DNA of 64,000 nucleotides. Origin: Corallium rubrum (lineage: Eukaryota; Cnidaria; Anthozoa; Scleralcyonacea; Coralliidae). Position numbers and translations under genes: made by a program. The stretch covers positions 17,088,463 to 17,152,462 of the forward strand of contig OZ035997.1 in NCBI GenBank assembly GCA_964035015.1, in the 5' to 3' direction. Below, in pieces: positions 1 through 64,000 of the stretch. Under the pieces are notes generated by a model. That model ran no database searches. It saw only the letters and a program-made list of their open reading frames with translations, and had not been told where the DNA came from. Position 1 is the first letter of the stretch, and each line of letters opens with the position of its first letter.

Positions 1-598
1 GCGACGAATTTAATTCAGTGACGAGCAAGAAAAATCCCGCTAGATCGCGCCAAAAACGTCCAATACGCATGCGAAGTAAACAAAAATCTGATCACTAGCT
101 CAAAAAATATGTTATCATAATTTATGCATTTAATTCGATGCGACGATACAGCGACGTCTGAAACGAACACGCATTTCAGACGTTGTATCCTTCTCACCGT
201 GACGGATACAACGTCTCAGACGAATTTAACTCTTCAGTCGAATTTAATTCGTTTCATACGTCGCAGTATCGTCGCATTTAATTAATTAATTAATTGATTG
301 AGTTAAATTCGTCTGAATTAAATGCGACGATACAGCGACGTATGAAACGAATTAAATTCGTCTGAAGAGTTAAATTCGTCTGAGACGTTGTATCCGTCAC
401 GGTGAGAAGGATACAACGTCTGAAATGCGTGTTCGTTTCAGACGTCGCTGTATCGTCGCATCGAATTAAATGCATAAATTATGATAACATATTTTTTGAG
501 CTAGTGATCAGATTTTTGTTTACTTCGCATGCGTATTGGACGTTTTTGGCGCGATCTAGCGGGATTTTCCTTGCTCGTTACTGAATTAAATTCGTCGC
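1..598. repeat. Large foldback (inverted-repeat) element
   Basis: The left arm (1 to about 283) and right arm (about 316 to 598) are reverse complements with few mismatches, around a short AT-rich loop at 284-315. Within the arms a motif close to GAATTAAATTCGTCTG recurs. The left end may run off the window. Related sequence recurs at about 600-665 and 13,680-13,780. No coding capacity is seen, so it reads as a non-autonomous foldback or MITE-type repeat. Confidence 0.8.
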
Positions 599-1656
599 AT
601 GAAACAAATTCGAGTTTACGTCGACTTTAACTATGAATTAAATTCGTCTGAATTAAATGCGACGTATGAACCAGGCCTTAAAAGCGATTTATTTTGTTTT
701 GAAGTCTAAAAAATTCTTAAGACGTTTAATCGATTCTTCCAGAGTATAAGATGCTGCCACCTTTTCATGCTATAAAAATTTGAACAGTACACCGAAATAA
801 GCAGAGAAAATGATAAACTTTCAGTTGCTCATGAATTATAATTATTTAATTGTCACTTAGGAGGCTGCGACATGTCTGCGCCTATTGTATATGAGTATAT
901 ATGCAGAATCGGCTATAGAATATTTAATCATTTTTACCCTAAAAACCGAATAGACCTATAAATTATGCTCCGTTCGCTTTCTAGGGATAAGTTCAAATAA
1001 AAAGAAGTTGTTTTTATGTAATATTGAGAAACGAAAACGGCCTTATCTGCAAAGCGTAAGGCATTTCCGGTTCTGACAATGTAAACAAAGTGAAACAATA
1101 GCTTAACTTTGAGCGGTTCGTGCGCTTACAAAATACGTTTGCCGACAACTGTTTTTAAAGATTACTAAACTTACGGTATTATATTACGACGAAATACACA
1201 CGACATTTCCAGGCTAGGTGCCACTTCAGAGAAATCTTAATTTATAAAACTTGACTAATCAGGTGCCGTAAGCGAATTTAAAAAGTAAGTCAAAAGAAAG
1301 AGACCATATCTGATACAAAACAAAACAAAGAGCTTGTATCCTTCAACCCAGATGAAACACAAGGTCTATATATTGCATTGCAAGAAAAAAATTTGAAATT
1401 CAAATCTAAATTGGTGGAGAAATAACAAGATCATTTCGAGGTATTGTCAGCTCTCATTTCCGCTCGAATCTTAGCCGTTCCAGCCGAAGCATAAAAAATG
1501 TGTCAAAAATGAAGAACAAATTATCAAGTGGCAATTTTTATAGCGGTTTAATAGTAAGTGAGGTAAAGGTAAATAATGGGCGAAAAACAAAGGAAATTCA
1601 TTTTTGCCTTCAAAAAACCGTTGGTCGGTTTTTAGGGAGATAGCCTCTTAAGAAAT
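599..1656. other. Anonymous AT-rich DNA, probably intron
   Basis: I see no exon, RNA gene or clear repeat here apart from short GAATTAAATTCGTCTG-like fragments up to about 665. It lies upstream of the first recognisable ZC3H13 exon and is probably intronic if the gene starts before the window. Confidence 0.4.
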
Positions 1657-1657
1657 A

Positions 1658-1822
1658 GAAAATTGCCGCCCGTGTTTATATAGCCTGATGCAAGTACGAG
1701 AGTGAGTTGAGAGAATTCCAAATTTATGTGAAAAATTATGTATATACATAAGTATTTTCGAATTGTCTCAAACTCACTCGAGTGTTTGTATCAGTTTGTA
1801 TAAACACACGGCGTCCATTTTC
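1658..1822. mobile_element. MITE with ~50-bp terminal inverted repeats
   Basis: The left end beginning GAAAATTGCCGCCCGTGTTT is the imperfect reverse complement of the right end, which finishes AAACACACGGCGTCCATTTTC. A TA dinucleotide flanks both ends (1656-1657 and 1823-1824), which fits a Tc1/mariner-type TA duplication. The superfamily is inference. Confidence 0.6.
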
Positions 1823-1886
1823 TACCGCGTAAGATTCAACCTATTTTATAAAGGAAGAAATTGAGAATCGCTAAAGCATTACAGAT

Positions 1887-2057
1887 GGTTCCAGGTTGCT
1901 TTGGGCGGAAATGTTCGAAATTCATTTTGAAGTTCGCAAGTTCGTTTTGAATTTCGCATTTCATGGGCTACTTAGTTGCTAGTAGCCAATCAAATGCCTA
2001 GTTCAAGGCTAACTTCGGAACCAAGTTCAAAATTTCCATCAAAAGCAACCTGAAACC
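1887..2057. mobile_element. Small MITE with ~20-bp inverted termini
   Basis: The left terminus GGTTCCAGGTTGCTTTGGG and right terminus CAAAAGCAACCTGAAACC are inverted copies. The ~170-bp body has no coding potential. No clear target duplication was identified. Confidence 0.55.
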
Positions 2058-2269
2058 GACTGTAAATAGTCGATAATACTCTTCACTAAAATCCCGTTTC
2101 ATACAGTACAGGACCATTTCCAACTGACAAAATATCCAGGAAGCCTGCATGTTAACATTTATTTACTGCATTAATAGCTCTCAAACTAAATGTCCGCAAA
2201 GGTTTGGTTAATGTGTTAGTATTGGAACCTGCATATAACGGGAACCAAGCGATGTCGCACGGTTCCGTT

Positions 2270-2513
2270 TTACAGTTAATTTCATATTACTTTACCGCGG
2301 TGTGTTGCGAAGTTCGTTCGGAAATAGTCCAGGACGTTGTAACCAAGGTTAATTATCCATTGAAATTTCTAGCTTTGCATCAAAGCTCATTTTCATTGGA
2401 TAATTGGCAACCTTGTTGACAACGTAGTTGCCAAGTTCCAAATGAACTTCGATCGCAACTTCCCAATGAACTGCGCAACACGCGACGGTAAAGTAATATG
2501 AAATCAACTGTAA
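2270..2513. mobile_element. MITE-like inverted repeat
   Basis: TTACAGTTAATTTCATATTA at the left is matched in inverted orientation by TAATATGAAATCAACTGTAA at the right, with further inverted similarity inward (GTGTTGCG with CGCAACAC). The centre holds a second short palindrome around 2,355-2,402. It is non-coding. Confidence 0.55.
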
Positions 2514-2754
2514 GCTATACTTGATTTATAATCTATTACTCCCAATGCAACGACAGTAAGACTGATCTCGTACATTTCGACAACGCATTTCAAACTGGGG
2601 TTTATTGCTGTTGTCTTCACAATGATTTTGTCTTATTCAGCAGACTATTTTTGACAAACAGAAATCCCAGATATGTTACTAGTGTATAACATTAGCACCG
2701 CATGAAGAAAAAAATATCAGTGGATTTCGACATTTTGTATTCTGTTTGATGTAG

Positions 2755-2952
2755 GTTCACGTTACAGAGAAGTGAATGAACGTCATAGTGGAGCTTGGCA
2801 TGAGCGCAGGGTTGATAGACACTACCGAGAGCCAGAGAGAGAAAGAGAAAGGTTTCCTGAAAATCGTGAGCGTGTACACGAAGATACAAGAGGTACAAGA
2901 CCTAAACGTCCTCCTCGATCATCTCCTGAAGGAAGCCGAAATGACCGAAGAG
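2755..2952 (+). CDS. ZC3H13 orthologue, RE-rich exon (first recognisable, partial gene)
   Basis: This exon encodes a charged Arg/Glu-rich segment (NERHSGAWHERR, REPERERERF, RPKRPPRSSPEGSRNDRR) typical of the low-complexity middle of ZC3H13/Flacc proteins. The donor AG|GTATGG at 2952/2953 is in phase 1 and joins in frame to the exon at 4430. The acceptor is placed after TGATGTAG (2754); a second possible acceptor lies after TTACAG (2767). Earlier exons, including the CCCH zinc finger expected of the family, were not found and are probably outside the window. ZC3H13 is a subunit of the m6A methyltransferase regulatory complex (MACOM) with WTAP, VIRMA and HAKAI in the nucleus. Assignment rests mainly on the downstream exons. 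Confidence 0.7.
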
Positions 2953-3375
2953 GTATGGACTATGATAGCGTTGTATTTGAAAACATTTATTCCAAAGAAC
3001 TTACATGCATTACAATTCCACATTCCCAATTCCCAAATTACAAACAAACCCCGGTACTGGACAACTAGCGCGTTTACGGGTAGTTTTGGAACCGAGTACT
3101 CCATAACGGACTCGTACTTACAGGATACCCGTACGCAGAATATAACGCCACGTCAATAAACGTAAAACACTTTGACGCATCCGCGCTCACGAAATTGGGC
3201 AATTCTCCTTTGTGTGCTCTTTTTGTGTGAGTGTGCGAGATACTGGCTGTTCTCTCTTTTCTATCACTAGCTTGGCAAACTTTGCATTGTGTTAACGCTC
3301 CACTCAACGTCACGTAATACATTGTGCACTCGAACAATACAATACCCTAGAAGACAATACAACACAAGACTATAC

Positions 3376-3605
3376 AACACGACACGACACGACACGACAC
3401 GACACGACACGACACGACACGACTCGACACCGCACCGCACCGCACCGCCGCACCGCACCGCACCGCACCGCACCGCACCGCACCGCACCGCACCGCACCG
3501 CACCGCACTACACTACACTACACTACACTACACTACACTACACTACACTACACTACACTACACTACACTACACTACACTACACTACACTACACTACACTA
3601 CACTA
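3376..3605. repeat. Pentanucleotide microsatellites (ACGAC), (ACCGC), (ACTAC)
   Basis: Three blocks follow each other without spacer: ACGAC repeats (about 3376-3428), ACCGC repeats (to about 3507) and ACTAC repeats (to 3605). All lie in the ZC3H13 intron 2953-4429. Open frames across them are low-complexity artefacts. Confidence 0.95.
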
Positions 3606-3692
3606 TTACAGAACCATCCTCAGAGACATTTGAACTCCCGCTCGAATCAGCCAAAAATTTTCGGTTGACTTTAGCAGTGTAAGACATCATGA

Positions 3693-3969
3693 AATACAAT
3701 ACAATGCAATACAATACAATACAATACAATACAATACAATACAATACAATACAATACAATACAATACAATACAATACAATATACAAAACAAAACAAAACA
3801 AAACAAAACAAAACAAAACAAAACAAAACAAAACAAAACAAAACAAAACAAAACAAAACAAAACAAAACAAAACAAAACAAAACAAAACAAAACAAAACA
3901 AAACAAAACAAAACAAAACAAAACAAAACAAAACAAAACAAAACAAAACAAAAAAAACAAAACAAAACC
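3693..3969. repeat. Pentanucleotide microsatellites (AATAC) then (AAAAC)
   Basis: AATAC repeats run to about 3782 and pass directly into an AAAAC run that ends near 3969. They sit in the same intron as the preceding pentamer blocks and share the 5-bp period. Confidence 0.95.
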
Positions 3970-4087
3970 ACACAACACCACACCACACCACACAATACAA
4001 CATAACATAGTACAGTGTAGTACAGTGTACAATACAATACAGTACAATGCAGTACAGTACACTACAGTACAATACAGTACACTACAC

Positions 4088-4249
4088 ACTACACTACACT
4101 ACACTACACTACACTACACTACACTACACTACACTACACTACACTACACTACACTACACTACACTACACTACACTACACTACACTACACTACACTACACT
4201 ACACTACACTACACTACACTACACTACACTACACTACACTACACTACAG
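4088..4249. repeat. Pentanucleotide microsatellite (ACTAC)n
   Basis: This is a near-pure ACTAC run flanked by degenerate AGTAC/AATAC copies on both sides (about 4010-4087 and 4250-4280). It is the last block of the pentamer cluster in this intron. Confidence 0.95.
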
Positions 4250-4429
4250 TACACTACAGTACAGTACAGTGCAGTGCAGTACCATACTGAAATGATAGAG
4301 TCAATCAAGGACATCGGCAATCGCCAGTTGAAGCGCGAATTACACAACAGATACTTTGAGTGCCAGCGTTTACACCACGCAACAGACTGAGATAGTTACT
4401 CATTGTCTTTGTTGTTCAAATTTGAACAG

Positions 4430-4547
4430 GATATCGAGAAGACCAAGAACGACGTCCATTTTCACCCCCTGAAGAATCTGAAGAATGGGATTACGAAGAA
4501 GGACATAGTCCTGTAACACAGATGAAAGAACAGCCGACTGTATCAAG
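4430..4547 (+). CDS. ZC3H13 orthologue, internal exon
   Basis: The acceptor TTTGAACAG|GA at 4429/4430 and donor AAG|GTAAGA at 4547/4548 give a 118-nt exon that joins in frame to both neighbours (phase 1 in, phase 2 out). It encodes an acidic, proline-containing segment (GYREDQERRPFSPPEESEEW, then DYEEGHSPVTQMKEQPTVSR). No domain is visible by itself. The continuous reading frame through both junctions supports it as a real exon. Confidence 0.75.
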
Positions 4548-5265
4548 GTAAGAACTAAGACTAATCATGGCAAGGATATATCTTATAAATATAAGAAGTC
4601 GGTCACGATTTTAAAAGATAGACAAAAGGACTAAAATGTATTGTAATACCAAATTTGCGAAGCATGTGCATGTAATTCTTGGTTTGCACTTGACGTACAA
4701 AAAAATTGTTGCTATTCTGTTTTCCTCCAACATTACCGTCTTATCTTTGTCTTTTGAATCTCAAGGGCTTGAATGCAAACCATCATTACTGTACGCTGTG
4801 AACTTTGTAAGTTATGAACTTCGAAAGCTACCCGTGAACTCTCTTATTGTTGTTATTTCTTTTTAATTAGCTGTTAACAGGATCGTAGTTGGTAACTATT
4901 CCGTGTTAATAATACATCGGTCAATTATACGTTAATTGGCATCTGTAGCTAACATAAGTAATGGATATTGGTAAAGAGAAATATCGATACTAAATTAGTA
5001 CTTTCCGTGTTCTTGTCGGCAGTATAGCCACAGTGCAATACTATGTTGATAACAATGATAAGCTGTTGAGGTCACTATATAGACAATGAGTGCAGGAACA
5101 CCCTTGTACAAAACTTGTGGCAGAATGACATGTAATGGTTTAATTCTGATGGGTTTGACTAATAGAAAAATGTGCTGACGTTCGGAATGATTGTCCGCCG
5201 CTGTATACTTGTTTAGCTACAGTACTGTATAATCATGGTAAAATTGCTTCGTTTTCTCTTTTTAG

Positions 5266-6071
5266 AAAACGTCCGAAAGAACAATCATCTCCCCGCTCCC
5301 CTCGGTCAGAAGCACCAAAACGTAAGAAGGTTTCCTCTCCAGAACCAGTTCCTCAAGATCCACAAAAAACAAAAGAGAAAATTCCGGAACCTTTGGATCA
5401 GCAAGCGACACCCACGGCCGAGAACGTAAAAGAGCATGAAAAAGAAAGCAAAAAGTCAAAGAAAGATAAGCCAAAGAAAACAAAGAAAAGGAAATTATCA
5501 GAAACTGAAACAGAAACTACGGAAGCTGTGGATACCCCCGAACGCAAGCGATCTCGTGAGCCTGAACAAACGAACAAAGAGAAGCAAGTTAAAAAATCAA
5601 AGTCAAAGAATCAACCTGAAGTGTTGGTAAGACCATGGTCTGATTTAGAGAATGACGAAGATGACTTGAAGGGACAAGAGAAAAGGGAAAAAGATAACGT
5701 TGAAACGGCAGTTCAAAGTGAAGTTGCGGCCAGAACGGATGACATTGATGGAAATAAGGCAGGAGGCGAGGTTTTTAGTGATTGGAGTGATGCCAGTGAG
5801 GATGCCGTGTTGAATAAAGAAGATACCGCTGAGCCATCACAGGTAAATGACAACCTATTTAATGTAGAACCTGAAAAAGAAGAAGAGAAAGAAGAGGAAG
5901 CCGCTGATGGCGACGCATCGTTTGATGACGTTTATGATCCAATCAGTGATGACGAGTTTGAGGCAATGTTTGCTGGCGATGAAGACGAGGCTGTAATGAA
6001 AAAGAAGACAACGCCACTCGCTGTCGATGAAGTAGATTGGAGTATTCTTGCTTCTACGGTAGTCAAAAAAG
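5266..6071 (+). CDS. ZC3H13 orthologue, large acidic/Lys-rich exon
   Basis: The acceptor CTCTTTTTAG|A at 5265/5266 and donor AAG|GTAAAA at 6071/6072 define an 806-nt exon. It begins with a basic, nuclear-localisation-like stretch (APKRKKVSSPEP, KKSKKDKPKKTKKRK) and turns acidic. Near its end are VYDPISDDEFEAMFAGDEDE and VDEVDWSIL, which match the conserved ISDDE...LxxxxAGD...VDWS block before the C-terminal domain of ZC3H13. The exon ends in phase 1 and continues at 8602 with no exon needed between. An in-frame extension past 6071 to the stop at 6119-6121 is intron read-through. Confidence 0.85.
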
Positions 6072-6159
6072 GTAAAAAATACTTTAATTTCTACTATTTT
6101 CGTTTATTTATTTCTTTGTAATGAGTAATGATTTATTTAACGTCGTAAAACACAGGATG

Positions 6160-6365
6160 TGGTCGCCCAATCATCCGAGCCAGAGGCTCATGTTAAAAGT
6201 GCACGACATAAGCTAAGACCTAAGTGTTGATTTTACGGAGGGAGGAAAACCGCAGAACCCTGCGAAAAACCCTCGAAGCACAGGAGACCAACTAAACTCT
6301 ACTCACATGAAATTCGAGAACGGGGCTATTCCGAGACGGTCACCCATCCAAGTACTAACCCCGTT
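6160..6365 (-). mobile_element. 5S rRNA-derived SINE (fragment)
   Basis: On the - strand, 6,365 down to about 6,325 matches the box C half of a 5S rRNA gene: CGGGGTTAGTACTTGGATGG followed by GTGACCG. This is the same 27-nt stretch found in the 5S genes of the array at 44-64 kb. It then continues into an unrelated body (about 6,320 to 6,160) that is not 5S. A 5S head fused to an unrelated body is the structure of 5S-derived SINEs (SINE3 type). The 5S head is 5'-truncated here and abuts a CTTT microsatellite. It lies in the ZC3H13 intron, antisense to the gene. Confidence 0.65.
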
Positions 6366-6403
6366 CTTTCTTTGTGTTTAATTGCCTTTCTTTCTTCTTT
6401 CTT

Positions 6404-6540
<137 letters not shown>

Positions 6541-6956
6541 TCCAGTATCATTTCGAGATCAGTGTTAGCATGTCATTTCACAATCCATGCATGGTAAATG
6601 TAAAGGTGTTTAATTAGAATAGCAAGAATGATTCGAAAACAATAGTATGAGCGGAGAACTTTTTTATATATTATACGAGGGCTCCGTGAATTTTCAACGA
6701 AATCCCTTGTTTGCATTATCTCGTGATTTGGTTGCAATGGTTTACGTCATGTAAAACACTGTTGTACATGATGCATGTGTTACTATTTAATTCAGAAACA
6801 GTGAATACATAAATAGGAGTCAATCGACATGTGCGAAAGTGCAAGGGAACAGTATTTACTGTGGGTGTTTATTACATCTGTCTTTTAACAAACTGGACAT
6901 TCGTTCTTAAGAAACTTCATATTAGACGTAAATATTAAGTGTGGTATGAAGTGTCA

Positions 6957-7038
6957 TGAAAACAGCTCCCGTAGGGTTTGCATGCTAAAGTTGATTATCA
7001 TTGCATGCAAATCCTGTATACAAGAGCTGTTTTCATGC
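6957..7038. repeat. Short inverted repeat
   Basis: ATGAAAACAGCTC at the left and GAGCTGTTTTCAT at the right are inverted, with internal copies of GCATGCAAATCCT. Probably a small MITE remnant in the intron. Confidence 0.45.
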
Positions 7039-7685
7039 AAATCCTACGGAATTAAACTTTATACTGCACTATAAACCGAATATTATATTTTCTCGTGCGT
7101 TTTACATTTCATGCAGAGTATGCATGTTCACAAAATGTTAATCTCCCATTTGTCCTGGTCATCCTTGTCGATTAGTCATATCATCAGTCGCCTTCATCGG
7201 ACAGGCAAGGTTAATTTTAGTCCGTTGTTGATTGCTTATAACTGTCTTGTAAGTTCTGTATTGGTGGCTCGATATATAGGAAAAACTATAAACAATCAGA
7301 TTCTTGCCTATAAAACGTTTCATGTTGTAGATTCGTGCTTCGTTCTAGTTCCTTGCACATCCCTAGTTAATCTTGAGTATTGAAAAGTATTATTAGACGG
7401 TCCAAGTATTAGGGGAGAAATCTTTGTTCTATAAAGGTCAGAAACTCTAATTTGCATTACATTTGCATATTGCAATAAATGTAATTTGTCCAGATACACA
7501 AATGCGGAAAGTGTAAAACTTTTCAATTATCAGCACTGACACTAGAGCTATGCAAAGAACTAGAATGCGGCACAAATCTTGACTATACGAAACACTTTAG
7601 GGAAAAAATATAATTTGTCATCATATAATTTTTCTTCTTAAGCTACCTTAATTGACCACGTTATTAGCCGGACTGGAAAAGTGAG

Positions 7686-7883
7686 AGCAAAGTGAAAAGG
7701 TGGTAAACTGCCGAGAATAGATTTGATAACAAAATACTGATGTTTCGACCAGAGCCCTTCATCACAGTAAAATGTGATGAAGAGCCGCTCTGCTCGAAAC
7801 GAAACTATTCTATGCAGTTTACTACCTTTTCACTTTGCTCTATCTAAAACACTGCCTACGCAGCACTCTACTTTTTTACACTT
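7686..7883. mobile_element. Mini Penelope-type insertion, head-to-head hammerhead-like halves
   Basis: A 198-bp insertion is flanked by a 13-bp direct repeat CTGGAAAAGTGAG (7673-7685 and 7884-7896). It consists of two inverted copies of a PLE-type terminus that meet at about 7,768-7,773. Each half has a hammerhead-like core: a (G)TGATGA box, a stem II hairpin and CGAAAC (- strand 7,738-7,768; + strand 7,773-7,801). The box starts with G where a functional hammerhead has C, so both cores look inactive. The tail contains ACTGCCTACGCAGCACTCTA, shared with the insertion at 16,376-16,556. Confidence 0.65.
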
Positions 7884-7920
7884 CTGGAAAAGTGAGGGTA
7901 TAGTTATAGAACAACCAGGC

Positions 7921-8118
7921 GGGATTCTTATCCGTAAAATAAACAATAAAGTTCAGCAAACAACGCGCAATAAAGCCATGGAGAGATTTTAAAATATTTT
8001 TATTTAATTTTAGTCCTTAAATTATATTAAAATGTTTTAAAACCTCTCCTCTCAGTGGCTTTATTCCGCGTTGTTTGCTGGGCTTTACTGTTTATTTTAC
8101 GAAATGGAAATAAGGGTG
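7921..8118. repeat. Foldback MITE-like element
   Basis: The left arm (GTAAAATAAACAATAAAG, then CAGCAAACAACGCGCAATAA) is inverted at the right (GGCTTTATTCCGCGTTGTTT, then GGGCTTTACTGTTTATTTTA) around an AT-rich centre at about 7,990-8,040. It is non-coding. Confidence 0.65.
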
Positions 8119-8227
8119 CAGTAAGCGCTAAATTTCCAATTTCGTATGAAAAGATGGACGCTTATTGGGGAAGGCACTAATTACTAATTAGAGTGTCGAC
8201 ATAACACAATTTGTTTTTGCTATAAAC

Positions 8228-8265
8228 ATACCTTGATGAAGGGTTCTGCTCGAAATGTCAGTACT
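8228..8265 (+). ncRNA. Degenerate hammerhead-like motif of PLE type
   Basis: TTGATGA (8233-8239), a GGGTTCTGCTC stem II, GAAA (8252-8255) and a GTC triplet (8257-8259) are arranged as in the PLE hammerheads at 10.5 and 10.86 kb. The first core base is T instead of the required C, so cleavage activity is unlikely. It marks PLE-derived sequence in the intron. Confidence 0.4.
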
Positions 8266-8601
8266 TAAGGATACGAGAATGTGTACGAGGTTGACAAATC
8301 TCATATTTTTACCATTAACAGCAATCAATATACAAGGACAAATAAGTTTGCATACGCTTTTTCTGTATATCAACCCTGGGGGTGTTCTTAGCCCTTCTAG
8401 TTCGTCATCAGCTAGCACCTTGTGGTTGTATACACGGTTGGGGGCAGTATGACATTCGACCACACCACATATAAACTTAATACCGATGCATTACTTGTTG
8501 TTTTAATACAGAAAGTACATGCTGACTTGTGTCGCAGCTATTATTGCACACTGTTTGCATGCCAACAAGTATAGATAATTGTTGATTTTCTTTTAAACTA
8601 G

Positions 8602-8927
8602 AGTCCGAACCTGGTGACTACATCAAGCGATTTTCTGCTGGTAATATATTCTCCAGAATTGGGCTGTCATCGGCCCTAGCGGGTCCAGCTCTTACGAAAC
8701 TAGTTCAAGAAAAGTGCGCCCATGACGCCCCGAATATGAAAATGAAAGACTTATTAGCGAAGCCGACGGGAAATAAGTTTACTCTTGGGGCACTGGTAGC
8801 AGCCGAGGCGAGGAAAATTAAAGAGAGAGCGAACGTCGTAAACGACATTGGACCTTGCAGACGTGCTTTGTGTGCTCGCAGAGATTTTAACATCCGAAAG
8901 CAACTTCGAAAATTGACTTCGACCAAG
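8602..8927 (+). CDS. ZC3H13 orthologue, conserved C-terminal domain exon
   Basis: This is the diagnostic exon. After the acceptor TTTTAAACTAG (8601) it encodes SEPGDYIKRFSAGNIFSRIG, then LSSALAGPALTKLV, and later NDIGPCRRALCARRDFNIRK. This matches the C-terminal signature of animal ZC3H13 (FTPGAVxLRVGISxxLAG...LGPCCKALCxRRDxAIRKQL pattern), the region conserved from vertebrate ZC3H13 to insect Flacc. The donor ACCAAG|GTATGT at 8927/8928 is in phase 0. The exon joins the acidic exon at 6071 and the terminal exon at 12,266 without a frame break. The domain belongs to a protein of the nuclear m6A writer's regulatory complex; molecular contacts cannot be read from sequence. Confidence 0.9.
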
Positions 8928-10270
8928 GTATGTATCAGAGTCAAGGGAATAATTATGTATGCAGTGGTGAATACTATACCAACATTATATCTGATAAAAA
9001 ATACCTCGTTTTGAGATTAATCATCCAGATTGTCTTTTTTGTGTGGTTTTCTTACTTTTGGTAAATTCGTGTCGGCACTGCCACTACTCCATTGCATAGT
9101 GACTAATTCAAAACTCATGTATCATGGCGTTTAAAACAAACGTTGGTCCTTCGCTGCGAAAGGAATATGAACAAAATGATAATAATATATTTCTCAATAT
9201 TTGTCAATCGACAAAAATGTTTCTCGACTATATGATCGGTTGATCCCAGTAGAGAAATTGGCTTTAACATTGCCAGTGCAAGTGACTACTATAAGAAACT
9301 AAGGACTGAACTATTTACAATAACACTAAAAAAGAAGTTTTCGACTATTAATCATCTTGAAAAACAGAATCGTGCATATTTTTCCCCAAATTGCACTCAA
9401 AAACATGCTGCTACCTAACTTATTAATGCTTGATATTTTTAAACTTGATATTTTTAAATTATGGTGTACATGTATAACTTGAGTGTTGAAGGCAGTGTTG
9501 CACTATGGAATTTTTCGTGCAACCTGTCTCACAATTTTGTTGCGACGAAAGTTGCACGAGAAATTCGATGGTATAACATAGCCCGCAATTACCAAGTTTT
9601 GCAATATTTTTGTTGCAGCAAGCGTTGCATGAAGTAAAATCAAATTCTATACACAAAGTAGAAGCAAGTTATACTTTTCGGAACGATTGTGCCAAAGCTG
9701 CAACGCATTTTCAAAGTATTGCACAGTGTAAAACTCCAGTTTCAACTTGTGACAGAAGTTGCAAGAAACGTTGCAATGCAGGAGATTCAGCCGTTGCGAG
9801 ACAAGTTGCACGAAAAATTGCAAAGTACAAAACTGCCTTTGTTTTTTAATTTAACTTATGAATTTCGCTATGTAGTTAATTAAACAAATTACGCCGAGTA
9901 ATTATAAGTAATACCATGCCTTGAGGAAGGTTGGTGATTAAATGTTCCGAAAGCCGAGGGAAGAAGGATTTGCGTTTCACTGCAGAGATTTCTTTAATTG
10001 TGATGGCTTTTTTGAAGGACACATGCAATTTGACATTAACGCAACGAGTTTAATCAAGCTTCATGTTCCCTGTGAGTAGTAAAATCAAATGCCCTTTTGA
10101 TGTTCGCTTCTCCATCTTGATGGGGAGAAAATTTGAAATTAGGGAAGCAATTGCATGATTCGTATACACCATGCAGATGTATATATAGCTAGAATGGTAT
10201 AGCTAAACAAGTTTGCATTGTTATTGGGACCTTGCATGCAGTGCATGACGTTATGAAATGATATCGCATT
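8928..10270. other. Intron sequence with TTGCA-rich degenerate repeats
   Basis: First part of the 3.3-kb last intron. From about 9,490 to 9,840 the motif GTTGCA(C/A) and its complement recur irregularly in both orientations, suggesting an old foldback element. No exon or RNA gene was recognised. Confidence 0.4.
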
Positions 10271-10278
10271 TGAAACTT

Positions 10279-10280
<2 letters not shown>

Positions 10281-10353
<73 letters not shown>

Positions 10354-10375
10354 CTACAGACGGTACATATACATA

Positions 10376-10456
<81 letters not shown>
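10281..10456. repeat. Two (AT)n microsatellites
   Basis: AT runs at about 10,281-10,352 and 10,379-10,456 are separated by a 26-bp non-repeat stretch. The second run abuts the PLE-derived terminus beginning at 10,457. Confidence 0.95.
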
Positions 10457-10459
<3 letters not shown>

Positions 10460-10494
10460 AATATAGTAAGGTTAGATATACTGCCGAAACAGAG

Positions 10495-10546
10495 AACGTA
10501 GGAGTCTAACGTTTCGAGCGAAGGCCCTTCGTCAGAGAGAAACGTG
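10495..10546 (-). ncRNA. Hammerhead ribozyme motif (PLE-associated)
   Basis: Read on the - strand: CTGACGA (10535 down to 10529), a stem II hairpin GGGC-CTTC-GCTC, GAAA (10515-10512), then CGTT with predicted cleavage after GUU, between 10508 and 10507. Stem III is only two base pairs, as described for hammerheads of Penelope-like elements, which may act as dimers. Stem I can form from ACGU...UCU before the core and AGA...ACGU after the cleavage site, with an internal loop. All invariant core bases are present. Activity is inference. Confidence 0.65.
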
Positions 10547-10843
10547 AAAAGTGTAAACAAACAACGAGCTTATATACGAAAGGTAATCATGTGACCAAAA
10601 ATAAGCCAATCAGATAAAAATGACAATAACAAACTGATGAGATGTGAAAAATTAGCCAATCAAATCAAAATAACAATAACAAATCGATGATGAGATGCGA
10701 AAGACATTTGCTATTCGTACCGTCGATGAGCAAGAAGGAGGGGGTGTAAAAAGAATGAGCGAGAGTAAAAATAAATAAATAAATATATAAAGTGAAAACC
10801 AAATATTACCAGGGTTAAGTCACGTTGGCCTGAAAAACAGAGA

Positions 10844-10891
10844 AAAATCTTCTCGACGTTTCGAGCGAAGGCCCTTCGTCAGGAGAAATTA
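10844..10891 (-). ncRNA. Hammerhead ribozyme motif (PLE-associated), second copy
   Basis: On the - strand: CTGACGA (10882-10876), the same stem II (GGGC-CTTC-GCTC), GAAA (10862-10859) and CGTC, with predicted cleavage after GUC between 10855 and 10854. Stem I pairs TTTCTC before the core with GAGAAG after the cleavage site (six base pairs including one G-U). It is the better folded of the two. It lies downstream, in the same strand sense, of the GIY-YIG coding remnants at 11.1-12.2 kb, as expected for a PLE terminal repeat. Confidence 0.7.
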
Positions 10892-11137
10892 GTCAACAAC
10901 TCACATGTGGTCACGCGTATTTATAGCGGAGCTACAATGGGAATCACGTGAACACATGTAAGCCAATAAAAACAAAGTAAACAAATAAATTAATATGTAA
11001 TATGTAATTTTAGCCTGTGTGCAGGTGCTGACCCAATTTGTGGGTCAGGTACCTGCAAATAGGCAAAGAAACAGGTTATAAATTACTATTTAAATCATCA
11101 GAAAAAGGTTAAGGAAAAGGTGTGGTGGTGGAGTGAG

Positions 11138-11650
11138 CTAAATGAAAGAGAATCGCTCATTGAGGCCGTGAGGGTGAATGGTACCAAGTTTGTAAATGAG
11201 ACGCATTTCTTGTTTACGACGAGTATCGTTACAACCTGTAATGGGCTGAATGGCACAGATTTTCATGTTGGAAAAGGAGTGGTTGGCACTGTTGAAGTGC
11301 CTGGCAACAGGCTTGTTTGGCACATTGTATTTGACATCACGAAGGTGTTCAACAAACCTGTCACCTAAACGTCTTCCAGTTTCTCCGATGTAAAGCATGG
11401 GACATTTACTGCAAGAGATACAGTAAATGAGGTTGGAGGAAGTGCAAGTGAAACTGTGGGTTATGTTGAACCTACATTTTGGAGCCGAAATTGAAATTGA
11501 GGAGTCTAAGTATTTACAGGTGTTGCACCTACCACGACAGCAAGAGCTGGTGCCAACATGTGATACCAAGGCTTGCTGCAGTGAGCTGTGAACAACGTTT
11601 TCCCGGATGTTTTTGCTATGCCGAAGAGATACTAGGGGTTTCTCAGAGAA
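11138..11650 (-). pseudogene. Penelope-like element fragment, GIY-YIG endonuclease (copy 1)
   Basis: The open frame (11,569 to 11,138) encodes the C-terminal part of a PLE protein: a CCRGRCNTC cysteine cluster, then LIYCISCSKCPMLYIGETGR (the Y-IG signature of GIY-YIG nucleases), an RFVEHLRDV segment and ARHFNSANH. The reverse transcriptase part is missing, so it is a 5'-truncated remnant. PLE retroelements prime reverse transcription with this type of nuclease. It lies antisense in the last ZC3H13 intron and is followed in its own sense by the hammerhead motifs. Confidence 0.8.
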
Positions 11651-11726
11651 AATGGAAGCTTTTAACTATAAAGTGAAAACGCTGTTTGTCCGTCCTTGCT
11701 AAACAGAAACAATGTCTTCAGAGTTG

Positions 11727-12180
11727 TTAAATAAAAGAAAAACGTTCGTTGAGTCCGTGAGGATGAATGGTACCAATTTTGAAAATGAGACGCTTTTCTA
11801 GTCTTTTGTGGCTGACATTACCGCCAGAAATGGGTGAGATGGCACAAACTTGCATGTCCGAAATACAATGGTTGGCACTATTAAAATGTCGGGCAACAGG
11901 CTTGTCAACATCATTGTTCCTCACAGAACGAAGATGTTCAGCAAACCTGTCTGATAAACGTCTGCCAGTTTCACCGATGTAAAGCATGCAACATTTATTG
12001 CAAGAAATACAGTAAATTATGTTGGAAGAGATGCACGTGAAATTATGCTGAATAACAAAATTAGATTTTGGTCCCAAAATACATGTAGCGGAGTTGAGAA
12101 AGGAGCATGTGTAACAACGGGTACGGGAGCAAGAAAAAGTACCCGCGCTGGTGCCAATAGATTTTTTCTAAGGGCACTAC
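11727..12180 (-). pseudogene. Penelope-like element fragment, GIY-YIG endonuclease (copy 2)
   Basis: A second, diverged copy lies in the same orientation directly beside copy 1. From about 12,120 it encodes CSRTRCYTC, then LYIGETGRRLSDRFAEHLRS, ARHFNSANH and the same C-terminus (GTIHPHGLNERFSFI). The open frame extends upstream of its first usable start to about 12,170. The reverse transcriptase domain is absent. Side-by-side truncated copies are common for PLEs, but these two differ enough to be separate old insertions or different subfamilies. Confidence 0.8.
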
Positions 12181-12265
12181 GCACTAAACCATATATATAT
12201 ATATATAACCAAGCTTCTGCCGAGCCTCGTTCGTTAATAGACAAAATGTTTCATTTTTCTTTTAG

Positions 12266-12430
12266 CTTGGTGCGAAACTTGTTCTTAGCCACTCTGCTGT
12301 GGAACCTGTGGATAATGAACTGTTCGCCATGAGTGTTGCTCTGTTCCGAAGACAAAAACAAGGAATCAAACAAGAGCCACAAGTTCAGTCTCATGTGCTG
12401 CCAGAATCAGCCAAAGTTGTTGTACGTTAG
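12266..12430 (+). CDS. ZC3H13 orthologue, terminal exon
   Basis: After the acceptor TTCTTTTAG (12265), 165 nt in phase 0 encode LGAKLVLSHSAVEPVDNELF, then AMSVALFRRQKQGIKQEP, ending VVVR and TAG at 12,428-12,430. The VDNEL...S.ALFRR pattern matches the extreme C-terminus of ZC3H13. From the first recognisable exon to here the spliced frame is about 536 codons without interruption. An AATAAA follows 30 bp downstream. Confidence 0.88.
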   Translation, partial: LGAKLVLSHSAVEPVDNELFAMSVALFRRQKQGIKQEPQVQSHVLPESAKVVVR

Positions 12431-12459
12431 CCTGTTTTTTATTAATTCAGAATTTCTTC

Positions 12460-12465
12460 AATAAA
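12460..12465 (+). terminator. Polyadenylation signal AATAAA of ZC3H13
   Basis: AATAAA lies 30 bp after the stop codon, a very short 3' UTR. Inference from position; a longer 3' UTR using a later signal is possible. Confidence 0.5.
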
Positions 12466-12557
12466 ATACACGAATTTGGATCTATCGATATATGGGAAGT
12501 GGTAAATATAAGCGCTTTCTCACTGCGTGATATTTGTCGAGCGAATCGGTATTTCTT

Positions 12558-13220
12558 AAGCCTGGTTTCCAAAAAGTTGTAATTGTTGTAATTCAGTCGG
12601 CGATTGATCGGGGATTGTTTGCGATCTTTTACAACAGTCGTGTTTCCATATAGCTGTAATTGTTGTAATTCAAATCGCCGATGCGCTCGGACTTAGGACT
12701 TCTCGGTTTTGACAAAGTTCAGATGAGATAAGTTTGATATTCAAAAACAAATTGAATGACTAAAACTTTGTTTGTGATCATTTTCACAGTTTATATAACA
12801 ATGGTTACAAGCATTATTTACAAGTTCAGTAACTTAGCCGCTTAAATCTCATGTCTCGTGAACGTTTGACGGCAGTTGCAAACATTTGAGCTGGCCTACG
12901 GCATTCAAGTCTTCGAACTAGTCATTTAGTAGACTTCTTTAACAAAATCGAGGTTTTTTTTAAAGGATCTGGCCGGTTTTTGTATATAATTTTGTGTTTT
13001 ACGTTGCATTGTTGCAAACATCTAGCAAAAAGTCGCCGACTGTCGACGATTGATGTTCCCATTAACTGTTATAATTGTTGTAGAAGTTGAGCCTGATTCA
13101 ACTTCTACAACAGTCGCCGATTGGATTACAACAAGCGTTTAAATTAAGTTGTAAGACTTGATCGGCGACAGTCGCCGACTGAATTACAACAATTACAACT
13201 ATATGGAAACCGGGATTTAG
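12558..13220. mobile_element. Foldback/MITE with long inverted termini, internally nested
   Basis: The left terminus (GGTTTCC...AGTTGTAATTGTTGTAATTC then AGTCGGCGA) is inverted at the right (TCGCCGACTGAATTACAACA then ATTACAACTATATGGAAACC). A second copy of the terminus lies inside at about 12,645-12,685 and a palindrome at about 13,060-13,120, so the element is compound. It starts about 100 bp past the ZC3H13 poly(A) signal. Confidence 0.65.
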
Positions 13221-13224
13221 TGAT

Positions 13225-13444
13225 AAGCCTCTTTTCCAGTCATCGCGGAAACTGGTTTGCAGGGAATACTTACAATCTAGTAGCGTACCGGTCCGTCGAG
13301 CTGCTATTTATAGCACAAAATGCGGATAAACAAACCAAAATTGACTTTCAAGTGATTGCAAATCAGCCCATTATCAATTGTTTGGACTGCAAGAATTGTG
13401 GGTAAAAACCAAGCATTGTATATGAGTGACTGGAAAAGAGGCTT
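13225..13444. mobile_element. MITE with AAGCCTCTTTTCCAGTCA termini
   Basis: AAGCCTCTTTTCCAGTCA at the left and TGACTGGAAAAGAGGCTT at the right are perfect inverted copies. It abuts the previous element, which suggests nested or adjacent insertion. Confidence 0.7.
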
Positions 13445-14126
13445 TAGAACAAAGTGAAGAGGTGGCAAACTGCCAAGATTTTTAGCAACGAAATACCAAC
13501 GTTGTGAGAGTAAAATGTGCTATTTTTGGGATTAAAGCACTCGCATGAGTGTTTTATCTGGATTTACATCCACCGTGCATCCACGCGTTCACTAACAATG
13601 AACGAGAAATGTCAAGTGCAGTATTTTATTTCCTTTGGAGTACACCGCGTTTCCTGATGATATACCTTAGGCCTGCGCTAAATGTCGCAGAATAGACGGA
13701 TTTAATTCACACGAATTTAATTCGAATTAACTTCGTCGGTATAATCGACGTAAATGCGACGTCGAGGTGTTTGTCCGACCTAAAACATAATTGACGAGGT
13801 TTGTTCAGAAGTCCAGAAGGATCGATGGGGTTGAACGAAGAAAATTTAACTTTCTTGCATATTGTATTTGAGAAAGAACTCGTGTGTGATACACTTCACT
13901 TTTCATCGTCTCCAACGAATTTGCCGGTATAGATTATAGGTAAGAAACTTTATTAGGTTACCATTGCACTAATAACAAGAAGGCAAGAAGCCACTAGCAA
14001 AAAGTTGTCTCGCGTAGGCGAGTTATCCCTACCAAATGCGTTTACAATGACAAACCATAACCTAGCTGCCATGTGTAACCATATCACCCCACCAGGGTTA
14101 CCCCAGCGTCCTTGTAAACACGACAA
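13445..14126. other. Intergenic DNA with a foldback fragment
   Basis: About 13,680-13,780 carries diverged AATTTAATTCG/GACGTAAATGCGACG motifs related to the foldback at 1-598. No gene recognised in the rest. Confidence 0.4.
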
Positions 14127-14244
14127 ACAAACAAACAAAACAAACAAACAAACAAACAAACAAACAAACAAACAAACAAACAAACAAACAAACAAACAAA
14201 CAAACAAACAAACAAACAAACAAACAAACAAACAAACAAACAAA
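14127..14244. repeat. (CAAA)n microsatellite
   Basis: About 30 CAAA copies with a few imperfect units at each end. Confidence 0.95.
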
Positions 14245-15341
14245 ATAAAACAAAACAAAACATGTACGAGAGCTAGGGTAACCCGGGTCACCCTAGTAGC
14301 CGTTTCTGTTCCGTTCTTGTAAACGCGTTTGGTATGTACACTAATCTCATTCTCGCGTCATCAGGGCTAAATCCGCTTATGACGATTGCGGTTTTACTCA
14401 TAGCCAATAAAAACGCGCGAAATTTAAACCAATAGGAAAGCAGAAGTCTTTAGTGGTTACCTGGCCCATATTCTTTGGTTGGGCCAGGGTACCACCTAAA
14501 GAACCGTTTATTACTCGGGCGACCTATGGTCGGCCGAGTCTAGGTTTAGTTGATAGATTCTTCGTCGTTCTTCGTCGCTTGCTCGTTTTTGACTCTTCGC
14601 TTGGAAAATCGCTTTCAATACTGGCTGACTGCATGGAAATTGAAAGTGGGTCGTTCGAGTTGAAGAGGAAAATGCTTGTAATAAGCCATTTGTTACTTTT
14701 TGAAAAGACATGACACGATGAGGTTGGCATGTGGAAAATATTTGACTATAAAAGAGTAAAGAATTGTAGCGGTTTTGTTGAGTATAGTTGGACAACAGAA
14801 GAATGACAGTATAGTAATAGTATCAAAAGGTTTCAGCTTTTCTGTCTTCTGATCTCGTGGTATGTTTTTTGAAATATATATATACTTCTATATAGTTTCA
14901 TTTATTGCTTCAAAATACTGTGTTCACATATGTTTTGCCTACTGTTTTATTAACTCTTTCTTGTCCGAATGGGTCTTTGAGTTAAAACTGTTTTCATACC
15001 TCCTTGAGCAATAATACTTTAAAAATGTATAAATGAAAATCGCTGAAATTTTGCTTTTTCACAGTTTTCTCGCGTTCTTTTAAAATTCGCTGTTTTCACA
15101 CGAAGTTGTCAAAGCCATTGGACAAAAACTCATTTGCATCCCCGTAGCTCTCTGTTGAATATATTTTTTCTGTGGCAAGCGAAATAGTTATGAAAATCGA
15201 TCAATTTTAAATGACAGAATGTAAAAGAATAAACTTTTTCTTGTTTTTGTTTTGAAATCCGCAAAAAAATAAAGACAAATTGTGACCTATTACAGAACAA
15301 AGGGTCAAATAGATGTCAGTTTCCTGTGGCTGTTTAAAGCA
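14245..15341. other. Intergenic DNA, nothing recognised
   Basis: Open frames of 60-90 codons occur on both strands between 14,450 and 14,800 but overlap each other and show no known motif. I see no RNA gene or clear repeat. Confidence 0.4.
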
Positions 15342-16740
15342 GGTGTAACAGGACCAGATGCCCCCCGCCCCCCTTCAGAATGCCCCCCAAGGTATCTGGT
15401 ACTAGGACAAGATGCCTCCCCAGGCATCTGCATGGTGCGCCCCTTGTGAAATCCTTTAAAATACCTCTTAGACCAAGTTCGAAATGCACTTATTTTGCAA
15501 GCGCTTGATAGACGTTGCAATGTCTCCCAAAGCGCTATTGAAATGTTAATCGCAGTCGGCAATGATTAATGGTTGTTTTTCTATTTTTGAAACAGTGCTT
15601 CGGAGAAAAACCCGTCCCGAAATAGTGCCTTTTTTCAGAGTTTGCCAAACCCGAAAACTGAACGCTTTGAAACATCAGCTCAACGACGCAATCAATAAAA
15701 AACGAAACTTGAACATCTATTTAATAAATTGGAAATTCGGCATGACCATTACACTGACAAAATTGTAATGCACTTCCCGTCCACGTGCTGGCTTTCTGAC
15801 TTTCTCTTTCATTATTTTGACACCATAACTATCGAATAACGACGTTATTCGATAGTTATGGAGTCAAAATAATGAAAGAGAAAGTCCGAAAGCCAGCACG
15901 CGGATGGGAAGTGCATTAGAATTTCAATTTTGTCAGTGGTCATTGTAATGGTCATTGTAATGGTCATGCCGAATTTCCAATTTATTAAATAGATGTTCAA
16001 GTTTCGTTTTTTATTGATTGCATCGTTGAGCTGATGTTTCAAAGCGTTCAGTTTTCGGGTCATTGGTCATGCCGAATTTCCAATTTATTAAACAGATGTT
16101 CCAGTTTTGTTTTTTATTGATTGTAAGTTGTAACATCGTTGAGCTGATGTTCGGAAGCGTTGAAATATAGACCTCGGTTTTCGGGTCTGGCATACTCTGA
16201 AAAAGGCACTATTTCGGAACAGATTTTTCTCATTCGGAAGCTGTTTCAAAACTAGAATGAAAAACAACCATTAATCATTGCCGACCACGATTAACATTTC
16301 CTGATGGCTCTTTGGAAGACATTTCAACGTCTATCGAACGCTTGCGAACTCATTTAACCATCTAAGAGTTTTATTGAAATATAGTAAGGTTAGATATACT
16401 GCCAAAACAGAGAACGTAGGAGTCTAATGTTTCGAGCGAAAGCCCTTCGTTCGAAACGTTAGACTCCCACGTTCTCTGTTTCGGCAGTATATCTAACCTT
16501 ACTATATTTCGATTGTTGTTTCTACACTGCCTACGCAGCACGCTACTTTTATTACACTAAGAGTTTTATTGTTAGTTTCTAAACAAGTTTCAGTACATTT
16601 CGAAGTTGGTTTAAGAAGTATTTTAAAGGATTTCACAAGGGGGCATCTGGTCCTGAAGGGGGGCAACTGATACTAGCACCAGATGCCCCGGGGGCATTCT
16701 GAAGGAGGGGGGGGGGGGGGGCATCTGGTCCTGTTACACC
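15342..16740. mobile_element. 1.4-kb foldback element
   Basis: Termini GGTGTAACAGGACCAGATG (left) and CATCTGGTCCTGTTACACC (right) are inverted. The arms are reverse complements up to a centre at about 15,841 (TCGAATAACGACGTTATTCG). The right arm is longer because it holds an internal duplication (about 16,060-16,140) and a 181-bp PLE-type insertion (16,376-16,556). A copy of one arm recurs at 29,505-29,880. Arm sequences contain poly(G/C) blocks next to GCATCTGGT motifs. No transposase is encoded. Confidence 0.75.
16376..16556. mobile_element. Mini Penelope-type insertion with 14-bp target duplication
   Basis: Flanked by CTAAGAGTTTTATT at 16362-16375 and 16557-16570. It contains two inverted copies of the PLE terminus GAAATATAGTAAGGTTAGAT (also present at 10,457), meeting at about 16,450 within the hammerhead core. 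Each half keeps the stem II/CGAAAC part but not a whole ribozyme. The tail ACTGCCTACGCAGCACGCTA is shared with the insertion at 7,686-7,883. It sits inside the right arm of the foldback element, so it is younger than that element. Confidence 0.75.
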
Positions 16741-17172
16741 GGCAAAGACTTGTGCATGGTATATATTTAAAGAAAATTGAAGAGAAAATCAAAGCAAACA
16801 GCTTTTCATCTCAAACAGAACTGATTGCTATTTGTCAACACCAACGAAGAAACCGAAGGTAAAAAGACAACGTTAACATGCAGTCGTAACTGAATTGGCA
16901 ATGTTTGTGGTGACAAAAAGCATTTGAGTATAGTGAGCGGAGGAAAATTTAACGGTAAGAGATGCGTATTTACCAGTTTAGCTAACTGAGTCAGTATAAG
17001 CTTATATATCCAAAACACATTCAGTCACTCAAGTAAACGACAAGAATTATCTTGTCAACTGATTAACAATTAGACAACGAATCCGAGTTGTCTATGATCG
17101 AATAGTCAACGAAGGCGAAGCCTGAGTTGACTATTCGCGCATAGACAACGAGGACGAGTTGTCTAATTGTTT
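16741..17172. other. Intergenic DNA with short palindromes
   Basis: Nested short inverted repeats (CAATTAGACAACG / CGAGTTGTCTAATTG; GAATAGTCAACGAAG / TTGACTATTC) lie at about 17,070-17,170. They may belong to the MITE that follows. No gene seen. Confidence 0.4.
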
Positions 17173-17548
17173 TAGTATACACCCTGTACCTACTCTAAAA
17201 AACACAGTTTTTCTAGTGCGAACTGACGAAAATGTTGTGTTATTTAACCACTCGTGAGCGGCAAGTAAAAGCAGATTTTATTAATAAAATACGGTTTAAT
17301 TGTATTTCGTTCCTTACCATTAAAATCTTCATGCCATATTTTGTGGCGTTTTTAGTTTTCTCAGGGATAGAATTTTCTAACAAACTCTCAAAAAATTCCT
17401 CCAAAACGTCTGCAAAACGAGAGTTAACTGCCATATTTTTTCAGGTTTGTTTTCATGTTTCTCAGACGTTGTCCATCACGAATAGACAACGGTTGAGTAG
17501 CCAATCAGAATGCAGGATTTGTAATAGACGATGGTTGGGTGTATACTA
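17173..17548. mobile_element. MITE with TAGTATACACCC termini
   Basis: TAGTATACACCC at the left and GGGTGTATACTA at the right are perfect inverted repeats. Internal sequence near the right end (ATAGACAACGG) echoes the palindromes just left of the element, so the true boundary could include about 17,070-17,172. Confidence 0.55.
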
Positions 17549-17894
17549 AATATATATGTGGCATAAATGTTTTTAAGCTTATATTTCCTTTACCACAGTT
17601 ATCTATTTTGTTATATATATTTGTCGTTTGTTTCATTTCGGTGGTTTTTATTGACTTGCCTGCATGGTCTTTTAGTATGTAAGTACATGAATACATGTAA
17701 ACTTTGCTAATCTTTTCTGGTGTTTTCTTTTTTCAAATTTTTCGCTGAAACTTTACTTGTTAGTTTTTCCCGCGAACATGATCGCTAGTACTGGTTTGTC
17801 TTTTCCTTTCGTGTTTATAGTTTTCAGGCTGTTAATCGTATTACTGTTCTTGTATAAACATTTACGGAAATGCTGGAAGCCATTTAAACACTTA

Positions 17895-18360
17895 GACCCC
17901 GTTTACACGATGCCGGTACAATTTGAAAACGGAACATGCAAAATCAGGCCGTTTAGGCCACAGAATAGTAACACAAAATAGTAATACAACCACGGAACCT
18001 TTGAAGTTTATATCCACTCGCGCATGTCGCCTCGCGCATCTTGATTCCTCGCCATCCTACGCCATCCTATGCCATCCTGGCAAGTTCCCCCGGCAGTTTG
18101 GACCTTCAAAAGGTTAAAACGCCGGGGGAACTTGCCAGGATGGCGTAGGATGGCGTAAAATATCGCGCCTGCGCATTGAAGAAATGCAGACAAGTTTTCA
18201 CTCGAGTTGGACTTCTGGTTGTATTACTATTCTGTAGGTTTAGTCCTTGCGTTTACACGATACCGGCAGAAAAATAACATGAAATGTTATATGCTGTATT
18301 TGCATACCGGCATGATTTTGTTCCGTTTTCAAATTGTACCGGCATCGTGTAAACGGGGTC
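17895..18360. mobile_element. Harbinger-like MITE with GACCCCGTTTACAC termini
   Basis: Long inverted termini: GACCCCGTTTACACGATGCC at the left, GGCATCGTGTAAACGGGGTC at the right, extending inward through GGTACAATTTGAAAACGGAA and its complement. Flanks TTA (left) and TGA (right) resemble the 3-bp TWA duplication of PIF/Harbinger elements. Inside, 18,042-18,160 forms another palindrome (GCCATCCTGGCAAGTTCCCC / GGGGAACTTGCCAGGATGGC). No transposase is present. Confidence 0.6.
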
Positions 18361-18395
18361 TGATATGTACGTTTTCCTTTGAGGTTCAGTAATAT

Positions 18396-18538
18396 ACATT
18401 TAATGTCTGTCCCCGAGGGAAACAGTTAGTTTTGTTTTCCCGAGAATCTTGATATTTCCCGAGACGAATTCGAGGGAAAAATCGAGAGTCGAGGGAAAAC
18501 AAATCTAACTGTTTCCCGAGGGAGCAGACATTAAGTGT
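18396..18538. mobile_element. Small MITE
   Basis: Inverted termini ACATTTAATGTCTGTCCCCG / GGAGCAGACATTAAGTGT with CGAGGGAAACAGTTAG-type subterminal repeats. About 143 bp, non-coding. Confidence 0.6.
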
Positions 18539-18545
18539 TTTGTTA

Positions 18546-18713
18546 TATAGATCGTTTTCACTCACGTGATCGGTGGCCCCATTGGGGTGGTGAAAAAATA
18601 CGAAATATTTGAATAAGAGCGAGCTAATTACCATACCGTACACCAATATGGCCGCCATTTCATTTTTGGTACACAAACATGGCCGCCGTGACGTCAGATG
18701 AAAACGATCTATA
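18546..18713. mobile_element. Small MITE with TATAGATCGTTTTCA termini
   Basis: TATAGATCGTTTTCA at the left and TGAAAACGATCTATA at the right are perfect inverted repeats, with CACGTGATC / GTGACGTCA subterminal. It lies 38 bp from the Gypsy LTR. Confidence 0.65.
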
Positions 18714-18750
18714 GATTGAGTTTCGCTGAATAATTTCGACGTTTATCAAG

Positions 18751-18961
18751 TGTAACGAGCCGAGAAACACGCAGCACAACTCGAGGTTAGAACTCCTTTA
18801 TTTTCCCAACAAGGTCGTATTTATATCATCTATCAAGAGCTCATCCGGATGTCGGCTATTTACAGTTTGTCATTATATCGGATGCACCTGGAAAAGGGTG
18901 CGTCCCTCATGTTTCTAATTAACGCTAAATAAACTATATACAATGTTTCATACCCGTTACA
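18751..18961 (-). repeat. Gypsy 3' LTR
   Basis: 211 bp, TGTAACG...CGTTACA on both strands. Differs from the other LTR at one visible position (AAGAGCTC here, AAAAGCTC there). Confidence 0.9.
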
Positions 18962-19017
18962 TCATTCTCCTCCTTTATGTTCTCGTCCCGAGGACATGAA
19001 GATCAACTAACTATTGA

Positions 19018-20157
19018 CTATCCATAACCATATCGATTAGGTGGCCGTATATTTTGTCTTAGTCTGGCAGGCCGAGCACGGGGGTTTTCCGCTTGTCGAG
19101 GTGCAACGTCAACCACCTGAAACTCTCCTACTTCCCTAGCTGGGCAAACCGGTTCGCCCTGTTGAAATGGGACGTAACTTAACTTCAGTTGATCATGGTG
19201 AACAACCTTTCCCTCACCCCCCTTGGATATAATCCTATAGTTCACCCCAAATCGTTTTAGTATTTTATAAGGGCCAATCCACTTGTTACCGAGTTTCCAG
19301 CCTTTAGGTCTTTTCAACATGACCGTTTGCCCTGTTTCGAACGGCCGCCAAGCGTTTGTCGGTTCATTGAGCCTTGCCTGTTTTTCGGATGCCTTTGACA
19401 GATGTTGTTGTGCTATATTGCGAATGTCACGAAACACTGACCTTATCGAAACTAAGTGCTCGCTGTGTGTAGATGGGTTGGTTAAAGGCATGCCTAATTC
19501 TAGTTCAATGGGCAACCGTGGAGCCTGACCAAAAACTACTTCATATGGGGATATCCCCAGCGCATCATGTCTGCTCGTGTTATACGCAAATGTGACAGAA
19601 TCTAGCCATAAATCCCAATCATCTCTCCTGCTAGAGGCAAAGGCAGTAAGCATAGCTTGCAAGGTCCTGTTCTGTCGCTCAGTCTGACCATCGCATTGAG
19701 GGCGGTAGCTGGTTGTGCGTGTCTTGGTTATTCCCATAACGTTGCAGATTTCATGTAACAACGTGCTTTCAAAGTTGCGACCTTGATCTGAATGTAATAC
19801 GCGCGGTGGGCCAAAACGAGAGAAAATGCGACTAATAAGAAGTGGGGCTACAGTGCTTGCTTTTTGATCCGAGGTGGCGAATGCCTCGCACCACTTGGTA
19901 GAATGGTCAACAACAACGAGAATGTGTTTGTTACCGCGACTAGTTTCGGGAAGGGGTCCCATATAGTCCATTGCCCAAAACGTGAATGGTTGACTAACTG
20001 CAATATGGCCTAGCGGCGCCTTATTTCTGTTAACGGGAGAGTTCTTACGATTGCAAGCTTCACAAAGCTTAATGTGGTGGCAAACTGTTGTGCGAATACC
20101 CGGCCAATAAAATCGCTGTCGTACTCTATCCTCCGTGCGAGTTATACCTAAGTGGCC
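19018..20157 (-). pseudogene. Gypsy integrase region (out of frame with pol)
   Basis: The open frame from about 20,157 down to the stop at 19,018 carries an H-H-C-C zinc-binding pattern (CHHIKLCEAC near 20,070), then the DDE catalytic core: VVVDHSTKW, LHSDQGRNFES and TERQNRTLQ. Its first ATG is at 19,971, inside the domain. The integrase inserts the cDNA into host DNA. The frame is offset from the upstream pol frame, which stops at 20,148, so as it stands it is disconnected from RNase H. Whether this is damage, a sequencing indel or programmed shifting cannot be told here. Confidence 0.85.
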
Positions 20158-23100
20158 ACTGAATGGCCCATCGTGGCTTGTAATATGGTGTCTTGAAGTG
20201 CAGATGGCACTAAAAGAACATGGCGCGGAAATGAGTCTGAATTATTGCCTAGCGCTCTATATAATAGACTATTGCGCAAAAAATATTGGTCATAGTGTTT
20301 CAACCACTTTTTAAATACAGGGTCGTTAATGGTTATCGGTTTAGGCTTTGGTAAGCCTCGCGTTTTCATGTCGATTATGCGCGAAAGGTGTGAATCATTA
20401 CGTTGAATATCACCGAGATTGATAGTTGGATCGAGAGTGATGGCATTTACATTTGTTGGCGGACATGGCAGTTCGAAACTAGAATCAATAGAACATGAAT
20501 CATGAATATTAACTAAGCTGCCATTCGGATTAACGAGAAGAGGCTTGCTGCTTTCCAACTTAACTATTGCTGTGCGGCCACCCGAGAGTTTGACACGTAT
20601 AGTTGAGACAAACTTTTTGCATTGTACGGCATTCGCGCAGGAAACGTTGTCACCGTGTGGGTGGACTAAGCGAGATAAAGCGTCTGCATTAGTATGAATA
20701 TGACCAGCGCGGTGTTTTATTGAAAAATTAAACTCTTGCAAATCCATGATCCAACGCGCTAGACGGCCCTTAGGCTCCATGCTATGCAGCCAGCGCAAAG
20801 CATTATGATCAGTAATTACTTCAAAGTGGCGACCCAATAAATAAACGCGGAAGTGTTCGGTACCATAAACTACGGCATACGCTTCTTTTTCGGTGGTGGA
20901 ATATTGCTGTTCGCGCGTCGAGAGAGATTTAGAAGCATATGCGACAACTTTTTCATTGCCTTGATCATCAAGTTGCGATAATACCGCGCCAACGCCATAG
21001 TCTGACGCGTCAGTTTGCAAGACAAAATTTCGGTCAAACTTAGGATATGCCAAAATGGGGGCAGAGCAGAGAAGTTGTTTTAATGTTTGAAAAGAAATTT
21101 CGCATTCGCTTGTCCACAAGAACTGAGCCGCCTTTTGAGTCAATTTTAAAAGTGGCGCTGCGACGGTGGAAAAACCGGGAATAAATTTTCGGTAATAACC
21201 GGCCAGGCCTACAAAACTGCGGATATCTTTAACCGTGCTAGGACGAACAATGTTACTGACAGCTTCAATTTTCGCTGGATCTGGTTTAATGCCAGATTGA
21301 GAAACAACATGCCCTAAGAAAGCAACTTGACGCGCTGCAATCGTGCACTTCTCAAGTTTAACGCGGAGATTGTGTGAGCGCAATCTTAGCAAAACTGTCT
21401 TAAGTCTATCATAGTGCTCCGAAAAATTGCGACCAAAAACAATCACGTCGTCGAGGTAACATAAACAAATTATATATGAAAGGCCACTTAATACAAGATC
21501 CATGGCCCGTTGGAATGTGGTTGGCGCAGTAGAAAGGCCGAAGGGCATGCGGTTAAATTCAAACAGGCCGCTCTGCGTAACAAATGCTGTTTTATGACGG
21601 TCTTTTTCATCAACAGGAATTTGCCAATATGCGCTTTTTAAATCCAAAGTTGAAAAATATTGGGAGTCACCTAACGAGTCTAAAATATCGTCTATACGAG
21701 GCAAAGGGTGCGCATGACCGACGGTTACTGCATTAAGTTTCCTATAGTCTACGCAAAATCGCAACTCGCCGTTCTTTTTCTTGACTAAGATTATTGGACT
21801 CGACCAAGCACTAGTAGATTCGCGAATAATGCCATTTTCCAACATTTCGTCTATCTGTCGCGCAGATTCATCACGATGAGCATATGGTATGCGGCGTGCA
21901 TGTTGTTTAATTGGTGTGCTATTTTCTGTGTTAATCTGGTGTGATAATATGTTTGTATGCCCTAAACTTCCGTCAAAAACATCCGAAAACTCATGAAGTA
22001 AATTTTTTAGCTTGGCCCTGTCGTCACCAGTCAACGAAGGATCAATGATAGATTCTATTCTATCACTATCAATGTTAGGAAATTGATTCCCAACTGCACC
22101 GCAAACAGTCGGTTGAGGCAGGCACGACTCAATCAAAGGACAAAATTCGGCTAAATTTTCGCCGGCTGCCAATTCGATTGGGGTATTAGACATGTTAAGA
22201 ACACGCAAAGGCACGACTCGATTGTTGTCTTGTTTGACGACAACACGCGCTACACTAAATCCCTGTCTAGCAGCGTTACTGCTGCTAGAACGTGGCTCTA
22301 ACAAACCTATTTTACTATTGGCACGTCTGGCCAACTTTCCCTCTAGAATAATTTCGGTTCTAGGTGGTATCATTACGCTGTCGACCAAAGCAACAACCGT
22401 GTTGCTTTGAAAGCGGGACTGACACAACAAACGACCGGCACGAGAGTCCACCGAGGCATTCGGAGGACTCGTCCTAACCACCCCTGCTCGATCGGCCGTC
22501 GTAGACAAATTATCGTGATTCCTAAGAGGGGTGCTTCCATGTTTACCTACTAACATATAACTACCAAGTTTTACGTCTCTACATAACGATAAACTATGTT
22601 TACTTAGGAAATCCCAACCTAGTACACAATCATAAGGGATATTATCGCTAACTAAAAATTCTCCCGTATAACGTAAGCGAGAACTTAAAAATTTGACAGG
22701 ACTAGACATACTGCCTTGGATATGTACACTGTGTCCTGTAATGGACACACAATTCGCTTTCTTGAAAGTTTTTATATAACGATCATCAAAATCGATTGTT
22801 CGTTGTATTGACTTACTTAAAAAGGACTTCATTGAGCCTGTGTCTACAAGCGCTCTAACACGGACTTTGTCCACAAAACAATCAACAAATGGGTGGATAA
22901 CAGTACTACATACATCTACATTGTCATTGCTACTTACTACAGAATGGGCGCGATTTCCAGTAGCGTTCCGTCCATTCTTTAGTAGTTTAAAAGAGCGTCT
23001 TGCGAAGCAATCTCGAGCAATGTGTCCAAATTTACCACAGTTGTAGCAAGTCTTATCTTGACGTCGAGGGGCAGAGTTTTGTTGTCGCGGACGATTGCAA

Positions 23101-23228
23101 TCCCTAGCAAAATGACCGGGCAAACCACAAGTATAACAACGGCCAGGTGTCGATTCACGCGTAGAGCTTTCGGTCTTGGTGAGACGATCCTCGAGGGATT
23201 TTTGCTTTTCCGCAATTCCGGCGACCAT
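20148..23228 (-). CDS. Gypsy zinc knuckle-protease-RT-RNase H polyprotein
   Basis: A 1,026-codon frame. Two CCHC zinc knuckles (CYTCGLPGHFARDC near residue 31, CYNCGKFGHIARDC near 61) precede an aspartic protease (ALVDTGS near residue 128). The reverse transcriptase follows (PFGLSTAPTTFQ; YLDD at about residues 591-594), then RNase H (TDASDYGVGAVL near 738). It begins with an ATG at 23,228, but that is probably just the first Met after a frame break, since knuckles normally continue from gag. It ends at 20,148 just before the integrase zinc-binding segment, which continues in another frame. The catalytic core looks intact. Confidence 0.9.
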   Translation of the reverse strand: MVAGIAEKQKSLEDRLTKTESSTRESTPGRCYTCGLPGHFARDCNRPRQQNSAPRRQDKTCYNCGKFGHIARDCFARRSFKLLKNGRNATGNRAHSVVSSNDNVDVCSTVIHPFVDCFVDKVRVRALVDTGSMKSFLSKSIQRTIDFDDRYIKTFKKANCVSITGHSVHIQGSMSSPVKFLSSRLRYTGEFLVSDNIPYDCVLGWDFLSKHSLSLCRDVKLGSYMLVGKHGSTPLRNHDNLSTTADRAGVVRTSPPNASVDSRAGRLLCQSRFQSNTVVALVDSVMIPPRTEIILEGKLARRANSKIGLLEPRSSSSNAARQGFSVARVVVKQDNNRVVPLRVLNMSNTPIELAAGENLAEFCPLIESCLPQPTVCGAVGNQFPNIDSDRIESIIDPSLTGDDRAKLKNLLHEFSDVFDGSLGHTNILSHQINTENSTPIKQHARRIPYAHRDESARQIDEMLENGIIRESTSAWSSPIILVKKKNGELRFCVDYRKLNAVTVGHAHPLPRIDDILDSLGDSQYFSTLDLKSAYWQIPVDEKDRHKTAFVTQSGLFEFNRMPFGLSTAPTTFQRAMDLVLSGLSYIICLCYLDDVIVFGRNFSEHYDRLKTVLLRLRSHNLRVKLEKCTIAARQVAFLGHVVSQSGIKPDPAKIEAVSNIVRPSTVKDIRSFVGLAGYYRKFIPGFSTVAAPLLKLTQKAAQFLWTSECEISFQTLKQLLCSAPILAYPKFDRNFVLQTDASDYGVGAVLSQLDDQGNEKVVAYASKSLSTREQQYSTTEKEAYAVVYGTEHFRVYLLGRHFEVITDHNALRWLHSMEPKGRLARWIMDLQEFNFSIKHRAGHIHTNADALSRLVHPHGDNVSCANAVQCKKFVSTIRVKLSGGRTAIVKLESSKPLLVNPNGSLVNIHDSCSIDSSFELPCPPTNVNAITLDPTINLGDIQRNDSHLSRIIDMKTRGLPKPKPITINDPVFKKWLKHYDQYFLRNSLLYRALGNNSDSFPRHVLLVPSALQDTILQATMGHSVAT

Positions 23229-23322
23229 GGAAAGTAGTTGCGTCAGTTGTCAGTTGAGGATCAGGTTGTGGAGGTTGGTTTGTAGTAGCGTTTACTGGAT
23301 AGGTGGAGAGTTTGCGACATGG

Positions 23323-23826
23323 TTACCGACCGCACGAAACCTTTGGGTAAACTTCATCATTTTCATCTAGCGTCGGCGTAGGATTGTGCTCTAACAACTT
23401 AAACTTGATGGCGTCAGGGAGACCTTTCATAAACTGGCGAGACAGCAATGCCGTTTTCGCATCTGGAGGTAAACTGGGATCAGCCTTGGACAGTATATTC
23501 TCAAGTTCCCATTTATATACGGAGGGGTCTTCCTCGGAACGCAACCGGCGTTGTTCGAATTCGGCAAAGTAGTTTTCGCGCTTCGCCAGAGGACATAAAG
23601 CCTGTCGTAAAGCTGCGACAGCGTCTTTGTAAGACTCGCGAGCAGTCTCAGGTAGAGAATAAAAGTTGCTAGCAGCCCGACCACGAAGAAACGCTGGCAG
23701 TTTGAGGAGTTTGTCGTCCGTGGTTTCGGTGACTTTCCAGCCGTTCGCGGCGCTACAAGCGTCGAATTCGCGCAACCACGCGTCGAAATCGCCATCATCA
23801 AACTTTCCCGGTAAGATAGCGGTCAT
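23323..23826 (-). pseudogene. Gypsy gag fragment
   Basis: The ATG at 23,826 lies 41 nt after the 5' LTR and opens a 167-codon frame resembling Gypsy capsid (FDAWLREFDACSAANGW, a YFAEFEQRRL...EDPSVY stretch, FMKGLPDAIKFKLL). The frame stops at 23,323. In 23,229-23,360 stretches that look like gag are spread over different frames with stops, so gag is separated from the zinc knuckles by several frame breaks. Confidence 0.75.
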
Positions 23827-23867
23827 AGCTCTTCTCTAAAAAAATCTTTTACCGCTGCCATCAGATT

Positions 23868-24078
23868 TGTAACGAGCCGAGAAACACGCAGCACAACTCG
23901 AGGTTAGAACTCCTTTATTTTCCCAACAAGGTCGTATTTATATCATCTATCAAAAGCTCATCCGGATGTCGGCTATTTACAGTTTGTCATTATATCGGAT
24001 GCACCTGGAAAAGGGTGCGTCCCTCATGTTTCTAATTAACGCTAAATAAACTATATACAATGTTTCATACCCGTTACA
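23868..24078 (-). repeat. Gypsy 5' LTR
   Basis: 211 bp; serves as the upstream LTR for the - strand reading frames. Followed in the - sense by about 40 nt of leader and then gag at 23,826. Confidence 0.9.
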
Positions 24079-24082
24079 CAAG

Positions 24083-25313
24083 GAAAGTACACAAAAGACA
24101 AACGCTATTAAGACTTACCAAAACATTTCGCCTGGCTCCGTGATTTCACTTCAACCAAACAAATCGTAAGTCTCATAACAAAAGAACTGCAATACATTTC
24201 TCCAGTTAATCTTCACACATACTTTAAAGACTTATAAATATTCTTTTTTTCGTACCAAACAAGCTTTTGTTTATAGGATGCCGTGAAGAGTTCTAGCGGG
24301 CAACAATTGAAAACTTGACCGAGCAGGTAATAAGTTCTCAATTATTGCCCGCTCGGTAGACATTGAAATTTAGCTCAGGTCATGTGACCACAAACTAACC
24401 AATGACAGTCATCGTTGTATCCAGTGAAACCTGTTTTCTGTGTTTTCTGCTGTATATTTTCTAATAAAAAATAGCTTTCGAGATTTTCGCAGGGGTTGGG
24501 TGAGTTATATACAAAAACGAATCAGACGTGCTTTTATGTGATTATTTTAATCAAGGGTAGGTGGGTGGGGGGGGGGGGGGATGTAATTTATGAAGGGGGA
24601 AAACATGCAAAACGGGCGAGGGGTTGTTGCGTGCATGCATTCCTATAGTTAAAATATTTTATTAAATACTAAGCTATTTTAGTTTGAAGATTGCTTGCCT
24701 TGCAATTGCAAGAGTTTTCCACTCCACTCGCCTCTATTCTTGTATGTTTTCTGCAGAGTTTAAGCCTAAAATTTAACTAAACGGATGAAACATGGAAACG
24801 TGTCTGAAACTTGAGCCCAGTGAGCTTGAGACTTGAAACTTGAGTTTAAATTTGTGTACTAATTTATGTCCGGTGGTCACGAAAAATGTGTTTAATACCA
24901 CGATAAATCTAACAAACAATGTTGAGACTGCCCATGAAAATTTAGTACCTTGACAGTGTCATATTTCTACCTTTGAAAGAGATATAGATAAAGATTTAAT
25001 AACTTGACAGAAAACTTTTTGACTGACATACATGTTATTTACTATTCCCTAGAAAAAAGTTTCTTTGAATGACGAAGGATTATTTTTATGTAGATTAAAG
25101 GGTAAAAAATGAGCTTTAGTCCAAATGTTGAATTGATGCCGTTTTGAGATAAAAACTAATAAAATAAATGTCTTTAAGTTTAGTGCTTGCCTTAGCTTTT
25201 ACAGTTATTTTTTTCGAGTTTAATGAAGTGCAACGCGCTCCAATCAGACAGCCTTGAACATTGGCAGAAAATAGCAAAAATACTTGAGACAAATTAAATT
25301 AAGTCTCTTTCAA
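24083..25313. other. Intergenic DNA with one short palindrome and a poly(G) run
   Basis: A palindrome at about 24,292-24,352 (AGCGGGCAACAATTGA / TCAATTATTGCCCGCT) and a G run at about 24,567-24,580. No gene recognised. Confidence 0.4.
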
Positions 25314-25559
25314 TTTTTTTTTTTTTATGTTTTGTATCATTTATTCAAATTCACATATACTTTCATACTAATGATTTGATACAAGGAGGACCAGATAAAC
25401 CCAAGTGGGCTTTTACAAGTCAGTCCTCCGTAAGTTAACAATAACATATATGTTTATAATTGTTCATAAAAGTAATAATACACATTACTAGTATACATCA
25501 TTAATTCAATAAAAAAGGAAGATAATACATATATACATACATATACATATATACGCATA

Positions 25560-25669
<110 letters not shown>

Positions 25670-26032
25670 TACATAGATGTCTATGATAATAGATAAGCTT
25701 TTATTTCTTTTTTAAACTTGATTTTTGTTTTAGCTTTCTTTATATTTATATTTATAGGTATTTTGTTCCATAAATCATATTCTTTACATTTAACTGAGAA
25801 TTTTCCATAATTTGTTCTATATCCTTCCTTATGAATATGAATAGAGTTTATTGTATTGTAATTATGTACATTTTTGTTTAAAGTAAAAAACACATTAAAA
25901 TATTCAGGTAAACATTTATTATGAAAATCATACATAAATTTTGACTGGTGTATAAATAATTGATTTGATATAGATTTAACAATTTTAATTCTTGAAAAAG
26001 AGGGGCAATTTTGAATGACATGGAGAATGTGT

Positions 26033-26765
26033 AATAACTACTTATTGACCGAGCGTGAGGTCAGTACTAGTGAAATATCGGACCGATGTTTTTTTAGTAC
26101 GGACCGAGACGAGCGCAGCGAGTTGAGGTCTGTGCAAAAAACAGAGGTCCGATATTTCACTAGTACAGACCGAACAAGCGAGGTCAATAAGTAGTTTATT
26201 ATATGGTCATAAATGTTGTGAAGATTCTGTGAAAATTCGAGCTATCGTTCTTGCGAACTAAATTGCAAAAATGGCAGACATTTTCCCATTTTTAAAGTAC
26301 TTTACGTTGCGCTAGAATCCTGAACTTTCTACCCCAAGTAATATTTTTCAATTGCTTTTGTTTGACATATTGCTCAAGATCATACATTAAGTAGTTGAAT
26401 AAAAATCATCTGAAATTCTAATACTTGTGAGAAGCAAAATGTTGTATTATTACGAACAATGTTACGAACGTTTTGGACATTTTAAAAACTTTCACAAAAC
26501 GTGGAAACTCGAACTATACATCAAATGAAAGCTTATAAAATTTCTAACAACATACCTGCACGATATATTTCGACAATGAGTAGTTTTAAAATTATAATCC
26601 ATCTTGTTGCCGACATACTGACATGACTGCCATTTTGTTTATAAAATTAACTTACGGTCCCGAACGGCAGCTTCCGCTCAGAGCGGGCGGATACGGGAAA
26701 TATCCGACCGCTTATGAACCAATCAAATTACAGGATTTCCGTATTCGGACCTCTCAGCGCTGTTG
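26033..26765. mobile_element. Insertion splitting the LINE, with a palindromic end
   Basis: The LINE frame leaves off at about 26,770 and resumes at about 26,030. The first 170 bp form a palindrome (AACTACTTATTGACCGAGC / CAAGCGAGGTCAATAAGTAG) containing GAGCGCAGCGAG. CCATATAATA near the right end is inverted at about 26,195-26,205 (TATTATATGG). It is a non-autonomous element or two nested ones; borders are approximate. Confidence 0.55.
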
Positions 26766-27905
26766 CCATATAATAATAATTCTTATTGCTTTTTTTTTGT
26801 ATTTTGTAGACTTTCCTTAATCTTGTTGGGTAATTATTTGCCCATACAATGTTACTACAATATAGATATGGGTAAATTAAAGTGTTATATAGTATCTTGA
26901 GTGTATCACGATTTAGGTAGTAACGTGCTTTACACATAATCCCAATAGATTTAGATATTTTATTTGTAATGTAATTTATATGTTGATTCCAGCTTAAATG
27001 CTCATCTATAATTACTCCGAAAAATTTGGTTTCTTTAACTTGCATTAATTGATTATCATTTAATGTTATCTTTATCGAGTTTGTCATTTTCTTCTTTTTT
27101 GGACTTGAAAACTATATAATTTTTCTTTTTGAAATTAAGTGTTTAAGTTGATTGTCTTGGAACCATTGGCTTACTTTTTTTATTTCTTCGTTAATGGTTT
27201 GGTTTAGCTTATCAATATTATCACCTGAATAAAACAAATTTGTATCATCTGCAAATTTTATAAATGATGTAAGTTTGCTGCTCATATTTATATCATTTAT
27301 ATATATATATATTAAGAAAAGCAATGGACCCAAAACTGATCCTTGAGGAACCCCACAAGGCATCAGTTTTGGTTCAGATATTGTATCATTATATTTAACG
27401 TGCTGTTTGATAAGTAGCTTTCAAACCATTTATTCGATATTCCCCTAATCCCATAATATTCTAACTTTTTAAATAAAATTTGGTGGTTAACTGTATCAAA
27501 TGCTTTTGACAGGTCAAGAAATATTCCAATTGTTGTATTATTTTTTATCAATTTCTTCTTTTATTTTTTCTGTCAATTCAAGAATTGTTTTTTTCTGAAT
27601 CCATATTGCTTTTCGTGAAATATGTGATTTTTTCCCTATATATTTTATTACTCGTTTATACATTAATTTTTCTAATATTTTTGAGAAGCAAGTAAGAACT
27701 GAAATTGGTCTATAATTGTTAAAATTTTCTTTGTTTTCGGCTTTAAAGATTGGTGTTATAAGTGATACCTTTAATCCGACTGGAATTATTCCTGTTTCAA
27801 ATGTCAAATTAAATATATAACTTAATTCATTGCTTATATGCGTTGCCACCTCCTTTATCACTTTAGGATGAATGTCATCATAACCACTGCTTTTTTGAGG
27901 GTTGC

Positions 27906-29064
27906 AAATACATCGAATACTGAGCCAACTGAGGACGTTCGTTGTACACTTGTAGCATTTATCGCATCTTAGCCGACTGAGCCAAACCCAATACCTATAA
28001 TCAGTCCTAAAACTAAATAAAATATATTACTGTTTCCGTCAAAGATCATGCATAAATTAATGCTTGCGGCTAAATTCAATCTCGGTCAAGTGTCCAGTGT
28101 CCACTGACAACTGACACCATCTTGGCGCCTGCATTTGAATAAAGCGCGTATATTAAATTGCGCGTTGCTTCTTCTGATTCAATTGAACCTGTTAGGCGAA
28201 TGTCTTAAACTAAAGAAAGATGGGAATTTGCGCTGGTACTTGCATTTAAAGCTATAGTTTCAGTCTGCCAACACGCATTCTCTTAAACGTTTACAAAGAA
28301 GCACAATAAATAATCTGACAATCGTGAATTGGTGCCACTCAGAGGTAAGTCTATTTCAAATTGTAGTCGCGTCGCAATTTTTCTTGACTATACATTACTC
28401 CGTTTTTTTGTAGTCATATTAACATTCTGTGTGAATTTTAATAATTTGGCATCGTTAAACGTTTAATTAATAGAGTTTCTTCAGATGCTTTGTCTGATTG
28501 TCATATTATAAATTGTGAACATGTATACATAAGGTTCCGATGGTCGTGTGACCTGGTTTAGCTTAGTTTTGCGAAACGCGTGGCTTAATATTTGCTGTAA
28601 CACAAAACTGGTTTGAAATGGACTCAAGACATATTATAAACGCAACAGTACAAAGCAACTTGCCAGCCAGAATATTTGCCATAGCTGCTATATTCAGATC
28701 AGTTGACAAACGGAAACCATACATTTATTCCATAAACGACGTCAAATAATTTACGGTACGATTTTATTCGATTGTACTTCAAAATTTCAAGACAGTCGTC
28801 ATGGCCAGTCATGCATTTGATTTTCAGAACTTCTTGTTTGACGAGCAGGAAACGTAGCAGTCTAGCAAAATAGCAAGTTAAGGGCAACAGAAATTTATAG
28901 GTGTTTCGGTTTGGGCCGTGTGTACGTACGACGCAATTCAGGCAGTCAGTACAATATACTTAATTGCCCGCTTGCTCGATTGCCCCACTAGAACCCGCAA
29001 CCGTGTTATCTTCGATTTAGTGAACGCAACGCTTAAACCGAACGAGGAGTCGAACGGTTACTTA
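27906..29064. other. Intergenic DNA, nothing recognised
   Basis: No convincing exon, RNA gene or repeat. Short open frames lack motifs. Confidence 0.35.
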
Positions 29065-29504
29065 GGGTCTGTTTATATGATCCCGGTGTACCGGTGCCCC
29101 AGTAAATGTGTCCCCCCCAAAATGTGTCCCCCCAGGGACACATTTCCTAGGAAATATGTCCCCCTCTTCGGAAATTTGTCCCTCCCCCCCCCCCCCCCCC
29201 CCCCTCTCAGAATGATTCCTTACAGGATAATTATATACGTGTAATGTCGACAAAACTTTTTAAAAGTAAAAAAATATATATTTCTGAAGGGTCCTACTAA
29301 TTACTGCCCAAGACGGTATACATCTATATTAGAGGCCTTAAATAATAAAGAATAGATCGCACATTTACGGCACACCGCAAACTGCAGTTCGAAATCAGCA
29401 GTTAGCCGTTACAAGTTAGGACAAGTTGTATGTTCAGACTGAAAGCTTCCGTTTGTGATTTGACGTATGTAAGTATATTCGATTTATACTGAAAGGTCTC
29501 CCAC

Positions 29505-29880
29505 GGCGCCATTGAAATGTTAATCGCAGTCGGCAATGATTAATGTATTTGTTTTTCTATTTTTGAAACCGAGTGCTTCGGAGAAAAACCCGTGCTGAAA
29601 TAGTGCCTTTTTCAGAGTATGCCAGACCCGAAAACCGAGGTTTGTTTCAACGCTTTGAAACATCAGCTCAACGATGTTACAATCAATAAAAAAACGAAAC
29701 TTGAACATCTATTTAACTAATAAATTGGAAATTCAGCATGACCATGACCATGACCATGACCATGACCACTGACGAAATTGAAATTCTAATGCAGTTCCGC
29801 GAGCTGGCTTTCGGACGTTCTCTTTCATTATTTTGACACCAAAACTATCGAATAACGTGGAACAGTCTGATAGCCATATC
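29505..29880. mobile_element. Arm copy of the 1.4-kb foldback family
   Basis: Matches the left arm of the element at 15,342-16,740: ATGTTAATCGCAGTCGGCAA, TGCTTCGGAGAAAAACCCGT and CATCAGCTCAACGA occur in the same order. Only one arm is present. Confidence 0.7.
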
Positions 29881-29982
29881 ATCAGCAAGAGAAAATATCA
29901 GACGTCTACGAAATTGGACTTCGCAAAAAATGGAGGCGTATGAAAAGGAAGAGGCACACTATATATATGGACGGCACACTAT

Positions 29983-29985
<3 letters not shown>

Positions 29986-30031
<46 letters not shown>

Positions 30032-30070
30032 CGAGAAAGAAAATTTCGAGTTTAAGAATATATGCAGCCC

Positions 30071-30142
<72 letters not shown>

Positions 30143-30230
30143 ATATATGTGTGCATGTGTGTTTGCTGGCCTGCATATATTCTTAAACTCGAAATTTTCC
30201 TTCATGTCTGCTTTACGCCAAGAGCGTGTT
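29986..30230. repeat. Inverted repeat around (AT)n and (CA)n microsatellites
   Basis: GAAAATTTCGAGTTTAAGAA (about 30,039) is inverted at about 30,180-30,200 (TTCTTAAACTCGAAATTTTC). Between them is a CA run (30,076-30,139); an AT run (about 29,986-30,023) lies just left. Downstream, 30,240-30,290 resembles a degenerate PLE terminus. Confidence 0.75.
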
Positions 30231-31269
30231 GGCTCGAGGTTAAATGAAGGGTTCCGCGTGAAGCGTTAGTATTTCGTTGTCGAAATTCTCGGCAGCTCAC
30301 CATTTTCTTGCTTATTATTATAATAGTGTAGTTTGCCGTTTTTCAAAAAACGGTATATACGGAAGTATTTATTATGCATTCAGAAACGCAGTAGACGCCT
30401 TTTTTCAATGAGCGATGACTCTCAAAAGCGACCCGTATTGGTCATGCATACTGGTGTACGCAGTAGCTGGGAGATAGGTGGTGCTGGCTTTGCCATGCAT
30501 GTGCCATTCTTTGCCATTCTGGGGGTAGGTGATCAGGAATGGCTTTGCCATTCATGTGTAGGAATGGCTTTGCCATTCATGTGTTCCACCATCAAAACTT
30601 AGTGACAGTCCAATTAAGCCAAAGTTTTTATTAAATAAATAAGTTTATATATTGCAGTTTTTGTAAATATATATTTAGCTGTTATAATTTATCATTCAGA
30701 TATATATATTTTTTACTTTTAAAAAGTTTTGTCCACATTACACGTATATCAATTATCCTGTAAGGAATCATTCTGAGGGGGGGGGGGGGACAAATTTCTG
30801 AAGAGGGGGACATATTTCCTAGGAAATCTGTCCCGGGGGGACACATTTTTGGGGGGGACAGATTTCCTGTGACACCGGGACGGGATGGCAGCCGAGATGA
30901 TTTTGATGTATTGAAATAAGTCAACACGTAAAACAGAAAAACCACTCGATGCCTGAAGAAACTCAGATTTTGTTGATCTGATCCTAAAGTTAAAAGTGAA
31001 TGATTGTGGCAATTGAAAATGGCTTTTGTTGAAGTTATTTAGTAATCTAGGCCTTGAAAAATGTAGGCGAAAGCTTTCCGATGCACATAATCAAAGACCG
31101 TGACTTATTTCAATACATGAAAATCATCCCAGCTGCCATCCCGTCCCGGTACATCGGGATCATATAAATCATCAAAGAAATCCAGAATGAAGATATTAAT
31201 AACACCAGAATATCCAATTCAAAAGACAGTTCCGACAAATCTGCCATCAATGACGAATTTGACTTTGTT

Positions 31270-32148
31270 ATGTTGTGTGATTCAAATAGAAAATTTATAG
31301 ACATTAAAAAACTATGTTCAAATAAACATAGCAAAATGATTGCGTGTAACACAACGAGCAAAGCAATAGATATTATAAACTCTCCGAGATTTACGGTAAA
31401 TAAAGGAATTATTATACATACCGGAGTCAACGATACGGAACATTTACCAGCGGAAGAGATTATAAACTCTCAAGCTGAAATGATTAATATGGCAACTAGA
31501 AAATTTCCAGGCAAAGAAATTATTCTATCAAGTATTACTCCAAGACGAGATGAGTTTGACAGAGAAATCCCAAAGATCAACAAAGCAATCAACGAAAGAA
31601 TTAAAGATATCCCAAATGTTAGTCACGTATACAACGGCAATTTAAATGACAATCGCCTATATTTTGATGACAAACACCTGAACAGGAAATTTGGTGTTCC
31701 TGCTTTGGCGAAAAATATTAAGAGAGAATTACGAGAGATTTTTGTATCTCGCCGAAGTCAAGATCGTGCAGTCCAGAATCGGAGAAATCAAGATCATACA
31801 GTCCAGGATCGGAGAAGTCAAGATCTTACAGCCCAGGATCGGAGAAGTCAAGATCTTACAGCCCAGGATCGGAGAAGTCAAGATCTTACAGTCCAGGATC
31901 GGAGAAGTACCCTCCACAATGACTCAGCAAGGAGCCATCAAGATGTACCAACTGATTTACAGTCAAGAGGCACCGTCGGTAACAATGTACCTCAACCTGT
32001 GATAATTGGGATGCAAGACCAGCTGAAGAATATATCAGACTTATTGAATCGACTGATTCAAAACAATATTAGCATTAATCAGCAGCAGCATTATCAAAGG
32101 GTAATGTATCCACCAATTCCTTCATTTCTTAATAATAGACTTGTTTAA
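31270..32148 (+). CDS. LINE ORF1: SGNH esterase-like domain plus 10-residue repeats (5'-truncated)
   Basis: The frame is open from the insertion point (31,169), and the first ATG at 31,270 falls inside the domain. SGNH-hydrolase blocks are visible: LCDSN (block I), HTGVND near residue 50 (block III) and DDKH near residue 140 (block V). An esterase in ORF1 is known from CR1-type LINEs and is thought to help with membrane or RNP association. After the domain, five near-identical 30-bp units (about 31,755-31,910) encode QDRxVQDRRS-type decapeptides. A Gln-rich tail follows (NISINQQQHYQR). It ends 42 bp before ORF2. Confidence 0.75.
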   Translation: MLCDSNRKFIDIKKLCSNKHSKMIACNTTSKAIDIINSPRFTVNKGIIIHTGVNDTEHLPAEEIINSQAEMINMATRKFPGKEIILSSITPRRDEFDREIPKINKAINERIKDIPNVSHVYNGNLNDNRLYFDDKHLNRKFGVPALAKNIKRELREIFVSRRSQDRAVQNRRNQDHTVQDRRSQDLTAQDRRSQDLTAQDRRSQDLTVQDRRSTLHNDSARSHQDVPTDLQSRGTVGNNVPQPVIIGMQDQLKNISDLLNRLIQNNISINQQQHYQRVMYPPIPSFLNNRLV

Positions 32149-32190
32149 TTAGTTTACTCAAATAGTTCTTTAGTAGTTAAACTTCAATTA

Positions 32191-35100
32191 ATGGCAAAAA
32201 ATTTTCTCCGGTTTGCAAGTTGGAATATTGAAGGTCTGTCTAGTAAGCTTAATGATACAGACTTCATTTCAAAATTACAAAACTTTGATTTAATCTCACT
32301 AGTAGAGACCTGGCTTCCCTATGGTCACAATAATATTAATATTGATGGTTTCTTTTCGTTTTCAAAATGCCGAAAAGAAGTTTCTCAAAAATCACGTAGA
32401 AGTTCTGGTGGTATTACAATTCTTGTTAGATCATCTCTTAGAAAAGGGATTAAATTTTTAGATAAAGAGAGTAGTGAAGAGTTTGTATGGTGGAAACTGG
32501 ATAAAACGTTTTTCAACCTTACACATGATATTTTCATTTGTACTGTTTACATACCACCTCAAAACTCCTCCCGCGAAACACGAATTAATATTGATCATTT
32601 TGAAAATCTTCAAGATAGTATCTATAAATTTTCAGTTTTGGGTAAGGTTATTTTATGTGGAGATTTCAATGCTAGAATAGGTATCCTAGATGATTTTATT
32701 GATGATCCATTTCTTGAGGATGAAAGTTATACCCCACTCACATTAGATAAGCGATCCTCAAGAGATTGTCATGTAAATTCTTATGGGCGATCTTTAATTG
32801 ATTTATGTATTGGCAATAGTATGGTTGCACTAAATGGTAGAACCAACGGAGATCTCATTGGTCAGTTCACTTGTCAAACTTATAATGGAGCAAGTGTTGT
32901 TGATTACGTTATTGTTTCACAAGACCTGCTTTCATCTATTATTAGCCTTACAGTAGCCGATATCACTGAATTTTCTCATCATTCCTATTTATCTTTTGTG
33001 ATGAGAATTAAAATCCCCAAAACTCCAGATGATGCATTAAAATTAATGCCTCATCCTGTGTCTTTTGTGTGGAATGAGAACCAGAAAGATTGTTTGAGAG
33101 AATTTATGGTCTCGAATGAAGTACAAAATAAATTAGATTCATTGTTTCTCCAGCCTACATATAGCGAAAAATCAATCGATGTTGATATGCTTGTAACTAA
33201 TTTTTCCAAAATATTATGTGATACATCCCAAAAAGTATTATATACTAAGAAACAAAAGAAAACGAACAATAAAAACAAAACAAAGGTGAAACAAAAATGG
33301 TATGATACAAATTGCCATACTCTTAAAAAGAATTTGAGAAATTTAGGAAGTTTACTGACAAAATATCCTAATGATGTCTATTTACGTCATCTATTTTTTT
33401 CAAAAAGAAAGGAATATAAACGCATGGTTAAGAAACAAAAAAGACAATTTCATAATTCTATACTAAATCAAATTGAAATTTTATCCAATAACAATCCTAA
33501 AGGATTCTGGAAGCTAGTTAATTCTATAAAAACACGTAAATCATGTACGTCTAATGAAATACCATCATCGGAATGGTTTGATTATTTTAGAAATTTGAAC
33601 AAGATAAATTTCAACACTGAAAAGATAAGCAACGAAGCTCAAATTGTGAAGGATTTCAATATTTGGGCAGCCTGCAAAAACGATACCCTTGACAAACCAA
33701 TCTCACTTGAAGAATTGTGCAAACTGTCAAAGAGATTAAAGAACAAAAAAGCCAGTGCCGGTGATTCACTGTCCAATGAGATCATTAAGTTAGCAGTCGA
33801 AGTTTTACCATCCTATTTTGTAAAATTGTTTAATACTATTCTATCCTACGGTGTGTTTCCATCACATTGGTCAAAGGGTTTCATAGTCCCAATATATAAA
33901 TCAGGTAGTACAATTGACCCGAGTAACTATAGAGGAATTTGTATAGGCAGCTGTCTAGGAAAATTTTTCACATTGATTATGAATACTCGTTTAACTAAAT
34001 TTCTGGAAGAGTGCAAAATTATGAGTAAATGTCAAATCGGTTTTCGGAAAAATTGCAGAACAGCAGATCATTTACTAGTTCTTAAAACTTTAATAGATGT
34101 TTATAAGTCAAAACGAAAACCAATTTTTGCCTGTTTTATCGACTTTAAAAAAGCCTACGACAGCGTGTGGAGAGAAGGACTTTTCTTCAAACTTATTCAA
34201 TATGGTTGTAGTAAGAATTTCATACGTCTAATGCTAAGTATGTATTCCTCAGTTGATTGCTCGGTAAAATTGGATAAGGGAAGTACTCCTTTCTTTAAGT
34301 CCCATATTGGGGTAAAACAAGGATGCAATCTAAGTCCCACCTTATTCAACATGTTTATCAATGATATACCTAATCTATTTAACAGCTCGTGTGCCCCAGT
34401 AAAACTTGATGAAACTGATTTAAATTGTTTACTTTACGCAGACGACTTAGTTTTACTATCCGAGTCCAAGTCTGGCTTACAAAACTGTCTCACAAAGCTT
34501 GAATTTTACACCAAGAAATGGAAGTTGAACATTAATTTAAAAAAATCAAAAGTTTTATTGTTTGGAACACCAACCCAAAGACGTGCACACTTCTCATCAA
34601 TTTGGTCTTTTGGGAATATTGCTCTAGAGCAAGTTGATGAATATTGTTACCTTGGTATTACTTTTCACTTTTCCGGTAATTTTAAACGAACACCAAAAAT
34701 ACTTTATGGTAAAGCAATACGTGCCTATCATTGTTTATTCAAAAGTTTTTCAAACGTGGAGAATGTACCAATAAAATTACTTTTAAAACTTTTCTCTTCA
34801 ACTGTAGTTCCCGTTTTACTGTATAGCTGCGAAATTTGGGGTCCATACTTACTGGGTAAAATAAACTCTTTTGCGATGTTTAAAACCAAAATTTTTAAAT
34901 TAACAAATGATATAGAAAGACTACATCTAAAATTCTGCAAAAGAATCTTGGGTGTGCACTCAAAATCTACTAATTTAGCTGTCTATGGTGAACTAGGAAG
35001 GGCACCCCTAATTATACAAATAGCTACACTTATAACAAAATATTGGTTTCGCATCAAAAGCTCAACTTTTACAGATACCCTCGCTGGTGAAGCAGCGAGA

Positions 35101-35721
35101 GTCTGTATCGACTCTAATTTACAACCAATATTATTCACAAAATATTTACTACAACTATGTAATATAGAAGTTAATAATTTTAAAAATTTTGTAATACCAC
35201 CCGAAGAACAAGGAAATTTTTGCCATTACTTGAGGAATAAATTACATGAGTTTTATACCGAATACTGGAAAGAGCAGATTCAACAAGGTGGAAATAATGG
35301 CAAATTAAGAGTCTTTAAAAAACTGAAAATAAATTTTGGCTTTGAAAAATATCTTTCTTCAATTCGCAACTTCAAACATCGTCAAGCGGTTACAAAATTA
35401 AGAATTTCAGCTCATAAATTACCTGTTGAAACTGGTCGATACGGAAATGTTTCATACAGTGAAAGATTATGCAAACATTGTGATCTAAATGAGATTGGGA
35501 ACGAACAACACCTTTTAATGTCATGCAGAAACACAAAGTTCGCCGATCTTAGAGTTAATTTTATGGAAAGTCTCGGTAAAATAAATAACTCGTTTACTAA
35601 ATTTAGCTACCAAGACCTTTTTATATATGTCATTGCTATGCAAGACAAAACAATTATGACTTTGGTAGCTAAATACTGTTTTAATGTTTTAACAAGTTTT
35701 GAAAGTCTATACAGTAGTTGA
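32191..35721 (+). CDS. LINE ORF2: AP-like endonuclease and reverse transcriptase
   Basis: An uninterrupted 1,176-codon frame. Residues 1 to about 260 are an endonuclease/exonuclease/phosphatase domain (FASWNIEGL, VETWLP, LCGDFNARIG, FSHHSYL), which nicks target DNA. The reverse transcriptase follows at about 500-850: SNYRGICIGSCLGKFF, CFIDFKKAYDSVW near 650, GVKQGCNLSPTLFN and YADD near 748. Near residue 1,093 CKHCDLNEIGNEQHLLMSC is the C-terminal CCHC-like motif of this group. All catalytic motifs are present, so ORF2 may still be functional even though ORF1 is truncated. Confidence 0.92.
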   Translation: MAKNFLRFASWNIEGLSSKLNDTDFISKLQNFDLISLVETWLPYGHNNINIDGFFSFSKCRKEVSQKSRRSSGGITILVRSSLRKGIKFLDKESSEEFVWWKLDKTFFNLTHDIFICTVYIPPQNSSRETRINIDHFENLQDSIYKFSVLGKVILCGDFNARIGILDDFIDDPFLEDESYTPLTLDKRSSRDCHVNSYGRSLIDLCIGNSMVALNGRTNGDLIGQFTCQTYNGASVVDYVIVSQDLLSSIISLTVADITEFSHHSYLSFVMRIKIPKTPDDALKLMPHPVSFVWNENQKDCLREFMVSNEVQNKLDSLFLQPTYSEKSIDVDMLVTNFSKILCDTSQKVLYTKKQKKTNNKNKTKVKQKWYDTNCHTLKKNLRNLGSLLTKYPNDVYLRHLFFSKRKEYKRMVKKQKRQFHNSILNQIEILSNNNPKGFWKLVNSIKTRKSCTSNEIPSSEWFDYFRNLNKINFNTEKISNEAQIVKDFNIWAACKNDTLDKPISLEELCKLSKRLKNKKASAGDSLSNEIIKLAVEVLPSYFVKLFNTILSYGVFPSHWSKGFIVPIYKSGSTIDPSNYRGICIGSCLGKFFTLIMNTRLTKFLEECKIMSKCQIGFRKNCRTADHLLVLKTLIDVYKSKRKPIFACFIDFKKAYDSVWREGLFFKLIQYGCSKNFIRLMLSMYSSVDCSVKLDKGSTPFFKSHIGVKQGCNLSPTLFNMFINDIPNLFNSSCAPVKLDETDLNCLLYADDLVLLSESKSGLQNCLTKLEFYTKKWKLNINLKKSKVLLFGTPTQRRAHFSSIWSFGNIALEQVDEYCYLGITFHFSGNFKRTPKILYGKAIRAYHCLFKSFSNVENVPIKLLLKLFSSTVVPVLLYSCEIWGPYLLGKINSFAMFKTKIFKLTNDIERLHLKFCKRILGVHSKSTNLAVYGELGRAPLIIQIATLITKYWFRIKSSTFTDTLAGEAARVCIDSNLQPILFTKYLLQLCNIEVNNFKNFVIPPEEQGNFCHYLRNKLHEFYTEYWKEQIQQGGNNGKLRVFKKLKINFGFEKYLSSIRNFKHRQAVTKLRISAHKLPVETGRYGNVSYSERLCKHCDLNEIGNEQHLLMSCRNTKFADLRVNFMESLGKINNSFTKFSYQDLFIYVIAMQDKTIMTLVAKYCFNVLTSFESLYSS

Positions 35722-35815
35722 GCACGTAGTTCAGTTTATATGTTATATGTATGTATCTTATATACCAAATCTGGTATTTATGTTGTTGTTTGAATAAATT
35801 TATATAAACAGGCCC

Positions 35816-38024
35816 TTAGAGCATCGGATTAGTAAATGAAAGCCTTCTCTATTCTTGTCCAGTATATAAAATGAGCGGCCAGTTGTTTTGATTGGCTGGC
35901 ACATGATTATCTTGAATAAGCTGTCCTGAACTTGAGAGATGAGTCTGTTGAGATTTATGATTTATCATATATGCTTAGCTATGCTTGAAAGTTGAAATAG
36001 CTTGAGTCAATACTGAGTTTTTTCTAAACATGGTTTCGATATAAATGGGATGAAACGTGTCGATACAATGCGCTCGAGACATCAACGTCCAAGAAATTAA
36101 TTACGATGAGAAAATTAGACAAATCAAAGACGATGTATCGGTGGAAATGGGATCGTGTTTTTTTGATCGAAACTCGAAAGCTTCTTGTACATTGACCGAG
36201 CATGGAATTTCCGTGCGAAGGCATTAAATATGTCTAGAACCCTACATGCTCTGCGGTACAGTAAAAACCCGCTAAGAAGAACCAACCACTACTAAGAACC
36301 TCAGGCTGAAATTAGGAATTTATTTATTGAGAATATATAAGAATATAAGAAAATTGGGCATTTCTCTCGATTACATAGCATGTTCTAGGGATTTTAAGTG
36401 AAGGAAAATTCGAGTGTAGAATATATACATTTTAAGACCAAACCGGGACCAGTTGCGAAAAATGCAACTACACAGGCCTTCCGGTAGGAATTGAACCCAC
36501 GACCTTGCAGGCCGTTGCCGAGAGTTTGTTGATCGCGAGTTCTGTATACATTAGTCCGTGAAGGTATGAAGGAGAACTGTTTACATGGGAGCTGGGACAG
36601 GATAAAATAGAGTAACGATACGATCATTTCCAGTTGGGTTCAGTTCTTAGTATAATTAACCCTTCAAGAATATGCAAATATTTTTTATTTTTACTTCCGT
36701 CACGTCGATTGGCGTCAATTTTGCACACATTACGTCATTGGAAAGGACGCGATTGGCTAAATGATGGGTGCGTCAGTCTCGCGGGAATACTGAAATTACT
36801 CAATAGCAGAGAGAAGAAGATCGATACCTCGAGGGAAGGGTGTGTTTCTCATTTGTGTGCGAAGGAAGCAAGAACCAAATTTGAAATGAACTGAACAGGC
36901 TTTATAAAAACTTATTAAAGTGTAAATGTTGAGAAAAGGTGAGGTTAATAGAGTTGTTGGTTAAATTCGTTATTAAATCTGTGGGGAAAAAAGTCCTAAG
37001 TTGTAGTCAAAACGTGTGGTTTGTTCTCACAGGCAAACGAATGTCGCCTTCAGTTTATATGTCGAACCCGAATATTAATCTGCATATTTGTGTGTTCTTT
37101 ACTAGCACGTAAAAACGATACACACCAAAAAGACATCGATAACAGACTGATGAAGACGGCAGAAGGCAGAGAAACGGGTAAGTCAATAATGTAAGCGATT
37201 TTGTTGCTGGGTTTTACCGAGGTTCAGGAGCGAGTTGCTCATTTACTAAATTTAAATATGTTCGATCGGGCAGTCTGGCACAAACACTTCACTGTGCTGA
37301 AATATTAGGGAAACCTTTTGGCTTTATTGGAACAACTTGGATTGAGTAAGATTAAATTACAAGGAAGCATGCTTTAATAAACTGTTAAAATACAATTGCG
37401 TGTAGTAAAGCCGATGGACTATAAAAGCTAGATCGAAGCGTACAAGAGAAACATGAAACATGGAACTAAAAATGTCCATTTAATGTTCGTAAATATCTTA
37501 AAGAAAACAAGTTCCACAAAAAAAAAACTGGTTTATAACTATTGTCAATAAAATAAAGTGAAAATAGTTTATTTAGGCGAATTGAATAGAGGTCTGAATG
37601 AAGCGGTCAAGTGACACACGTTTCTTCCAAAGTGAAATAGACGCTTCGCCCTTGGCAGTAGCGTTTGAACAGATACAGGTAGCGCGGCAAGGAAATCTGC
37701 GATAGGTCGCCATCTGTAGCAGCTCTAGTCTGAGTAAAAATTGGTTCCAAAAAATATCGTTTAGAATAATATATAAACTTGTATGCTTTAATAATGCTCA
37801 TATAATTTAGTCTAAACCTTATGAGATTTATGCCAGGTTATATACAGATGTGGATCAATGTACTTAACCTGCACCACCATCACTACCTCAACACTACCAT
37901 TCTCGTCATCACCACTACCACCATCAAGGCCATTTTTTTTCATTTGAGGTGTATAAAAATTAAAATTATAATCATACATTTATATCAGAGGAAGGAAAAT
38001 ATTCATTTTGTCTAGAGAACTGGT
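35816..38024. other. Intergenic DNA with a possible tRNA-derived SINE remnant
   Basis: Around 36,470-36,515 the - strand carries GTGGGTTCAATTCCTACCGG, a good Pol III box B. I could not identify box A with confidence, so a SINE remnant is only suggested. No protein gene recognised in the rest. Confidence 0.35.
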
Positions 38025-38165
38025 ACCCTCCCTCCCTCCCTCCCTCCCTCCCTCCCTCCCTCCCTCCCTCCCTTCCTCCCTCCCTCCCTCCCTCCCTCCC
38101 TCCCTCCCTCCCTCCCTCCCTCCCTCCCTCCCTCCCTCCCTCCCTCCCTCCCTCCCTCCCTCCCT
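38025..38165. repeat. (CCCT)n microsatellite
   Basis: About 35 CCCT copies with one CTTC interruption. Confidence 0.95.
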
Positions 38166-38320
38166 AATGTCTTGTGTTTCATTCAGCTTTATACAGTATA
38201 TATATATTGTTGTAATGATAAAATTCTCTTAATTTTCTGTATAAAATTATTAGTTATTACAAGCGTGAAGGCAGCAAGTCAACTATCAAATCATTTAAAT
38301 TTCTATAGTCAACAATTGAA

Positions 38321-38482
38321 TTGTTTGTTTGTTTGTTTGTTTGTTTGTTTGTTTGTTTGTTTGTTTGTTTGTTTGTTTGTTTGTTTGTTTGTTTGTTTGT
38401 TTGTTTGTTTGTTTGTTTGTTTGTTTGTTTGTTTGTTTGTTTGTTTGTTTGTTTGTTTGTTTGTTTGTTTGTTTGTTTGTTT
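38321..38482. repeat. (TTTG)n microsatellite
   Basis: About 40 TTTG copies, 155 bp from the CCCT repeat. Confidence 0.95.
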
Positions 38483-39252
38483 ACTTATTTAGTAAAATCT
38501 GCGCAACTTTTAGTTCAGGAATATATAATTGTGCATTTATAACCGTTGTTAATAATGTTTCTTTTTTGAAAAATGTCCATGTACTTACTATTTACTTACA
38601 CCTAATGTACAGAGGTTATTTACTTGTGTACAAGGGGTTGATGTCAAAATGGGTAATAATCTAAGGGGGTAAGAACCCCCTAAAAACATTTTAAATTTAG
38701 AGTCACTGAAATCCCATTTTCAGTACAAGTGTATATGTATAAAGTATAAAAAATCAAGAAACTGTTTTCAGAACAGATTTCACTTCTTTCATATAATATT
38801 ATTTATAATAAATGAATAATAAAACTATTGAATTTGGCATTCAATATCTGTAACATTTTGAGAACTTGATAAGTGATTGTTACTTTATAATACATGCATA
38901 CATTGTATTTGTAATCTAATCCAAGCAGAGAAATAAAAGTAGTGTGCTGCATTAAGGCACTGTGTTGAAATAGAAATCTAAATAAGGTAATGAGTAACTG
39001 CTGAAAACATTTGAACATATATAAGATTGTTAAGTGAAGTTTCAATCTTCATCAGAGAGAAACATGCATGCAGGTTGTATATAGGGCTAATAAGTAGTTG
39101 CTTTAAGCTAAATATGTCAGTGCTTATGATATACGAAGTTTAATGCATTACACAGCCTAGCTGTCCGAGGGTCCTCCATTGAACACTTGAAACTGGTTTG
39201 ACATTTAATGCTCTGTCTAAGATGTAGTAAAATATATTAAAGTTTCTGCTTT

Positions 39253-39253
<1 letters not shown>

Positions 39254-39304
<51 letters not shown>

Positions 39305-39363
39305 GCTGGGCTGGGCTGGGCTGGGCTGGGCTGGGCTGGGCTGGGCTGGGCTGGGCTGGGCTG

Positions 39364-39421
<58 letters not shown>

Positions 39422-39442
39422 GCTGGGCTGGGCTGGCTGGCT
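39254..39442. repeat. Alternating (GGCT)n and (GGGCT)n microsatellite
   Basis: A 4-bp block (to about 39,302), a 5-bp GGGCT block (to about 39,367), another 4-bp block (to about 39,418) and a final short 5-bp block. Long open frames across it are artefacts. Confidence 0.95.
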
Positions 39443-39904
39443 TAGATGGCAATGTATAAGACATGATGTGCACCACATTTAAAAAGTTGAGAACACAGTT
39501 TAAAGGTTTCTAGAAGAGAAACCTTTACACCAATGAAGACACTGTAGTTAATACTTGATACCATACTATTTAAGCTAGTTAATCATGTGATGTAGAAATA
39601 CCCTTTTTATACTACACGTGTACATGCAGTAATGTACAGATGTAAATGTAATATAGAATGAGGAGTTTAGATTCTTTAAATATTAAAAATGACTAAATAA
39701 TGGTAGTCTGCATTCTAACAGTTTACCACATTACCCTCGTCATTTTGTCAATACACGGGGCTGCATTCTGATTGTACTGTATGCATACTTGTCAATTCAA
39801 TGATTATGTAAAATTGTATTGTGACTTTGAAATATAAAATGAAATGCTGGGAATATATAATTGTAAAATGTATGTTATTCAGCTTGATCGAAGCTTGAGT
39901 AATT

Positions 39905-40090
39905 GGTAAAGTTTTTTCATATGTTTTTTGCTGTACAAGCTATCATTCTAAGTTAACTCAGGTAAAAACTCTGAGCTCTAGACAGGACTCAAACCAACAA
40001 CCTTACAAATGCCAGCCAGACACTCTCACCATGAGCCACTGAATGGAAGTTGATAAGATGGTAGACCGAGGTAGTTTTCAATATTTATAT
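39905..40090 (-). mobile_element. tRNA-derived SINE, copy 1
   Basis: On the - strand: box A TGGCTCATGGTGAGAG (40,038-40,023) and box B GGTTTGAGTCC (39,995-39,985), spaced as in tRNA-like promoters. The tail contains CTGAGTTAACTTAGAA and GCAAAAAACATATGAAAAAA. The same head and tail occur inverted at 40,427-40,607. Confidence 0.7.
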
Positions 40091-40426
40091 AGTTGCATAG
40101 TTAGTGGAGGGGGATGGTTTGGAAACTAAGGTAAAAGTCATCATTCCATGCTTTTGTTCAATTTGTCTAGTTTCACGGTCACTGAACGTATTGTATTTTC
40201 TTTATAATGAAGCAGTCATGCAATAGGAACATTAGGGTTTAATTAGTGTTGTCCATCGTCATCACATGTTGTAAGTCCTTTGTTCGTTGAGTATAGTTCT
40301 TCATCGTCACGTGTCCATAGAATTTCCTTTCTTCAACCAATTGCCTTCCTCCAAATAAACTTATTGTGTTCATCAACATGTCACCATTTTAGTGTTTTCA
40401 TTTTGAGTTTGTAAAAATAAATATTG

Positions 40427-40607
40427 ATATAAATATTGAAAATAACCTTGGTCTACCATGTGATTGAGTTCCAGTTGCTCAATGGTGAGAGCGTCCAGCT
40501 GGCATTTGGAAGGTTGTGGGTTCAAGAGCTGTTTGTATTAAGCTCAGAGTTTTTCTCTGAGTTAACTTACAACAGATTGTACAGCAAAAAACATATGAAA
40601 AAACTTA
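40427..40607 (+). mobile_element. tRNA-derived SINE, copy 2
   Basis: + strand: box A-like GTTGCTCAATGGTGAG (40,474-40,489) and box B GGTTCAAGAGC (40,519-40,529). The tail (CTGAGTTAACTTA, GCAAAAAACATATGAAAAAA) matches copy 1. The 5' leader TTGGTCTACCAT is also shared. Confidence 0.7.
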
Positions 40608-40818
40608 ATTGTAAAATGTTCGAAATAACACTTCCCAGATCTTATAGTGAAGCCCATCTAGACTAATGTGTGCAATCAGTTAAATAATGTTTTCTGATGT
40701 AAAAATGCTGAATCACTTACATGTCATGGAGGAAACACCTTACTACAGGCAGTACAGTATGTGGCAATTTGTTTTAATGAAGAGTAACTGCATGTACAGA
40801 GGTTTCATTATTATTTGT

Positions 40819-41089
40819 ATTTTACTATTTATATAGCTTTATTTATTTATTGAATTTATATAGCAGTTTACGCTGCCTATTTTTTCATGTACTGTAATTT
40901 TCTGGTGACATTATATTTTATATATATATTTTATATAATTATATAATATATATATATATATATATAATTATATAAAATATATATATAAAATATAATGTCA
41001 CCAGAAAATTACAGTACATGAAAAAATAGGCAGCGTAAACTGCTATATAAATTCAATAAATAAATAAAGCTATATAAAATAGTAAAATA
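40819..41089. repeat. Near-perfect 270-bp palindrome
   Basis: The arms 40,819 to about 40,945 and about 40,965 to 41,089 are reverse complements with very few differences (CTGGTGACATTATATTTTAT / ATAAAATATAATGTCACCAG). The centre is (TA)-rich. It could be a young foldback element or an inverted duplication. No coding content. Confidence 0.85.
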
Positions 41090-43338
41090 ATATAGTGCTG
41101 AATATAGAAATAAACTAAAAACACGTGCAATGTTATTTGATTAAGAGCTGTCTATGAAGTTTTAATATTTCCGCGGTGCACCTGGTCGACATGCTGACAA
41201 AACTCAATTTTATGCTTTTAAAAGACAAATTTATAAAAACAAATATTAAAATATTCTAGACAGATACTAAATATTAGACAGACCGACATTTAAAAAATCC
41301 ACCCAACTTGTGTTACTGCCAGGTTTGCGATTTTTTTCAAATTTTTTTTAAGTTTGAAAGTTGCAAGTTTCACGATAAAACGTTGAAGTTTATTAAACTT
41401 GCGGGCTTGCGGCGTCATTTCAAAGAAAGCTGTCAAAATGACGCCGCAATTTGATTGATTTGTTTTTAATAAACGTTCAACGTTTTCTGTTGGACCTTGC
41501 GACTTTGAAACGTAAAGAAACATGAAAAAATTCGAAAGCCTATTAACGGTGGCTTGTAAATGATACGGCAGTATACATCTGAATATAAAATTGACGAAGA
41601 ATGATGACGCTGGAACGCCGTTCATTAAAATTGTATATTTTATGTTAAATAAATTCATTAATAATTAAATATATATATTAGATGTTGAAGAAAGCTATTA
41701 TGCATGTCTAAAATACGAAATTCAATAATTCAGTCAATTCTACTTCTAGTTGGATAGGGTGAACGCACATTTAGTTCATAGACGGTTATTTGCTACAAAT
41801 TTTTGATACAATAGGCTATCTTTGATAAAAATAAGGTGTGGCTGCAATGAATAACATGTTCATAATTATATTTAGTGAATCAAAAACACTCTTCATTAGT
41901 AATGATTGAAGGAAAGAATAATATATAAAGTAAGACATAAAAAACATGCTTACATGTTATGTTACACTATGTCGAAAACAAGAATTAATGCATCATCGTA
42001 TAAATACGATCAGCAAATGTTTAATAAGGTTGCTGGTCAGTGGTCACGGTCTCACGGAAAGCCTGCAAGGTCTGGGTAATGGAAGTACCCATATTATCGA
42101 TTGGAAGTACCCATTTTATGAGGATACATGTTTTTAGCCTATAATTTCCACGAGCTTGTAAACTAGAAGACCTAGAACGCATTACCTTCTTTTAGTTTGC
42201 AACGCGACTATTGTTATTGTAGTCAACTCTAAAGGATACCAACGCCAGAGGATTTTCGTATTTTACTCGTCAACGAATTTTACTCGACGGGAATGGTTTA
42301 AAGATAATATTTAGCGACAGAATATGATCTTAAAAAAAATGAGAACTACAGAGCATACCTTTAGAAAGTTAAAAGGGCGACGTTCACAAAATACGCACTT
42401 GATGTAAATGACTTTCGGTGAACTTTGGTTTCGCGATATTTCTTTTATTGCCAGGATTTGTACATTCCATGAATTTTAATTAAATCCACTTGTCATGTAT
42501 ATCCCTCACTCTTGATATGTCGTGTGCCGCGTGTCGTATCCAAAAACGGGGAAGTTAACCTTTTGGAAAGATACGGGCGGAGTGTAATGACTATAAATAA
42601 CTTATATGTTAATCTTTCTATTTTCCCCCCGTTTTCTAAAATCTAGGAAATTTTTAATTTAGAAATTAAATTAATTTCTACATCATAAAATACTATGTAT
42701 ATAATGCGTGTCTGCAAAAGGTAAATTAAATAACAAATAATAAATTCGGATAAATTGTGTTTTACTCTTAATTGGTTACCCACGAGTGGGTGGGTCTAAT
42801 TTGAATTTTAAAATTTTAATTAACGGCACTGGAGCTGAAAGCTTACGGCGGAGAGCTGTTATTTGCAGCTCTCCTGGATTTTGCCGTTTGCTGTTGTTAT
42901 AAGACTTAAACTTACCAGTTGGGTGAAGGCTTCATTAAGCCTAGTGATCCCGATCCTCTTCACACGAAGAATTGTGTGGATAGAAGTACTCTGCGATGTG
43001 TTACATTGTTGTATTATTTATCGATTCATGTCGCTCAGTATGGGAGGCTGGTTTTAAGTCTGTCTCGTAGCAAGGTGAAAAATTTTTAAAAATTTTTTTT
43101 TACTTCAGATATGTGATATACATACAATGAAGTATTGCTCCAGTGTTTTAGATTATTTGAATTCGTACTTGCTACGAGACTTATATAAATTTTCTTTAAT
43201 CAGGGGGGCGTCCGTGGGTGCTCAGCAGTATTCCAAATGTATCCCATAATACATTTCGGTCGGAGATTATGTTCTGATGCGACGTGGTGTGTACTTCGTG
43301 TAATAAGTTATCTATGTTTTACTACCACTCAAACAAAA
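41090..43338. other. Intergenic DNA left of the snRNA-5S array, nothing recognised
   Basis: A 122-codon open frame on the - strand (41,658-41,290) shows no known motif and is probably chance. No repeat or RNA gene was recognised up to the array edge. Confidence 0.4.
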
Positions 43339-43371
43339 CAACGTTTATTTTCTTTTTCGTTTCTCCGCCCA

Positions 43372-43526
43372 GTAGTATCTGTTCTTATCAGCTTAATATC
43401 TGATATGCCAGGCAACGCCTGGCTCATATATTAAACTGATTTTTGGGCTTCGGCCATGGGATTGAAGCTTGCTTCGCCCTGGCCACGGGTTGTCTCGGTA
43501 TCGCACTACCTCCGAGTACGGCCCTC
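43372..43526 (+). pseudogene. U2 snRNA copy 1, 5'-truncated (array edge)
   Basis: Identical to U2 from GTAGTATCTG (nt 33) onward, but the first ~32 nt including stem-loop I are missing or strongly altered. The preceding CGTTTCTCCGCCC weakly resembles the normal CGCTTCTCGGCCT, so an internal deletion is an alternative to simple truncation. No PSE-like motif was seen at the expected distance. Confidence 0.85.
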
Positions 43527-43847
43527 TTCCCTTCGGGGAAGAACATCACTATCGAAAATAAAGTAAAAACTCATCAACAACACAACTACATACACGGCTC
43601 CCTTCCACTAATTTCGCACATCAATTCTTTATATTTTACAGATATCAACAGAACCCATCGAGTTCGACGCCGCAAGACAACACCGTCGCTAAAGACACCG
43701 AGAGGGTAGAGCAAGCACGTTTCTTTCCTCATTTTTGTTTAATCGGCATGCTGGCTATCGGAATTCAGTTGGCGACAAATTACCCTATTAACCACATGCC
43801 GCTGACTCGTAGTACCCGGTCATAGGCTTTCTGCGACAAACACATGC

Positions 43848-43936
43848 ATACTTACCTGACGCGAGAGGTACTTTGATCAACAAGGAAGTCCTCTCAGGAT
43901 GAGGCCCTCTCATTGCACTTCGACTGGGTTGACTCC

Positions 43937-43968
<32 letters not shown>

Positions 43969-44011
43969 TATAATTTCTGGTAGTGGGGACCTGCGTTCGC
44001 GCTCGTCCCCT
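43848..44011 (+). ncRNA. U1 snRNA copy 1
   Basis: About 164 nt. It begins ATACTTACCTG, the sequence that pairs with 5' splice sites. The stem-loop II loop has ATTGCAC, the U1A-binding motif. The Sm site is ATAATTTCTGG, followed by the terminal stem-loop GGGGAC...GTCCCC. U1 is a core spliceosomal snRNA transcribed by Pol II. The 5' end was placed by homology to metazoan U1; the 3' end is approximate. The candidate PSE AACCACAT lies at -58 to -51 and a candidate 3' box follows the gene. Confidence 0.95.
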
Positions 44012-44133
44012 TACAACAAACCAATCAAAAGCAAACTCATCCAACGCGCGAGCACACGGGCTTCGTGGAACATTCGATTTCACCGTTCTTATGTTCCTCG
44101 TCGACCTCTCGTGCCACAACGCCGAACGAGCGC

Positions 44134-44140
44134 TATAAAA
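44134..44140 (+). promoter_or_regulatory. TATA box of 5S copy 1 (present in every unit)
   Basis: TATAAAA at -30 to -24 of the 5S start, in the context CGCTATAAAAGC. Upstream TATA elements help Pol III transcription of 5S genes in several invertebrates. The motif recurs at the same distance before all 19 copies; the base two before CGCTATAAAA is G in subtype A and C in subtype B. Confidence 0.65.
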
Positions 44141-44163
44141 GCGATATTTTCACCTCCTCCAAT

Positions 44164-44224
44164 GTCTACGACCATACCACCGGGAAAGCACCGGTTCTCG
44201 TCTGATCACCGAAGTTAAGCCCGG

Positions 44225-44259
<35 letters not shown>

Positions 44260-44282
44260 GGGAATACCCCGTGTCGTAGACA
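44164..44282 (+). rRNA. 5S rRNA copy 1
   Basis: 119 nt, starting GTCTACGACCATACCACC and closing with the complementary GTCGTAGAC (helix I). The internal control region is intact (box A GAAGTTAAGC; box C TACTTGGATGGGTGACCGCC). TTTTT at 44,285-44,289 is the Pol III terminator. 5S rRNA is the small RNA of the large ribosomal subunit. Subtype A (T at nt 62). Confidence 0.97.
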
Positions 44283-44284
44283 CC

Positions 44285-44289
44285 TTTTT
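44285..44289 (+). terminator. Pol III terminator after 5S copy 1 (present in every unit)
   Basis: A T5 run three nt past the 5S end, followed by a T-rich pyrimidine tract (about 44,285-44,310) whose length differs along the array. Confidence 0.8.
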
Positions 44290-44344
44290 CTTTTCTTTTC
44301 TTTCTTCTTTCAGACGCTTCGAGCGCGTGGGCTGACCTGGGCCG

Positions 44345-44352
44345 AACCACAT
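44345..44352 (+). promoter_or_regulatory. Candidate PSE of U2 (every unit)
   Basis: AACCACAT at -58 to -51 of U2. The same octamer is at -58 to -51 of U1 (44853-44860). Metazoan snRNA genes have a proximal sequence element centred near -55, bound by SNAPc. The assignment is inference from position and sharing; the 5S gene lacks it. Confidence 0.6.
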
Positions 44353-44402
44353 CGTTGCTCCAGCTTCTTCCCGGGCAAAACATAACTTTTTTAGGGGTCG
44401 TT

Positions 44403-44589
44403 ATCGCTTCTCGGCCTATTGGCTAAGATCAAGTGTAGTATCTGTTCTTATCAGCTTAATATCTGATATGCCAGGCAACGCCTGGCTCATATATTAAACT
44501 GATTTTTGGGCTTCGGCCATGGGATTGAAGCTTGCTTCGCCCTGGCCACGGGTTGTCTCGGTATCGCACTACCTCCGAGTACGGCCCTC
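44403..44589 (+). ncRNA. U2 snRNA copy 2 (first complete)
   Basis: About 187 nt beginning ATCGCTTCTCGGCC, nearly identical to animal U2 through the branch-point-pairing GTAGTA (nt 33-38), the following stem IIa region (TCAGCTTAATATCTGATA) and the Sm site GATTTTTGG (near nt 100). The last stem-loop has TATCGCACTACC. U2 pairs with the intron branch point in the spliceosome. A UUCG-capped hairpin follows directly (44,588-44,605), so the true 3' end could lie up to 16 nt further. Confidence 0.97.
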
Positions 44590-44605
44590 TTCCCTTCGGG
44601 GAAGA
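44588..44605 (+). other. UUCG-tetraloop hairpin at U2 3' end (every unit)
   Basis: TCTTCCC-TTCG-GGGAAGA forms a 7-bp stem with a stable UUCG loop immediately after the U2 homology. It may be part of the U2 precursor or of a longer mature U2. In the unit with U2 at 52,907 a 2-bp deletion shortens the stem. Confidence 0.6.
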
Positions 44606-44622
44606 ACATCACTATCGAAAAT

Positions 44623-44641
44623 AAAGCAAAAACTCATCAAC
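44623..44641 (+). promoter_or_regulatory. Candidate 3' box of U2 (every unit)
   Basis: AAAGCAAAAACTCATCAAC starts 17 nt past the UUCG hairpin. A related AAAAGCAAACTCATCCAAC starts 16 nt past U1 (45,090-45,108). Pol II snRNA genes need an A-rich 3' box for 3'-end formation. The C in AAAGC is T in unit 1 and in subtype B. Confidence 0.5.
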
Positions 44642-44852
44642 AACACAACTACATACACGGCTCCCTTCCACTAATTTCGCACATCAATTCTTTATATTTT
44701 ACAGATATCAACAGAACCCATCGAGTTCGACGCCGCAAGACAACACCGTCGCTAAAGACACCGAGAGGGTAGAGCAAGCACGTTTCTTTCCTCATTTTTG
44801 TTTAATCGGCATGCTGGCTATCGGAATTCAGTTGGCGACAAATTACCCTATT

Positions 44853-44860
44853 AACCACAT
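44853..44860 (+). promoter_or_regulatory. Candidate PSE of U1 (every unit)
   Basis: AACCACAT at -58 to -51 of U1, the same octamer and the same distance as before U2. Flanking bases are not shared. Confidence 0.6.
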
Positions 44861-44910
44861 GCCGCTGACTCGTAGTACCCGGTCATAGGCTTTCTGCGAC
44901 AAACACATGC

Positions 44911-44999
44911 ATACTTACCTGACGCGAGAGGTACTTTGATCAACAAGGAAGTCCTCTCAGGATGAGGCCCTCTCATTGCACTTCGACTGGGTTGACTCC

Positions 45000-45031
<32 letters not shown>

Positions 45032-45074
45032 TATAATTTCTGGTAGTGGGGACCTGCGTTCGCGCTCGTCCCCT
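44911..45074 (+). ncRNA. U1 snRNA copy 2
   Basis: Complete; ATACTTACCTG start and Sm site intact. No difference from copy 1 seen. Confidence 0.95.
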
Positions 45075-45089
45075 TACAACAAACCAATC

Positions 45090-45108
45090 AAAAGCAAACT
45101 CATCCAAC
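45090..45108 (+). promoter_or_regulatory. Candidate 3' box of U1 (every unit)
   Basis: AAAAGCAAACTCATCCAAC, 16 nt past the terminal stem-loop, resembles the motif after U2 (44,623). Confidence 0.5.
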
Positions 45109-45226
45109 GCGCGAGCACACGGGCTTCGTGGAACATTCGATTTCACCGTTCTTATGTTCCTCGTCGACCTCTCGTGCCACAACGCCGAACGAGCGCTATA
45201 AAAGCGATATTTTCACCTCCTCCAAT

Positions 45227-45287
45227 GTCTACGACCATACCACCGGGAAAGCACCGGTTCTCGTCTGATCACCGAAGTTAAGCCCGG

Positions 45288-45322
<35 letters not shown>

Positions 45323-45345
45323 GGGAATACCCCGTGTCGTAGACA
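45227..45345 (+). rRNA. 5S rRNA copy 2
   Basis: Complete, subtype A (T62), TATA box at -30 and T5 terminator present. Confidence 0.97.
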
Positions 45346-45465
45346 CCTTTTTCTTTTCTTTTCTTTCTTCTTTCAGACGCTTCGAGCGCGTGGGCTGACC
45401 TGGGCCGAACCACATCGTTGCTCCAGCTTCTTCCCGGGCAAAACATAACTTTTTTAGGGGTCGTT

Positions 45466-45652
45466 ATCGCTTCTCGGCCTATTGGCTAAGATCAAGTGTA
45501 GTATCTGTTCTTATCAGCTTAATATCTGATATGCCAGGCAACGCCTGGCTCATATATTAAACTGATTTTTGGGCTTCGGCCATGGGATTGAAGCTTGCTT
45601 CGCCCTGGCCACGGGTTGTCTCGGTATCGCACTACCTCCGAGTACGGCCCTC
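45466..45652 (+). ncRNA. U2 snRNA copy 3
   Basis: Complete; preceded by TTTTTTAGGGG (subtype A spacer). Confidence 0.95.
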
Positions 45653-45973
45653 TTCCCTTCGGGGAAGAACATCACTATCGAAAATAAAGCAAAAACTCAT
45701 CAACAACACAACTACATACACGGCTCCCTTCCACTAATTTCGCACATCAATTCTTTATATTTTACAGATATCAACAGAACCCATCGAGTTCGACGCCGCA
45801 AGACAACACCGTCGCTAAAGACACCGAGAGGGTAGAGCAAGCACGTTTCTTTCCTCATTTTTGTTTAATCGGCATGCTGGCTATCGGAATTCAGTTGGCG
45901 ACAAATTACCCTATTAACCACATGCCGCTGACTCGTAGTACCCGGTCATAGGCTTTCTGCGACAAACACATGC

Positions 45974-46062
45974 ATACTTACCTGACGCGAGAGGTACTTT
46001 GATCAACAAGGAAGTCCTCTCAGGATGAGGCCCTCTCATTGCACTTCGACTGGGTTGACTCC

Positions 46063-46094
<32 letters not shown>

Positions 46095-46137
46095 TATAAT
46101 TTCTGGTAGTGGGGACCTGCGTTCGCGCTCGTCCCCT
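45974..46137 (+). ncRNA. U1 snRNA copy 3
   Basis: Complete; starts ATACTTACCTG; no difference from copy 2 seen. Confidence 0.95.
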
Positions 46138-46289
46138 TACAACAAACCAATCAAAAGCAAACTCATCCAACGCGCGAGCACACGGGCTTCGTGGAACATT
46201 CGATTTCACCGTTCTTATGTTCCTCGTCGACCTCTCGTGCCACAACGCCGAACGAGCGCTATAAAAGCGATATTTTCACCTCCTCCAAT

Positions 46290-46350
46290 GTCTACGACCA
46301 TACCACCGGGAAAGCACCGGTTCTCGTCTGATCACCGAAGTTAAGCCCGG

Positions 46351-46385
<35 letters not shown>

Positions 46386-46408
46386 GGGAATACCCCGTGT
46401 CGTAGACA
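46290..46408 (+). rRNA. 5S rRNA copy 3
   Basis: Complete, subtype A. Confidence 0.97.
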
Positions 46409-46528
46409 CCTTTTTCTTTTCTTTTCTTTCTTCTTTCAGACGCTTCGAGCGCGTGGGCTGACCTGGGCCGAACCACATCGTTGCTCCAGCTTCTTCCCGG
46501 GCAAAACATAACTTTTTTAGGGGTCGTT

Positions 46529-46715
46529 ATCGCTTCTCGGCCTATTGGCTAAGATCAAGTGTAGTATCTGTTCTTATCAGCTTAATATCTGATATGCCAG
46601 GCAACGCCTGGCTCATATATTAAACTGATTTTTGGGCTTCGGCCATGGGATTGAAGCTTGCTTCGCCCTGGCCACGGGTTGTCTCGGTATCGCACTACCT
46701 CCGAGTACGGCCCTC
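46529..46715 (+). ncRNA. U2 snRNA copy 4
   Basis: Complete, subtype A unit. Confidence 0.95.
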
Positions 46716-47036
46716 TTCCCTTCGGGGAAGAACATCACTATCGAAAATAAAGCAAAAACTCATCAACAACACAACTACATACACGGCTCCCTTCCACTAA
46801 TTTCGCACATCAATTCTTTATATTTTACAGATATCAACAGAACCCATCGAGTTCGACGCCGCAAGACAACACCGTCGCTAAAGACACCGAGAGGGTAGAG
46901 CAAGCACGTTTCTTTCCTCATTTTTGTTTAATCGGCATGCTGGCTATCGGAATTCAGTTGGCGACAAATTACCCTATTAACCACATGCCGCTGACTCGTA
47001 GTACCCGGTCATAGGCTTTCTGCGACAAACACATGC

Positions 47037-47125
47037 ATACTTACCTGACGCGAGAGGTACTTTGATCAACAAGGAAGTCCTCTCAGGATGAGGCCCTCTC
47101 ATTGCACTTCGACTGGGTTGACTCC

Positions 47126-47157
<32 letters not shown>

Positions 47158-47200
47158 TATAATTTCTGGTAGTGGGGACCTGCGTTCGCGCTCGTCCCCT
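47037..47200 (+). ncRNA. U1 snRNA copy 4
   Basis: Complete; splice-site-pairing region intact. Confidence 0.95.
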
Positions 47201-47352
47201 TACAACAAACCAATCAAAAGCAAACTCATCCAACGCGCGAGCACACGGGCTTCGTGGAACATTCGATTTCACCGTTCTTATGTTCCTCGTCGACCTCTCG
47301 TGCCACAACGCCGAACGAGCGCTATAAAAGCGATATTTTCACCTCCTCCAAT

Positions 47353-47413
47353 GTCTACGACCATACCACCGGGAAAGCACCGGTTCTCGTCTGATCACCG
47401 AAGTTAAGCCCGG

Positions 47414-47448
<35 letters not shown>

Positions 47449-47471
47449 GGGAATACCCCGTGTCGTAGACA
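47353..47471 (+). rRNA. 5S rRNA copy 4
   Basis: Complete, subtype A. Confidence 0.97.
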
Positions 47472-47591
47472 CCTTTTTCTTTTCTTTTCTTTCTTCTTTC
47501 AGACGCTTCGAGCGCGTGGGCTGACCTGGGCCGAACCACATCGTTGCTCCAGCTTCTTCCCGGGCAAAACATAACTTTTTTAGGGGTCGTT

Positions 47592-47778
47592 ATCGCTTCT
47601 CGGCCTATTGGCTAAGATCAAGTGTAGTATCTGTTCTTATCAGCTTAATATCTGATATGCCAGGCAACGCCTGGCTCATATATTAAACTGATTTTTGGGC
47701 TTCGGCCATGGGATTGAAGCTTGCTTCGCCCTGGCCACGGGTTGTCTCGGTATCGCACTACCTCCGAGTACGGCCCTC
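47592..47778 (+). ncRNA. U2 snRNA copy 5
   Basis: Complete, subtype A unit. Confidence 0.95.
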
Positions 47779-48099
47779 TTCCCTTCGGGGAAGAACATCA
47801 CTATCGAAAATAAAGCAAAAACTCATCAACAACACAACTACATACACGGCTCCCTTCCACTAATTTCGCACATCAATTCTTTATATTTTACAGATATCAA
47901 CAGAACCCATCGAGTTCGACGCCGCAAGACAACACCGTCGCTAAAGACACCGAGAGGGTAGAGCAAGCACGTTTCTTTCCTCATTTTTGTTTAATCGGCA
48001 TGCTGGCTATCGGAATTCAGTTGGCGACAAATTACCCTATTAACCACATGCCGCTGACTCGTAGTACCCGGTCATAGGCTTTCTGCGACAAACACATGC

Positions 48100-48188
48100 A
48101 TACTTACCTGACGCGAGAGGTACTTTGATCAACAAGGAAGTCCTCTCAGGATGAGGCCCTCTCATTGCACTTCGACTGGGTTGACTCC

Positions 48189-48220
<32 letters not shown>

Positions 48221-48263
48221 TATAATTTCTGGTAGTGGGGACCTGCGTTCGCGCTCGTCCCCT
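48100..48263 (+). ncRNA. U1 snRNA copy 5
   Basis: Complete; splice-site-pairing region intact. Confidence 0.95.
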
Positions 48264-48415
48264 TACAACAAACCAATCAAAAGCAAACTCATCCAACGCG
48301 CGAGCACACGGGCTTCGTGGAACATTCGATTTCACCGTTCTTATGTTCCTCGTCGACCTCTCGTGCCACAACGCCGAACGAGCGCTATAAAAGCGATATT
48401 TTCACCTCCTCCAAT

Positions 48416-48476
48416 GTCTACGACCATACCACCGGGAAAGCACCGGTTCTCGTCTGATCACCGAAGTTAAGCCCGG

Positions 48477-48511
<35 letters not shown>

Positions 48512-48534
48512 GGGAATACCCCGTGTCGTAGACA
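48416..48534 (+). rRNA. 5S rRNA copy 5
   Basis: Complete, subtype A. Confidence 0.97.
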
Positions 48535-48654
48535 CCTTTTTCTTTTCTTTTCTTTCTTCTTTCAGACGCTTCGAGCGCGTGGGCTGACCTGGGCCGAACC
48601 ACATCGTTGCTCCAGCTTCTTCCCGGGCAAAACATAACTTTTTTAGGGGTCGTT

Positions 48655-48841
48655 ATCGCTTCTCGGCCTATTGGCTAAGATCAAGTGTAGTATCTGTTCT
48701 TATCAGCTTAATATCTGATATGCCAGGCAACGCCTGGCTCATATATTAAACTGATTTTTGGGCTTCGGCCATGGGATTGAAGCTTGCTTCGCCCTGGCCA
48801 CGGGTTGTCTCGGTATCGCACTACCTCCGAGTACGGCCCTC
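48655..48841 (+). ncRNA. U2 snRNA copy 6
   Basis: Complete, subtype A unit. Confidence 0.95.
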
Positions 48842-49162
48842 TTCCCTTCGGGGAAGAACATCACTATCGAAAATAAAGCAAAAACTCATCAACAACACAA
48901 CTACATACACGGCTCCCTTCCACTAATTTCGCACATCAATTCTTTATATTTTACAGATATCAACAGAACCCATCGAGTTCGACGCCGCAAGACAACACCG
49001 TCGCTAAAGACACCGAGAGGGTAGAGCAAGCACGTTTCTTTCCTCATTTTTGTTTAATCGGCATGCTGGCTATCGGAATTCAGTTGGCGACAAATTACCC
49101 TATTAACCACATGCCGCTGACTCGTAGTACCCGGTCATAGGCTTTCTGCGACAAACACATGC

Positions 49163-49251
49163 ATACTTACCTGACGCGAGAGGTACTTTGATCAACAAGG
49201 AAGTCCTCTCAGGATGAGGCCCTCTCATTGCACTTCGACTGGGTTGACTCC

Positions 49252-49283
<32 letters not shown>

Positions 49284-49326
49284 TATAATTTCTGGTAGTG
49301 GGGACCTGCGTTCGCGCTCGTCCCCT
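49163..49326 (+). ncRNA. U1 snRNA copy 6
   Basis: Complete; splice-site-pairing region intact. Confidence 0.95.
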
Positions 49327-49478
49327 TACAACAAACCAATCAAAAGCAAACTCATCCAACGCGCGAGCACACGGGCTTCGTGGAACATTCGATTTCACCG
49401 TTCTTATGTTCCTCGTCGACCTCTCGTGCCACAACGCCGAACGAGCGCTATAAAAGCGATATTTTCACCTCCTCCAAT

Positions 49479-49539
49479 GTCTACGACCATACCACCGGGA
49501 AAGCACCGGTTCTCGTCTGATCACCGAAGTTAAGCCCGG

Positions 49540-49574
<35 letters not shown>

Positions 49575-49597
49575 GGGAATACCCCGTGTCGTAGACA
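49479..49597 (+). rRNA. 5S rRNA copy 6
   Basis: Complete, subtype A. Confidence 0.97.
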
Positions 49598-49717
49598 CCT
49601 TTTTCTTTTCTTTTCTTTCTTCTTTCAGACGCTTCGAGCGCGTGGGCTGACCTGGGCCGAACCACATCGTTGCTCCAGCTTCTTCCCGGGCAAAACATAA
49701 CTTTTTTAGGGGTCGTT

Positions 49718-49904
49718 ATCGCTTCTCGGCCTATTGGCTAAGATCAAGTGTAGTATCTGTTCTTATCAGCTTAATATCTGATATGCCAGGCAACGCCTGG
49801 CTCATATATTAAACTGATTTTTGGGCTTCGGCCATGGGATTGAAGCTTGCTTCGCCCTGGCCACGGGTTGTCTCGGTATCGCACTACCTCCGAGTACGGC
49901 CCTC
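49718..49904 (+). ncRNA. U2 snRNA copy 7
   Basis: Complete, subtype A unit. Confidence 0.95.
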
Positions 49905-50225
49905 TTCCCTTCGGGGAAGAACATCACTATCGAAAATAAAGCAAAAACTCATCAACAACACAACTACATACACGGCTCCCTTCCACTAATTTCGCACATC
50001 AATTCTTTATATTTTACAGATATCAACAGAACCCATCGAGTTCGACGCCGCAAGACAACACCGTCGCTAAAGACACCGAGAGGGTAGAGCAAGCACGTTT
50101 CTTTCCTCATTTTTGTTTAATCGGCATGCTGGCTATCGGAATTCAGTTGGCGACAAATTACCCTATTAACCACATGCCGCTGACTCGTAGTACCCGGTCA
50201 TAGGCTTTCTGCGACAAACACATGC

Positions 50226-50314
50226 ATACTTACCTGACGCGAGAGGTACTTTGATCAACAAGGAAGTCCTCTCAGGATGAGGCCCTCTCATTGCACTTCG
50301 ACTGGGTTGACTCC

Positions 50315-50346
<32 letters not shown>

Positions 50347-50389
50347 TATAATTTCTGGTAGTGGGGACCTGCGTTCGCGCTCGTCCCCT
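50226..50389 (+). ncRNA. U1 snRNA copy 7
   Basis: Complete; splice-site-pairing region intact. Confidence 0.95.
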
Positions 50390-50541
50390 TACAACAAACC
50401 AATCAAAAGCAAACTCATCCAACGCGCGAGCACACGGGCTTCGTGGAACATTCGATTTCACCGTTCTTATGTTCCTCGTCGACCTCTCGTGCCACAACGC
50501 CGAACGAGCGCTATAAAAGCGATATTTTCACCTCCTCCAAT

Positions 50542-50602
50542 GTCTACGACCATACCACCGGGAAAGCACCGGTTCTCGTCTGATCACCGAAGTTAAGCCC
50601 GG

Positions 50603-50637
<35 letters not shown>

Positions 50638-50660
50638 GGGAATACCCCGTGTCGTAGACA
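50542..50660 (+). rRNA. 5S rRNA copy 7
   Basis: Complete, subtype A. Confidence 0.97.
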
Positions 50661-50780
50661 CCTTTTTCTTTTCTTTTCTTTCTTCTTTCAGACGCTTCGA
50701 GCGCGTGGGCTGACCTGGGCCGAACCACATCGTTGCTCCAGCTTCTTCCCGGGCAAAACATAACTTTTTTAGGGGTCGTT

Positions 50781-50967
50781 ATCGCTTCTCGGCCTATTGG
50801 CTAAGATCAAGTGTAGTATCTGTTCTTATCAGCTTAATATCTGATATGCCAGGCAACGCCTGGCTCATATATTAAACTGATTTTTGGGCTTCGGCCATGG
50901 GATTGAAGCTTGCTTCGCCCTGGCCACGGGTTGTCTCGGTATCGCACTACCTCCGAGTACGGCCCTC
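50781..50967 (+). ncRNA. U2 snRNA copy 8
   Basis: Complete, subtype A unit. Confidence 0.95.
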
Positions 50968-51288
50968 TTCCCTTCGGGGAAGAACATCACTATCGAAAAT
51001 AAAGCAAAAACTCATCAACAACACAACTACATACACGGCTCCCTTCCACTAATTTCGCACATCAATTCTTTATATTTTACAGATATCAACAGAACCCATC
51101 GAGTTCGACGCCGCAAGACAACACCGTCGCTAAAGACACCGAGAGGGTAGAGCAAGCACGTTTCTTTCCTCATTTTTGTTTAATCGGCATGCTGGCTATC
51201 GGAATTCAGTTGGCGACAAATTACCCTATTAACCACATGCCGCTGACTCGTAGTACCCGGTCATAGGCTTTCTGCGACAAACACATGC

Positions 51289-51377
51289 ATACTTACCTGA
51301 CGCGAGAGGTACTTTGATCAACAAGGAAGTCCTCTCAGGATGAGGCCCTCTCATTGCACTTCGACTGGGTTGACTCC

Positions 51378-51409
<32 letters not shown>

Positions 51410-51452
51410 TATAATTTCTGGTAGTGGGGACCTGCGTTCGCGCTCGTCCCCT
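51289..51452 (+). ncRNA. U1 snRNA copy 8
   Basis: Complete; splice-site-pairing region intact. Confidence 0.95.
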
Positions 51453-51604
51453 TACAACAAACCAATCAAAAGCAAACTCATCCAACGCGCGAGCACACGG
51501 GCTTCGTGGAACATTCGATTTCACCGTTCTTATGTTCCTCGTCGACCTCTCGTGCCACAACGCCGAACGAGCGCTATAAAAGCGATATTTTCACCTCCTC
51601 CAAT

Positions 51605-51665
51605 GTCTACGACCATACCACCGGGAAAGCACCGGTTCTCGTCTGATCACCGAAGTTAAGCCCGG

Positions 51666-51700
<35 letters not shown>

Positions 51701-51723
51701 GGGAATACCCCGTGTCGTAGACA
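51605..51723 (+). rRNA. 5S rRNA copy 8
   Basis: Complete, subtype A. Confidence 0.97.
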
Positions 51724-51843
51724 CCTTTTTCTTTTCTTTTCTTTCTTCTTTCAGACGCTTCGAGCGCGTGGGCTGACCTGGGCCGAACCACATCGTTGCT
51801 CCAGCTTCTTCCCGGGCAAAACATAACTTTTTTAGGGGTCGTT

Positions 51844-52030
51844 ATCGCTTCTCGGCCTATTGGCTAAGATCAAGTGTAGTATCTGTTCTTATCAGCTTAA
51901 TATCTGATATGCCAGGCAACGCCTGGCTCATATATTAAACTGATTTTTGGGCTTCGGCCATGGGATTGAAGCTTGCTTCGCCCTGGCCACGGGTTGTCTC
52001 GGTATCGCACTACCTCCGAGTACGGCCCTC
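51844..52030 (+). ncRNA. U2 snRNA copy 9
   Basis: Complete, subtype A unit. Confidence 0.95.
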
Positions 52031-52351
52031 TTCCCTTCGGGGAAGAACATCACTATCGAAAATAAAGCAAAAACTCATCAACAACACAACTACATACACG
52101 GCTCCCTTCCACTAATTTCGCACATCAATTCTTTATATTTTACAGATATCAACAGAACCCATCGAGTTCGACGCCGCAAGACAACACCGTCGCTAAAGAC
52201 ACCGAGAGGGTAGAGCAAGCACGTTTCTTTCCTCATTTTTGTTTAATCGGCATGCTGGCTATCGGAATTCAGTTGGCGACAAATTACCCTATTAACCACA
52301 TGCCGCTGACTCGTAGTACCCGGTCATAGGCTTTCTGCGACAAACACATGC

Positions 52352-52440
52352 ATACTTACCTGACGCGAGAGGTACTTTGATCAACAAGGAAGTCCTCTCA
52401 GGATGAGGCCCTCTCATTGCACTTCGACTGGGTTGACTCC

Positions 52441-52472
<32 letters not shown>

Positions 52473-52515
52473 TATAATTTCTGGTAGTGGGGACCTGCGT
52501 TCGCGCTCGTCCCCT
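52352..52515 (+). ncRNA. U1 snRNA copy 9
   Basis: Complete; splice-site-pairing region intact. Confidence 0.95.
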
Positions 52516-52667
52516 TACAACAAACCAATCAAAAGCAAACTCATCCAACGCGCGAGCACACGGGCTTCGTGGAACATTCGATTTCACCGTTCTTATGTTC
52601 CTCGTCGACCTCTCGTGCCACAACGCCGAACGAGCGCTATAAAAGCGATATTTTCACCTCCTCCAAT

Positions 52668-52728
52668 GTCTACGACCATACCACCGGGAAAGCACCGGTT
52701 CTCGTCTGATCACCGAAGTTAAGCCCGG

Positions 52729-52763
<35 letters not shown>

Positions 52764-52786
52764 GGGAATACCCCGTGTCGTAGACA
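52668..52786 (+). rRNA. 5S rRNA copy 9
   Basis: Complete, subtype A. Confidence 0.97.
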
Positions 52787-52906
52787 CCTTTTTCTTTTCT
52801 TTTCTTTCTTCTTTCAGACGCTTCGAGCGCGTGGGCTGACCTGGGCCGAACCACATCGTTGCTCCAGCTTCTTCCCGGGCAAAACATAACTTTTTTAGGG
52901 GTCGTT

Positions 52907-53093
52907 ATCGCTTCTCGGCCTATTGGCTAAGATCAAGTGTAGTATCTGTTCTTATCAGCTTAATATCTGATATGCCAGGCAACGCCTGGCTCATATATTA
53001 AACTGATTTTTGGGCTTCGGCCATGGGATTGAAGCTTGCTTCGCCCTGGCCACGGGTTGTCTCGGTATCGCACTACCTCCGAGTACGGCCCTC
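52907..53093 (+). ncRNA. U2 snRNA copy 10 (3' hairpin variant)
   Basis: The U2 body is intact, but the hairpin right after it has lost two bases (CTCTTCCC becomes CTCCCC), making this unit 1,061 bp. The end of U2 is therefore slightly uncertain. Confidence 0.93.
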
Positions 53094-53412
53094 CCCTTCG
53101 GGGAAGAACATCACTATCGAAAATAAAGCAAAAACTCATCAACAACACAACTACATACACGGCTCCCTTCCACTAATTTCGCACATCAATTCTTTATATT
53201 TTACAGATATCAACAGAACCCATCGAGTTCGACGCCGCAAGACAACACCGTCGCTAAAGACACCGAGAGGGTAGAGCAAGCACGTTTCTTTCCTCATTTT
53301 TGTTTAATCGGCATGCTGGCTATCGGAATTCAGTTGGCGACAAATTACCCTATTAACCACATGCCGCTGACTCGTAGTACCCGGTCATAGGCTTTCTGCG
53401 ACAAACACATGC

Positions 53413-53501
53413 ATACTTACCTGACGCGAGAGGTACTTTGATCAACAAGGAAGTCCTCTCAGGATGAGGCCCTCTCATTGCACTTCGACTGGGTTGACTC
53501 C

Positions 53502-53533
<32 letters not shown>

Positions 53534-53576
53534 TATAATTTCTGGTAGTGGGGACCTGCGTTCGCGCTCGTCCCCT
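53413..53576 (+). ncRNA. U1 snRNA copy 10
   Basis: Complete; splice-site-pairing region intact. Confidence 0.95.
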
Positions 53577-53728
53577 TACAACAAACCAATCAAAAGCAAA
53601 CTCATCCAACGCGCGAGCACACGGGCTTCGTGGAACATTCGATTTCACCGTTCTTATGTTCCTCGTCGACCTCTCGTGCCACAACGCCGAACGAGCGCTA
53701 TAAAAGCGATATTTTCACCTCCTCCAAT

Positions 53729-53789
53729 GTCTACGACCATACCACCGGGAAAGCACCGGTTCTCGTCTGATCACCGAAGTTAAGCCCGG

Positions 53790-53824
<35 letters not shown>

Positions 53825-53847
53825 GGGAATACCCCGTGTCGTAGACA
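53729..53847 (+). rRNA. 5S rRNA copy 10
   Basis: Complete, subtype A. Confidence 0.97.
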
Positions 53848-53967
53848 CCTTTTTCTTTTCTTTTCTTTCTTCTTTCAGACGCTTCGAGCGCGTGGGCTGA
53901 CCTGGGCCGAACCACATCGTTGCTCCAGCTTCTTCCCGGGCAAAACATAACTTTTTTAGGGGTCGTT

Positions 53968-54154
53968 ATCGCTTCTCGGCCTATTGGCTAAGATCAAGTG
54001 TAGTATCTGTTCTTATCAGCTTAATATCTGATATGCCAGGCAACGCCTGGCTCATATATTAAACTGATTTTTGGGCTTCGGCCATGGGATTGAAGCTTGC
54101 TTCGCCCTGGCCACGGGTTGTCTCGGTATCGCACTACCTCCGAGTACGGCCCTC
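53968..54154 (+). ncRNA. U2 snRNA copy 11
   Basis: Complete; last U2 preceded by the subtype A spacer TTTTTTAGGGG. Confidence 0.95.
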
Positions 54155-54475
54155 TTCCCTTCGGGGAAGAACATCACTATCGAAAATAAAGCAAAAACTC
54201 ATCAACAACACAACTACATACACGGCTCCCTTCCACTAATTTCGCACATCAATTCTTTATATTTTACAGATATCAACAGAACCCATCGAGTTCGACGCCG
54301 CAAGACAACACCGTCGCTAAAGACACCGAGAGGGTAGAGCAAGCACGTTTCTTTCCTCATTTTTGTTTAATCGGCATGCTGGCTATCGGAATTCAGTTGG
54401 CGACAAATTACCCTATTAACCACATGCCGCTGACTCGTAGTACCCGGTCATAGGCTTTCTGCGACAAACACATGC

Positions 54476-54564
54476 ATACTTACCTGACGCGAGAGGTACT
54501 TTGATCAACAAGGAAGTCCTCTCAGGATGAGGCCCTCTCATTGCACTTCGACTGGGTTGACTCC

Positions 54565-54596
<32 letters not shown>

Positions 54597-54639
54597 TATA
54601 ATTTCTGGTAGTGGGGACCTGCGTTCGCGCTCGTCCCCT
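54476..54639 (+). ncRNA. U1 snRNA copy 11
   Basis: Complete; splice-site-pairing region intact. Confidence 0.95.
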
Positions 54640-54791
54640 TACAACAAACCAATCAAAAGCAAACTCATCCAACGCGCGAGCACACGGGCTTCGTGGAACA
54701 TTCGATTTCACCGTTCTTATGTTCCTCGTCGACCTCTCGTGCCACAACGCCGAACGAGCGCTATAAAAGCGATATTTTCACCTCCTCCAAT

Positions 54792-54852
54792 GTCTACGAC
54801 CATACCACCGGGAAAGCACCGGTTCTCGTCTGATCACCGAAGTTAAGCCCGG

Positions 54853-54887
<35 letters not shown>

Positions 54888-54910
54888 GGGAATACCCCGT
54901 GTCGTAGACA
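54792..54910 (+). rRNA. 5S rRNA copy 11
   Basis: Complete; last subtype A 5S (T62). The pyrimidine tract after it is already shortened and the next U2 spacer is subtype B. Confidence 0.97.
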
Positions 54911-55027
54911 CCTTTTTCTTTTTTTTTTCTTCTTTCAGACGCTTCGAGCGCGTGGGCTGACCTGGGCCGAACCACATCGTTGCTCCAGCTTCTTCCCGGG
55001 CAAAACATAACTTTTTTATGGGTCGTT

Positions 55028-55214
55028 ATCGCTTCTCGGCCTATTGGCTAAGATCAAGTGTAGTATCTGTTCTTATCAGCTTAATATCTGATATGCCAGG
55101 CAACGCCTGGCTCATATATTAAACTGATTTTTGGGCTTCGGCCATGGGATTGAAGCTTGCTTCGCCCTGGCCACGGGTTGTCTCGGTATCGCACTACCTC
55201 CGAGTACGGCCCTC
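55028..55214 (+). ncRNA. U2 snRNA copy 12
   Basis: Complete; first U2 preceded by the subtype B spacer TTTTTTATGGG and followed by the AAAGTAAAAACTC variant. Confidence 0.95.
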
Positions 55215-55535
55215 TTCCCTTCGGGGAAGAACATCACTATCGAAAATAAAGTAAAAACTCATCAACAACACAACTACATACACGGCTCCCTTCCACTAAT
55301 TTCGCACATCAATTCTTTATATTTTACAGATATCAACAGAACCCATCGAGTTCGACGCCGCAAGACAACACCGTCGCTAAAGACACCGAGAGGGTAGAGC
55401 AAGCACGTTTCTTTCCTCATTTTTGTTTAATCGGCATGCTGGCTATCGGAATTCAGTTGGCGACAAATTACCCTATTAACCACATGCCGCTGACTCGTAG
55501 TACCCGGTCATAGGCTTTCTGCGACAAACACATGC

Positions 55536-55624
55536 ATACTTACCTGACGCGAGAGGTACTTTGATCAACAAGGAAGTCCTCTCAGGATGAGGCCCTCTCA
55601 TTGCACTTCGACTGGGTTGACTCC

Positions 55625-55656
<32 letters not shown>

Positions 55657-55699
55657 TATAATTTCTGGTAGTGGGGACCTGCGTTCGCGCTCGTCCCCT
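55536..55699 (+). ncRNA. U1 snRNA copy 12
   Basis: Complete; splice-site-pairing region intact. Confidence 0.95.
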
Positions 55700-55851
55700 T
55701 ACAACAAACCAATCAAAAGCAAACTCATCCAACGCGCGAGCACACGGGCTTCGTGGAACATTCGATTTCACCGTTCTTATGTTCCTCGTCGACCTCTCGT
55801 GCCACAACGCCGAACGACCGCTATAAAAGCGATATTTTCACCTCCTCCAAT

Positions 55852-55913
55852 GTCTACGACCATACCACCGGGAAAGCACCGGTTCTCGTCTGATCACCGA
55901 AGTTAAGCCCGGG

Positions 55914-55947
<34 letters not shown>

Positions 55948-55970
55948 GGGAATACCCCGTGTCGTAGACA
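55852..55970 (+). rRNA. 5S rRNA copy 12
   Basis: Complete; first subtype B 5S, with G instead of T at nt 62 (position 55,913). This opens the A16-U62 pair at the base of helix II. Confidence 0.95.
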
Positions 55971-56086
55971 CCTTTTTCTTTTTTCTTTCTTTTTCAGACG
56001 CTTCGAGCGCGTGGGCTGACCTGGGCCGAACCACATCGTTGCTCCAGCTTCTTCCCGGGCAAAACATAACTTTTTTATGGGTCGTT

Positions 56087-56273
56087 ATCGCTTCTCGGCC
56101 TATTGGCTAAGATCAAGTGTAGTATCTGTTCTTATCAGCTTAATATCTGATATGCCAGGCAACGCCTGGCTCATATATTAAACTGATTTTTGGGCTTCGG
56201 CCATGGGATTGAAGCTTGCTTCGCCCTGGCCACGGGTTGTCTCGGTATCGCACTACCTCCGAGTACGGCCCTC
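56087..56273 (+). ncRNA. U2 snRNA copy 13
   Basis: Complete, subtype B unit. Confidence 0.95.
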
Positions 56274-56594
56274 TTCCCTTCGGGGAAGAACATCACTATC
56301 GAAAATAAAGTAAAAACTCATCAACAACACAACTACATACACGGCTCCCTTCCACTAATTTCGCACATCAATTCTTTATATTTTACAGATATCAACAGAA
56401 CCCATCGAGTTCGACGCCGCAAGACAACACCGTCGCTAAAGACACCGAGAGGGTAGAGCAAGCACGTTTCTTTCCTCATTTTTGTTTAATCGGCATGCTG
56501 GCTATCGGAATTCAGTTGGCGACAAATTACCCTATTAACCACATGCCGCTGACTCGTAGTACCCGGTCATAGGCTTTCTGCGACAAACACATGC

Positions 56595-56683
56595 ATACTT
56601 ACCTGACGCGAGAGGTACTTTGATCAACAAGGAAGTCCTCTCAGGATGAGGCCCTCTCATTGCACTTCGACTGGGTTGACTCC

Positions 56684-56715
<32 letters not shown>

Positions 56716-56758
56716 TATAATTTCTGGTAGTGGGGACCTGCGTTCGCGCTCGTCCCCT
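56595..56758 (+). ncRNA. U1 snRNA copy 13
   Basis: Complete; splice-site-pairing region intact. Confidence 0.95.
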
Positions 56759-56910
56759 TACAACAAACCAATCAAAAGCAAACTCATCCAACGCGCGAGC
56801 ACACGGGCTTCGTGGAACATTCGATTTCACCGTTCTTATGTTCCTCGTCGACCTCTCGTGCCACAACGCCGAACGACCGCTATAAAAGCGATATTTTCAC
56901 CTCCTCCAAT

Positions 56911-56972
56911 GTCTACGACCATACCACCGGGAAAGCACCGGTTCTCGTCTGATCACCGAAGTTAAGCCCGGG

Positions 56973-57006
<34 letters not shown>

Positions 57007-57029
57007 GGGAATACCCCGTGTCGTAGACA
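56911..57029 (+). rRNA. 5S rRNA copy 13
   Basis: Complete, subtype B (G62). Confidence 0.95.
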
Positions 57030-57145
57030 CCTTTTTCTTTTTTTCTTTCTTTTCAGACGCTTCGAGCGCGTGGGCTGACCTGGGCCGAACCACATCGTTG
57101 CTCCAGCTTCTTCCCGGGCAAAACATAACTTTTTTATGGGTCGTT

Positions 57146-57332
57146 ATCGCTTCTCGGCCTATTGGCTAAGATCAAGTGTAGTATCTGTTCTTATCAGCTT
57201 AATATCTGATATGCCAGGCAACGCCTGGCTCATATATTAAACTGATTTTTGGGCTTCGGCCATGGGATTGAAGCTTGCTTCGCCCTGGCCACGGGTTGTC
57301 TCGGTATCGCACTACCTCCGAGTACGGCCCTC
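57146..57332 (+). ncRNA. U2 snRNA copy 14
   Basis: Complete, subtype B unit. Confidence 0.95.
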
Positions 57333-57653
57333 TTCCCTTCGGGGAAGAACATCACTATCGAAAATAAAGTAAAAACTCATCAACAACACAACTACATACA
57401 CGGCTCCCTTCCACTAATTTCGCACATCAATTCTTTATATTTTACAGATATCAACAGAACCCATCGAGTTCGACGCCGCAAGACAACACCGTCGCTAAAG
57501 ACACCGAGAGGGTAGAGCAAGCACGTTTCTTTCCTCATTTTTGTTTAATCGGCATGCTGGCTATCGGAATTCAGTTGGCGACAAATTACCCTATTAACCA
57601 CATGCCGCTGACTCGTAGTACCCGGTCATAGGCTTTCTGCGACAAACACATGC

Positions 57654-57742
57654 ATACTTACCTGACGCGAGAGGTACTTTGATCAACAAGGAAGTCCTCT
57701 CAGGATGAGGCCCTCTCATTGCACTTCGACTGGGTTGACTCC

Positions 57743-57774
<32 letters not shown>

Positions 57775-57817
57775 TATAATTTCTGGTAGTGGGGACCTGC
57801 GTTCGCGCTCGTCCCCT
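57654..57817 (+). ncRNA. U1 snRNA copy 14
   Basis: Complete; splice-site-pairing region intact. Confidence 0.95.
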
Positions 57818-57969
57818 TACAACAAACCAATCAAAAGCAAACTCATCCAACGCGCGAGCACACGGGCTTCGTGGAACATTCGATTTCACCGTTCTTATGT
57901 TCCTCGTCGACCTCTCGTGCCACAACGCCGAACGACCGCTATAAAAGCGATATTTTCACCTCCTCCAAT

Positions 57970-58031
57970 GTCTACGACCATACCACCGGGAAAGCACCGG
58001 TTCTCGTCTGATCACCGAAGTTAAGCCCGGG

Positions 58032-58065
<34 letters not shown>

Positions 58066-58088
58066 GGGAATACCCCGTGTCGTAGACA
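57970..58088 (+). rRNA. 5S rRNA copy 14
   Basis: Complete, subtype B (G62). Confidence 0.95.
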
Positions 58089-58203
58089 CCTTTTTCTTTT
58101 TTTCTTTCTTTCAGACGCTTCGAGCGCGTGGGCTGACCTGGGCCGAACCACATCGTTGCTCCAGCTTCTTCCCGGGCAAAACATAACTTTTTTATGGGTC
58201 GTT

Positions 58204-58390
58204 ATCGCTTCTCGGCCTATTGGCTAAGATCAAGTGTAGTATCTGTTCTTATCAGCTTAATATCTGATATGCCAGGCAACGCCTGGCTCATATATTAAAC
58301 TGATTTTTGGGCTTCGGCCATGGGATTGAAGCTTGCTTCGCCCTGGCCACGGGTTGTCTCGGTATCGCACTACCTCCGAGTACGGCCCTC
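58204..58390 (+). ncRNA. U2 snRNA copy 15
   Basis: Complete, subtype B unit. Confidence 0.95.
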
Positions 58391-58711
58391 TTCCCTTCGG
58401 GGAAGAACATCACTATCGAAAATAAAGTAAAAACTCATCAACAACACAACTACATACACGGCTCCCTTCCACTAATTTCGCACATCAATTCTTTATATTT
58501 TACAGATATCAACAGAACCCATCGAGTTCGACGCCGCAAGACAACACCGTCGCTAAAGACACCGAGAGGGTAGAGCAAGCACGTTTCTTTCCTCATTTTT
58601 GTTTAATCGGCATGCTGGCTATCGGAATTCAGTTGGCGACAAATTACCCTATTAACCACATGCCGCTGACTCGTAGTACCCGGTCATAGGCTTTCTGCGA
58701 CAAACACATGC

Positions 58712-58800
58712 ATACTTACCTGACGCGAGAGGTACTTTGATCAACAAGGAAGTCCTCTCAGGATGAGGCCCTCTCATTGCACTTCGACTGGGTTGACTCC

Positions 58801-58832
<32 letters not shown>

Positions 58833-58875
58833 TATAATTTCTGGTAGTGGGGACCTGCGTTCGCGCTCGTCCCCT
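58712..58875 (+). ncRNA. U1 snRNA copy 15
   Basis: Complete; splice-site-pairing region intact. Confidence 0.95.
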
Positions 58876-59027
58876 TACAACAAACCAATCAAAAGCAAAC
58901 TCATCCAACGCGCGAGCACACGGGCTTCGTGGAACATTCGATTTCACCGTTCTTATGTTCCTCGTCGACCTCTCGTGCCACAACGCCGAACGACCGCTAT
59001 AAAAGCGATATTTTCACCTCCTCCAAT

Positions 59028-59089
59028 GTCTACGACCATACCACCGGGAAAGCACCGGTTCTCGTCTGATCACCGAAGTTAAGCCCGGG

Positions 59090-59123
<34 letters not shown>

Positions 59124-59146
59124 GGGAATACCCCGTGTCGTAGACA
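59028..59146 (+). rRNA. 5S rRNA copy 15
   Basis: Complete, subtype B (G62). Confidence 0.95.
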
Positions 59147-59260
59147 CCTTTTTCTTTTTTCTTTCTTTCAGACGCTTCGAGCGCGTGGGCTGACCTGGGC
59201 CGAACCACATCGTTGCTCCAGCTTCTTCCCGGGCAAAACATAACTTTTTTATGGGTCGTT

Positions 59261-59447
59261 ATCGCTTCTCGGCCTATTGGCTAAGATCAAGTGTAGTATC
59301 TGTTCTTATCAGCTTAATATCTGATATGCCAGGCAACGCCTGGCTCATATATTAAACTGATTTTTGGGCTTCGGCCATGGGATTGAAGCTTGCTTCGCCC
59401 TGGCCACGGGTTGTCTCGGTATCGCACTACCTCCGAGTACGGCCCTC
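59261..59447 (+). ncRNA. U2 snRNA copy 16
   Basis: Complete, subtype B unit. Confidence 0.95.
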
Positions 59448-59768
59448 TTCCCTTCGGGGAAGAACATCACTATCGAAAATAAAGTAAAAACTCATCAACA
59501 ACACAACTACATACACGGCTCCCTTCCACTAATTTCGCACATCAATTCTTTATATTTTACAGATATCAACAGAACCCATCGAGTTCGACGCCGCAAGACA
59601 ACACCGTCGCTAAAGACACCGAGAGGGTAGAGCAAGCACGTTTCTTTCCTCATTTTTGTTTAATCGGCATGCTGGCTATCGGAATTCAGTTGGCGACAAA
59701 TTACCCTATTAACCACATGCCGCTGACTCGTAGTACCCGGTCATAGGCTTTCTGCGACAAACACATGC

Positions 59769-59857
59769 ATACTTACCTGACGCGAGAGGTACTTTGATCA
59801 ACAAGGAAGTCCTCTCAGGATGAGGCCCTCTCATTGCACTTCGACTGGGTTGACTCC

Positions 59858-59889
<32 letters not shown>

Positions 59890-59932
59890 TATAATTTCTG
59901 GTAGTGGGGACCTGCGTTCGCGCTCGTCCCCT
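59769..59932 (+). ncRNA. U1 snRNA copy 16
   Basis: Complete; splice-site-pairing region intact. Confidence 0.95.
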
Positions 59933-60084
59933 TACAACAAACCAATCAAAAGCAAACTCATCCAACGCGCGAGCACACGGGCTTCGTGGAACATTCGATT
60001 TCACCGTTCTTATGTTCCTCGTCGACCTCTCGTGCCACAACGCCGAACGACCGCTATAAAAGCGATATTTTCACCTCCTCCAAT

Positions 60085-60146
60085 GTCTACGACCATACCA
60101 CCGGGAAAGCACCGGTTCTCGTCTGATCACCGAAGTTAAGCCCGGG

Positions 60147-60180
<34 letters not shown>

Positions 60181-60203
60181 GGGAATACCCCGTGTCGTAG
60201 ACA
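60085..60203 (+). rRNA. 5S rRNA copy 16
   Basis: Complete, subtype B (G62). Confidence 0.95.
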
Positions 60204-60317
60204 CCTTTTTCTTTTTTCTTTCTTTCAGACGCTTCGAGCGCGTGGGCTGACCTGGGCCGAACCACATCGTTGCTCCAGCTTCTTCCCGGGCAAAACATAA
60301 CTTTTTTATGGGTCGTT

Positions 60318-60504
60318 ATCGCTTCTCGGCCTATTGGCTAAGATCAAGTGTAGTATCTGTTCTTATCAGCTTAATATCTGATATGCCAGGCAACGCCTGG
60401 CTCATATATTAAACTGATTTTTGGGCTTCGGCCATGGGATTGAAGCTTGCTTCGCCCTGGCCACGGGTTGTCTCGGTATCGCACTACCTCCGAGTACGGC
60501 CCTC
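60318..60504 (+). ncRNA. U2 snRNA copy 17
   Basis: Complete, subtype B unit. Confidence 0.95.
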
Positions 60505-60825
60505 TTCCCTTCGGGGAAGAACATCACTATCGAAAATAAAGTAAAAACTCATCAACAACACAACTACATACACGGCTCCCTTCCACTAATTTCGCACATC
60601 AATTCTTTATATTTTACAGATATCAACAGAACCCATCGAGTTCGACGCCGCAAGACAACACCGTCGCTAAAGACACCGAGAGGGTAGAGCAAGCACGTTT
60701 CTTTCCTCATTTTTGTTTAATCGGCATGCTGGCTATCGGAATTCAGTTGGCGACAAATTACCCTATTAACCACATGCCGCTGACTCGTAGTACCCGGTCA
60801 TAGGCTTTCTGCGACAAACACATGC

Positions 60826-60914
60826 ATACTTACCTGACGCGAGAGGTACTTTGATCAACAAGGAAGTCCTCTCAGGATGAGGCCCTCTCATTGCACTTCG
60901 ACTGGGTTGACTCC

Positions 60915-60946
<32 letters not shown>

Positions 60947-60989
60947 TATAATTTCTGGTAGTGGGGACCTGCGTTCGCGCTCGTCCCCT
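60826..60989 (+). ncRNA. U1 snRNA copy 17
   Basis: Complete; splice-site-pairing region intact. Confidence 0.95.
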
Positions 60990-61141
60990 TACAACAAACC
61001 AATCAAAAGCAAACTCATCCAACGCGCGAGCACACGGGCTTCGTGGAACATTCGATTTCACCGTTCTTATGTTCCTCGTCGACCTCTCGTGCCACAACGC
61101 CGAACGACCGCTATAAAAGCGATATTTTCACCTCCTCCAAT

Positions 61142-61203
61142 GTCTACGACCATACCACCGGGAAAGCACCGGTTCTCGTCTGATCACCGAAGTTAAGCCC
61201 GGG

Positions 61204-61237
<34 letters not shown>

Positions 61238-61260
61238 GGGAATACCCCGTGTCGTAGACA
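61142..61260 (+). rRNA. 5S rRNA copy 17
   Basis: Complete, subtype B (G62). Confidence 0.95.
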
Positions 61261-61374
61261 CCTTTTTCTTTTTTCTTTCTTTCAGACGCTTCGAGCGCGT
61301 GGGCTGACCTGGGCCGAACCACATCGTTGCTCCAGCTTCTTCCCGGGCAAAACATAACTTTTTTATGGGTCGTT

Positions 61375-61561
61375 ATCGCTTCTCGGCCTATTGGCTAAGA
61401 TCAAGTGTAGTATCTGTTCTTATCAGCTTAATATCTGATATGCCAGGCAACGCCTGGCTCATATATTAAACTGATTTTTGGGCTTCGGCCATGGGATTGA
61501 AGCTTGCTTCGCCCTGGCCACGGGTTGTCTCGGTATCGCACTACCTCCGAGTACGGCCCTC
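61375..61561 (+). ncRNA. U2 snRNA copy 18
   Basis: Complete, subtype B unit. Confidence 0.95.
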
Positions 61562-61882
61562 TTCCCTTCGGGGAAGAACATCACTATCGAAAATAAAGTA
61601 AAAACTCATCAACAACACAACTACATACACGGCTCCCTTCCACTAATTTCGCACATCAATTCTTTATATTTTACAGATATCAACAGAACCCATCGAGTTC
61701 GACGCCGCAAGACAACACCGTCGCTAAAGACACCGAGAGGGTAGAGCAAGCACGTTTCTTTCCTCATTTTTGTTTAATCGGCATGCTGGCTATCGGAATT
61801 CAGTTGGCGACAAATTACCCTATTAACCACATGCCGCTGACTCGTAGTACCCGGTCATAGGCTTTCTGCGACAAACACATGC

Positions 61883-61971
61883 ATACTTACCTGACGCGAG
61901 AGGTACTTTGATCAACAAGGAAGTCCTCTCAGGATGAGGCCCTCTCATTGCACTTCGACTGGGTTGACTCC

Positions 61972-62003
<32 letters not shown>

Positions 62004-62046
62004 TATAATTTCTGGTAGTGGGGACCTGCGTTCGCGCTCGTCCCCT
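61883..62046 (+). ncRNA. U1 snRNA copy 18
   Basis: Complete; splice-site-pairing region intact. Confidence 0.95.
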
Positions 62047-62198
62047 TACAACAAACCAATCAAAAGCAAACTCATCCAACGCGCGAGCACACGGGCTTCG
62101 TGGAACATTCGATTTCACCGTTCTTATGTTCCTCGTCGACCTCTCGTGCCACAACGCCGAACGACCGCTATAAAAGCGATATTTTCACCTCCTCCAAT

Positions 62199-62260
62199 GT
62201 CTACGACCATACCACCGGGAAAGCACCGGTTCTCGTCTGATCACCGAAGTTAAGCCCGGG

Positions 62261-62294
<34 letters not shown>

Positions 62295-62317
62295 GGGAAT
62301 ACCCCGTGTCGTAGACA
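62199..62317 (+). rRNA. 5S rRNA copy 18
   Basis: Complete, subtype B (G62). Confidence 0.95.
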
Positions 62318-62431
62318 CCTTTTTCTTTTTTCTTTCTTTCAGACGCTTCGAGCGCGTGGGCTGACCTGGGCCGAACCACATCGTTGCTCCAGCTTCTTCC
62401 CGGGCAAAACATAACTTTTTTATGGGTCGTT

Positions 62432-62618
62432 ATCGCTTCTCGGCCTATTGGCTAAGATCAAGTGTAGTATCTGTTCTTATCAGCTTAATATCTGATATGC
62501 CAGGCAACGCCTGGCTCATATATTAAACTGATTTTTGGGCTTCGGCCATGGGATTGAAGCTTGCTTCGCCCTGGCCACGGGTTGTCTCGGTATCGCACTA
62601 CCTCCGAGTACGGCCCTC
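62432..62618 (+). ncRNA. U2 snRNA copy 19
   Basis: Complete; the U2 of the diverged unit itself shows no change. Confidence 0.95.
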
Positions 62619-62939
62619 TTCCCTTCGGGGAAGAACATCACTATCGAAAATAAAGTAAAAACTCATCAACAACACAACTACATACACGGCTCCCTTCCAC
62701 TAATTTCGCACATCAATTCTTTATATTTTACAGATATCAACAGAACCCATCGAGTTCGACGCCGCAAGACAACACCGTCGCTAAAGACACCGAGAGGGTA
62801 GAGCAAGCACGTTTCTTTCCTCATTTTTGTTTAATCGGCATGCTGGCTATCGGAATTCAGTTGGCGACAAATTACCCTATTAACCACATGCCGCTGACTC
62901 GTAGTACCCGGTCATAGGCTTTCTGCGACAAACACATGC

Positions 62940-63103
62940 ACACTTTCCTGATGCGAGAGGTACTTTGATCAACAAGGAAGTCCTCTCAGGATGAGGCCCT
63001 CTCATTGCACTTCGACTGGGTTGACTCCTGCGATTACCCCAAATGTGGGTAACTTGAGCGTATAATTTCTGGTAGTGGGGACCTGCGTTCGCGCTCGTCC
63101 CCT
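62940..63103 (+). ncRNA. Variant U1 snRNA copy 19 (altered 5' end)
   Basis: Reads ACACTTTCCTGATGCG instead of ATACTTACCTGACGCG: U2C, A7U and C13U. A7 pairs with the invariant U at intron position +2, so this RNA would no longer pair with a normal GU 5' splice site. A further C-to-T lies near the Sm site (AACTTGAG). The PSE candidate (62,882-62,889) and the rest are kept. Either a decaying pseudogene or a variant U1. Confidence 0.8.
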
Positions 63104-63255
63104 TACAACAAACCAATCAAAAGCAAACTCATCCAACGCGCGAGCACACGGGCTTCGTGGAACATTCGATTTCACCGTTCTTATGTTCCTCGTCGACCTC
63201 TCGTGCCACAACGCCGAACGACCGCTATAAAAGCGATATTTTCACCTCCTCCAAT

Positions 63256-63373
63256 GTCTACGACCATACCACCGGGAAAGCACCGGTTCTCGTCTGATCA
63301 CCGAAGTTAAGCCCGGGCGGGCGGGTTAGTACTTGGATGGGTGACGGCCTGGGAATACCCCGTCTCGTAGACA
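63256..63373 (+). pseudogene. 5S rRNA copy 19, degenerate
   Basis: 118 nt. Besides the subtype B G62, one G is missing from GCGGGGTTAG, GTGACCG is GTGACGG in the box C region, and the 3' end reads GTCTCGTAGAC instead of GTGTCGTAGAC. The pyrimidine tract after it is the shortest in the window. Likely non-functional. Confidence 0.75.
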
Positions 63374-63482
63374 CCTTTTTCTTTTTCTTTCAGACGCTTC
63401 GACCACGTGGGCTGACCTGGGCCGAACCACATCGTTGCTCCAGCTTCTTCCCGGGCAAAACATAACTTTTTTATGGGTCGTT

Positions 63483-63669
63483 ATCGCTTCTCGGCCTATT
63501 GGCTAAGATCAAGTGTAGTATCTGTTCTTATCAGCTTAATATCTGATATGCCAGGCAACGCCTGGCTCATATATTAAACTGATTTTTGGGCTTCGGCCAT
63601 GGGATTGAAGCTTGCTTCGCCCTGGCCACGGGTTGTCTCGGTATCGCACTACCTCCGAGTACGGCCCTC
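63483..63669 (+). ncRNA. U2 snRNA copy 20
   Basis: Complete, subtype B; follows the diverged unit, so the array continues normally. Confidence 0.95.
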
Positions 63670-63990
63670 TTCCCTTCGGGGAAGAACATCACTATCGAAA
63701 ATAAAGTAAAAACTCATCAACAACACAACTACATACACGGCTCCCTTCCACTAATTTCGCACATCAATTCTTTATATTTTACAGATATCAACAGAACCCA
63801 TCGAGTTCGACGCCGCAAGACAACACCGTCGCTAAAGACACCGAGAGGGTAGAGCAAGCACGTTTCTTTCCTCATTTTTGTTTAATCGGCATGCTGGCTA
63901 TCGGAATTCAGTTGGCGACAAATTACCCTATTAACCACATGCCGCTGACTCGTAGTACCCGGTCATAGGCTTTCTGCGACAAACACATGC

Positions 63991-64000
63991 ATACTTACCT
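63991..64000 (+). ncRNA. U1 snRNA copy 20 (cut by window end)
   Basis: Only the first ten nt, ATACTTACCT, are in the window; they are canonical. Confidence 0.9.

Follow-up and report, generated by a model that had tools for sequence, protein, structure and literature searches.

The window analysed here, a 64,000-nucleotide stretch of contig C1 (C1:17088463-17152462 of the 474-Mb assembly), ends in a tandem array of U2, U1 and 5S genes that is probably a locus of the type found in Acropora, with a homogenised core and with several groups of non-LTR retrotransposons that target it at fixed sites. Linkage of 5S, U2 and U1 in corals is already published, and the triple linkage itself is not new. 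What is newer with respect to the published arrays is the interruption of gene copies by fixed-site retrotransposons: outside the window, many U2 and some U1 genes are cut by such elements at fixed points.

Searching the whole window with Rfam 15 at gathering thresholds returned 58 matches between 43348 and 63674, all on the + strand, comprising 20 U2, 19 U1 and 19 5S genes. Chance is excluded by their E-values, which range from 7e-20 to 6e-40. Nineteen of the 20 U2 matches are full-length (183.9-185.8 bits), as are all 19 U1 matches (155.5 bits in 18 copies and 142.8 in one degenerate copy), while the 5S copies score 97-117.5 bits. In the reference unit, U2 lies at 44403..44594 (+; RF00004, 183.9 bits, model 1-192), U1 at 44911..45074 (+; RF00003, 155.5 bits, model 1-166) and 5S at 45227..45345 (+; RF00001, 117.5 bits, model 1-120). 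The gene order on the + strand is thus U2, U1, 5S, with a spacing of 316 bp from U2 to U1 in every reference unit. The 19 complete units are 1051-1063 bp long, the last ending 540 bases past the window edge. The preliminary description had named these genes, their order and single strand, a period of ~1.06 kb and about 19 copies, and all of this was confirmed by Rfam and unit comparison; a failure of the Rfam models on U1 or U2, named beforehand as a possible refutation, did not occur, since both match.

The unit is homogenised, as had also been proposed. Units 1-8 are identical to one another (1063 bp each), and comparison of each unit with units 1, 9, 12, 16 and 19 gave identities of at least 98.6%, except for unit 18, which drops to 97.6%. 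Units 9-12 form a transition between two unit subtypes, and the U2 gene of unit 9 (52907..53098, +) is two bases shorter near its 3' end. Subtype changes are ordered along the array, along which a pyrimidine tract also shrinks. This unit comparison supports the earlier suggestion that the three genes evolve together. Unit 18 (62432..63482, +) is degenerate in both U1 (142.8 bits) and 5S (97 bits): its U1 carries four substitutions, one of them at nt 7, within the stretch that pairs with 5' splice sites, and its 5S carries one deletion and two private changes. Judged by these changes, it is probably a dead unit.

Regarding the extent of the array, the interval 43340-64000 given in the preliminary description holds for the window, in which the array occupies 43348..64000 (+), but not as the end of the array. 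The last full U2 in the window (63483..63674, +) is followed by further U2/U1/5S units (L009-L012), up to 100487 in window coordinates (about 100.5 kb). An inverted, minus-strand part starts at 167786 in the same coordinates, and triple units are found again on contigs C7 and C192 and at C1:76 Mb. The left edge is a 5'-truncated U2 (43348..43531, +; 123.4 bits versus 183.9 for full copies), whose similarity to U2 starts, as judged by eye, around nt 33, near one of the insertion sites described below (U2 nt 34-41). A retroelement of the window was ruled out as the origin of this edge, as no similarity to the inserts was found. The species-named matches of the window LINE are scattered over lancelet, pearl oyster, a fish and bacterial bins.

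The claim that a U2-U1-5S unit is not widely described is countered by published work (PMC8167085, PMC5011920, PMC9005458), and a novel triple linkage is ruled out by the first two of these sources. Acropora pruinosa and A. digitifera carry a head-to-tail triple unit, 5S-ITS1-U2-ITS2-U1-ITS3-5S, stated to be the first such linkage in Cnidaria, with an array estimated at 423,641 bp in A. digitifera (PMC8167085). The array described here shares with it the three genes, the order 5S-U2-U1-5S, the single strand, the head-to-tail arrangement and the great length. It differs in its unit of ~1.06 kb, compared with a probe of 1731 bp between 5S primers in Acropora, and in its insertions, none being described in the passages of PMC8167085 on the Acropora array. 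The Hydractinia repeat combines 5S, U1, U2 and an Arg tRNA with five histone genes, its snRNAs and 5S being transcribed (PMC5011920); the H. echinata unit thus has 5S, U1 and U2 in one tandem repeat, as here, but measures 5998 bp and contains the histone genes that our unit lacks. In Favites, U2 is linked to 5S (PMC9005458). Oysters (5S-U2), Senegal sole (5S with U1, U2 and U5) and a crustacean (5S-U1) also have snRNA genes in tandem with 5S, with other gene sets and in other lineages (cited in PMC8167085). As to a cnidarian host, the 5S may resemble cnidarian 5S. The best COX1 frame, on contig C129, follows the standard code, with 15 TGG and no TGA codons for Trp, unlike cnidarian mitochondria; C129 yields several fragments besides and is probably not derived from the host.

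Candidate regulatory elements were identified around the three genes. The octamer AACCACAT, common to the upstream regions of U1 and U2, is found at -58 of U1 (44853..44860, +) and at -58 of the next U2 (45408..45415, +), and is a candidate proximal sequence element (PSE). A common 8-mer at an equal offset (±1) was produced by 27 of 20000 shuffles, odds that are flattered because the octamer had first been picked by eye, and an automatic 14-mer comparison of the upstream regions yielded nothing above shuffles. In the minus-strand part, the octamer is exact upstream of eight of the 11 U2 genes (one at -59) and one base off in the other three; upstream of the 11 U1 genes it is exact in eight, one base off in two, and exact at -43 in one. 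For 5S, a TATAAAA motif at -30 to -24 (45197..45203, +) is likely an external Pol III promoter element, and a TTTTT run 3' of the gene (45348..45352, +) is likely a Pol III terminator. From sequence, U2 and U1 would be transcribed by Pol II from the common PSE and 5S by Pol III, helped by the TATA box and stopping at TTTTT.

The interruptions outside the window come from non-LTR retrotransposons, which occupy three sites: U2 nt 22|23; U2 nt 34-41, known from the literature as the site of Keno and Utopia; and U1 nt 22|23. In the minus-strand part, each of the 11 U2 5' ends runs only to nt 20-22; among the ten 3' pieces, six resume at nt 22-24 and four at nt 35-39, the latter belonging to second elements inserted at nt 34-41. 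In the + array, the completed inserts all resume at U2 nt 23 (7/7). One nested copy reads U2 1-22, a 1.8-kb element, U2 23-41, a second element and U2 38-192, and this order reveals two separate U2 sites and a 4-bp duplication. The group at U2 nt 22|23 is LINE-1-like and includes 1.8-kb derivatives with ORF1 only. Its A2 element, 6085 bp long, contains two stop-to-stop frames, of 595 and of 1177 codons, the second encoding APE and RT domains, with a zf-RVT match slightly below the cut-off. The best solved relative of this second frame is the LINE-1 ORF2p (2e-79), and among its 120 relatives listed, the one with a species name comes from the octocoral Paramuricea clavata.

Two families of non-LTR retrotransposons of U2 have been described: Keno, an APE-type element of frogs, fish, lancelet and hydra, and Utopia, an RLE-type element whose U2 flank in Phytophthora begins with nt 39, the Keno flank being stated as equal (PMC4640811). 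The array could accordingly be the published cnidarian linkage and its insertions ordinary copies of these families, with nothing new, a reading that we find rather doubtful overall but that fits part of the data. The gene order is that of Acropora (PMC8167085), and a flank from nt 39 agrees with the resumption points of B8b (nt 39), B1b (nt 38), B9b (nt 35) and two more ends (nt 35-36). B1b has an APE and a LINE-type RT, like Keno, and resumes one base away from Keno's nt 39. The RT of B8b is nearer to R2 (2e-34) than to LINE-1 (1.5e-18), as in Utopia, while an endonuclease is seen only in the related B9b, as an alignment of its end to the R2 C-terminal region with no domain-model match of its own. 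However, U2 resumes at nt 22-24 after the majority of the insertions read, and the RTs of these elements are separated from the rest by a branch with support of 92/97, under the tool's own mark of 95/80. The 3' flank of A2 and its relatives starts at nt 22-24 and not at nt 39, so that Keno is ruled out for this main group. Moreover, the U1 insertions, which sit in another gene, have no counterpart among the snRNA-gene transposons treated in PMC4640811, where a DNA transposon was the only one reported for U1 as of 2015. The transposon Dada-U1 of zebrafish also occupies a fixed site inside U1 but encodes a DDE transposase (PMC3706591), whereas the elements found here have RT and APE domains. We found no U1-targeting non-LTR element in the literature searched (including PMC4640811, PMC3706591 and PMC8869645, as far as their passages go), although an entry held only in a database such as Repbase is possible.

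Five U1 insertions, in three regions, lie around the bond nt 22|23. U1 resumes at nt 23 in four of them and at nt 28 in B6. The inserts represent four or more kinds (B3/L034, B6, L008 and X). B6 has zinc knuckle, APE and RT domains, its RT being closest to LINE-1 entries, and the L008 element is related to it. B3 has a zinc knuckle, a zf-RVT and an RT match below the cut-off; the frames of both B3 and B6 are broken, and no protein was recognised in X. The relatives of B3 comprise 87 proteins, the top-scoring one 39% identical over 98% of the query, with a few shorter matches of up to 58% identity and a fish as the sole named species. A 3' end is visible in eight copies of the U1 elements; of these copies, three are located outside U1, including one with 96% identity to B6. 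Strict U1 specificity was therefore dropped; the preference of these elements for U1 is strong but leaky.

These three relatives outside U1 would also suit break points produced by random LINE insertion or recombination and not by target choice, and the U1 copies B3 and L034, which are 94% identical, could represent a single event copied with its unit. We nevertheless consider random breakage unlikely, since U1, a gene of 164 nt, resumes within 5 nt of a single bond in all five insertions, which represent at least four kinds, the target duplications of B3 and X differ in length (5 versus 12 bp), and no other U1 break and no 5S break occurs in the units read.

In the RT tree, the U1 elements group with B1b, the element at the Keno site of U2, but B3 and B6 are sisters in only 2% of 200 bootstrap trees, and a single U1 lineage is thus not supported. 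We propose, as a tentative reading that we would not yet favour over its denial, that the U1 bond nt 22|23 is targeted by APE-type elements with RTs akin to that of B1b, implying a target switch between U1 and U2 within the 1-kb unit, and, as B3 and B6 do not come out as sisters in the tree, possibly a repeated one. U2 nt 22|23, a site other than that published for Keno and Utopia, would be used by another group together with short ORF1-only passengers, giving at least four target-specific groups at three sites, and the linkage of U1 and U2 may have enabled the switch.

The distribution of split genes was counted locally, in 264 kb of sequence and additional short loci. Of the U2 5' ends in the + array, 30 of 38 are uninterrupted, a count that omits the truncated U2 at the left edge. 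Outside it none of 19 is, that is 0/11 in the minus-strand part and 0/8 in loci L001-L008 (on C192, C7 and C1:76.04-76.11 Mb), which had been selected for identical 5S. The core contains no split units. The right flank of the + array has them intermixed with whole units, eight of its 14 U2 being split, and they are the sole kind in the inverted and distant parts read. No split 5S was found among the units read, and 5S was rejected as a further target. Based on BLAST pieces, identity to the reference unit at the right flank is as good as in the core (U1 99.95%, U2 100%, 5S 99.35%) and mostly 98-100% in L001-L008, while the minus-strand part shows clear decay (U1 97.9%, U2 97.1%, 5S 95.8%). Decay of all split units is thus ruled out. 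Because right-flank and L001-L008 copies keep high identity, homogenisation may still act on split units, and the image of a graveyard fits only the minus-strand part, to which clear decay is confined. An assembler that inflated or rearranged repeats, in which case the true copy number would be far smaller or larger and the inverted part a misjoin, could also have yielded the eight successive identical units, but this is improbable given the ordered subtype changes and shrinking tract, the differing insertions that mark many units outside the window and the recurrence of triple units at three other places. Some assembly errors may be present among the near-identical units.

The probable explanation is an Acropora-type locus with a homogenised core. 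In this model, the window would hold the uninterrupted core of the array, kept homogeneous by unequal exchange and gene conversion, processes suggested by the identity of neighbouring units and the gradient of subtypes. Several non-LTR groups would insert at the three sites, each insertion splitting one gene copy and leaving the other genes of the unit whole. The array may thus act both as a reservoir of RNA genes and as a place where retrotransposons can land and are tolerated, in the way that rDNA serves R1 and R2.

By itself, the array adds one more genome to those with the published arrangement. U2 gene counts by similarity can mislead in such a genome, as no unsplit U2 was present in any unit read beyond the + array. 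Together with its insertions, the array offers a natural setting for testing how site-specific retrotransposons select and switch their targets, because U2 and U1 stand 316 bp apart in each reference unit and related elements use either gene. U1-specific insertion, if confirmed, would add another target to those of non-LTR retrotransposons.

Rfam models run over the whole window recovered 20 U2, 19 U1 and 19 5S genes, all on the forward strand and starting at 43348, bearing out the gene identities assigned in the preliminary description from the sequence alone. The gene order is U2-U1-5S, or 5S-U2-U1-5S when counted from 5S, with U2 at 44403-44594, U1 at 44911-45074 and 5S at 45227-45345 in the reference unit. 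The single-strand order, the period of about 1.06 kb and the estimate of about 19 repeats were likewise right: 19 complete units of 1051-1063 bp are present, the final one ending 540 bases past the window edge. Units 1-8 show no differences. A switch to a second unit subtype takes place between units 9 and 13, the pyrimidine tract 3′ of 5S shrinks, and the U1 and 5S genes of unit 18 are degenerate. The array does not appear in the TRF output for the window, because the longest period detected by TRF is 500. Its 5S gene presumably resembles cnidarian 5S.

The analysis was extended to the 200 kb following the window (coordinates continued past 64000) and to the assembly of 474 Mb in 312 contigs. 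The forward array ends at 100487; from 167786 onward, units recur in minus-strand orientation, their 5S genes spaced 2.8-13.6 kb apart. More units were found at 76 Mb on the same contig (C1), on C7 and on C192, together with a partial unit at C1:14.79 Mb that comprises U1 and the beginning of the following spacer. Clear decay of gene copies is restricted to the minus-strand part, where identity to the reference unit is 97.9% for U1, 97.1% for U2 and 95.8% for 5S; in the split zone of the forward array, gene copies are as well kept as in the uninterrupted core.

Many of these U2 genes are interrupted at one position, the bond between nt 22 and 23. Among 38 U2 5′ ends in the forward array, 30 are continuous through nt 17-33 and 8 are broken after nt 22, the latter all lying beyond the window, to the right of 69.8 kb, interspersed with 6 whole ones. 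U2 is broken in 11/11 copies of the minus-strand part and in 8/8 copies at the loci on C192, C7 and C1:76.04-76.11 Mb, a non-random sample since these were chosen via a search for an identical 5S gene. Two main insert sizes occur at this bond, 6085 bp (insert A2 of the forward array) and about 1.7-1.8 kb. The stop-to-stop frames of A2 span 595 and 1177 codons; in its ORF2, Pfam detects APE and RT domains, with zf-RVT matching slightly below the cut-off, and the nearest solved structure is LINE-1 ORF2p. Among the 120 database relatives listed for this ORF2, identity reaches 64% across the whole length and 70% in partial alignments; the only one with a species name is from Paramuricea clavata. 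Longer inserts (B0, B2, B4, B5, B7, B9 and B10) contain A2 relatives, frequently nested or broken.

The shorter inserts, about 1.7-1.8 kb long (A1, A3-A7, B11 and the initial portions of B1 and B8), share about 82 to 98% pairwise identity; their ORF1-like frame reaches 484 codons at most, and no RT was found in any of them. No Pfam domain was detected in either this ORF1 or that of A2, and a CCHC-like motif was read by eye from the translations of both. Among the copies at L009-L012, the frame (476-484 codons) is open in A1, A3, A5 and A7 and not in A4 and A6; elements of this kind also lie at L021, L026 and L028. Such RT-less elements may be passengers that carry ORF1 only, as opposed to remnants left by decay.

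A second U2 site was recognized in three minus-strand inserts (B1, B8 and B9). In each, a brief fragment of U2 (nt 23-34 or 23-41) separates an element of the 1.8-kb type, or a decayed relative of one, from a second element, after which U2 runs on from nt 35-39. Since the fragment precedes and U2 nt 35-39 follows, the second elements were placed at nt 34-41. That of B1 (B1b) is of the APE type with a 4-bp duplication; that of B8 (B8b) has an R2-like RT, and its relative in B9 (B9b) aligns with R2 at its C-terminal end, including the zinc-binding stretch and the endonuclease region. Two further ends, at L003 and at 259381, resume at U2 nt 35-36 and are both related to B1b. In the accessible text of PMC4640811, the U2 flank of Utopia in Phytophthora begins at nt 39, as does that of Keno; nt 34-41 therefore corresponds to the known Keno/Utopia site, and the dominant nt 22-23 site is a different one.

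U1 is also a target, with five insertions: the minus-strand part holds B3 and B6, L008 lies at C1:76.04 Mb, and C1:14.79 Mb has a tandem pair, one a 94% relative of B3 and the other (X) a 1302-bp element with no recognized protein. U1 resumes at nt 23 in four of the five and at nt 28 in B6; target duplications are 5 bp for B3 and 12 bp for X. B6 encodes zinc knuckle, APE and RT domains, the RT being nearest to LINE-1 entries, and B3 a zinc knuckle, a zf-RVT and an RT match below cut-off. The DNA of L008 shares 69% identity with B6, and its protein about 34% with B3. The 5′ ends of B3 and B6 bear a short stretch, AGTACC, complementary to GGTACT, the U1 target immediately before the insertion; this match could be coincidental or could be a vestige of how the elements insert. 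Querying the genome with the 3′ ends of three of the elements (B3, L008 and B6) returned three relatives with a non-U1 3′ flank, at C8:52.94 Mb (96% to B6), C8:50.60 Mb (84%) and C51:1.61 Mb (95% to L008 across 76 bases), as well as a match without visible 3′ end at C1:17.47 Mb and a weak internal match at C8:38.08 Mb. Five of the eight copies with a visible 3′ end thus lie in U1, which, U1 genes being a tiny share of the genome, indicates targeting with leakage.

An RT tree (144 columns, 32 rows) clusters B3, B6 and B1b (88/100) and places the elements of the U2 nt 22-23 site in a separate part (92/97); neither branch passes the tool's 95/80 threshold for the two values at once. B3 and B6 pair as sisters in only 2% of 200 bootstrap trees.

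Other mobile elements lie elsewhere in the window. A LINE-like ORF of 1190 codons (32149-35721, forward strand) with APE and RT domains in Pfam has a nearest database relative 60% identical; directly upstream on the same strand, an SGNH-type ORF1-like frame seen by eye (31168-32148) gave no Pfam match. Gypsy-like LTR retrotransposon genes on the minus strand (19018-23835) comprise zinc knuckle, RT and RNase H, a protease match below cut-off and, by eye, gag-like (23323-23835) and integrase-like (19018-20241) frames. Also by eye, two Penelope-like frames resembling the GIY-YIG end lie on the minus strand (11138-12167), the first without Pfam match, and exon-like frames of a ZC3H13-like gene on the forward strand (5159-9014), two of them without Pfam match. 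Outside the window, contig C129 (97 kb; L029-L032) holds one complete standard-code COX1 frame beside several COX1 pieces that are broken or rearranged; not cnidarian in look, it may come from another organism, such as the mitochondrion of a contaminant or symbiont.

The linkage itself, initially considered not widely described, is already known in Cnidaria according to the accessible text of reports on an Acropora 5S-U2-U1 unit (PMC8167085), a Hydractinia histone repeat with 5S, U1 and U2 (PMC5011920) and U2-5S linkage in Favites (PMC9005458). The available portion of PMC11067881 describes arrays of 5S, tRNA and U5 in Nematostella and states that other cnidarian genomes yielded no RNA arrays, a statement at odds with the Acropora report. 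Further targets of the DNA transposon Dada were added in 2022 (PMC8869645), the accessible text of which names no U1 retrotransposon, nor was a U1-targeting one found in the literature searched. Measured against this literature alone, Repbase excluded, the elements that target U1 and the group at U2 nt 22-23 would be new.

A working scheme can be proposed, in which U1 and U2 would be transcribed from a PSE-like octamer at -58 and 5S by means of the TATA box in front of it, while unequal exchange would renew the core. Insertion would be target-primed, via the endonuclease of each element, and the gene copies split in this way would lose their function.
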